Positions 1-36,870 of a DNA stretch of 36,870 bases are shown in pieces. Where the stretch lies: NCBI GenBank assembly GCA_002869895.2, contig NEWP02000075.1, positions 1 through 36,870 on the forward strand, written 5' to 3'. A program made the position numbers and the translations under genes. The first letter of the stretch is position 1, and every line of letters begins with the position of its first letter. The notes beneath the pieces are model-generated. The model saw only the letters and a list, made by a program, of their open reading frames with translations. It ran no database searches and was not told the origin of the DNA. Source of the DNA: Nitrospira sp. CG24E. Its GTDB lineage: Bacteria; Nitrospirota; Nitrospiria; Nitrospirales; Nitrospiraceae.

Positions 1-102
1 CAGGATCCTGGCGTAGCGGTCACCGAAGAGGCCCACGAACCGGGAGGCCGCGACGAAGCCCGGGAGCGAGAACAGGGCACGGATGGATGTCGGGTTCTTC
101 AT
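1..102 (-). CDS. Partial ORF of unknown function, runs off left edge
   Basis: A reading frame starts at the ATG on the minus strand at 102 and stays open to the window edge, giving 34 residues that begin MKNPTSIRALFSLPGF and continue to FGDRYARIL. A GGAG lies about 12 bases upstream of the ATG. The C-terminus is outside the window. I do not recognise a function. From memory, short ORFs of this kind occur near mobile elements, which would fit the decayed surroundings, but this is not established here. Confidence 0.4.
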   Translation of the reverse strand, partial: MKNPTSIRALFSLPGFVAASRFVGLFGDRYARIL

Positions 103-179
103 GCGGCTGACTCTGCTCCAGAACCTGCACCAGTTTCACGCGAGGGGGAACGCTTGAAACACCGCCTCAGTCAAGATAT

Positions 180-309
180 TCACACGACATCCGATCTCAG
201 AATGACCCACTGTGATCCGCGAAGACCCTCTTTCTTTAAGCTTGACCTTCTCAAAGGTCACGGGTTTTAGAGAACGGATGTCGTTACTTTCGATGATGTG
301 GAGTGCCAT
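180..309 (-). pseudogene. N-terminal remnant of a nuclease-like protein (decayed)
   Basis: From the ATG at 309 the frame reads MALHIIESNDIRSL followed by KPVTFEKVKLKERG. This resembles the start of a family of presumed PDDEXK-type nucleases that begin MALYEI... and continue ...TTFxxxGxxERxDLQRLLRxQIDVI. After KERG the expected continuation is found only after a one-base shift, as DLQWVILRSDVV, which then hits a stop at 180-182. I read it as a truncated, frameshifted remnant. The unshifted frame continues to 136 but has no recognisable sequence. The family match is from memory and the remnant is short. Confidence 0.4.
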
Positions 310-440
310 GCTGAGCCTCGGTGAGATACGGCGACCCGCAGTGGAGAATTTGCTCACTGAAGAGTAGCAAGTTTCTCCAGGCTGTAAACCTTTACTTCTT
401 TTTCTAACTCCTCGACATCCCATTATCGGTTGGATACGAC

Positions 441-641
441 AATCGGTGAGGTATTCCTGCCGGAGGCGCGAACGTCAATCACGCGCTGGTCAAAGACGGC
501 TGGTGCTGGTGGTATCGGAAGTATGCGCCAGAGGATATCGAATTGGAGAGGCTAGAGACTGAGGCGCAAAAGGCGCAGCGTGCACTGTGGGCCGATCTGC
601 GCCTTGTGCCGCTGTAGGAGTGGCGGGAAAAGAGTAGGTGA
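441..641 (+). pseudogene. Broken thermonuclease (SNase-like) C-terminal fragment
   Basis: The frame from 471 reads NVNHALVKDGWCWWYRKYAP and later LETEAQKAQRALWAD, the typical C-terminal half of bacterial SNase-domain (thermonuclease) proteins. The preceding family motif (VFLPEAR) is present at 451-471 but in a different frame, so a frameshift sits near 465-471. The N-terminal two thirds are missing. A TAG at 615-617 interrupts the usual ...PWEWR ending; EWREKSR follows in frame and ends at 641. The family normally hydrolyses DNA or RNA outside the cytoplasm. This copy cannot be functional. Confidence 0.8.
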
Positions 642-673
642 GCATCGTTGGGCAGAGAAAGGCAGAGCGCTTC

Positions 674-958
674 TCACAACCTCACGAGAAGCCCGGCCTG
701 GCCATGGCCGCCAATTGCCAACTCATGCGGGTACCGACATGGCACTTTCCCCACGTTGCTAATCTGTTGATCGAGGTAGTTCTGCCGCTGCATGTTGATG
801 GTCTCCTAGGCCTCACGCACCAGGATCTCGCTCAAAATGGCCTGCGTCTCTGAGGGATGAAGGTAGCTATTCGCCCCTGATTCCAGATAATCGCCCGCGC
901 CCACCAGGCCCGCTGTCAGCGTTGAACCAAGTATGATGTCGAGCATGAGGTTTCTCAT
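674..958 (-). pseudogene. Small exported protein gene interrupted by an in-frame TAG
   Basis: An ATG at 958 is preceded by GGAGGG six bases upstream. The first 50 codons give MRNLMLDIILGSTLTAGLVG, a plausible signal peptide, then AGDYLESGANSYLHPSE. A TAG at 806-808 stops the frame. The same frame continues directly after it with ETINMQRQNYLDQQISNVGK and ends at 674-676. The uninterrupted product would be about 94 residues. Composition continues smoothly over the stop, so an amber mutation is likelier than two genes. I do not recognise a function. Confidence 0.5.
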
Positions 959-1340
959 GGTGCCCTCCGTAATAGCGCTATATACCTAGCCAGTATACCC
1001 TTCACACCTTCACCACGGCAACCGCCAAGTCCCTGTAAATCGGCTCCAGTCACACCTTGGAACCACATTGAGAAAACCTAATATAAACTAATGGGTCTGA
1101 AGTCTTTTCTTTGACAAGGCCGCTACACTATCAGTAGGCCATGAGAAAAGACTCCCTTTGATTTCCCCTTCAATGAATTCAAGAGGATCAACGATTCAAG
1201 CGTGTCGCATGAACAAGACCATTTCCAGGTGGTTTCAAACGGGGTGTAGGTGCTGACTATGGTTTCAGGGACCTTCTAATTGCTTAGAATGTGTGTCGCG
1301 GACGTGAGGACCTTTCTCCGTTCTCGGAGCGCGTGCCCTA
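959..1340. other. Intergenic, no gene seen
   Basis: No frame with a plausible ribosome site and protein-like composition was found on either strand. The stretch is richer in A and T than the genes around it. No terminator-quality hairpin was seen. Confidence 0.5.
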
Positions 1341-1590
1341 AGAAGGATGGGATGGGATGGGCAGCCTGGTCGATCCTCAAATGCGCGCGTCGAACGAGGG
1401 CCTCTTGATTCCTTACTTTCTCAAGAGGGGGTAGGCAAGCCGTCCTTCCCTGCGCGCATCGAGCGACCACGGTTTTATCGTGGGGGCTCTGCGAGCAAGA
1501 AGGATGGTTGGCTGCCCCCTCGCATCCTTCCGATCGTGCGCATTCCGCGAGCAGGAGGACGACTAGGCTGCCCCTTTTCCCGCTTCCCAC
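1341..1590. repeat. Cluster of three diverged interspersed repeat units
   Basis: Three related blocks follow each other. Each has a core resembling GCGCATCGAGCGAG: near 1383 (GCGCGCGTCGAACGAGGGCC), 1451 (GCGCGCATCGAGCGACC) and 1538 (GTGCGCATTCCGCGAGC). Two also carry AAGGATGGNNGG followed by a GGCAGCC or GGCTGCC box (near 1343 and 1499). Frames through this block translate to Cys/Arg-rich nonsense. The last unit overlaps the 3' end of the ATPase gene, so its final codons lie in or beside repeat sequence. Confidence 0.5.
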
Positions 1591-2807
1591 AACGCGCGCA
1601 CTGGTACTGCATACATCCGGTCGCCAAAGCTGACGCTGGCTTCCCCGTCATACAACACCACGCCTGCGCGAAACTTCTCCCCCGCTGCCGCAGCCAATTT
1701 CCTCAACCCCCTGAAATCCGCAGTCGTCACCGTGGCCGCCGCCTTGACATCGATCCCGGCCACATCGCCCGCACCTCTTTGGAGCACCATATCGACCTCA
1801 TATCCGTCCTTGTCCCGGAAATGATGGAAGTTGAGGTCCCACTTCTGCCAACTCGCTTGCTTCCTCAGTTCCTGATAAATGAAGGTCTCCAAAAGCTGTC
1901 CCAACATCGTTCGATCCGCCTGAAGCCCGTCAGAATCCACACCAAGGACAGCAGCGGCGACCCCTGTATCGCTCATGTGCAGCTTTGGGGTCTTGATCAA
2001 ACGGCTGAGATGGTTGCTATGCCACGATGGCAGTTCCTCCAGCAAAAAGACCCGCTCCAGCAGGGTCACGTAGTCGCGAATGGTCGGGCGGCTCACGTGA
2101 AACGGTCCGGCTAGATCCGTGATGTTCAACAGCCGCGCTGACTGCGAGGACGCAAGGGCCAGCAATCTGGGCATGATGTTGATCGAACCGATGCGCGCCA
2201 AATCACGCACATCGCGCTGCACCATTGTCTCGACATAATCCCGATACCATGCTGCCCGAGGTGCAGAGGCCGTCCGAACCAGTGCCGCAGGATACCCACC
2301 CGCAGTGATGCGATGGGCGAGCTCGGCGCCCAGCCGTTCAAAACGGCGCATCTTGAATCGCCCGCTGAATAACAAGGCAAGAAAGTCCGTCGATTGGCCG
2401 CCCAGTTCCGATTGCGCCAGGGGGAATAGGCGAAGTATGGCCATACGCCCGGCAAGAGAGTCGGCAAGCCTGGGCAAAAGCAACACATTGGCTGACCCGG
2501 TCAGCAGGAACCTGCCTGGAGTACGCTCGCGATCGACGTGGTTTTTGAGCGCGCTAAACAGTTGGGGCACATGCTGGACTTCGTCCAGCATAACTTTCGG
2601 CGGCAAATCCATGACAAAACCCAGCGGATCTCGCTCTGCAGCCGCGCGCACCACATCGTCGTCGAAGCTAAAATACGCATAGCCTCGCTTCTCCCCAACC
2701 ATTCGGGCCAGAGTCGTTTTCCCACACTGGCGAGGGCCATGAATCAGAACAGCCGGGCTGTCGGCAAGTGCGTCAAGTAGGCGAGATTCGGCAAACCGAG
2801 GATACAA
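1563..2807 (-). CDS. AAA ATPase with DUF4143-type C-terminal domain
   Basis: This 414-residue protein has a Walker A motif GPRQCGKT at residues 24-31 and a Walker B-like VMLDEVQ near residue 73. A sensor-like LLTGSANVLLL lies near residue 100. The C-terminal half carries the DUF4143-type region, including SDTGVAAAVLG and the nuclease-fold-like GYEVDMVLQ...GIDVKAAATV. Proteins of this family (AAA_14 plus DUF4143) are common accessory ATPases. A role in DNA processing or defence is often proposed but not proven. The start is a TTG at 2807, chosen because MYPRFAESRLLDAL matches the usual N-terminus of the family. No strong ribosome site precedes it. It stands alone beside repeats and gene remnants. 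Confidence 0.85.
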   Translation of the reverse strand: MYPRFAESRLLDALADSPAVLIHGPRQCGKTTLARMVGEKRGYAYFSFDDDVVRAAAERDPLGFVMDLPPKVMLDEVQHVPQLFSALKNHVDRERTPGRFLLTGSANVLLLPRLADSLAGRMAILRLFPLAQSELGGQSTDFLALLFSGRFKMRRFERLGAELAHRITAGGYPAALVRTASAPRAAWYRDYVETMVQRDVRDLARIGSINIMPRLLALASSQSARLLNITDLAGPFHVSRPTIRDYVTLLERVFLLEELPSWHSNHLSRLIKTPKLHMSDTGVAAAVLGVDSDGLQADRTMLGQLLETFIYQELRKQASWQKWDLNFHHFRDKDGYEVDMVLQRGAGDVAGIDVKAAATVTTADFRGLRKLAAAAGEKFRAGVVLYDGEASVSFGDRMYAVPVRALWEAGKGAA

Positions 2808-2824
2808 CTTACGTGATGGTATGA

Positions 2825-2890
2825 CGGCTAATCGTAATCCAGATGATCGGCTAACTGCAAGGTTATGTGTCGGCTAATTGAAAGGTTGTG
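2825..2890. repeat. Three 23-bp-spaced direct repeats (possible IS end)
   Basis: CGGCTAACTGCAAGGTTATG at 2848 and CGGCTAATTGAAAGGTTGTG at 2871 are direct repeats exactly 23 bp apart. A decayed copy, CGGCTAATCGTAAT, sits another 23 bp upstream at 2825. Multiple short repeats at a terminus are typical of IS21-family ends, so this may be the scar of such an element next to the ATPase start. No transposase remains. Confidence 0.45.
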
Positions 2891-2936
2891 CATGCTCTAA
2901 CGGGGACAGCGCCCCCGTCTGAGGGGCGGGGATGTA

Positions 2937-3031
2937 GGCTGAAGGCTGAAGGTCAGAAAACTCAGAACCCAAAACTTTCGGGGTTTCGGGTAACGAGTTT
3001 CGAGTTCCTAGTTTCGAGTTTCTAGTCCTAA
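2937..3031. repeat. Heptamer tandem arrays (GGCTGAA and GTTTCGA types)
   Basis: Positions 2937-2978 read in steps of seven as GGCTGAA, GGCTGAA, GGTCAGA, AAACTCA, GAACCCA, AAACTTT. Positions 2983-3031 read GTTTCGG, GTAACGA, GTTTCGA, GTTCCTA, GTTTCGA, GTTTCTA, GTCCTAA. The 16-bp string at 3011-3026 (GTTTCGAGTTTCTAGT) recurs as its exact reverse complement at 6944-6959, so the pair brackets oxidase 1. Confidence 0.75.
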
Positions 3032-3621
3032 TGAAGCTACTTAGCTATTTAATCTCAAGGCCGAAGGCCGAAGCGCAAGGAGAGAATAAATACCTTGTTC
3101 CCGCTTTGTGCCTCTGATCTGCTTCCATGAGCCTTCAGCCTGATCCCCCGTCAGCCTATCAACCTCTGCAGCCACGTGCTGAAATCTAAAATTTTCAACT
3201 CGAAGCCTGCCGCGAGAAGCCCGCGTAAGCAGATCTGTATTGCTTATCGCCTCTGTCAACCCTTCGTTAGTAGGGGACATCCATACTTAGGTGCGATAGG
3301 TATCGACTGCCGCTCTGTTCTAAGTTGGGGCGCCGGTGTTTAGATAATATTTAACATGTATTTAGGTAACCTTTAGTCTGTGTTTGAGTGATTCTTAATC
3401 GGATGGCCGGCTGGAGGCAGCCTGGTTTCTCCGGTTTGTTTGGTTGGTTTGGTTCTCGGAGCGAAAGCAACTACACAGATAAAACACAGGACATTCACGA
3501 GATTAGGCCGGATAGACCGAAAGAGACAGGGAGTAACAGGTTGTATTTTTAAACCTCATGGCGATGACCTTCTGTGGCCGGATGGGTAGAAATCGTCTGA
3601 ATAGATGGGAGGAGGGTTATT
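3032..3621. other. Intergenic leader region of oxidase 1
   Basis: No convincing gene is present. A frame at 3041-3280 on the minus strand has no ribosome site and an ordinary random composition. A nonamer array lies at 3424-3459, and AT-rich sequence at 3335-3400 is the likeliest promoter area, though no clear -35/-10 pair stood out. Confidence 0.5.
3424..3459. repeat. Nonamer tandem array (GGTTTGTTT type)
   Basis: Four successive 9-bp units can be read: GGTTTCTCC, GGTTTGTTT, GGTTGGTTT and GGTTCTCGG. The same unit GGTTTGTTT occurs in the spacer at 12214, at the other end of the copper cassette. Confidence 0.65.
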
Positions 3622-6600
3622 ATGTCTGCGTATTTACCGCCGGATGCCTCGAAGAGACGGGTGCGCGAAGCGCAAAATGCGCGGAACAATCGCGCGGAGA
3701 TTGTGAAGGCCCTGTCCCAGGGCCAGATTACCAGACGCGATCTCAACAAGTGGGGTCTCTTTACCGCCGCCGGTCTCCTGATCGCCAAGAACGGCTTGAG
3801 CCCCTTCGCCAAGAGCGCCTTTGCCCAGGGTGTGACCGGCGTCCCTCTGACGCCGCTGAACGGCGCCGTTCCATTTTCTCACGCGATGCCGAGGCTCCAT
3901 GATGTGCCGCCGATGCCCCTGACGAAGCTCGTGCAGCCGAACGGCGAGTGGGATGCCCTGTGGCCGGCCAGCCTCCCGCAGGCGGGCCCGGCGGCGAAAC
4001 GGCTCTCCTATCACACAGACTTCAGCGCGCACCAGGCAGGCAATACTCCTTTGAATCCCTTTATCAATCCGATCACGAAGCGGGGCCCCATGGAAGGCCG
4101 CCCGCCAGGCGAATGGTTCGGCCATCAGCGTTGGAAGGAGTTTTTTCCGCAAGTCGGCTATGTCCTGGCGATGGGAGAATGCACGACCGGGACCCGCTTT
4201 CACCAGGCCTGGCCGGATCAAGGGCCAAACAAGGCCTGGCCCATGTATCACTTTGAGGGGTTCGGGCAGCGGGGGAGCTTGCCGATCCCCCTCTTGAAGG
4301 GGCGCTACGGGGAACCGATGGTCATGCGGTTCTTTAACAACCTGCCGGCGGACCGCACGAACAACGGCGGGTTTGGCCGCAATGAGTTTTCCACCCATTT
4401 CCACAATGCCCACAACGGCGCTGAGAGCGATGGCGCCTCCAATGCCTATCACTTCCCTGGAACCTTCTACGACTACCATTGGGGAACGACCCTGGCGCGG
4501 CATGACATGACCATCCGGGACGCTACAGATCGTCGTGCCTCCGGGCCTGACGGCCACGGCGGGTTGATCAATGTGCCCGGCGATTTCCGCGAACTGCAGG
4601 GCACTATGTGGTTCCACGACCACCGGTTTTTCTTCACCGCCGAGAACGTCTACAAGGGCAGCGCTGCGATGATGAACTACTACAGCGGGCCGGACCGGGG
4701 GAATGAAGTCCTCGACGACGGGGTGAACCACCGGCTCCCCAGCGGCAGCCTGCTGGATTGGGGGAACATCGATTTCGACGTGAACCTCTTTATCTCCGAC
4801 GCGGCGACGGATCTGGATGGACAGTATTTCTTCGACATCTTTACGACCGACGGGTTCGTGGGGGATCGGCTGCTGGTCAACTTCGCCTGGAAACCCTACA
4901 TGGAGGTGCTGCCCAGGAAGTATCGGTTCCGTCTCATCGACGGTTCCATGTCGCGGTTTATTCAGATGTGTTTGGCCGATCAGAACGGCAACTTCGTGCC
5001 GTTCCAATTCATCGCCAACGACGGCAACTTTGTCGTCAATCCGATCACGCTGACCCAGCTCGACCAGCAGGGCACGGCGGAACGGTACGACATCGTCGTG
5101 GACTTCTCCCGTTTCCGCCCTGGCGACAAGATCTATCTGGTGAACCTGCTGCAGCAGACAGACGGGCGCAAGCCTGACGGGGCTCTGCCGCTGGCCAGGG
5201 CTCTGGCCCAAGATTCGCCGGACCCTGCCGTCGGGGCCGTGATGGAATTCCGGATCGTGACCGAAGTCGAGAGTGTGGATGTGCCGGGCCATATCCATCG
5301 TGCCAGTGACCCGGATCCGAGTCGCGTGCCTCTGACCTTGACCGAGCAGATTCCCATCGTGGCTCCGGTGCGTGAGCGGCATGTCGAGTTCGGGCGATCC
5401 GGCAACGGGGATTCGCGAGATCTCGTCACGGGGGAGTGCAATCCCGACTGTCCGGAGAATATGCCGTTTCCCTGGACCATCAAGGTCAATGGGGAATCCT
5501 CACACTCCATGAATGCCAACCGCATCTCGCTCTTGATTCCGAAACCGGGTGAGGTCGAACATTGGACCTATCAGAACGGCGGCGGAGGCTGGGACCATCC
5601 GATCCACCTCCACTTCGAAGAGGGTGTGACGATGAATCGGGGCAACGATTCCATTCCGGAGATGGAGCGACTTGTCAGAAAAGATGTCTGGCGGTTGCGG
5701 CCCAGCGGCTCGGTGAAGTTCCAGGTGCGCTTCGGTGAATATGGCGGGGCCTATGTGAACCAGTGCCACAACACGGTCCACGAAGACTTTGCCATGTTGC
5801 TGCGCTACCAGATCCTGACGGATAAGGACAACCCGAATTCCTCGAATGTCCACGTGGACATCATTCCCACGCCGATTCCCTCGCCGGACGGCTGCACCTA
5901 TATGACGCCGGATGTCTTGGCGGAGGGGAACCCCTTGGGGAACCAGGTCACGGTTTCTGCTGCGCCGGTTATCAGTTCGGCGCCGATTCTGGCAGCGACG
6001 GTGGGCGCAGCCTACAGCTACGACGTGAATGCCACTGATGCGAACGGCGATACCCTGACCTACAGCCTGGACACAGCGCCAAGCGGCATGGGTATCAACG
6101 GAGCTTCAGGGCAGATCACATGGGTGCCGACTGTGGGACAGATGGGCGCCAATCCGGTGACGGTGCGGGTGGCGGACCCGAAATCCCTCTTCGCGACCCA
6201 GTCCTTCACTGTCACTGTGGCGCAGACTGCAGTAGCACCGGTGATCACCTCGACGCCGATCCTGACGGCGAAGGTCGGCACCGCCTATCGCTACGACGTG
6301 GACGCCACGGACGCCAACGGCGACGCCTTGGCCTATCGGTTAGTGGCGCCGATCCCGGCCGGCATGACGATCAACCAGACAACCGGGCTGATCAGTTGGA
6401 CGCCTACGGCCAATGGGACGTTCTCTGTGACGGTGCGAGCGACGGATCCGGGCGGTCTGTTTGGCAGCCAGTCGTTCAACGTGTCTGTGACGGCCAATGC
6501 CGCGCCGGTCATTACGTCGCGGCCGCCTCTGACCGGTAAAGTGGGTGTGCCCTACAACTATACGGTGATTGCGACAGATCCCGACGGGGATGCGATCACC

Positions 6601-6768
6601 TATCGCGGTAGTGGGCTCGGCAACCCCGGTAATTTCTCGGTCAACGCGACCACCGGCGTCGTCAGTTGGACGCCGGCGCTGGCGGGGAATATCCGGATCC
6701 GGGTACGGGCGAGCGATACAGCTGGTAAGACGGTCGAGCAGAGCTTCTATGTGCAGGTGGCGGTGTAG
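3622..6768 (+). CDS. Multicopper oxidase 1, Tat-exported, with three cadherin-like domains
   Basis: This 1048-residue protein starts at an ATG 7 bases after GGAGGAGGG. A twin-arginine-type signal (TRRDLNKWG, residues 37-45) is followed by a hydrophobic segment ending near SAFAQ. The multicopper oxidase core spans about residues 130-750. Copper motifs are H259-F-H261, H332-D-H334, HPIHLH at 659-664 and QCHNTVHEDFAM at 714-725. C715, H720 and M725 fit the type-1 copper site. The first residue of the usual HCH triplet is Gln714, so one type-3 His ligand is missing. Residues from about 776 on form three He_PIG/dystroglycan-type cadherin-like domains (each about 87 residues, with DANGD and ITWVPT/ISWTPT motifs). 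The core normally couples substrate oxidation to O2 reduction at the cell surface or periplasm. The substrate (metal, phenolic or cytochrome) cannot be told from sequence. Confidence 0.93.
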   Translation: MSAYLPPDASKRRVREAQNARNNRAEIVKALSQGQITRRDLNKWGLFTAAGLLIAKNGLSPFAKSAFAQGVTGVPLTPLNGAVPFSHAMPRLHDVPPMPLTKLVQPNGEWDALWPASLPQAGPAAKRLSYHTDFSAHQAGNTPLNPFINPITKRGPMEGRPPGEWFGHQRWKEFFPQVGYVLAMGECTTGTRFHQAWPDQGPNKAWPMYHFEGFGQRGSLPIPLLKGRYGEPMVMRFFNNLPADRTNNGGFGRNEFSTHFHNAHNGAESDGASNAYHFPGTFYDYHWGTTLARHDMTIRDATDRRASGPDGHGGLINVPGDFRELQGTMWFHDHRFFFTAENVYKGSAAMMNYYSGPDRGNEVLDDGVNHRLPSGSLLDWGNIDFDVNLFISDAATDLDGQYFFDIFTTDGFVGDRLLVNFAWKPYMEVLPRKYRFRLIDGSMSRFIQMCLADQNGNFVPFQFIANDGNFVVNPITLTQLDQQGTAERYDIVVDFSRFRPGDKIYLVNLLQQTDGRKPDGALPLARALAQDSPDPAVGAVMEFRIVTEVESVDVPGHIHRASDPDPSRVPLTLTEQIPIVAPVRERHVEFGRSGNGDSRDLVTGECNPDCPENMPFPWTIKVNGESSHSMNANRISLLIPKPGEVEHWTYQNGGGGWDHPIHLHFEEGVTMNRGNDSIPEMERLVRKDVWRLRPSGSVKFQVRFGEYGGAYVNQCHNTVHEDFAMLLRYQILTDKDNPNSSNVHVDIIPTPIPSPDGCTYMTPDVLAEGNPLGNQVTVSAAPVISSAPILAATVGAAYSYDVNATDANGDTLTYSLDTAPSGMGINGASGQITWVPTVGQMGANPVTVRVADPKSLFATQSFTVTVAQTAVAPVITSTPILTAKVGTAYRYDVDATDANGDALAYRLVAPIPAGMTINQTTGLISWTPTANGTFSVTVRATDPGGLFGSQSFNVSVTANAAPVITSRPPLTGKVGVPYNYTVIATDPDGDAITYRGSGLGNPGNFSVNATTGVVSWTPALAGNIRIRVRASDTAGKTVEQSFYVQVAV

Positions 6769-6772
6769 GAAT

Positions 6773-6835
6773 AGTAAGTAGCGAGTAGTAAGTAGAAAGT
6801 ATCAAAGAGTAAGTGGTGAGTAGTAAGTAGAAAGT
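6773..6835. repeat. Heptamer tandem array, nine units (AGTAAGT type)
   Basis: Exactly nine 7-bp units follow the oxidase 1 stop: AGTAAGT, AGCGAGT, AGTAAGT, AGAAAGT, ATCAAAG, AGTAAGT, GGTGAGT, AGTAAGT, AGAAAGT. The first unit starts four bases after the stop codon. Confidence 0.85.
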
Positions 6836-6919
6836 TGCCGGATTGAAGGGACTGGCTCCTGCCTCTGGCAGGTGCCTGTCCCTGTCTGAGAAACGGGTTT
6901 CGAGTTACCGATTCGACCT

Positions 6920-7030
6920 GAAACTCAAAACGAGATACTCCAAACTAGAAACTCGAAACATGAAACAAGCAACTTCCCCGCGCTTCATGCTTCACGCTTC
7001 ACGTTTCACGTCTCAGGTCTCACGCTTCAC
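6920..7030. repeat. Heptamer arrays running into the SCO-cytochrome coding start
   Basis: Positions 6920-6975 read GAAACTC, AAAACGA, GATACTC, CAAACTA, GAAACTC, GAAACAT, GAAACAA, GCAACTT. After a six-base gap, 6982-7030 reads GCTTCAT, GCTTCAC, GCTTCAC, GTTTCAC, GTCTCAG, GTCTCAC, GCTTCAC. The first array contains the ATG at 6960. The second encodes the residues just before the hydrophobic part of the signal peptide. Its unit is the reverse complement of the GTGAAGC unit used at 7931 and 9248. Confidence 0.85.
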
Positions 7031-7934
7031 GATCTGCGCGCTGCTCCTGTGGGTTTTCTGCGCAGCGCTCACAGCCTCTCCTGCATCTGCCGGGACTTGG
7101 GGCGCTTCCTACATTCCGAACGTACCGCTTGTGACCCAGGACGGGCAGACTGTCCGGCTTTACGACGACTTGATTAAGAACAAGATCGTCTTGATCAACT
7201 TCATCTACGCCAGTTGCAAAGAAGTCTGTCCCCTCGTGACGGCCCGTATGGCACAACTCCAGAAGGCCCTGGGAGACCATGTCGGGCGCGACATCTTTCT
7301 TTACTCGATCACGCTCGATCCGGAGCATGACACGCCGGCGGTGCTGAAGCAGCATGCGAAGGCCTTTCACGCAGGGCCCGGCTGGCTGTTTCTGACAGGA
7401 AAGCCGGAAGACGTCGCCACAGCCCGCTACAAACTCGGAGAGCGTGGGAAGGGTTTGTCGGACCACCGCAACGACGCGATGGCCGGAAATGGCGCAACCG
7501 ATGATTGGGAGCGTACGTCCCTCTTCGAGGATACGGGGAAACTCGCTCTGGTGATGCTCAATATGGATCCGGCATTTCGGGCTAAGAAAGGCAATGTGCC
7601 TGGCAGCGCCTACGCCGATATGTCGCCGGTCCCCTATGTGAACCAGCCGGGGCAAGCCCTCTTCGTCAAGACCTGTGCCTCCTGTCACAGCATCGGACAG
7701 GGTGATTTGGGCGGACCGGATCTCCAGGGAGTGACGTCGAGGAGAGATCGAGCCTGGCTCTCTCAGTTTCTTCAAGCGCCCAATGTGATGCGGGCGAAGA
7801 AGGATCCGATCGCGGTGGCGCTATCCGCAAAGTTCCCCGGCGTCGTCATGCCCAATCTGGGTCTGTCGGAAACGGATGTGGGAGATCTGCTGGCCTATCT
7901 GGACAACAGGACGGCAAGGCTCAGAATGCCGTGA
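6960..7934 (+). CDS. SCO1/SenC-cytochrome c fusion protein
   Basis: With the start at 6960 the product has 324 residues; an ATG at 6987 is an alternative, and neither has a good ribosome site. A signal peptide (ICALLLWVFCAALTASPASA) precedes a SCO1/SenC thioredoxin-like domain with the copper/redox motif CKEVC at residues 86-90 and SITLDPEHDTP further on. The third expected SCO copper ligand, a His, is replaced by Asp in LFEDTGKLALVM. A C-terminal class I cytochrome c domain carries CASCH at 239-243 and a candidate Met ligand in VVMPNLGLSE. SCO proteins deliver copper to oxidases or reduce their thiols. The fused heme suggests an electron-transfer partner. Its place after oxidase 1 suggests it serves that enzyme. 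Confidence 0.88.
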   Translation: MKQATSPRFMLHASRFTSQVSRFTICALLLWVFCAALTASPASAGTWGASYIPNVPLVTQDGQTVRLYDDLIKNKIVLINFIYASCKEVCPLVTARMAQLQKALGDHVGRDIFLYSITLDPEHDTPAVLKQHAKAFHAGPGWLFLTGKPEDVATARYKLGERGKGLSDHRNDAMAGNGATDDWERTSLFEDTGKLALVMLNMDPAFRAKKGNVPGSAYADMSPVPYVNQPGQALFVKTCASCHSIGQGDLGGPDLQGVTSRRDRAWLSQFLQAPNVMRAKKDPIAVALSAKFPGVVMPNLGLSETDVGDLLAYLDNRTARLRMP

Positions 7935-8042
7935 AGCGTGAGGCGCGATACCTCTGACGTGAGACGTGAAGCGTGAAGCGTCGGGAGTGAAACGTGAAAC
8001 GGTAAACGCGAGAGGCGGAAGGCTCACGACTGAAGGCTGAAG
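7931..8042. repeat. Heptamer tandem array, 16 units (GTGAAGC type)
   Basis: Sixteen consecutive 7-bp units can be read from 7931, among them GTGAAGC (three times), GTGAAAC (twice), GTGAGAC and GTGAGGC, ending with ACTGAAG and GCTGAAG. The first unit contains the TGA stop of the preceding gene, so the array begins at the stop codon without any spacer. Confidence 0.85.
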
Positions 8043-8087
8043 TGTTCGGCGCTTCGAATCCCGGCCTTCAGCCTAAGTACCCTTTTT
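8034..8087 (+). terminator. Possible terminator hairpin before the cadherin-like lipoprotein
   Basis: AGGCTGAAG at 8034-8042 can pair with CTTCAGCCT at 8066-8074 around a 23-base loop. A run of five T lies at 8083-8087. The loop is long and the T run is eight bases from the stem, so this is a weak candidate. The left arm also belongs to the heptamer array. Confidence 0.3.
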
Positions 8088-8105
8088 AACCAGAGAGTCA
8101 TTCCC

Positions 8106-9251
8106 ATGCAACGAACATCGATGCTGTTCAATTTTCTCGGTGCGGTTGGGTTGATCGGATTGTTGAGCGGCTGTGGCAGTGGCGGCGGCGGGGCAACCGA
8201 CGGATCCACTGCTGCTAATGCAGCGCCGGCCATCAACTCGGCGCCGCCACTGGATGGGACGCTGACCAAGACGTACAGCTATGACGTGAATGCCACCGAC
8301 GCAGACGGCGATTCCCTTACCTATAGCCTGGTGGCGCCGGTACCCTTCGGTATGACGATCGATCCGGCTACTGGTGTGATCTCATGGACTCCAACGGCTC
8401 AGGAAGGCGACAATCTCGTGACTGTCCAGGTGACGGACGGGAGCCTCTCGTCAACCCAGTCCTTCACCGTAACGGTGGTAGTGGCCCCTAATCAAGTCCC
8501 ACCGGTCTTTATCACCCCAGTTACGCTGCCAGCGGCATTTGAGAACAGCGCCTACAGCACTACCGTCATCGCCGCTGATGGGAACAACGATCCGATCACC
8601 TATAGGTTGACTACGGCTCCGACAGGCTTGGCGATCGACCAAACCTCTGGCGTAATCACCTGGACACCAGATGCAACCCAGATAGGCGACAACACGGTAA
8701 CCCTGGTGGCCACGGCTGGCGGCCAATCACTCAGCCAAGGCTTCACCATCAGAGTGGAAACAGCCACGGCGGCAACCGGCGTGATTTTTGGATTCGACGA
8801 TCTGACGAGGGGTGGCTACAACGTCACGCAGCAAGGCTTCTGGACCACTATCGGTCCGGATGCATTCTCGACATCAAGTGGCTCGGCCATCATCGCGCGA
8901 GGGGACTTGACGGTGATCATAGACAGTCAGGGACGCCCGAGATTTAATAACCCGGAGTTCATGTTTTTAGGCGTGACCCTGATCAACAGGGGAGCCACCG
9001 ATACCACCTTTGCCGTCATCGGCTACAACGATAGTCACGGGGTCACGACTTTTTACTACACAAAGACTCTGAGGGTCGGAGACCCGCCGTTTTCAGTACA
9101 GAACTCTTTCCTCGACAATACCGGTAGACCGATGAACGTGTCGATCGAGCGACTGGAAGTGAATGGAGTCAGTCTGCCTCTGCCTACTCCTGACTTCGGG
9201 GTCCGCTGTCTCGGCGTCGGAACATCCGGAGGCGCTCCCGTCTGTCCGTGA
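8106..9251 (+). CDS. Lipoprotein with two cadherin-like (He_PIG) domains
   Basis: This 381-residue protein begins with a lipoprotein signal (GLIGLLSGC) followed by a Gly-rich linker. Two He_PIG/dystroglycan-type cadherin-like domains follow at about residues 38-125 and 130-215, with DADGDSLTYS, GVISWTPT and GVITWTPD motifs. The last 160 residues (from about TGVIFGFDDLTRGG) are a separate beta-rich domain that I do not recognise. The first cadherin-like domain is close to the first one of oxidase 1, even at DNA level. An outer-membrane anchor or docking partner for the oxidase is a reasonable inference. AGAGAG lies nine bases upstream of the ATG. Confidence 0.8.
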   Translation: MQRTSMLFNFLGAVGLIGLLSGCGSGGGGATDGSTAANAAPAINSAPPLDGTLTKTYSYDVNATDADGDSLTYSLVAPVPFGMTIDPATGVISWTPTAQEGDNLVTVQVTDGSLSSTQSFTVTVVVAPNQVPPVFITPVTLPAAFENSAYSTTVIAADGNNDPITYRLTTAPTGLAIDQTSGVITWTPDATQIGDNTVTLVATAGGQSLSQGFTIRVETATAATGVIFGFDDLTRGGYNVTQQGFWTTIGPDAFSTSSGSAIIARGDLTVIIDSQGRPRFNNPEFMFLGVTLINRGATDTTFAVIGYNDSHGVTTFYYTKTLRVGDPPFSVQNSFLDNTGRPMNVSIERLEVNGVSLPLPTPDFGVRCLGVGTSGGAPVCP

Positions 9252-9345
9252 GGCGGGAAGCGTCGGAAGTGAAACGTGTGGCGGGAAGCGTGAAGCGTGA
9301 AGCGTGAAGCGTGAAGCGCGAGGTGTCGGGAGTGAAACGTGAAGC
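9248..9345. repeat. Heptamer tandem array, 14 units (GTGAAGC type)
   Basis: From 9248 the units include GTGAGGC, GGGAAGC, GTCGGAA, GTGAAAC, GTGTGGC, GGGAAGC, four GTGAAGC in a row, GCGAGGT, GTCGGGA, GTGAAAC and GTGAAGC. As at 7931, the first unit contains the stop codon of the preceding gene. Confidence 0.88.
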
Positions 9346-9361
9346 GTGTTTCGTTATTCGA

Positions 9362-9453
9362 GCGGGACTCGCGGGACGTGCGAGAAAGGCGGGACTGGTC
9401 GGAAGTTTATGTTTCTTGAGTCGCGCCTGTCCCGCAAGTCTCGCTTGTCTCGC
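9362..9453. repeat. Two opposed nonamer arrays (GCGGGACTN type) forming a long inverted repeat
   Basis: Positions 9362-9397 read GCGGGACTC, GCGGGACGT, GCGAGAAAG, GCGGGACTG. Positions 9418-9453 read GAGTCGCGC, CTGTCCCGC, AAGTCTCGC, TTGTCTCGC, the same unit on the other strand. The two halves could fold into a long imperfect hairpin just upstream of the oxidase 2 ribosome site. Confidence 0.75.
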
Positions 9454-9488
9454 TCACAATGCCTGAACAATGAAAAAAGGTGGAAGTG

Positions 9489-11504
9489 ATGTCCCATCCC
9501 TTCGATAGACGACACCTGCTCAAGTATGGCCTTGCGTCTCTAGGGGCGCTTACGCTCGGCCATTGGCGGCCTCCGGTTCCCCTCTGGAACGGACCGTCTG
9601 AAGCGTCGGCCAAAAGCAGCCCCCCTTCCAACAAGAGTGGAGCGGTCTTCGGCTATAAGCCCTTTTCACAGCCGCTTTTCATCCCGTCGATTGCCCAGTC
9701 CAGGCCGCGCGGCACATTATCGCCGGCGCCGGGCCAGTATCCGCGAGCGGGGGGACCAAGCGGGAGACCCTCTGTCCCTCGCGGGCAATTTGATGATGTG
9801 GCCCATGGCATCGCCCCCGAGTTCGATGGCCGGGTTCCTGGTTTTCCCTGTCCTGACTGGAATCGATTCTCCGGCCATACCCACGAGAAAGAATATCGCA
9901 TTGCCATCGAGGAGACAGTGCAGTCGTTCTTTCCCGGAGTCGACACACCGATTTTTGCCTATCGCGACATCTATGCGGGAGGTCCTGGACGGACGCCGGG
10001 CCCGACCTTCCTGACGCGCTTCCGTGAGCCGGTGGTGGCCCGGTTCGAGAATCACCGCACCAGAAATCGAGTTCCCATCAATACGACCGGCCACGATATC
10101 GAGAGCTCAGTCCATCTTCACGGCTCCCATGTTCCGGCCCATGCGGATGGTGCTCCGGACTTCTATGTCTTGGCAGGAGAGGCGCGAGACTATTACTGGC
10201 CCAACGTCGATCCTCGTCTGGTCCAACCGGATGGACGAGCGAGCAGTGTTGTCGGTCCGTTCGATCCGACCTGGACTCCCTCCACCCTCTGGTACCACGA
10301 CCATGCGATGGATATCACGGGATTCAACGTGAGCCGGGGTCTGGCGGGATTTTATCTGATGTTCGACGAACGAGAAGAACAGTTGATCGAGGACCGGGTG
10401 CTGCCGAATTCGTTTCAAGGATTCGATATCGGGCTGGCCCTGACCGATCAACGGTTCAACGCCGATGGGACGCTCTTCTACGATTTCTTCGACCACAACG
10501 GCCGTCTCGGCGATGTCTTCACCGTCAATGGAACGGTGCAGCCGTTCTTGCAAGTGCAGCGGCGCAAGTACCGGTTTCGAATTTTGAATGCTTCAAATGC
10601 GCGGATCTATCAACTCAGGCTCAGCAACGGCCAGCCGTTCCTCGTGTTCGGGGCCGACACATGGCTCTTCCCCAGGGCCGGTGTCGTGAACAGCTTTGAG
10701 CTTTCCATGGGCCAGCGCCATGACGTGATCATCGATTTCACCCATGCGCCCGACGAAGTATTTCTCGAGAACATCATGCTTCAAACGAACGGGCGCAAGG
10801 GGGATGGGGTGGATCCCAAGAAACCCACGCCTCTGATGAAGTTTGTCGTCACCGGAGCTCCGGTGGCCAACGACGTCATCGTCGACGACGGCACGGTGAT
10901 TCGAGATCGATGGGAACCGATTCCAGACCATGACGTCGCTGCGGCTCGGACCTTCGTATTCGATCGTTCCCTCGGGGCCTGGACGATCAACGGCCGGTTT
11001 TTCAATCCGAGACGAGCGGATGCGGTTCCTGAACTGGGCAGCACCGAGGAATGGACCGTCGAAAACGGTGGAGGAGGCTGGTGGCATCCGATCCACACGC
11101 ACCTTGAGGGGTTTCAGATCAAGTCGCTTAACGGAAAGACTCCGCCCTTTGAACGGTCGTTCAACAGCGATCTGGTCATGCTCCACGGGGGCGAAGTCGC
11201 TAGGGTCTTGATGAGGTTTCGTACCTTTACCGGCCCCTATTCCTTTCACTGTCACAACGTCGAGCATGAGGATATGAGAATGATGGGGTTCCATGACCCC
11301 AGGCCGCTCGGGCAACCGAGCCCGCTCGATGGAGAGGCCAGGATCGATGCGGAGGTCTCCGGGGTTGTGCCGGATTGTACGGAGCTGGAAGAGGAGCAGC
11401 GCATCTATTTCGATGCAGCAGGGGATCTGGACCGGGTCAACGGACGAGGTGTCGGTTTCCCCGAGTGCGAGTTCGATAACGACAAGAGGGGCAATCAATT
11501 GTGA
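9489..11504 (+). CDS. Multicopper oxidase 2, Tat-exported
   Basis: The ATG at 9489 is preceded by AGGTGG at 9478-9483. A GTG at 9480 is in frame but overlaps that site. The 671-residue product has a Tat-type signal (DRRHLLKYGLASLGALTLG). All four copper motifs are present: H209-L-H211, H270-D-H272, HPIHTH at 533-538 and HCHNVEHEDMRM at 587-598, giving C588, H593 and M598 for the type-1 site and complete His pairs for the trinuclear cluster. There is no extra C-terminal domain. It should oxidise a substrate with O2 outside the cytoplasm. It resembles bilirubin oxidase or CotA-like three-domain enzymes, but the substrate is not evident. The SCO lipoprotein gene overlaps its stop codon. Confidence 0.93.
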   Translation: MSHPFDRRHLLKYGLASLGALTLGHWRPPVPLWNGPSEASAKSSPPSNKSGAVFGYKPFSQPLFIPSIAQSRPRGTLSPAPGQYPRAGGPSGRPSVPRGQFDDVAHGIAPEFDGRVPGFPCPDWNRFSGHTHEKEYRIAIEETVQSFFPGVDTPIFAYRDIYAGGPGRTPGPTFLTRFREPVVARFENHRTRNRVPINTTGHDIESSVHLHGSHVPAHADGAPDFYVLAGEARDYYWPNVDPRLVQPDGRASSVVGPFDPTWTPSTLWYHDHAMDITGFNVSRGLAGFYLMFDEREEQLIEDRVLPNSFQGFDIGLALTDQRFNADGTLFYDFFDHNGRLGDVFTVNGTVQPFLQVQRRKYRFRILNASNARIYQLRLSNGQPFLVFGADTWLFPRAGVVNSFELSMGQRHDVIIDFTHAPDEVFLENIMLQTNGRKGDGVDPKKPTPLMKFVVTGAPVANDVIVDDGTVIRDRWEPIPDHDVAAARTFVFDRSLGAWTINGRFFNPRRADAVPELGSTEEWTVENGGGGWWHPIHTHLEGFQIKSLNGKTPPFERSFNSDLVMLHGGEVARVLMRFRTFTGPYSFHCHNVEHEDMRMMGFHDPRPLGQPSPLDGEARIDAEVSGVVPDCTELEEEQRIYFDAAGDLDRVNGRGVGFPECEFDNDKRGNQL

Positions 11505-12136
11505 GGCTGCCGGCTCCCCACTGGTTATGGGGGGTTCTGCTTCTCCTGGCCTGTGCGGGCCTTGGAATCATCTCTGCCTGTGCGCCGACCCATCCTCTCG
11601 GCGCGAAACCAGATGCATCCCCCGGTCCCACGGCGTCCGCTTTTCCCAACATTCTCCTGCTGACGCAGGAAAACAAACAGGTCCGTTTCTACGACGACTT
11701 GGTCAAGGGCAAGACGGTCCTTGTGAAATTCATCTACACAAGCTGCGAGAAAAGCTGCAGCCCGACCACAGCGAATCTTGCGCGGATGCATGGATTGTTG
11801 GGTGATCGTATCGGCCGCGATCTGGTTCTGCTCTCGATCTCTCTGGACCCGACAGTGGACCGGCCTGCAAAGCTCAAAGAATATGCGGCTCGCTTCGGGC
11901 AATTTCAGGGCTGGTATTTCCTGACCGGAAACGACGTGGACATCGACGGTCTGCGCCGGAAGCTGGGCCTGTACGACCTCGACACAGCTATCGACGGAGA
12001 CAAAACGCAACATGCCGGGATTGTCGTGATCGGGAACGACGTGACCAACCGGTGGTCTTCAATGCCGGCTCTGATGGATCCCAGGCAGCTCGCCCAGACG
12101 CTGCTCCGGATCGCCAGAAACGGCAGGGACGGCTAG
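11501..12136 (+). CDS. SCO1/SenC family lipoprotein
   Basis: The GTG at 11501 overlaps the stop codon of oxidase 2, with AAGAGGGG about ten bases upstream. The 211-residue product has a lipoprotein signal ending in GIISAC, then a SCO/thioredoxin fold. CEKSC at residues 82-86 is the copper/redox pair and H171 (in QHAGIVVIG) is the expected third ligand, so unlike the fusion protein upstream this copy is complete. SISLDPTVDRP is the conserved SCO segment. The overlap argues for translational coupling and a dedicated copper-loading or thiol-reducing role for oxidase 2. Confidence 0.92.
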   Translation: MRLPAPHWLWGVLLLLACAGLGIISACAPTHPLGAKPDASPGPTASAFPNILLLTQENKQVRFYDDLVKGKTVLVKFIYTSCEKSCSPTTANLARMHGLLGDRIGRDLVLLSISLDPTVDRPAKLKEYAARFGQFQGWYFLTGNDVDIDGLRRKLGLYDLDTAIDGDKTQHAGIVVIGNDVTNRWSSMPALMDPRQLAQTLLRIARNGRDG

Positions 12137-12138
12137 CT

Positions 12139-12157
12139 GGATGACGAAGCGTCATCC
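12139..12157 (+). terminator. Perfect 8-bp hairpin after the SCO gene
   Basis: GGATGACG and CGTCATCC pair perfectly around AAG, two bases after the SCO stop codon. No T run follows, so it may stabilise the 3' end rather than terminate by itself. Confidence 0.45.
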
Positions 12158-12159
12158 AC

Positions 12160-12307
12160 GCGAGACTCGCGCGACAGGCGAGAAAAGCGGGACTGGTCTG
12201 ATCTGGTTCATCTGGTTTGTTTCGTTTGTCTAGTTTCTCTGGCCTATCGACTCCTCCGGTTCAACCAAACAAACGAAATAAACCAAATAAACTAAACAAA
12301 CTAGCTT
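12160..12307. repeat. Nonamer arrays of both families, partly inverted
   Basis: Positions 12160-12195 read GCGAGACTC, GCGCGACAG, GCGAGAAAA, GCGGGACTG, matching the array at 9362. Positions 12205-12240 read GGTTCATCT, GGTTTGTTT, CGTTTGTCT, AGTTTCTCT. Positions 12263-12307 read AACCAAACA, AACGAAATA, AACCAAATA, AACTAAACA, AACTAGCTT, the GGTTTGTTT family on the other strand. The last two arrays can form an imperfect hairpin. Confidence 0.75.
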
Positions 12308-12384
12308 GGCCCGCTCGACTCCCCCTACCGTTGGGGCTAGTCCGGTCCCTCGAACGAAGGGGCAATGCCCCGCCAGAGAGGGGA

Positions 12385-12413
12385 TTGTGCGATTTACGAA
12401 CCACCCATACTAT
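12385..12413 (+). promoter_or_regulatory. Candidate sigma-70-like promoter for the secretion operon
   Basis: TTGTGC at 12385-12390 and TACTAT at 12408-12413 are 17 bp apart and point toward gspG. Both boxes match the consensus only partly (3/6 and 4/6). The region from 12308 to 12505 has no gene and contains small hairpins such as CACCAG/CTGGTG near 12427-12442. A start near 12420 would leave a leader of about 85 bases. Confidence 0.3.
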
Positions 12414-12505
12414 CGCTTATCGGCTTATCACCAGACCACTGGTGCCACTGGATATTGTACCGGGACGATTAGGAAAAACCGGACCACTAACGTAAAGGAG
12501 CGACC

Positions 12506-12955
12506 ATGGGAATCACTATGCCACATCGCCGTTATCCCCTGTACCGGCGCAGGACGGAAGGGGGGTTCACACTGCTGGAATTGCTCGTCGTGATGGTGAT
12601 CATCGGCCTGCTTGCCGGGTTTGTCGGGCCTCGCTATTTTTCACAGATCGGGAAGTCGGAGGCGAAGACGGCCCGCGCCCAATTGAACGCGGTGGAGCAG
12701 GCCCTCGATCAATATCGTTTGGATGTCGGCCACTATCCGACCACAGAACAGGGATTGGCAGCCCTCATGACCAAACCGGCCGATGAAGCCAAATGGGCGG
12801 GGCCCTACTTGAAGAAAACCCTTCCGACGGACCCATGGGGCAAACCCTATTCCTATAAGTTCCCCGGGGAGCACAGCGAGTTCGATCTATGGTCGTTCGG
12901 CAAAGATGCGCAACCGGGTGGAACAGTCGATAACGAAGACGTCACGAACTGGTAG
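12506..12955 (+). CDS. gspG: Major pseudopilin GspG (OxpG-like)
   Basis: This 149-residue protein starts at an ATG after AAAGGAG. Its 20-residue leader ends in Gly20, followed by FTLLELLVVMVII, with Glu25 at mature position +5 as required for pilin-like assembly. The body has GspG signatures: HYPTTEQGLAAL, the DPWGKPYSYK segment, and a C-terminal SEFDLWSFGKDA...DNEDVTNW that forms the calcium site in the family. It should be the main subunit of the periplasmic pseudopilus that pushes substrates through the secretin. It is the first gene of the operon and is followed six bases later by gspF. Confidence 0.96.
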   Translation: MGITMPHRRYPLYRRRTEGGFTLLELLVVMVIIGLLAGFVGPRYFSQIGKSEAKTARAQLNAVEQALDQYRLDVGHYPTTEQGLAALMTKPADEAKWAGPYLKKTLPTDPWGKPYSYKFPGEHSEFDLWSFGKDAQPGGTVDNEDVTNW

Positions 12956-12961
12956 GGGGTC

Positions 12962-14152
12962 ATGCAGTACCACGTCAAGGCCATGCAGTCGCTGGATAGG
13001 GTGGTGGAGCTGAACGTCGACTCCATCGATGCCGACGACGCTCGCCGCCAGGTCGAGCGGTTGGGCTACGAGGTGTTGGCGCTCCGTTCTAAACGGGCCG
13101 GGTTGTCCGCCTATCTGAAACGGCCGACGACCTTCCCTCTGACCCTATTCAGTCAAGAACTGATCGCCCTGCTGGGAGCCGGCCTCTCGTTGGTGGAGGC
13201 CCTTGAGACGCTGCGTGAAAAAGAGCGCCATCCGGACCTGAAGCAGGTGCTGGAACAGATTTTGGCCAAGCTGCGCGAAGGCCGCACATTTTCCTCGTCC
13301 GTCGAACAGTTGCCCTCCAGTTTTCCCGCGCTCTATGTCGCGACGGTTCGCGCCAGCGAGAAGACCGGCGATCTCCGCGAGGCCCTGTCCCGCTACATCG
13401 CCTATCAGGTGCAACTGGATCTGGTTCGTAAGAAGCTCGTGAGCGCCTCGATCTATCCGGTCGTGCTGCTGGTCGTCGGCGGACTCGTGATGCTGTTCTT
13501 GCTGATGTACGTGGTGCCCAAGTTCAGCCGTATCTATGAAGATGCGGGCAAGGACCTGCCGGTGTTGTCGCAGCTGTTGCTGGAGTGGGGAAAGGTGATG
13601 GAGGCGCACGGCCTCCTGGTGATGGGCTGTCTGGCCTTGGCGGGGGCCATCTCCGCTTACGGTCTCACGCTGCCGGCGGTGAAAGCCCGCCTCCTTTCTC
13701 AACTCCGGTCGATCCCCTCCATCGGAAGCAAACTGCAGGTATTCGATCTGGCGCGGTTCTACCGCACCTTGGGCATGTTGGTGAAGGGCGGTATCCCGAT
13801 CGTGGCAGCCATTGAAATGGTCTCCGGCATTCTGCCCCTGTCCTTGCGCGGTCCGCTTCAGGCGGCTGTGCGGGATCTCCGCGAAGGAAAGCCGATTTCC
13901 CAGGCGATGGAGTCGCACGGCCTAACCACACCAGTTGCTCACCGTATGTTGCGTGTCGGAGAGAGGACCGGGCAGATGGGGGAGATGATGGAACGGATCG
14001 CGGTGTTCTACGACGAGGATATCGCGCGTGTGCTGGATTGGCTCACGAAACTAATCGAGCCGGCCTTGATGGCGGCCATCGGCCTTGTAATCGGGACGAT
14101 CGTGCTCCTCATGTATTTCCCCATGTTCGAACTGGCGGGGAGCATCCAATGA
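12962..14152 (+). CDS. gspF: Type II secretion inner-membrane platform protein GspF
   Basis: The 396-residue product starts at 12962 just after TAGGGGG. It has the two repeated T2SSF domains, the first with TLFSQELIALLGAGLSLVEAL near residue 61 and the second with VFDLARFYRTLGMLVKGG near residue 261. Membrane segments lie at about 165-190 (VVLLVVGGLVMLFLLMYVVP), 210-235 and near the C-terminus (IGLVIGTIVLLMYFPMF). GspF/PilC proteins couple the ATPase to pseudopilus growth. The gspE start codon overlaps the stop. Confidence 0.96.
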   Translation: MQYHVKAMQSLDRVVELNVDSIDADDARRQVERLGYEVLALRSKRAGLSAYLKRPTTFPLTLFSQELIALLGAGLSLVEALETLREKERHPDLKQVLEQILAKLREGRTFSSSVEQLPSSFPALYVATVRASEKTGDLREALSRYIAYQVQLDLVRKKLVSASIYPVVLLVVGGLVMLFLLMYVVPKFSRIYEDAGKDLPVLSQLLLEWGKVMEAHGLLVMGCLALAGAISAYGLTLPAVKARLLSQLRSIPSIGSKLQVFDLARFYRTLGMLVKGGIPIVAAIEMVSGILPLSLRGPLQAAVRDLREGKPISQAMESHGLTTPVAHRMLRVGERTGQMGEMMERIAVFYDEDIARVLDWLTKLIEPALMAAIGLVIGTIVLLMYFPMFELAGSIQ

Positions 14153-15846
14153 GCCGCACCGAACAGGCGATCGCCGGTCAGGAAGGGTTCTCGCCGAGCG
14201 AGTTGGCGCTCGCGAAGGCCGATGCCGTTCGCGCAAAGCGGCGCATGATCGAAGCATTGGACGATCAGTTTCAGTTGAGCCACGATGAGTTTGCCGCGAA
14301 ACTGGCCGCGACCCTCCGTTACCGTTGGCTGGACCAGAAATCTCTCCAAGCCTGTGAGGCAGATTTCAGCCGGATTTCCTATCCCGAGACAGTGGCGCAC
14401 GAATGTCTGCCGTTCCGCGATGAGCAGGGTCTCCTCTGCGTGGCATTTTGCGATCCATTCGATCCGGCCAGGCAGGCCTGGGCAAATGAACAGCTGCGGG
14501 AATCCGCCCTGTGGGTCCTGGTCCATCGTGTAGCGTTGCTCTCGATGTTCGCGAAGTACGAGGCGAGAGCCCGCGCGATGGACGACGTGATGGCGCTCGA
14601 TCCGGAGCGACGGAGGGTGTCCGAGGCGATCGAAGACCTGTCGATCAAATCGATCAGCGAAGGAACCAGCCCCGTGGTCAAGCTGGTGCATTCGACGATT
14701 TACGATGCGTTCAAGCTCGGCGCCAGCGACATCCATCTTGAAGCCGGCACGTCGGATCTGACGATCAAGTATCGCATCGACGGGGTGCTCTTAAAAGTAA
14801 AGGTGGTGGAAGGCAAGGAAATGGCCGAGCAGGCGATCTCCCGTATCAAGGTCATGTCGGAACTGGACATTTCCGAGCGGCGCATTCCCCAGGACGGCCG
14901 GTTCAAGCTGGCGGTCCTCGGCCGCGCCGTGGACTTCCGGGTGTCGGTGATGCCCAGCATCCATGGAGAAGACTCGGTCATCCGTATCCTCGACAAACAG
15001 TCGCTGTCGCAGCAGAGTCAGGGGCTCCGGCTGGATATGATCGGCTTCGACGAGCAGACGGTGACGCAGATTCGCGGACTCGCCTCCGAGCCCTACGGCT
15101 TGATGCTGGTCACAGGCCCCACTGGAAGCGGAAAAACGACTTCTCTCTATGCCGTGCTCAATGAGCTGAACCAGGGCCAGGACAAAATCATCACGATCGA
15201 AGATCCGGTGGAATATCAGCTGCCGGGAATTCTGCAGATTCCCGTCAATGAAAAGAAGGGCTTGACCTTTTCGCGCGGCCTGCGCTCGATCCTGCGTCAC
15301 GACCCGGACAAGATCATGGTCGGAGAAATCCGGGATTCGGAAACCGCTCAGATCGCCGTCCAGTCGGCTTTGACCGGGCACCTGGTCTTGGCGACGGTCC
15401 ATGCCAACAATGTGCTGGACATCATCGGGCGATTCATCCACATGGGGGTGGAACCCTATAATTTCGTCTCGGCCTTGAACGGGGTCATTGCGCAACGTCT
15501 CTTGCGCGTCCTCTGCTCCCATTGTGTCGAGCCCTACCGCCCCGACAGCAAACTGCTGGCCGCGTCACGGCTGACCGAAGCGGAGGCGGCGGACTTCAAC
15601 TTTCGAACCGGACGTGGCTGCAAGGACTGTTATGGAACCGGGTACAAGGGACGCCGGGCCATTGCCGAGGTGCTGCTGCTCACCGACGAGATTCGCGAAC
15701 AGATCGTCGCCAAAGAGCCGATCCGCAAGATCAAGGACACGGCGCGGGCCACCGGCACGCGATTTCTCCGGGACTCCGCAATGGATCTCGTTCGTCAAGG
15801 CATCACCACGTTGGAGGAGATCAACCGTGTTACCTTTGTTGGCTGA
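14149..15846 (+). CDS. gspE: Type II secretion ATPase GspE
   Basis: The ATG at 14149 overlaps the gspF stop (ATGA). The frame is open further upstream, but only as a shadow of gspF. The product has 565 residues. The N-terminal domain covers about residues 1-150. The Walker A motif is GPTGSGKTT at 323-331, followed by the Asp and His boxes (ITIEDPVEYQL, GLTFSRGLRSILRHDPD), Walker B-like IMVGEIRD and GHLVLATVHAN. A zinc-binding pair, C456-S-H-C459 and C491-K-D-C494, is typical of GspE and PilB. It supplies ATP hydrolysis energy to the pseudopilus on the cytoplasmic face. Confidence 0.96.
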   Translation: MSRTEQAIAGQEGFSPSELALAKADAVRAKRRMIEALDDQFQLSHDEFAAKLAATLRYRWLDQKSLQACEADFSRISYPETVAHECLPFRDEQGLLCVAFCDPFDPARQAWANEQLRESALWVLVHRVALLSMFAKYEARARAMDDVMALDPERRRVSEAIEDLSIKSISEGTSPVVKLVHSTIYDAFKLGASDIHLEAGTSDLTIKYRIDGVLLKVKVVEGKEMAEQAISRIKVMSELDISERRIPQDGRFKLAVLGRAVDFRVSVMPSIHGEDSVIRILDKQSLSQQSQGLRLDMIGFDEQTVTQIRGLASEPYGLMLVTGPTGSGKTTSLYAVLNELNQGQDKIITIEDPVEYQLPGILQIPVNEKKGLTFSRGLRSILRHDPDKIMVGEIRDSETAQIAVQSALTGHLVLATVHANNVLDIIGRFIHMGVEPYNFVSALNGVIAQRLLRVLCSHCVEPYRPDSKLLAASRLTEAEAADFNFRTGRGCKDCYGTGYKGRRAIAEVLLLTDEIREQIVAKEPIRKIKDTARATGTRFLRDSAMDLVRQGITTLEEINRVTFVG

Positions 15847-16681
15847 CCAGCTCAGCATCCTCATGTGTCCCGAGTGGTTGCTGGTGGCGCATCGCCCCCG
15901 AGGTTTTCGCCCGGGACCGATGACGACGACTACGGTGCCGGTGGCTGCTTCGTCCGAGGGCTCCGCCGGATGGGAGCCGGCTGCCGCAGCATTGGAAGCC
16001 CTCTTGGCGGCCAATCCCCAGTGGCGAGGGGCATCGCTCCGGATCATTCTCTCCAACCATTTTGTCCGCTACGTCTTGGTGCCCTGGAGCAACGACTTAA
16101 GCAACGAGAAGGAACATTTGGTGCTTGCGCGGCGCCATTTCGCCTTGACCCATGGACCGGTCGCCAAAAACTGGGCGATCCGGATGAGCCTCGACAGGCC
16201 CGGCGAATGCCATGTCGCCAGCGCGCTGGACGAGTCTCTGGTGAGCCGGCTGACCCTGGCGGCAGCGGCGGGCCATTTGACGCTCACCAGCTTGGAACCA
16301 TTGCTCATGGCATCGTTTAACCGATGGCAGCAGGACTTTCGCGAAGAGTCCCAGTGGTTTGTGACTGTGGAGAACGGCATGTTGTGCGGCGCCCTGGTCG
16401 GTCGTCACCGCTGGATCGCGCTGCGGCGCTGGCGGATACAGGACGACTGGGCGTCGGAGTTGTCTCTGTGGCTTTCGCGTGAGCAATTGATCGGCGAGGA
16501 GTCTGTCCCGGTCGGGGCCGTGTATCTTTTGGCGCCTCCCCATGCGGGCGCCCATTCAATGGCTATGGGACCACGCTTGAGATTTCTTGGTGAGGACGAT
16601 CGCAATAATTACCGGAACGGGACGATGGACCGAGGCGCCAAAGCGGTTGAAGAGGCAGGGTATCTCTCATGCATTCTTTAA
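15827..16681 (+). CDS. PilM/GspL/MshI-like cytoplasmic assembly protein
   Basis: The GTG at 15827 is chosen because GGAGGA lies eight bases upstream; the gene overlaps gspE by 20 bases. The 284-residue product has no membrane segment. Its body (RIILSNHFVRYVLVPWSNDL, ALDESLVSRLTLAAAAGHL) resembles the actin-like cytoplasmic domain of GspL or MshI/PilM, although actin-like nucleotide motifs are weak. Position between the ATPase and a PilN-like gene supports a role linking GspE to the inner-membrane ring. The assignment is partly from context. Confidence 0.7.
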   Translation: MLPLLADQLSILMCPEWLLVAHRPRGFRPGPMTTTTVPVAASSEGSAGWEPAAAALEALLAANPQWRGASLRIILSNHFVRYVLVPWSNDLSNEKEHLVLARRHFALTHGPVAKNWAIRMSLDRPGECHVASALDESLVSRLTLAAAAGHLTLTSLEPLLMASFNRWQQDFREESQWFVTVENGMLCGALVGRHRWIALRRWRIQDDWASELSLWLSREQLIGEESVPVGAVYLLAPPHAGAHSMAMGPRLRFLGEDDRNNYRNGTMDRGAKAVEEAGYLSCIL

Positions 16682-17214
16682 GGCTCGACTATACCGACCG
16701 GGCGGTTCTGTGGACCGGCCAGGGAGTTGTGTGGTTGGCTGTCGGCCTCCTGCTGGTGGCCATAACCGGATCCTACTACTGGTATCTCGCGGAAGAGACC
16801 GCCCTTGTGGCGGACAAGATCGAGGCAGCCAGGCAGCATACGGGACGGGAGCGGATGGGCAAGGAAAAGTTGACGGAGGAACTGAAGACCTTTCGCGCCG
16901 ACATCAAGGAATCCCAGACGGTGTTGGGACAGCTCACGATTCCCTGGGATCCGCTCTTCATCGCAGTGGAACAGGTCGGGGGCAGACATATCGACCGCAT
17001 CGCCCTGATGGCTATTCATCCGGACGTAGGGGAGCAGCGAGTGGTGATCGAGGGCCGATCGGCCGACTTCGAGGTGTTGATGGACTTTGTGACGCAGTTG
17101 GCGGAATTCGACATCATCCGTCACGCGTATCTCAGCAGGCATCAGAGGGAAGACAAGGACCGCGAGAAGCCAGTGCGATTTTCAATCGTGGCGGAATGGA
17201 ACGTACGATCATGA
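16669..17214 (+). CDS. PilN-like inner-membrane assembly protein
   Basis: This 181-residue protein starts at an ATG that overlaps the end of the previous gene by 13 bases. A short cytoplasmic start (MHSLRLDYTDR) is followed by one membrane segment (VVWLAVGLLLVAITGSYYW, about residues 20-38), a coiled-coil-like stretch to about residue 85, and a ferredoxin-like periplasmic domain with QRVVIEGRSADFEVLMDFV. This is the PilN / GspL C-terminal architecture. It should pair with the preceding cytoplasmic protein and the following PilO-like protein. Confidence 0.8.
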   Translation: MHSLRLDYTDRAVLWTGQGVVWLAVGLLLVAITGSYYWYLAEETALVADKIEAARQHTGRERMGKEKLTEELKTFRADIKESQTVLGQLTIPWDPLFIAVEQVGGRHIDRIALMAIHPDVGEQRVVIEGRSADFEVLMDFVTQLAEFDIIRHAYLSRHQREDKDREKPVRFSIVAEWNVRS

Positions 17215-18032
17215 ACTTCGGGAGCTTTCTCAGATCGACCGGAATGGGAACGGCGGTCGGTAATTCTAGGCCGAAGCTCAAGCAGGCCCGCCTTCTGCGG
17301 CGCATGCCGAGCCGGTGGATCGAGGTCCTGGCAGCTCGAATCGCAGGCCCCGGGAAAACCGGACCAGCTCCGTCGCCGGTGGAGCGCTTGGGGTGGGCTC
17401 GTCGATTCTGGAAACAGCAGGTGGGAGATTCTGGCATCAAGGGCAGAGAGATCTCCAAGGCCAAGCCAAGCCTTCCGTCAATGAGCCATCTGAGCTGGGC
17501 TCTGAGGCTCTGGGTGCAGCGCCTCGGGGTTTCGGGCGCTGTGGGTCTGGGACTTCTCGCGTTTGCCGCGATGTTTTATCTGTCCGCCGTCCTTACCCTC
17601 GAGGCAGAACAGGCGCAGATCCTTGAAGAGCTCGAATCTTCTCTGACGCATGTCCGGAAAGCAGGGGGGGCTCCCACCGTGGCTCCCAGGACTCCCAGCG
17701 AACAACTGGCTGACTTCTATGCCATTTTCCCCCCTGTCGATCAGGCGCCGGAGACATTGCGGAAGATCAATCAATTGGCTGAGAAGCAGCATTTGGTTCT
17801 ACAGGCAGGCAATTACCACGTGATCGACGACCACACAGGCCGCCTGATCCGCTATGAAGCGTCGCTGCCGTTGGTCGGCTCCTATCCGAACGTGCGCCAG
17901 TTCTTGCGGACGGTGTTGGCCGAGATTCCCAGTGCGGCTCTCGAAAAGGTGAATGTCGAGAAGAACATGATGGGCGGGGCTCAGGCCAAGACCACGGTCA
18001 GTTTTACTCTGTTCATGAGGAGAGACAGCTGA
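17211..18032 (+). CDS. PilO-like protein with a long basic cytoplasmic extension
   Basis: The ATG at 17211 overlaps the previous stop codon. An in-frame ATG at 17196 is an alternative. The product has 273 residues. One membrane segment lies at about 107-129 (GAVGLGLLAFAAMFYLSAVL). The periplasmic part has a coiled coil and a PilO/GspM-like domain (FPPVDQAPETLRKINQLAEK, SYPNVRQFLRTVLAEIP). The first 105 residues are unusually long and basic for PilO and contain two related blocks, residues 60-78 and 94-112, each with a LxWAxRxW start and GxSG ending. The extension is not explained by the family. Confidence 0.78.
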   Translation: MNFGSFLRSTGMGTAVGNSRPKLKQARLLRRMPSRWIEVLAARIAGPGKTGPAPSPVERLGWARRFWKQQVGDSGIKGREISKAKPSLPSMSHLSWALRLWVQRLGVSGAVGLGLLAFAAMFYLSAVLTLEAEQAQILEELESSLTHVRKAGGAPTVAPRTPSEQLADFYAIFPPVDQAPETLRKINQLAEKQHLVLQAGNYHVIDDHTGRLIRYEASLPLVGSYPNVRQFLRTVLAEIPSAALEKVNVEKNMMGGAQAKTTVSFTLFMRRDS

Positions 18033-18631
18033 TGGTCTCCGTCGCTCCAAAATACTTGATGCTCGCTTCCCTTGTGGCGGGGCTTCTTGAGGCTGCCACC
18101 GGGTTCGCCGGCAGCCAGGCAGTGAGCCCTCAGGGGAATCTCGGTCTCGATCTCGGAAAGCTGAATCAGCGGGTGACCAAGAATAACGTCTACGATATGT
18201 TTCCGGGGGGCATCAGACCCGAGAGCTCGGCGCAGGCTCCTTCCGCCTCCTCCAAACAAGAGGAGCCTCGCTCGAAGGGCAAATCCAAACGGGGTGGGTC
18301 TCATGCTGTGTCCCTGCCTCCGCCCCTGTTGCTAAGCCCTGCCGTCGTTGAGGAGGTTCCGTCCGTCGAGATCGAACCGATTGTGATCGAGCCGCTGCCG
18401 CCCGTCGTCATCCCGACACCGCCTTTCCCGTTCAAATTTGCGGGGGTCCAGAGACAACCGTCCGGGCAGACGATCTATTTTCTGACCAAGGACAACAGAC
18501 TGTATACCGTCGAGGTCGGTCAAATCCTCGACTCGGTGTATTCCATCGATGGTGAAGAAGGCGGTCAACTGACCGTGACCTATCTGCCGTTGGATCGTAA
18601 GCAAACCATTAGCATGGGGTTGGCAACATGA
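18032..18631 (+). CDS. PilP/GspC-like periplasmic coupling protein
   Basis: The 199-residue product starts in a TGATG overlap with the previous gene. An N-terminal hydrophobic stretch (YLMLASLVAGLLEAATGFAG) is followed by a Ser/Lys-rich and then a Pro-rich linker (VEIEPIVIEPLPPVVIPTPP). The C-terminal beta domain, FKFAGVQ...TIYFLTKDNRLYTVEVGQ, resembles the PilP / GspC HR domain that contacts the secretin. The stop overlaps the start of gspD, which supports the role of linking the inner-membrane complex to the outer-membrane channel. Confidence 0.75.
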   Translation: MVSVAPKYLMLASLVAGLLEAATGFAGSQAVSPQGNLGLDLGKLNQRVTKNNVYDMFPGGIRPESSAQAPSASSKQEEPRSKGKSKRGGSHAVSLPPPLLLSPAVVEEVPSVEIEPIVIEPLPPVVIPTPPFPFKFAGVQRQPSGQTIYFLTKDNRLYTVEVGQILDSVYSIDGEEGGQLTVTYLPLDRKQTISMGLAT

Positions 18632-20811
18632 CACGCTTCACTCGCGCGACGTTTGGGACAAGCATCCTCGGCTGTGCCTTCCTCGCCGCCTTGCTGGCCG
18701 GCTGCAGCGCCAACCAGCTCTTCAACGAGGGGATGTCGGACATCAATGCCGGACGCTTGGATGTCGGATTGGCCAAGATCGAAGACGCGGTGAGAAAGGA
18801 CCCCGACAGTTCCTTTCTGCAGACTCAACTGCGTATGAAGCGAGAGTATGTGGCTCAGCGATTCATTCAGGATGCGGATGCGGCCCGAGCGGCCTCTAAT
18901 TTCACCGAGGCCCGCCGGCTCTATCAAGCCGCGCTGGAACTGGACCGGGCCAATCAGCAGGCGTTGGCAGGCCTCGAGTCGACGAAGAATGCGGAACTGA
19001 GTCAGATCGAGATCCGGATGGCCAAGGATCTGATCGGCCACAACGACCTCAAGGAAGCTCAGGCGCAACTGGCGCATATTTTGAGCACGGACCCGAATAA
19101 CTTCGAAGCGAAGCAGCTGCTGAACAATCTTCTCGCGCAAACCCCGCCGCCAGAACCGGCCAAGCCGAGGCTGCGCTTGAAAGACGATCGCATCTCCGTG
19201 CTGCAGTTCCGCGAGTCTCCGCTGGGTATGGTGTTCGAGGCGCTCTCGCGAACGAGCGGCATCAATTTCGTGCTCGATAAAGATGTGAAGAGCGATGCCA
19301 AAACGAATATTTTCGTGAAGGACATGCTGGTCGAGTCGGCCTTGGATATGGTCCTGGCTCAACATGGGCTGGAGAGAAAACTCCTGGCCGACAATATCGT
19401 CTTGATCTTTCCCGACACGCCGGATAAACGGCGGCGCTACGAAGAGCAGATGGTCAAGTCCTTTCACCTCACGAATGCGGACCCGAAGCAGGCGATGAGC
19501 ATGTTGAAGGTGATGCTGGACATTAAATCGCTGTTCATCGACGAGCATGCGCGATTGCTGGTCATGCGGGATACGCCGGAAGTGGTCAAGATGGCGGAGA
19601 AGCTCCTGGTCTCCCTCGATCTGGAAGACGCCGAAGTCATGATGGAAGTGGATATCGTGGAGATCACACGTTCGAAGCTGCAGGAGCTCGGTATCAAGTA
19701 TCCGAGCCAAGTGACTCTCAATGTGCTCGCTCCTACCGTGGCCGGCGCTGCCACAGGCGGCGCGGCCCAGGCGCTGAATACGCTTAGCAGCCTTCGGTTC
19801 AGCGACCACAACACATCGATTTCGAGCCTCGGGGCGACGATTAACCTCAAGAGGGAAGACTCCGATGTCAATATCCTGTCCAGCCCGAAGATCAGGGCAA
19901 GGAATTATGAAAAGGCCAAGATTCATATCGGAGACCGTGTTCCGGTCTTTACCAACGCTGTGACGCCCATCATCGGCGGGACCGGCAGCGTGGTCACCGG
20001 CAGCGTGACCTATCTCGATATCGGATTGAAATTCGATGTGGAACCGACGATCTATCAGGACGACGAAGTGTCCATGAAGCTGAACCTGGAAGTGAGCAGC
20101 ATCGTGAAGGAGGTCACCCAAGGGTCAAGCTTGTCCTATCAGGTCGGCACGAGGGCCGCCTCGACCGTATTGCGATTGCGGGACGGAGAAACGCAGATCC
20201 TGGCAGGGCTGATCAGCGATGCAGACCGTGAGACGGCCAGCAAGGTGCCGGGACTCAGTAATATTCCGGTCCTCGGGCGGCTCTTCACCTCCGTGAAAAC
20301 CGACAAGACCAAACAAGAGATTGTGCTGTCGATCACACCCCACGTCATCCGGCATGGTAAGCGCCCCAGCGCCTGGTCGTCTGAAATTTTGTACGGCACT
20401 GAAAGTTCTCGTGGCATTCCCATGACGATCAAGGTGGGTGAGGGCGAGCGTAAATCCTTCGTGGAAGCCAAGGGGGCCTCAGCCGCATCAGGAGCCGCCA
20501 TTGTGACAACGGGGGCGACCGTTACCGGAAGTCCCTCCGAGAGCCAAGTTCGAAATGAGCCGATCCCTGCCTCAGACGTGGATAGTACGAGGAAAGGAGC
20601 CCGCCGTAAGGGCGCAAGTCAGGCTCCGGCTGTGACCATACTGGAGGCGGTTCCAGGAAGTCCTTCTGAAAGTCCGGTTCGCAATGAAACAACTCCTGCT
20701 ACAGACTCGGCAGGAACGAAGAAAGGCGCGGTGGAAGACCCCTCTGAGAGTCCGGCTCAAAATCAGCCGGCTCCGGCTGAAGGAACAGACCATGCGGGGC
20801 AGACTCCATGA
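18628..20811 (+). CDS. gspD: Outer-membrane secretin GspD (lipoprotein)
   Basis: The 727-residue product has a lipoprotein signal with Cys26 (AALLAGC). Residues 30-170 form TPR-like helices, as in MSHA-type secretins. An STN/N0-like domain follows (about 185-270, ISVLQFRESPLGMVFEALSR), then an N1-like domain with FHLTNADPKQAMSMLKVML. The secretin barrel covers about 350-580 (VPVFTNAVTPIIGGTGSVVT, LDIGLKFDVEPTIYQDDEVS, RDGETQILAGLISD). After residue 600 comes a low-complexity tail with three diverged copies of a PSES-VRNE-PA motif. It forms the gate through which folded substrates leave the periplasm. The start overlaps the previous stop. Confidence 0.94.
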   Translation: MTRFTRATFGTSILGCAFLAALLAGCSANQLFNEGMSDINAGRLDVGLAKIEDAVRKDPDSSFLQTQLRMKREYVAQRFIQDADAARAASNFTEARRLYQAALELDRANQQALAGLESTKNAELSQIEIRMAKDLIGHNDLKEAQAQLAHILSTDPNNFEAKQLLNNLLAQTPPPEPAKPRLRLKDDRISVLQFRESPLGMVFEALSRTSGINFVLDKDVKSDAKTNIFVKDMLVESALDMVLAQHGLERKLLADNIVLIFPDTPDKRRRYEEQMVKSFHLTNADPKQAMSMLKVMLDIKSLFIDEHARLLVMRDTPEVVKMAEKLLVSLDLEDAEVMMEVDIVEITRSKLQELGIKYPSQVTLNVLAPTVAGAATGGAAQALNTLSSLRFSDHNTSISSLGATINLKREDSDVNILSSPKIRARNYEKAKIHIGDRVPVFTNAVTPIIGGTGSVVTGSVTYLDIGLKFDVEPTIYQDDEVSMKLNLEVSSIVKEVTQGSSLSYQVGTRAASTVLRLRDGETQILAGLISDADRETASKVPGLSNIPVLGRLFTSVKTDKTKQEIVLSITPHVIRHGKRPSAWSSEILYGTESSRGIPMTIKVGEGERKSFVEAKGASAASGAAIVTTGATVTGSPSESQVRNEPIPASDVDSTRKGARRKGASQAPAVTILEAVPGSPSESPVRNETTPATDSAGTKKGAVEDPSESPAQNQPAPAEGTDHAGQTP

Positions 20812-21293
20812 ACGTAGTGAGCAAATCGGAGCGAGGCTTTACGCTGGTGGAGATGGTCATGACGGTGGCGATCGTCGGAGTGCTGGCCTCGGCTGCCATG
20901 CCCCTTGCCAGCTTGGTATCGCAACGCAGCAAAGAGCAGGAACTCCGGCAATCGCTGCTGCAGATTCGCGAGGCCATCGATGCTCATCGACGAGATTTCG
21001 ATGCCGGGCGCATTGCCAAAGGCACGACGGATTCGGGATATCCCAAGACGCTGAAGGACCTCACGGAGGGGGTCGTCGATCAGACGAGTCAGAAGAAGAA
21101 GCGATTGATCTATCTGCGCCGGATGCCGCGAGACCCATTGCACATGGATCAGTCAGTGTCGGCCGAACAGACCTGGGGACTCAGGAGCTACGAGAGTCCC
21201 CCGGATGAGCCGAGCCCCGGCAGCGACGTCTTCGATGTCTATTCTCTCAACAAGGGTGTCGGGTTGAACGGTATCCCCTATTCGAAGTGGTAA
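20808..21293 (+). CDS. Minor pseudopilin (second pilin-like protein)
   Basis: The start overlaps the gspD stop. The 161-residue product has a short leader (MNVVSKSERG), then FTLVEMVMTVAIVGVLASAA with Glu15 at mature position +5. The body includes DSGYPKTLKDLTEGV, RRMPRDPL and a C-terminal GSDVFDVYSLNKGVGLNGIP segment that resembles the GspG-type loop. It is probably a minor pseudopilin of the tip or shaft. The subtype (H, I or J) cannot be assigned. Confidence 0.88.
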   Translation: MNVVSKSERGFTLVEMVMTVAIVGVLASAAMPLASLVSQRSKEQELRQSLLQIREAIDAHRRDFDAGRIAKGTTDSGYPKTLKDLTEGVVDQTSQKKKRLIYLRRMPRDPLHMDQSVSAEQTWGLRSYESPPDEPSPGSDVFDVYSLNKGVGLNGIPYSKW

Positions 21294-21307
21294 CGGGTGA
21301 TGTGGTG

Positions 21308-21697
21308 ATGAAGCCAGTCGATCGAAAGGGCACAGAGGGATTCACACTCATTGAGCTGCTGGTGGTCCTGGCCATCGTCTCGACGTTGTTGACCTTGGCC
21401 GTGCCCCGATATTTCTCCAGTGTGCAGCGGTCCAAAGAAGTCGTCATGAAGGAGAATCTTTGGATCATGAGGGACGCCCTGGATAAGTATTTCGGCGACT
21501 CCGGACGGTATCCAGACCAGCTCCAAGAGCTGGCCACCAAGAAATATCTCCGCGCGATTCCCATCGATCCGCTCACTGAGACGGCGGCGAGCTGGCGTGT
21601 GATTCCGCCAGACGATCCTGAGAAAGGCGGCGTCTACGACGTCAAAAGCGGAGCGGAGGGGACCGACACGGGAGGGAGCTCCTACAGTGAATGGTAA
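21308..21697 (+). CDS. GspG-like pseudopilin (third pilin-like protein)
   Basis: The ATG at 21308 gives a short leader, MKPVDRKGTEG, then FTLIELLVVLAIVSTLLTLA with Glu16 at +5. The 129-residue product has YPDQLQELATKKYLRAIPID and a C-terminal GGVYDVKSGAEG...YSEW. It is close in design to the preceding protein, suggesting a tandem duplication. A GTG at 21287 is in frame but lies inside the previous gene. It belongs to the same operon. Confidence 0.86.
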   Translation: MKPVDRKGTEGFTLIELLVVLAIVSTLLTLAVPRYFSSVQRSKEVVMKENLWIMRDALDKYFGDSGRYPDQLQELATKKYLRAIPIDPLTETAASWRVIPPDDPEKGGVYDVKSGAEGTDTGGSSYSEW

Positions 21698-22307
21698 CGG
21701 CCGTGGAGTACCAGTTCTGCGGAAGATGAGCGGCAGCCTGTATCGGTGCCCGCCGGTACGATCGCAGGAAGGGTTCAGCTACATCGGGATCCTGCTTGTG
21801 ATCGCCCTCGTCGGGGTTCAGTTGGGCCTGGCCGGAGTGGTATGGAGTTTTGCGCAGGCCCGTCAGAAGGAGCGAGAGTTGCTGTTTGTCGGAGGCCAGT
21901 TCAGAACCGCCATTAGTCAATACTACCTGAACCCCAAAGGCCCTCAGAAGGAATATCCCCGCCGCCTGGATGATCTGCTCAAAGATCCACGCTATCCGGG
22001 AACAGTTCGCCACCTGCGAAAAATTTATGCCGACCCGATCACCGGGAAGAAACAATGGGGGCTGGTGAAACTCCCGAACGGCGGCATTGTCGGAGTCTAT
22101 AGCCTCTCGGAAAAGGAGCCGATCAAGACCGGAAACTTTCGGCCTGCGGACATATCCTTTACGAGAAAACAACGGTATTCCGAATGGAAATTCGTGCATG
22201 CGTTCGGGACAACGAACGTTGCTGCTCCCGGTTCTCCCGGCACAGCGGCTGTTCCTGCTCTCTCGTCCGACCCTCAAATACACAATGGGGAAGACGAGGA
22301 GAAATAG
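21687..22307 (+). CDS. Atypical minor pseudopilin lacking Glu+5 (GspK-like feature)
   Basis: This gene overlaps the previous one by 11 bases. The 206-residue product has a long 29-residue leader ending in EG, then FSYIGILLVIALVGVQLGLA. Position +5 is Gly34 instead of Glu. In type II systems the tip subunit GspK normally lacks Glu+5, so this may fill that role, although the protein is shorter than GspK. The body has YYLNPKGPQKEYPRRLDDLL and YADPITGKKQWGLV, similar to the two upstream pseudopilins, and a low-complexity Ala/Pro/Ser tail. It is the last gene of the operon. Confidence 0.8.
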   Translation: MNGNGRGVPVLRKMSGSLYRCPPVRSQEGFSYIGILLVIALVGVQLGLAGVVWSFAQARQKERELLFVGGQFRTAISQYYLNPKGPQKEYPRRLDDLLKDPRYPGTVRHLRKIYADPITGKKQWGLVKLPNGGIVGVYSLSEKEPIKTGNFRPADISFTRKQRYSEWKFVHAFGTTNVAAPGSPGTAAVPALSSDPQIHNGEDEEK

Positions 22308-22325
22308 AGGGGGCTAAAACTGGAA

Positions 22326-22355
22326 CGGCGGCCCAACCTTGTGGTTGGACCGCCG
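22326..22355. terminator. Strong hairpin between convergent genes
   Basis: Thirteen bases (CGGCGGCCCAACC) pair with GGTTGGACCGCCG around TTGT with one mismatch. There is no T run. It sits 18 bases after the last pseudopilin gene and about 80 bases from the 3' end of the opposite-strand peroxidase gene, so it may serve transcripts from both sides. Confidence 0.6.
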
Positions 22356-22433
22356 CCAGAACGCTCTCGTCATATCTTCAGAGAGAGGGGAGGGGGCATC
22401 AACCGATGGAGTCGATGCCGCTCCTAATACTGG

Positions 22434-23561
22434 TTACTGCGGAAAGCTGCTCGGCGCTGTGGCGTGTTTCCAGCCTTCGCCTGCCAGCGTGCGAAGAAAC
22501 TGCACGAGATCTTGTTTCTCATCTTTTGTCAGTTCGAGCGGAAGGATCAGCGGATCCTGGTGGGGGTTCTTCACGCCGCCCTGATTGTAAAAGTTCACGA
22601 CCTCTTCGAGGGTTTTGAAGCGGCCGTCATGCATATAGGGCGCGCTGCGGCTGATTTCCCGGAGGGTCGGAGTCTTGAATGAGCCGATATCTTCCGCATT
22701 CTTGGTCACCATATACCGCCCAAGATCCACTTTGTTTTCGTCCCAGCCGATGCCGAGATTGTGGAACTTCTCGTCGGTGAAGTTGAACCCGGAGTGGCAC
22801 TTCGTGCAGCGGGCCTTGTCCCGGAACAGGAGGAGGCCTCGTTGCGCCGAGGCTGGAATGGCTTCCGCTTCTCCGCCCTGATCGAATCGGTCTGCCGGGC
22901 TGTTGCCGGACAGGATCGTGCGTTGAAAGCTGGCAATGGCCTTGCCCACATTTTGAATCGTGATGTCTTCGCCGAAGGTTTGGAGAAACATGGTCTTGTA
23001 GCCCTGGATCTTCTTCATCTTCGTAATCATGACTTCGTAGTTGGGAAAGCCATGTTCGATCGGGTTGGTAAAGGGTCCGATCGATTGATCTTCCAATGTC
23101 GCGGCCCGTCCATCCCAGAATTGGACGCTGCTGAATACCCGATTGAAGGAAGCAGGCGCGCTACGGCCGCCCTTTTGGCCCCGGATGCCGGCGGAGACCG
23201 GCTTGCCGTCCGTAAATGCGTATTGCGCCAGGTGGCAGCTGGCGCAGGCGATCGTATTGTCGTTCGACAACCGCTTGTCGAAGAACAGGACCCGGCCTAA
23301 CTCGACCTTTTGAGTCGTCATGGGATTATCGGGAGTAATGACCATGGCGCTCTCTTCCAGGCCCAACGGAAGCTTGAACTTGTACTCGTTCGAGACGACA
23401 GCATCCGCGTTCGGCGTGGCGATCCAGGACGATAGCATTGCCACCGCGCAGACGGCCAAGCTTCCAAGCACGCGCTTGCCCAATGGAAGTGAATCGCTAA
23501 CAACTGCCTTTCGGAGTGGAGTTGACGGCGGCAGTTCGGTATTCAGTCTGGATCGTTTCAT
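22434..23561 (-). CDS. Diheme cytochrome c peroxidase (MauG/CcpA family)
   Basis: The ATG at 23561 has GGAGGAG seven bases upstream. The 375-residue protein has an N-terminal signal (LGSLAVCAVAMLSSWIATPNADA). Two heme-binding motifs are C106-A-S-C109-H110 and C252-T-K-C255-H256, and Met310 in YMHDGRF is a likely axial ligand of the high-potential heme. VELGRVLFFDKRLS, FWDGRAATLEDQ and GSFKTPTLREI are family signatures. It should reduce H2O2 in the periplasm with electrons from a c-type cytochrome. Its position next to the oxidases suggests handling of peroxide, but there is no shared operon. Confidence 0.93.
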   Translation of the reverse strand: MKRSRLNTELPPSTPLRKAVVSDSLPLGKRVLGSLAVCAVAMLSSWIATPNADAVVSNEYKFKLPLGLEESAMVITPDNPMTTQKVELGRVLFFDKRLSNDNTIACASCHLAQYAFTDGKPVSAGIRGQKGGRSAPASFNRVFSSVQFWDGRAATLEDQSIGPFTNPIEHGFPNYEVMITKMKKIQGYKTMFLQTFGEDITIQNVGKAIASFQRTILSGNSPADRFDQGGEAEAIPASAQRGLLLFRDKARCTKCHSGFNFTDEKFHNLGIGWDENKVDLGRYMVTKNAEDIGSFKTPTLREISRSAPYMHDGRFKTLEEVVNFYNQGGVKNPHQDPLILPLELTKDEKQDLVQFLRTLAGEGWKHATAPSSFPQ

Positions 23562-24019
23562 TGCAGCTCCTCCCGGTTGTGTTGTGATGACCTGCGGTCC
23601 CTTGTCTGAGAGCGGTGGGTAGCCCTTTCTGCCAGTTATCTGCACTGTGTCAAAGCATCGGAAACTGAATGTCGTCGGGCCTGCTTCCGTGGCGCGAATC
23701 GTACCCATCATGCTCATCCTTTGCAAGTCCTTTTTTTCGCCATTTTGAACGGACACGCAGCGGTCACGGTACCTGGTGGATGCCGGTTTAGGTTCGGTCA
23801 GTCTGCTGCCGACCGTGCAATGTTTGTCGGAAAGTAACCAATTGCGCGGGGGAAATTGGAATGGGAAATAAGGGGTGAACTGTGAAGGACGAGCGCGGGG
23901 GAGGCCGCCCGGTCTATCCTATTGCTCTTACTCGCTGAACTGCATAGACCAATCCAGAAGAGAAATTAAAATACGGCAGTTTCCGGCCAGGTGCTACTCA
24001 ATGGCTGGTAACAAAATAG
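23562..24019. other. Intergenic, upstream region of the peroxidase gene
   Basis: No gene was found. The peroxidase frame is open upstream to 23756, but without a ribosome site, so this part is taken as untranslated leader. A short inverted pair CGGTC/GACCG lies near 23796-23815. No clear promoter was recognised. Confidence 0.45.
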
Positions 24020-24688
24020 TCATTTGTAGTGCTCCCGGTCCTTCTGAAACTCAGGGTGATATGGGCCGGCGGGAAGTCCGTAGCCCGACCGGTTGGCGGC
24101 AAACTCATTCGCCTGAATGGCAATGGGGCGATACTGCACAGTCGTTGCCGTAATGGCAGCCTTTACTGCTGCGACAACCAAGGCGCCGATGAGTCCGCCC
24201 CCGCCTCCCCCGCCTCCGCTGTCGTGAACGACTCGTTCTTTATGTGTCCAGAGGAGATCTCCGGAGGCGGCGTCTACCAGCCGATATTCGGCTCCCACGA
24301 TAATATTAGACGCCAATACGATATAGGAAGTAGTCCAGTCCGTGATGGTCACGTAGAGAATCGAGTCTGTTCCGAAGACTTCCTTGAATTTATCCGGTGG
24401 CACCGTAGCGATGGCTCCTTCATCTGTGGCTCCCAGATCGGTAAGAATGGCTTGGACAAGGAAGACCGGAAAGACGTAGTAGCCACGTTCGGCAAACGCG
24501 GCACTCACGGTGGTGAGAAATACGGCTGGGGCGTCGACAGCCGTCGTTTTATTGGCTGGCGGGACGACCAGGATCGATCGCGGCTGATGGTCGAAGAACT
24601 TTGTGTAATCGGGCTTGGCCGGTGGTGTAATACACGCGGATAGCAGGAGGAGCGAAGAGGCTGCGATCACCAAGGCGATGTGTTTCAT
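24020..24688 (-). CDS. DUF799 (GNA1162-like) lipoprotein
   Basis: This 222-residue protein has a lipoprotein signal ending in LLLLSAC. The next part, RSILVVPPANKTTAVDAP, and the central RGYYVFPVFLVQAIL and DSILYVTITDWTTSY segments match the DUF799 / GNA1162 family of outer-membrane-associated lipoproteins. A Gly-rich run follows DSG near residue 157. In other bacteria the gene sits with a CsgG-like and a DUF4810 gene, as here. The function is unknown; a role in an envelope transport complex is inferred. Its start overlaps the stop of the upstream gene. Confidence 0.85.
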   Translation of the reverse strand: MKHIALVIAASSLLLLSACITPPAKPDYTKFFDHQPRSILVVPPANKTTAVDAPAVFLTTVSAAFAERGYYVFPVFLVQAILTDLGATDEGAIATVPPDKFKEVFGTDSILYVTITDWTTSYIVLASNIIVGAEYRLVDAASGDLLWTHKERVVHDSGGGGGGGGLIGALVVAAVKAAITATTVQYRPIAIQANEFAANRSGYGLPAGPYHPEFQKDREHYK

Positions 24689-25071
24689 GGCGCAGGCTTC
24701 TTTTCTTTGACCTTCCGTCCTTGAATTCGAGAAATCATCGTATCCATCAAAGGTTTCGATTCCGGATACAACGACGCTTCTTTCTGCAATTCGGTAATGG
24801 CCTCGTCGTGCCTGCCTTGTTTGAATAGGAGGTAGCCATAGTCCGCGTGGATACCAGGCCCTACTTTCTGCGTGGCGTTCGATTGCGCTTCGTTGATTGT
24901 CGAATTGAGCATCGTGGCGGCGTCGGCTTCACCCTCTGTTCCGGCATGTTGCTGCCGAGAGAACAGACTATCTTCGTACGATCCCCAGTAGAAATGCTTC
25001 TGAGGAGCGCAGGCAATCGAGGCGAGTATTAGCGCCGCCAGAATGAGAGAGGGAACGAATTGCGTCTTCAT
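24685..25071 (-). CDS. DUF4810 lipoprotein
   Basis: The 128-residue product has a lipoprotein signal ending in ASIAC, followed by PQKHFYWGSYEDSLF, the signature opening of DUF4810 proteins. The C-terminal half has a TPR-like helix pair (HADYGYLLFKQGRHDEAITE). It overlaps both neighbours by four bases, so the four lipoproteins are translationally coupled. The family has no known function beyond its association with CsgG-like and DUF799 proteins. Confidence 0.87.
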   Translation of the reverse strand: MKTQFVPSLILAALILASIACAPQKHFYWGSYEDSLFSRQQHAGTEGEADAATMLNSTINEAQSNATQKVGPGIHADYGYLLFKQGRHDEAITELQKEASLYPESKPLMDTMISRIQGRKVKEKKPAP

Positions 25072-25412
25072 CGGACGTCGATGGTGCGTGTAGAGCCGGT
25101 GCCGATAAATACTTTCTGCTTTAAGCGGGTCGTTCCTGCTTCACGGATTTCGACCTCATGGGTGCCAGGGGTGACGCTGAGTTGTCCGCCAGATCGGTAG
25201 GTATCACCGGTGCCGATGGCCGTGCCGTCCAGAAAGATCTCAGCGTGGCTGCCGATATTGGAAAACCGGATGTACCCTTCATCCTTGTTCTGATCAACGT
25301 TCGAAGTAGTGGTTTGCGAAACAGGCCCAAAGAGAGGCGCAAACAGGCCGCATCCTGATAGGAGTAGGATGCCGACAAGGCATACGCCTGGGCGCACAAT
25401 GTTCCTGATCAT
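25068..25412 (-). CDS. PEGA-domain lipoprotein
   Basis: This 114-residue protein has a lipoprotein signal ending in LLLSGC. A PEGA-like beta domain covers about residues 47-114: IRFSNIGSHAEIFLDGTAIG, then SVTPGTHEVEIREAG and a final VFIGTGSTRTIDVR. PEGA domains occur in surface and periplasmic proteins. This gene is inserted between the CsgG-like and DUF4810 genes, which are more often direct neighbours, and overlaps the latter. Confidence 0.82.
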   Translation of the reverse strand: MIRNIVRPGVCLVGILLLSGCGLFAPLFGPVSQTTTSNVDQNKDEGYIRFSNIGSHAEIFLDGTAIGTGDTYRSGGQLSVTPGTHEVEIREAGTTRLKQKVFIGTGSTRTIDVR

Positions 25413-25429
25413 GACCAGCTACCTCCTGC

Positions 25430-26419
25430 CTAGAACTGAATCAAGTGGTCCGTCGTCGGTGTCGCTCCACTGATCAGGCGACAACTGGATCCCTCGCTCG
25501 TCTCAGAATCGCCAAAGAACGACAGTACTTCCAACTCGCCGACCTGGGTGTGGGGAAGTTGCACGTTGAATCCCGTTTGCGGGCTCTTGATCACTTTGCC
25601 CGGGGCCATGACCTTCAGATGGTCGCCGACCCGCAGCCCCTGGCGTTGTCCGCCGGAGACGATGACGTTGGCGCCCTCGACAGTGAGAATACTGGTTATC
25701 CAAGGCTTATCGGAGAGCTTGTTAATGAGTTTGTCGAGTAGATTCGCCACCGCAGCGGACAACGCCTTGTCGCCCAAGGTGGAATCGAATGTCGCGCGGT
25801 CGCCGAGGCCGAGGATTGTCGATTGTTCGAGTGTCGCATCGCCGGCGCCGTCGTCGCTGAAGAAAGCGTGGCCTGTGCGGGGATCCACCATCCTGGCATT
25901 GACTTTCGCATGCGCGATCTGTTGCCGGGATCGAGAAAACATCTGCACTTCCCCAACGTCTTTTCGCCCGTACTCGGCGATGGAACCGAAAATCAACGCA
26001 TCAACACCGACCATGCTCTGCTTGAACTGCTCGCGGCTTAGGCCCATTAATTCGCTTTCTGCTTCGAGCTTGTTCAAATCGATGCGTTCGAGCACGATAA
26101 ATTTTCCCGATCGGGTGAGTTCCGTGGACAGCATGTCTGCGGCTTGTTTGCCCAAACGATCGAAGTTCGGGTCGCGGTTATAGGCTTCGCCAAATAGGCT
26201 CGACGAGCCGGCTTTGGCCTCGTTGGTAAACCGGGCCACCGCGATTTTCCGTTTCAAAATGCGAATCGACGGGTTGGATGAGGCGCCTGCCGGATTCGTC
26301 GGCGCTTGAGCCGCAGGGTTGGGTGCGGTTGAGCGTGAATCGACGACCGCGCGTTTATCGTAGCCGGCACAACTTGGAAGAATGAAAAGAGAAAGTAGCA
26401 GAATCGCGAACTGTTTCAT
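25430..26419 (-). CDS. CsgG-like outer-membrane lipoprotein
   Basis: The ATG at 26419 is preceded by GAGGCGGG; a longer frame to 26497 lacks a signal peptide. The 329-residue product has a lipoprotein signal (LLLSLFILPSC), then the CsgG fold: KIAVARFTNEAK, LGKQAADMLSTELTRSGKF, VLERIDLNKLEAE and VDALIFGSIAEYG. The last 80 residues (VEGANVIVSGGQRQGLRVGD) form an extra beta domain. CsgG makes the curli export pore, but CsgG-like proteins also occur without curli genes, as here. It is the first gene of the four-lipoprotein operon. Confidence 0.87.
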   Translation of the reverse strand: MKQFAILLLSLFILPSCAGYDKRAVVDSRSTAPNPAAQAPTNPAGASSNPSIRILKRKIAVARFTNEAKAGSSSLFGEAYNRDPNFDRLGKQAADMLSTELTRSGKFIVLERIDLNKLEAESELMGLSREQFKQSMVGVDALIFGSIAEYGRKDVGEVQMFSRSRQQIAHAKVNARMVDPRTGHAFFSDDGAGDATLEQSTILGLGDRATFDSTLGDKALSAAVANLLDKLINKLSDKPWITSILTVEGANVIVSGGQRQGLRVGDHLKVMAPGKVIKSPQTGFNVQLPHTQVGELEVLSFFGDSETSEGSSCRLISGATPTTDHLIQF

Positions 26420-26612
26420 GCCCGCCTCAACAGCGACCGCGATCGGGACTTGAAGTATAACCGAGATCACGGTACCAGAAACGCGTATCTTCGGCAAGTA
26501 CGGACACTGGAGGAAGAGCTAAACAGAAGGTCGCTCAGCAATCGGGAGGCAGATTCACGCGCAGTGGAGGTAGGGGAGATAACGCAGGGTTGAGGTAGGG
26601 GGCGCCACACGC

Positions 26613-27812
26613 TCATTCAGCGTACTTGAGTTGGTACAGGATGAGCCCTGTGAGAGCGATCCCGCAAAACATGGCTCCAGCATAGAATGTGAACGAGGCG
26701 CCAACGTGATCCCATAGAAACCCGGCGAAGACGCTTGCAATCAACATCGCCACGCCGCTGGCGAGGTTGAAGAAGCCAAAAGCCGTCCCGCGTAAATCGG
26801 CAGGGGCTTGGTTTGCAACCATGGAAGCGAGCAAGCCTTGCGTCATGCCCAGGTGTAGGCCCCAGAGTCCCACTCCTGCTAAGACTATGCTCCAGTGATC
26901 GTTCGTCGCCAAGACGAGATCGGCCGCCATCAGAACCAGAATACCGAGGGTGAGTAGACGGGTGTGACTCATCCGATCGGAGAGTCTGCCGAATGGATAG
27001 GCGGAGCAGGCGTAGATCACATTCATTGCGACCATTACGAGAGGAACGAGGGCGATGGGAATTCCACTCTGCTGGGCGCGAAGCACCAAAAAGGCTTCGC
27101 TGAACCGAGCCAGCGTAAAGATGGCTCCGAAGCCCACCACCCACCAATAGGCTGACCGTAAGCGAGTCAGCGTCTCCCATCGAATGGGATTCCCGGCTGT
27201 TGGAGCCTGCCGAGTCGCAGGTTCCTGGACGCCGAACAGCAAGAGTCCTACAGCCATCAAGCCCGGTACGAGGGCCACCCAGAAGACGGCCCGAAAGTCA
27301 TTGGCCCAGAGCAGCATCAATCCGACTGCGAGCAGGGGGCCGAGGAATGCGCCGACCGTATCGAGCGACTGCCGCAAGCCGAAGGCGGCGCCACGAAGGT
27401 GCGGAGGGGCGATGTCTGCAACCAGGGCATCCCGTGGCGCGCCACGTACTCCCTTGCCGACTCTGTCCAGCAGGCGCGCAGTCAGGACAAGGTCCACAGT
27501 GGAGGCGATCGCAAAGAGCGGCTTGGTGAAGGCCCCCAAGGCGTAGCCGAATAGAGCCAAGCCCTTTCGCTTGCCCCAATAGTCGCTCAATGTGCCGGAA
27601 AAGACTTTGACGATCAGCGCCAGAGACTCGGCGAGTCCTTCGACCAGGCCGACCACAATAGCGCCGGTCCCCAGAACCGTGACCATGAACAGGGGCAGCA
27701 GGCTGTGGATCATTTCCGAGGAGATGTCCATCAACATACTGACAAGACCCAACACCCAGATCCCCGAGGGAATCTGGCGCAGGGGCTGGTTCATCTGTGG
27801 TTCACTCTTCAT
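26613..27812 (-). CDS. MFS transporter
   Basis: The 399-residue protein has about 12 membrane segments. The MFS signature loop is SGTLSDYWGKRKGLALFGY near residue 75, and DRVGKGVRGAPRDALVADI follows transmembrane helix 4. The second half repeats the pattern with FGRLSDRMSHTRLL. The starting ATG at 27812 has only a weak ribosome site, and an ATG at 27794 (MNQPLRQI) is an alternative. It resembles drug or sugar efflux permeases. The substrate is not evident. The gene stands alone. Confidence 0.9.
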   Translation of the reverse strand: MKSEPQMNQPLRQIPSGIWVLGLVSMLMDISSEMIHSLLPLFMVTVLGTGAIVVGLVEGLAESLALIVKVFSGTLSDYWGKRKGLALFGYALGAFTKPLFAIASTVDLVLTARLLDRVGKGVRGAPRDALVADIAPPHLRGAAFGLRQSLDTVGAFLGPLLAVGLMLLWANDFRAVFWVALVPGLMAVGLLLFGVQEPATRQAPTAGNPIRWETLTRLRSAYWWVVGFGAIFTLARFSEAFLVLRAQQSGIPIALVPLVMVAMNVIYACSAYPFGRLSDRMSHTRLLTLGILVLMAADLVLATNDHWSIVLAGVGLWGLHLGMTQGLLASMVANQAPADLRGTAFGFFNLASGVAMLIASVFAGFLWDHVGASFTFYAGAMFCGIALTGLILYQLKYAE

Positions 27813-27999
27813 CCGGTACTCGTGCGCTTCAGCGATCTAACGTTGGCCCGGAACACGAGCTATTCTATGTGTGAAAGGTCGGCCAAGACCATGGAATTAT
27901 CTTGTCCAATCGATCAGTTTTATGGCCGCCTTGTGTGGGGAGAGAGACGATATCGGTCAGCCTCGCTAGGCCGGCGCACTGCACGCATCGAGAAGGAAT

Positions 28000-28269
28000 C
28001 TATTGGAGCGAACCGATAAGCGATTGTGTGAGGCATACCAGGCTGATCACGAGGGAGCCGTAGGCAGTGATCAGTGCAAAACTACGGACATGTTTGGGGC
28101 CCCATACCATCTTGACGACGGTGGGAAAGTAGATCACAGAGGTCCATTCCGGTGGATCCGTGATCCAGCGCCATTTCTGCCTGATTCCATATATTAATAG
28201 CGCGCCATAGGCTACGCCGATCGCGCAGACGACAAGTTCCAGCGTTTCTACGAAGCGTGATCCTTGCAT
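28000..28269 (-). CDS. Small membrane protein of unknown family (copy 1)
   Basis: This 89-residue protein has two clear hydrophobic helices (LVVCAIGVAYGALLIYGI and FALITAYGSLVISLVCL) and a weaker central one. Between them is the block WRWITDPPEW...YFPTVVKMVWGPKHVR. A second protein with the same design is encoded at 30564-30812. The conserved Trp- and Pro-rich centre suggests a defined interaction surface. I do not recognise the family. Confidence 0.75.
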   Translation of the reverse strand: MQGSRFVETLELVVCAIGVAYGALLIYGIRQKWRWITDPPEWTSVIYFPTVVKMVWGPKHVRSFALITAYGSLVISLVCLTQSLIGSLQ

Positions 28270-28340
28270 TCTTGATTTTCCACTTGTCGCATCAAGAAAA
28301 TCTGGACAGGTTCCTGTCTGAGTGCTTGTCGCGAAGATTG

Positions 28341-29051
28341 TTAGAACTGGTACCGTGCAGCGAAGAGCAACTCATTCGCATGGAGACTTGTCGTTGTTAA
28401 CTCAAGCCCGCTGATGCTTGCATTCCCCCATACAGCGCTTCCAAGGTCCGTGTAGCGGTAACTCAGTTCCAACAGCATAATCTCGGTGAGATTGACGGCG
28501 ATGCCGGCGCCGACGTTCCAGGCGAAACTTGTGTGGATCTCTTCGAACGTATCGAATACCTGCGAACCGATTATATTCAGAGTCGTTGTCGATGTATTAA
28601 CGGCAGCTCCAATCCCTCCACCGACAAACGGTGTAAATAGGGTTGCGTTTACAAAGTCGTAATAGACATTGGTAAATAGAGTCTGACTCCCTATTTTGCT
28701 GGTAAGGCCTATCAGGGTTGCTGCATTGATATACACAGGATGCGCGTCGTAACCGAAGTTCGCCCGGTTGAGGTACTCGAACTCAGTGCGCAGTGAAATC
28801 CCATGTTTGCGCCAGTTGTAACCGATCGCTGCTCCTAACGGCATGACTGTGTCGTGAGAATCTGTCTTTGTCAGGGATAGTTGTCCCGCAGGTCCCCTCG
28901 AGGTGTTGGTAATATCGCTTGTAGCCATCGCGGAACCTCCAATTTTGCCTGCAATATAGAGCGGTGAAAGGGGGGTGTCCAGCGCTGATGCTTCCTCGGC
29001 AGAGATTAGCACGGCGAACGCGAGCGCGACATAACGGATTGCCTGATTCAT
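28341..29051 (-). CDS. Porin-like outer-membrane beta-barrel protein
   Basis: The ATG at 29051 is preceded by GGGAGAGG. The 236-residue product has a signal peptide (LAFAVLISAEEASA). Alternating beta strands are evident, for example ISLRTEFEYLNRA, TLFTNVYYDFVNA and FTPFVGGGIGAAV, then LLELSYRYTDLG. The C-terminal residues ELLFAARYQF end with the Phe typical of barrels folded by the BAM complex. It fits the eight-stranded OmpA/Opa/msp4-like group. The cargo or role is unknown. Confidence 0.85.
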   Translation of the reverse strand: MNQAIRYVALAFAVLISAEEASALDTPLSPLYIAGKIGGSAMATSDITNTSRGPAGQLSLTKTDSHDTVMPLGAAIGYNWRKHGISLRTEFEYLNRANFGYDAHPVYINAATLIGLTSKIGSQTLFTNVYYDFVNATLFTPFVGGGIGAAVNTSTTTLNIIGSQVFDTFEEIHTSFAWNVGAGIAVNLTEIMLLELSYRYTDLGSAVWGNASISGLELTTTSLHANELLFAARYQF

Positions 29052-29142
29052 TGGTCCTCTCCCTTAGCAGGGTGTGACAAACTACTTGAGCATGACAGGA
29101 ACGCAAGGCTTGGATACTCACAGACTCGTTCAGAAGCCGTCG

Positions 29143-29266
29143 CAGGCTGTTCAGAAAGTCCGTCCAGCAAGGCCGCAGCAAGCGACGAGGCGAAGCGTAC
29201 TCTCTGCAGTACGTTGAGCCTCTGAGCGCTGCGAGAACGCCGCTGGCGGACTTTGTCAACAGCCTG
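29143..29266. repeat. Interspersed palindromic repeat, about 124 bp
   Basis: The ends are imperfect inverted repeats of about 25 bp: it starts CAGGCTGTTCAGAAAGTCCG and ends GCGGACTTTGTCAACAGCCTG read outward. The middle contains GCGACGAGGCGAAGCGTAC and GTACGTTGAGCCTCTGAGCG. I recall near-identical blocks scattered through Nitrospira genomes. A related core lies at 30454-30502. It has no coding frame. Confidence 0.75.
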
Positions 29267-29577
29267 TTAGAAGAAAAGACAACTATAGATGAACCTAGGC
29301 CCGTCGAAAAGCTTAATGGAAAATTACTGCATGGCTAAGAGGAGAGTCAGACGATGGAATAAATCTGCCCCCGCTTCAGGTTGCACTGAGTAAATACCGC
29401 TGTCTTATCCTGCTCTCTCCCCGAAGTTCTCACCTTGCCGCGCGTTCCACTGACCCGATTTGTGCCATCGTGAATTTGATTCAGAATTGGCCAGGCCTCG
29501 AAGAGGTTGTACGAAAAGTACCCCCAGACAATTTTTCGCTACCCGTTACTTCACAAGGAGTTAGCCGAGAAGTTCAG

Positions 29578-29593
29578 TGGCGTGGGACTTGCT
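29578..29593 (+). promoter_or_regulatory. Sigma-54 (-24/-12) promoter
   Basis: TGGCGTGGGACTTGCT matches the sigma-54 consensus TGGCACG-N4-TTGCW at all but two positions. GG at 29579-29580 and GC at 29591-29592 have the required spacing. Transcription should start near 29604, about 38 bases before the ATG of the PEP-CTERM gene. PEP-CTERM genes are known to be controlled by the sigma-54-dependent PrsK/PrsR system in several bacteria. Confidence 0.75.
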
Positions 29594-29641
29594 CTATCCA
29601 CAGGTTGTTCACATGTACCACCTTCATGGAGGAATGGTGAT

Positions 29642-30346
29642 ATGCAGACTAAAAATCATTTGCTGATCAAATGGTTATACATGCCTGCGATCGCGCTCTG
29701 TTCTCTTCTTTTCTCCGGGAACGCGGCTCATGCGGCTCTGGTGACGTTTTCCTTTACAGGAGGCGTCAGTACCATCAGTGGGGCGTTGCTCTCAACTCCG
29801 CTGGGGCCATCCCCGCTGAGTCTGGGCCTCCCTGTGACTGGTTCGTTTCAATTTGACAATATGACCGGGGGTGTCGGCGGCAATTATCCCGGCGCAGTGA
29901 AAGCGATGACTCTGACGATCGGCAGCTACACCTCGGCGTTTGCTCTCGGAGCGAACGCGGTGACGATTCTTCAGAATACGAACCTGGGAGGTGGACTGGT
30001 AGGAGATCGGTGGAGGCTGGTCACGGCGGCCGATGGTCCTCCGGTCAAGGGCTATACCCCGTTCAGCTTCGACCTCCAACTGGACCGAGAAGGCGGGGGG
30101 CTATTTCCCAATACCGATCTGCAAAATCCACCGAGCCTTTCATCTTCCTCATCACCTCTCACGGCGACGAGATGGCGTCTCATGTTTCAGAATGACGATG
30201 GGAATGTGGCTACTGTTCGAGGGACCTTTCAGAGCTTGACCGCAGTGCCCTTGCCACCATCCGCCCTCCTGTTCGGTGTCGGTCTCATCGCGCTCGTCGG
30301 TCTTGGCGCCGGTGGGTTGCGAAACCTTCGCGGCCCGCAGGCATAG
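29642..30346 (+). CDS. PEP-CTERM sorted exported protein
   Basis: The ATG at 29642 follows GGAGGAATGGTGAT. The 234-residue protein has a signal peptide (PAIALCSLLFSGNAAHA) and a Gly/Ser/Thr-rich beta body with TFSFTGGVSTISG. The C-terminus has the PEP-CTERM pattern: VPLPPSALLFGVG, a hydrophobic helix (LIALVGLGAGG) and a basic end (LRNLRG). Such proteins are processed by exosortase and go to the cell surface or extracellular matrix. No exosortase gene is in the window. The sigma-54 promoter upstream and the terminator downstream make it a single-gene unit. Confidence 0.88.
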   Translation: MQTKNHLLIKWLYMPAIALCSLLFSGNAAHAALVTFSFTGGVSTISGALLSTPLGPSPLSLGLPVTGSFQFDNMTGGVGGNYPGAVKAMTLTIGSYTSAFALGANAVTILQNTNLGGGLVGDRWRLVTAADGPPVKGYTPFSFDLQLDREGGGLFPNTDLQNPPSLSSSSSPLTATRWRLMFQNDDGNVATVRGTFQSLTAVPLPPSALLFGVGLIALVGLGAGGLRNLRGPQA

Positions 30347-30370
30347 ACGACAGGAAGGTTCATTTACCCA

Positions 30371-30410
30371 GGGCTTGGTACCTCGGTAGGAGGTATCAAG
30401 CCCGTTCTTT
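30371..30410 (+). terminator. Rho-independent terminator of the PEP-CTERM gene
   Basis: GGGCTTGGTACCTC at 30371-30384 pairs with GAGGTATCAAGCCC at 30390-30403 (14 bp with one G-T pair) around a five-base loop, followed by GTTCTTT. Confidence 0.85.
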
Positions 30411-30430
30411 ATGGGTTCGAGGCTGGATCA

Positions 30431-30560
30431 CTGCTGCTGCCGCAGCAACCGAAGGGGCGAGGCGTGCGCTTCGGTACGTTGAGCCTTTGGGTGAAGCGAC
30501 CTGCATGCGCGAAGCGCTTCGGCGAAGGCAGGGAACGAAGCTGGAGGGCCTTTTAAGCAC
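30431..30560. repeat. Diverged relative of the 29143 repeat
   Basis: The core GGGGCGAGGCGTGCGCTTCG followed by GTACGTTGAGCCTTTGGGTG aligns with GACGAGGCGAAGCGTAC...GTACGTTGAGCCTCTGAGCG at 29178-29228. The flanks are different, so it is a subfamily or a decayed copy. It lies between the terminator of the PEP-CTERM gene and the 3' end of the opposite-strand small gene. Confidence 0.5.
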
Positions 30561-30563
30561 CTG

Positions 30564-30812
30564 CTAGAGCATATCGAGCAATGATCCCGTCAGACAAATA
30601 ATACTCATCACGATATAGCCGTAGGCCGTCACATAGGCAACGCGACGGACGTGTTTGGGTCCCCATATCATCTTAACGATCGTAGGAAGATAGATGGCAA
30701 ACATCCATTCCGGTGGATCGGTGATCCAGGGCCAATCCCGTTTCAACCCGTAGACCAAGACTGCGCCAAAGACTAGCCCGATTATACAGACAAAAAGGTC
30801 AAGAATTTCCAT
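30564..30812 (-). CDS. Small membrane protein of unknown family (copy 2)
   Basis: The 82-residue product is a paralogue of the protein at 28000-28269. It has two hydrophobic helices (LFVCIIGLVFGAVLVYGL and VTAYGYIVMSIICLTGSL) and the same centre: WPWITDPPEW, then YLPTIVKMIWGPKHVR. About half of the residues are identical. The DNA shares the stretch encoding DPPEW and WGPKHVR, so the duplication is clear. The function is unknown. Confidence 0.78.
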   Translation of the reverse strand: MEILDLFVCIIGLVFGAVLVYGLKRDWPWITDPPEWMFAIYLPTIVKMIWGPKHVRRVAYVTAYGYIVMSIICLTGSLLDML

Positions 30813-31147
30813 AGCGCGAACTCTCTGTTTTTCGATGTATTAAGGAGAGCGGGGCATTGTACTTATTTGGGCCTGGCGGGTCCAGCCCGCATTATGGATG
30901 AGCGTTTGTCGTGAAATTGCTGAGCTTCGTCGCATGACCAGTAGCCGGAGCGTAGGTTTCTCTGTCGAGGAGACACTGTTAAAGAAGAAATGCCGGCAGC
31001 AAGTTACAGCGGGATAGTTCTCGCCGTAGACCGTGGAATGATCATGCTGGCAAGAGGTGATGGAGTAACGAAGCGGATTGCCCGAATTTGACTGGCGAGA
31101 CTATGGCGTTGTGGCGGAGCTGGTGGTCACGTTAGGGGCATGTTGGG
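30813..31147. other. Intergenic, no gene seen
   Basis: No plausible frame, strong hairpin or repeat was recognised on either strand. The first 40 bases are the upstream region of the minus-strand small membrane protein. Confidence 0.45.
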
Positions 31148-31627
31148 TCAGAGTCCGGGAGTCCGCGTCTTCCACTCTTTTGCACGCTTTTGCGCTTCGG
31201 TAATCTGGGCTGGTTTCATCTGCCTGGCGAGATCACTACGGTTGAGAGCGCCGCGGGGATGTCCATTTTCTGCTGCCAGGCTGTACCACATGTAGGCCTG
31301 GACTAAGTCTATAGGTCCACCCTGGCCGAAAGCAGACAGCAGGCCCAGGTAGAATTGCGCGTTCGCTTCTCCCTGAGCAGCAGATTTTTCATACCACTCG
31401 CGCGCCTTCTCGTTGCTTTGGGGGATGCCGTCTCCGTTTTGATGCAGTAAGCCGAGGTAGAACTGTGCGCGTGCATCTCCCTGCTCGGCGAGCGGTTGCC
31501 ACTCACGCAATGCTTTTTCAAAGTCTCCACGGTTTTTCGCATTCATGCCGGCCTGAAAATCCGCCCAGGCTGGCAGGGTGAGACTGACGACCGATAGCAC
31601 AAGGGGGATGAGAAATCGGAGCTGCAT
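31148..31627 (-). CDS. Secreted Sel1-repeat (TPR-like) protein
   Basis: This 159-residue protein has a signal peptide (LIPLVLSVVSLTLPAWA). Three Sel1-like repeats follow at about residues 24-60, 50-85 and 86-125, with GDARAQFYLGLLHQNGDGIP, WYEKSAAQGEANAQFYLGLL and YMWYSLAAENGHPRGA. Sel1 repeats form helical scaffolds for protein contacts. No partner is evident. It is 28 bases downstream of the next gene on the same strand and may share its transcript. Confidence 0.88.
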   Translation of the reverse strand: MQLRFLIPLVLSVVSLTLPAWADFQAGMNAKNRGDFEKALREWQPLAEQGDARAQFYLGLLHQNGDGIPQSNEKAREWYEKSAAQGEANAQFYLGLLSAFGQGGPIDLVQAYMWYSLAAENGHPRGALNRSDLARQMKPAQITEAQKRAKEWKTRTPGL

Positions 31628-31655
31628 AGACCGGCGCTTAGAAGACCTTCTCCAT

Positions 31656-32249
31656 CTATTGAGGTGGGTAACTATCGATCGGGATCATCAAGTGAGCATA
31701 GGGTGTGTCAGACCACATGACCCATGGTCCTCCGTTTTTTGAATTGGTCGACACATTCTTCAATGTAGCCAAGTCAGGTACGAGCACCATGATGTGTGCG
31801 CCGACTCCTTCCACCCACTCCTCTCCCGGCTTTGGCCCCTTGGCGTAGGGATCCGTATTGCTCACGGGGGTATCGCCTTGCAACATATAGCCAATCCCGA
31901 TTTGTGTATAAGTCGGTTTCTTTTTGTTCTTCAACGCGTCCTTGAAATTGAGCCAGGGTTCGTTCATGCACATGGGGTCCGTGCCCGGTGTGTTGGGATT
32001 GTCGGGCATGCAGGTCCATCCATTTGTGCCCTTGCGAAGCTCGTTCCCATTCCAATCCATGATGGTCGCGTTGTTAGAGAGCGAGGAAGGCCCGGCACTT
32101 TCTGCCCGTGCGAACTCGGCGGCATGAAGAACCACATCACGCCGCGCACCGCCTTCGCCAAATACCGGGGAAAGAGGCAATGCGGCGGTTATTGCTATGA
32201 CCAGAACCCCTGTCAGCGAGACGACCCTTGATTGTGCGGATGTTGCCAT
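31656..32249 (-). CDS. Exported protein of unknown function
   Basis: The ATG at 32249 has GGAGAGG seven bases upstream; the in-frame ATG at 32279 has no signal peptide pattern. The 197-residue product has a signal peptide (VLVIAITAALPLSPVFG). Conserved-looking blocks are NATIMDWNGNELRKGTNGWT, CMPDNP...MCMNEPW with two Cys that could form a disulfide, and a C-terminal PWVMWSDTPYAHLMIP. I recall similar uncharacterised exported proteins in other bacteria, but know no function. Confidence 0.78.
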   Translation of the reverse strand: MATSAQSRVVSLTGVLVIAITAALPLSPVFGEGGARRDVVLHAAEFARAESAGPSSLSNNATIMDWNGNELRKGTNGWTCMPDNPNTPGTDPMCMNEPWLNFKDALKNKKKPTYTQIGIGYMLQGDTPVSNTDPYAKGPKPGEEWVEGVGAHIMVLVPDLATLKNVSTNSKNGGPWVMWSDTPYAHLMIPIDSYPPQ

Positions 32250-32459
32250 AGGCACCTCTCCTTTTCCGAGCGATGGCAAAATTTTACCCTAAGCGCCAAG
32301 GTATTTGGAAGCCCGATTGAAACTTCCTCGGCCAGGCTGTACCCATCAGGTCTATATGATCATGTAGATTCCCCGACGTAATTTTTACAGCGGCGCATCT
32401 TTCGTGACTCTTTGGCCCGTCGAGCTAGGCGGGCCGAATCGGCGACCCCCCGGCCATAC

Positions 32460-32669
32460 TCACTTGAACGTCGCTGTTTGTTTGATTGTAAAGCTTCCGA
32501 CTCCCCGCGTAATTTTGACTTGCCCGTTTCGGCTCAAGCGACCCAGCTCGGTATAGAATTCACTCGCGGTGAATTCAGGGTAACGAGTGGTCAAGGCCTC
32601 GAACTCACCTTCAGGGGAGGTTTGGAGGAAATCGAAGATCCGTTCCGTAATGGGCCTCTGCAGTGCCAT
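32460..32669 (-). CDS. Small winged-helix-like protein
   Basis: This 69-residue protein starts at an ATG preceded by AGGAGA at a suitable distance. The sequence PITERIFDFLQTSPEGEFEA, then FTASEFYTELGRLSRNGQVK and a beta hairpin (ITRGVGSFTIKQT), fits a compact winged helix. A DNA-binding regulator is possible. The family is not recognised with certainty. Confidence 0.65.
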   Translation of the reverse strand: MALQRPITERIFDFLQTSPEGEFEALTTRYPEFTASEFYTELGRLSRNGQVKITRGVGSFTIKQTATFK

Positions 32670-33166
32670 GAGGATTCTCCTTTCAGCTATCAGTGTATTG
32701 GTGAACTGACTCCTCGTGCGAACTGCCTGCGTGCCTCGTGAAGAGGACTCAGAACGGTGCCGGCGTTGGAGCGGCGGAGACTGGAGAATCGGTCGCGTTA
32801 GGAAGGACCGGGAAGCGCGAAGGATGGGACAGTCGGCGTGGCTGAAACGCCTAGCCCCATGCTACGCGCGGAGCGGTTGCTTGGTCAAGCTGTCGTACGC
32901 ATGCGCTGTTGTTTCCAGGCTCACACAGATCAAAGAAACAGCTTAGACCGGTCCGTCGCCGCGCTCAGAAAAATCTTGGATTGCGAGATCTGGACGGCTT
33001 CTCTCGATCTGATCAACGGCGGCTGGGGTTGATGGTAGAGAAATATGCGTTGGACGATACGATGTCGGAGTCCCTGGAATCAGCAGCACGAAGGGGAGAG
33101 TGGACTACGGACTGAACTGTAGCTGAGCCGGTGCGTATTGAGGAAAGTGCGCGTGCTGACTAAACG
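32670..33166. other. Intergenic, no convincing gene
   Basis: Short frames exist on the plus strand. The end of one (32909-33115), RRLGLMVEKYALDDTMSESL, looks protein-like, but there is no ribosome site and the upstream part is Arg-rich and unlikely. It may be the decayed end of a gene whose earlier part lies in another frame (32838-32990). Confidence 0.35.
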
Positions 33167-33652
33167 CTACGTGAATTTTTTCTGCTCATCGCCCTTGCGC
33201 CTCTTTTGCTTCGCTCCGATGCGCTCACGCTCGCGCTCGTAACCGACTGCGGCGTAGTACAGCGCACGATCGAAGAACTTGCCGAGCATGTGCATCAGCT
33301 CCAGCTCCCCGTGCAAATCCATGGCGCTATCGGACAGACCTTCTCGCTGGACGAAGGAACGCAGATGTTCCTTGGTGGCGGTGAGGGCCCAGTGGAAGTG
33401 GCTGTAGGCCACGCCCTGCTCGGCGCGGCGCGCGCCCAGCTCGGTGTAACGTTGTTCCAACTCGGCCTCGGTTTGATTCAGCAGCGAGTCGCTCAAGTTG
33501 CGGTAGATCTCGCGGGTGCGGGCTTGGAGTTCGTCTGCCGGGACTTTGTGCAGATCGCTGCACCGGGGAGAGTTCCACACCTTCTCGCTGAGCTCGCGGG
33601 AAAGTTGATCGGAGTGATTCTCGATGAGCTTCACCAATTTCACGGCCAGCAT
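33167..33652 (-). CDS. RsbRD N-terminal-like sensor domain protein
   Basis: The ATG at 33652 has GGAGGTG five bases upstream; a longer frame to 33748 lacks such a site. The 161-residue all-helical product begins MLAVKLVKLIENHSDQLS and includes LQARTREIYRNLSDSLL and VAYSHFHWALTATKEHLRSF. This resembles the RsbRD_N domain at the start of some stress-response regulators and kinases. Here it stands alone. The C-terminus is very basic (RERERIGAKQKRRKG). Confidence 0.7.
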   Translation of the reverse strand: MLAVKLVKLIENHSDQLSRELSEKVWNSPRCSDLHKVPADELQARTREIYRNLSDSLLNQTEAELEQRYTELGARRAEQGVAYSHFHWALTATKEHLRSFVQREGLSDSAMDLHGELELMHMLGKFFDRALYYAAVGYERERERIGAKQKRRKGDEQKKFT

Positions 33653-33784
33653 GACGCACCTCCAAATTTGATCGCGAATTGTATGCCGCAGCGGCGGCGG
33701 AACGCAAGCCGCTAAGAAATGAGGACATTTTCTCTCTCCGCCCGCCACGCGCCGTGAAATGGGCTCTGACGCGGTTATTTTTCA

Positions 33785-34384
33785 TTAGTGGCGGTTCGGT
33801 GTGGACTCCCTGGCCCTCAGCGTTGACATCGTATCCAGGAAATCACGAAATAAGCTGTCGTTTATCGATTGCGAATAGGCAATCGCAGTAAAGCCATATC
33901 CCTCATGCCGTGAGAAGGCCACGGTGATGTGGCGGTAAGATCCAGGAGGAAGTGCGGATTCGTTCTGGAGTTTGGCATCCGTCGCATAGCAGTACCAGAC
34001 ATCGGTCTCCTTGATTTTTCGAATGGGCACGGTGCCTTCGACCGCTCCGGCTTCCAAACGGCCGCACAGGTCGGACATCAACTCGATTGCGAAACTCTCG
34101 TCGCGTAGTTTTTCTCTCTCGGACGTATGGATGGACACCTTGAATCCAAAATCCTTGATGCCTGATGTGGCAACGTGCGAAAACTTGAGCGTGGGCCTGA
34201 ACTCATCATCGGGGTCGCGCGATACTTTGACCTCAAAGCCGGACGGTCTCTCGAAATTCACAAACTGCCCGCCAGATAGCTCCATCTCCTCCGCTCGGAT
34301 TGTGTGTGGCAACCAGATTGTGGAAAGGACAAGAAAGACCGCTACGCCATAAAAACGGAACTTCGCGGAGTTGAGGCACCGCAT
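33785..34384 (-). CDS. Exported protein of unknown function
   Basis: The ATG at 34384 follows GGGAGGTGATCGATT. The 199-residue protein has a signal peptide (YGVAVFLVLSTIWLPHTIRA), then FVNFERPSGFEVKVSRDPDD. The rest is a mixed alpha/beta domain with a pair of Cys (LMSDLCGRL, VWYCYATD). No family was recognised. It is transcribed away from the following lipoprotein gene. Confidence 0.72.
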   Translation of the reverse strand: MRCLNSAKFRFYGVAVFLVLSTIWLPHTIRAEEMELSGGQFVNFERPSGFEVKVSRDPDDEFRPTLKFSHVATSGIKDFGFKVSIHTSEREKLRDESFAIELMSDLCGRLEAGAVEGTVPIRKIKETDVWYCYATDAKLQNESALPPGSYRHITVAFSRHEGYGFTAIAYSQSINDSLFRDFLDTMSTLRARESTPNRH

Positions 34385-34680
34385 AATCGATCACCTCCCT
34401 GGTGAGACAGTCGCTTGGTTCAAGTGTATCAGCTCCATGGCGGTCGGGAGGCTTGCAGGGGACTCAAACGGGTGGGAATTTCCAAGAATGTGGAAATAGC
34501 TCAATCGTTTGGTGTGATGCCGCTCCGATCTCCGATATCCTACAGGTGATTTTTTCTAGAAGAAAAGGATACTCTTCGGCGGCAAGCTGCCCGTGCGGCA
34601 CCGGACAAGACAAGATCAATGAACGGGGAATGGAAACGAGATCGCGATGGGAATGTACTCCGAACCGGGCGAATGAGATC

Positions 34681-35907
34681 ATGCGAGAGGTTGCCCCGTT
34701 GAGCACACATCGGCGTCGAGGTTTCCGCTGGAGCTATTGGCCAGTACTGGCGTGCACTCTTTTTGCGCTCACCGGCTGTACAAAGCAAATCGTGATGCCG
34801 ACAGCCAACTTATGGCAGGCATCCGGCCAGCTTGAGCAGCAACGTCCGGTAGTTTCGGTGCTGCCCGTCGAAGATTGGGTCACGAGTCCTGATCAGCAAG
34901 AAGACTCAAAATCGTTAGGGCGAGACATCGCACACTGGGTGTTTCCGTTCCCGCTGGTCGTTCTTAAATACCACCAGTACCAGACGGACCGGGATCGAAC
35001 AGCGGTGATCCAAGATGGGCTCACCGCTGGCCTGACAAAGATGGGGCTCCCCGCACTCGTGCGCTCGAAGGCCGCCCTGGAGCAAGCACGATCACTTCCT
35101 GATGGACACCTGGTCCTGCGCACCAAACTGCGTTCCTTCAAAGTGACGAACGACCTCAGATGGCTGATCTTATTGTTTTTGAATGCCGGTGGTCTGCAGA
35201 CACTCAATGCACATGTCACGTTGGACTGCCAGCTTCTGAAGCCTGGCCAAGCGACACCGGTCTGGGAAGGAATGGTCGAAGGAAACGCCGCGTGGGATAC
35301 CGGCGGGAGATACATCAACGAACAGAGTGAGAAGTGGGAGCAAGAGCGCAGCACCGTCGTACGTGCAGCCATCGAGGACGCTGCAGGAAATTTGATTGGC
35401 AAATCCGGGATTACGCAGCTCCGTGCACGGCTTCGAAACAAGGCCTATGCCACACTCGTGAGGACCAGCCAAGAACGAGAGGCGATCGGCAATTGGGATG
35501 AGGCCATTAGCCATTATGGCAAAGCGTACGGCACTGCGGTGACGAGCGACCAGTCGTTGGCGGCCATTCAGGCTGTGGCGCAACTGGTTCGCAAGCAGTC
35601 AGTAAAGCCGAAGCTGCCTGAAGAGGTGCGCCGGTATTGGGCTCAAGCCGCGAGCTTTGTGGAAACGAAACGGTACGGGGAAGCCATCACGCTCTATGAC
35701 CAAGTTTTGGAACGTGCGCCTTGGTGGGCTGAGGCGCACTTCAATCGCGCTCTGGTTCTTGCCACCCAAGATCGCTATCAGGAGGCCATGACGAGCATGC
35801 AGCAGTTCCTGATATTGGCGCCGAATGTTCCCGAGGCCCGCGCGGCACAGGACAAAATCTATCAGTGGGAGTTGAAGGGCCATACAAGCGTTCCTGGAAA
35901 CCAGTGA
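34681..35907 (+). CDS. TPR lipoprotein of unknown function
   Basis: The start at 34681 puts a lipoprotein signal (WPVLACTLFALTGC) at residues 20-33. An ATG at 34630 is an alternative. The product has 408 residues. The N-terminal half (VVSVLPVEDWVTSP, DGLTAGLTKMGLPALV, GHLVLRTKLRSFKVTNDLRW) resembles lipoproteins that sense or assemble in the outer membrane, with a fold like DUF799/CsgG-related proteins. The C-terminal half has TPR motifs (NWDEAISHYGKAYGTAV, RYGEAITLYDQVLERAPWWA, AHFNRALVLATQDRYQEAMT). The function is unknown. About 300 bases upstream hold no gene. Confidence 0.78.
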   Translation: MREVAPLSTHRRRGFRWSYWPVLACTLFALTGCTKQIVMPTANLWQASGQLEQQRPVVSVLPVEDWVTSPDQQEDSKSLGRDIAHWVFPFPLVVLKYHQYQTDRDRTAVIQDGLTAGLTKMGLPALVRSKAALEQARSLPDGHLVLRTKLRSFKVTNDLRWLILLFLNAGGLQTLNAHVTLDCQLLKPGQATPVWEGMVEGNAAWDTGGRYINEQSEKWEQERSTVVRAAIEDAAGNLIGKSGITQLRARLRNKAYATLVRTSQEREAIGNWDEAISHYGKAYGTAVTSDQSLAAIQAVAQLVRKQSVKPKLPEEVRRYWAQAASFVETKRYGEAITLYDQVLERAPWWAEAHFNRALVLATQDRYQEAMTSMQQFLILAPNVPEARAAQDKIYQWELKGHTSVPGNQ

Positions 35908-36064
35908 TACCGTCAAACCTAACGATAGCGAAAGCAGGGTCAAGCTATGTTTCGGGCCTGTTGGTTCTTGGTTGCGATGTTGAACGGATGACTATGGCGA
36001 GATTCATGGAGTCTTGCTTGAGGGAGGAGGGGGAGCAGGACAGACGAAGTGGCCCGCTGCGCGA

Positions 36065-36185
36065 TCACTTGCCGTATTTCTTTTCCATCTCGCGAGCTAA
36101 GGCTTCGGCCTCGGCGTCAGACATGTTCTCCATCTCCTGCAAGGATTTGCCGGTCACTTGTTTGACGGCGTCAGCATTGAAGAGA
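36065..36185 (-). pseudogene. C-terminal fragment of a small protein cut by an inserted element
   Basis: The minus-strand frame ending at 36065 reads NADAVKQVTGKSLQEMENMS and then DAEAEALAREMEKKYGK. It has no start codon before the inverted end of the element at 36186. The acidic/basic helical sequence looks real. The 5' part is not present on the other side of the element. The rest of 35908-36064 contains no gene. Confidence 0.55.
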
Positions 36186-36356
36186 TGGGGTCATTGCTTG
36201 ACTTTGCACCTCGCCCAACCGAATGAACTGCTCAAGACTGCTGCCATGCGATGAGGCGTGTCGGCGTCACGTATTTCAAATCCATACGTATGATTGAATC
36301 GACACCCCTCACCAGCGCCAGGCGATGGAGCAGTGCAAAGTCAAGCAATGACCCCA
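36186..36356. mobile_element. 171-bp element with perfect 24-bp inverted ends (REPIN/MITE-like)
   Basis: The left end starts TGGGGTCATTGCTTGACT at 36186-36209. The right end at 36333-36356 is its exact reverse complement, finishing CAAGCAATGACCCCA. No transposase is encoded inside. The GGGGTCA...TTGACTTTGCAC type of end is, from memory, that of REP elements moved by a RAYT-type Y1 transposase encoded elsewhere. It interrupts the gene fragment on its left. Confidence 0.75.
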
Positions 36357-36508
36357 CAGACTTGATGGAAATTCAGAATGATTAAATGAAAAATATCGTG
36401 TCAGCCTAGGTGGAGTACGATCCGGAGTTAATAGGACCAGCGTACGGTGTGCTTCGGCGCTCGTTCCGCTGTGGCGCCGGGCGCCCCCCCCAACCAGGAG
36501 GTGCAGCC

Positions 36509-36870
36509 ATGGGCGACTATCTCGGCATTGACTTGCACAAGACGAAATCGTTTGTGACGCGGATGACGGCGCAGGGGCAGATTCTGGAGCAAGTGAACTT
36601 GCTCCACACGACCGGGGCCTTGCAGCAATACCTGACGGCCTTGCCCGCGGACGTCCATCTAGCGGTCGAAGCGACGGGGAACTGGATGTGGATGTATGAG
36701 CAGATCGAGGATCGACATCTTGATCTGGTGTTGGCCCACCCCTTGAAGGTCCGGGCGATCGCTAGTGCGCGGATCAAGACGGACAAGATTGATGCGACGA
36801 CGTTGGCGCATCTGCTGCGGACTGATCTGTTGCCGACAGCCTACATTCCGCCCCGCGTGATCCGGGATCA
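36509..36870 (+). mobile_element. IS110-family transposase, N-terminal part (runs off the edge)
   Basis: The ATG at 36509 follows CAGGAGGTG. The 120 visible residues begin MGDYLGIDLHKTKSF, the DEDD-domain start of IS110 transposases with its first catalytic Asp. VEATGNWMW and LAHPLKVRAIASARIKTDKI are further signatures of the family. There is no frameshift in the visible part. The C-terminal half with the Ser site is outside the window. The left end of the element is probably within 36400-36500. Confidence 0.93.

Follow-up and report, generated by a model that had tools for sequence, protein, structure and literature searches.

A type II secretion lineage apparently associated with multicopper oxidases, its probable cargo, in two phyla

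Type II secretion systems (T2SSs) export folded proteins from the periplasm, the Tat pathway likewise exports folded proteins, and SCO proteins are copper chaperones. To our knowledge, the export of large copper oxidases from Gram-negative cells has been outlined for a single organism. A Geobacter Pul system with three pseudopilins (PulG, OxpG, and TklG) is reported to be needed for secretion of OmpB (PMC3543383; Mehta et al. 2006). The ompB cluster comprises cytochrome, mofC-like, and SCO genes (PMC5566968). Within the open-licence literature, no paper on a linked MofA/multicopper oxidase (MCO) and type II secretion locus was found.

The window analyzed here (36,870 nucleotides) is one whole contig (C73) of a Nitrospira-like MAG of 3.45 Mb that is 98% complete. 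The sequence-only reading of this stretch had described two MCOs, each followed by a SCO protein, ahead of a nine-gene gsp operon. The oxidase, SCO, and gsp gene content was borne out by Pfam matches and, for PilM, by predicted fold. Both oxidase-SCO pairs were found, with two amendments: the first SCO is a cytochrome c fusion, and an Ig lipoprotein gene lies between the pairs. We counted eleven gsp genes, not nine. The block thus runs MCO1, SCO-cytochrome c, Ig lipoprotein, MCO2, SCO and, after a gap of 369 bases, gspG-F-E-pilM-N-O-P-gspD and three pseudopilin genes.

3622..6768, + strand: MCO1; Pfam Cu-oxidase_2 with three C-terminal He_PIG Ig domains; putative cargo
6960..7934, + strand: SCO1/SenC-cytochrome c fusion (Pfam SCO1-SenC and cytochrome c); the ORF opens at 6843
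8106..9251, + strand: He_PIG Ig-domain lipoprotein (Pfam)
9489..11504 (alternative start 9480), + strand: MCO2 (Pfam; PDB search); putative cargo
11501..12136, + strand: second SCO, a SCO1/SenC protein (Pfam); overlaps the 3' end of MCO2
12344..12413, + strand: conserved promoter-like element upstream of gspG, inverted repeats followed by TTGTGC-N17-TACTAT
12506..12955, + strand: gspG, major pseudopilin (Pfam T2SSG; NCBIfam GspG equivalog)
12962..14152, + strand: gspF, inner-membrane platform (Pfam T2SSF; below the GspF equivalog cutoff)
14149..15846, + strand: gspE, ATPase with MshEN domain (Pfam T2SSE)
15863..16681, + strand: PilM-like, actin-like fold (predicted fold); upstream start at 15833 possible
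16669..17214, + strand: PilN-like (Pfam PilN, E 2.6e-4, weak, just under the cutoff)
17211..18032, + strand: PilO-like (position and homology)
18032..18631, + strand: PilP-like; the fold of its C-terminal domain resembles PilP and GspC
18628..20811, + strand: gspD-type secretin with N-terminal TPR (Pfam secretin; PDB relatives GspD)
20808..21293, + strand: pseudopilin 1 (Pfam N_methyl)
21287..21697, + strand: pseudopilin 2 (Pfam N_methyl); probable start 21308
21687..22307, + strand: pseudopilin 3; weak GspH-type N terminus, position kept in homologous operons
22434..23756, - strand: MauG/MbnH-like di-haem enzyme (Pfam CCP_MauG); convergent with the gsp genes

MCO1 (1,048 aa) and MCO2 both begin with a twin-arginine-type N terminus (TRRDLNKWG and DRRHLLKYG, respectively). 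The solved structures nearest to MCO1 in a PDB search were bilirubin oxidase and CotA, and both proteins resemble these enzymes, not a MofA-type protein; OmpB and MofA are very large MCOs with an fn3-type domain, and MCO1 carries He_PIG domains instead. All four copper motifs are present in MCO2. Because Gln replaces a copper-binding His at one position of the window MCO1, this copy may be impaired. The SCO-cytochrome c fusion, for which ortholog starts make 6960 the probable start, is a putative copper chaperone/electron shuttle. Orthologs of the Ig lipoprotein are approximately 680 aa long and contain DUF5666, a part that the window copy does not have. Downstream, the di-haem enzyme scored 257 bits on the MbnH-family model, below the cutoff of 363. 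Its gene adjoins the gsp genes in two other genomes (G123 and G271) as well, and the enzyme is a possible accessory.

The gsp genes include those for all four T2SS components sought, namely, a GspG pseudopilin, a GspE ATPase, a GspF platform, and a secretin. The canonical combination of a fused GspL with GspM and GspC was not found; PilM, PilN, PilO, and PilP are separate proteins, as in type IV pili. No Pfam match was obtained for these four proteins in a first pass. The identity of PilM is confirmed by its predicted fold (AlphaFold pLDDT, 86.7), for which the top Foldseek match in the PDB was Pseudomonas PilM (E 2e-11), followed by cyto-EpsL. A betaproteobacterial homolog of the PilO-like protein gave weak T2SSM and PilO matches, and the PilP-like protein matched PilP/GspC by fold with a probability of 1.00 but an E value over 0.01. 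GspE, GspF, and GspD all scored under their equivalog cutoffs. Separate PilMNOP proteins would also suit a filament resembling a type IV pilus that serves adhesion or electron transfer, with the oxidases as unrelated or filament-supported neighbors, and the PilB model scored nearly the same as the GspE model on GspE, a further point for a filament. Against it, GspG exceeded the cutoff of the NCBIfam T2SS GspG equivalog (179 versus 88.85 bits), GspD ranked first among PDB relatives of the secretin, and the gsp locus showed no gene for a retraction ATPase. We regard a filament as highly unlikely. No peptidase gene was found in the gsp locus either.

The promoter-like element before gspG was present in all six orthologous loci, with the consensus TTGNNN-N17-TACTAT, inverted repeats, and a spacing of 17 throughout. 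It was kept even where the gene preceding it differs, and nothing similar occurs elsewhere in the window. A search of Rfam over the window and the gspG upstream region yielded no family at threshold, and a scan with consensus promoters, which missed the conserved element, yielded nothing above chance. The ORF at 12217-12495, which overlaps the element, was rejected as a gene. Judging from this sequence conservation, the gsp genes probably have their own promoter; the oxidase-gsp locus is therefore probably a neighborhood and not one operon, and the earlier description of "one export locus" has to be relaxed to that extent.

The oxidases and the secretin occur in the same genomes. Among 147 genomes of the order, MCO1 (at least 81% identity), MCO2 (at least 78%), and GspD (at least 77%) share the same five. 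Among 175 genomes of the family, 10 have MCO1 orthologs: MCO1 is found in 9 of 9 genomes with this GspD (at least 66% identity) versus 1 of 166 without it (Fisher P, 3e-14, for members from three genera that are partly close relatives). The exception is a fragmented genome, 81% complete, in which MCO1 is a fragment. The oxidase-SCO-gsp order is conserved in the Nitrospira lineage: it is kept in four other genomes (G123, G104, G066, and G271), in which the flanks beyond the block are common only in part, and the block is thus more than a chance arrangement. The record names of several carriers contain "RSF", presumably for rapid sand filter. In another genus (G255), MCO1 and the SCO-cytochrome c gene directly precede gspG without MCO2. 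Overall, MCO genes lie directly upstream of gspG in all seven Nitrospiraceae copies with assembled flanks, with two unrelated oxidase sets among them, while a paralogous, divergent T2SS in the same order has an MCO or SCO gene at 0 of 20 loci (20-kb window around GspD).

Gene neighborhood is no proof of cargo, and two genomes speak against a cargo reading: G095 has a SCO-cytochrome c fusion next to an MCO1 relative, with no gsp gene on the contig examined, and G066 has a second MCO1 that is unlinked to gsp genes. The separate promoter-like element of the gsp genes and the Gln in the window MCO1 also count against it.

Related gsp operons are accompanied by other oxidases. Nitrospira CG24D (G135) has a homologous operon (GspD, 49%; GspG, 82%), before whose gspG lie genes for a subtilase-like protein, a 185-aa protein, two cupredoxin/MCO proteins, and a 2,133-aa Ig protein. 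A set of the same type precedes gsp genes in the betaproteobacterium Massilia horti (giant protein, 1,179 bits; MCO, 408; subtilase, 333), where the cluster additionally holds cytochrome and SCO genes before gsp. Directly upstream of gspG in CTSoil_122 are genes for a 1,611-aa MofA-type oxidase with fn3, an FKBP isomerase, a cytochrome c protein, and a SCO protein; in Rubrivivax A210, a cluster of MofA-type oxidase, FKBP isomerase, cytochrome c, and SCO genes lies directly downstream of the pseudopilin genes. Of 50 genomes with gsp genes, only 3 have MofA-type genes, which adjoin gsp in two. SCO genes were found within 2.7 kb upstream of gspG at four betaproteobacterial loci, against approximately 0.1 expected from SCO density; as a counterpoint, a SCO gene also precedes gspG at one locus outside the MCO-linked clade described below (L152/G192). 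Members of a further genus and of a second phylum have related gsp operons beside different MCOs, two of them in MofA/OmpB-type clusters, and by gene context this connects the operon type with OmpB. The proposed analogy with OmpB/OxpG survives in this respect; it does not extend to MCO1 and MCO2 themselves, which are not of the MofA type. The cargo might instead be other products of these clusters, namely, the subtilases, the giant Ig proteins, or the Ig lipoproteins.

Phylogenetic trees based on GspE, GspD, and GspF (LG+C20 and FastTree) placed the Nitrospira gsp copies among those of Betaproteobacteria. The LG+C20 tree united all MCO-linked loci in one clade of 13 rows (SH-aLRT 89, not starred), which takes in a Gallionella copy with a missing flank and in which the most distant row sits on a long branch; FastTree recovered the same clade at 0.92, but with Rubrivivax A210 outside. 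The MCO-link label changed twice on the tree, compared with a mean of 7.5 after shuffling (0 of 500 shuffles were as low). An MCO was present in 9 of 9 clade loci with an assembled upstream flank versus 1 of 34 loci outside the clade (Fisher, 2e-8, or 1e-5 with near-copies thinned; counts made by hand, with MCOs detected by profiles, motifs, and homology that may miss divergent ones). The nesting of the Nitrospira copies and the close relationship of the type A members would fit hitchhiking, with oxidase and secretion genes moved horizontally as one island and co-inherited with no functional link. Against this reading, three or more different oxidase sets stand beside the same gsp clade, and in Massilia horti, which carries four gsp copies, and Rubrivivax A210, which carries five, the retrieved flanks of the other copies showed no MCO. 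We consider it quite improbable.

The gsp operon family at large, mainly betaproteobacterial in a scan with pseudopilin 1, is a different matter. In the betaproteobacterial survey, most copies had no MCO within 20 kb upstream, as judged with home-made profiles, motifs, and homology that may miss divergent oxidases. Oxidase-free copies adjoin genes for a nuclease-type protein that contains a lamin-tail domain, an fn3-bearing subtilase, an esterase, or an fn3-type protein overlapping gspG, and on plasmids the neighbors encode RHS, IPT/TIG, and FG-GAP proteins. Because most betaproteobacterial copies thus lie beside genes for other secreted proteins, the family as such is not oxidase specific, and we dropped that idea for the family as a whole. 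The sequence-only reading had proposed a dedicated oxidase system and had named wide conservation of the gsp operon with no adjacent oxidase as evidence against it; on that count the proposal falls for the betaproteobacteria-wide family, though not for the MCO-linked clade. The fn3, RHS, FG-GAP, nuclease, and subtilase genes beside out-of-clade relatives, together with He_PIG/Big_9 proteins in the Nitrospira and Massilia clusters, raise the alternative that the system exports Ig-domain surface proteins (the lipoprotein, the giants, or the subtilase) and that the oxidases, periplasmic enzymes belonging to that pathway, are simply carried along. Within the clade, however, the oxidase/SCO part is constant and the separate Ig proteins vary, the block in G066 having no Ig lipoprotein; moreover, MCO1 itself bears three C-terminal Ig domains, and in the MofA clusters the fn3 domain sits on the oxidase. 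This alternative is unlikely in our estimation.

We consider it reasonably likely that the locus encodes a PilMNOP-type T2SS with the genes for its cargo as neighbors and that, in the MCO-linked clade, this cargo consists of surface MCOs that are exported by Tat, loaded with copper by SCO proteins, and secreted. The eleven gsp genes would specify a type II secretion machine with PilM, PilN, PilO, and PilP as separate proteins, from an operon family that appears to move horizontally and tends to adjoin genes for large secreted proteins, its probable cargo. Tat would carry MCO1 and MCO2 across the inner membrane, the two SCO proteins would help to load copper into them in the periplasm, and the GspG pseudopilus would push them outward through the GspD pore; once they are at the cell surface, the Ig domains may keep them there. 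Mn(II) or Fe(II) as the oxidized substrate is a guess by analogy with MofA/OmpB relatives. More tentative, and on balance doubtful, is the broader view that a horizontally spread, oxidase-dedicated branch of PilMNOP-type T2SSs, with at least three MCO sets in two phyla, equips nitrifying Nitrospira with extracellular Mn/Fe oxidation. The MCO-linked clade points to a function of the oxidases outside the cell in nitrifying Nitrospira, and its repeated occurrence beside oxidase genes suggests that the secretion machine delivers the oxidases to the cell surface, perhaps for metal oxidation. With probable cargo genes, MofA-type clusters included, beside this secretion-operon clade, the export route of MCOs becomes testable in cultured betaproteobacteria.

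Compared with the canonical T2SS (GspC-GspO), the window system also has GspG, F, E, and D, whereas PilM and PilN are separate instead of a fused GspL, PilO and PilP stand in place of GspM and GspC, and pseudopilins 1 to 3 are not assignable to GspH-K. The Pul/OxpG system of Geobacter sulfurreducens is similarly described as an atypical T2SS, needed there for a multicopper oxidase, and the ompB cluster likewise has a cytochrome and a SCO chaperone. In Geobacter, the pul genes lie beside cell-division/DNA-uptake genes and ompB lies elsewhere, whereas here the candidate cargo is adjacent. Compared by description, the window has gspG and three pseudopilins and the Geobacter set is PulG, OxpG, and TklG; a PDB search with the window pseudopilins found no OxpG entry. 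MofABC of Leptothrix and the OmpB/MofA clusters of iron oxidizers combine an MCO with cytochrome c and often SCO (PMC5566968). Unlike these systems, the window has bilirubin oxidase/CotA-like MCOs, yet in CTSoil_122 and Rubrivivax A210 clusters of the MofA type adjoin the same gsp clade.

One multicopper oxidase gene upstream of the type II secretion (gsp) genes, MCO1, encodes Gln (CAG, positions 5761 to 5763) at residue 714, a position of the HCHxxxH copper motif that is occupied by His in its orthologs. MCO1 may be an impaired copy, or else the Gln may be an assembly variant. The Ig lipoprotein of the window (8106 to 9251) lacks the DUF5666 part present in its orthologs of ~680 amino acids. 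In two related genomes with the same gene order, G104 and G271 (loci L066, L067, L213, and L214), a third multicopper oxidase with a SCO protein, together with large Ig-type proteins, lies farther upstream than MCO1, making up a longer oxidase island.

Inverted repeats and a TTGNNN-N17-TACTAT motif 5' of gspG (12344 to 12413) were kept in six orthologous loci; no second copy resembling this element was detected in the rest of the window. Two features adjoin the locus.

22434-23756, convergent with the gsp genes: MauG/MbnH-like di-haem enzyme
24020-26497, minus strand: compact run of CsgG, DUF4810, and GNA1162-like genes

The former also adjoins the gsp genes in G123 (another related genome) and G271, and the latter is common to the window and G123. 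A plasmid of Burkholderia ambifaria (L248) likewise has a cytochrome c peroxidase gene close to its gspG.

This plasmid (NZ_CP086300.1), typed as conjugative, bears a homologous gsp operon, neighbored by RHS and IPT/TIG genes. Its location there is consistent with horizontal spread of the gsp operon family.
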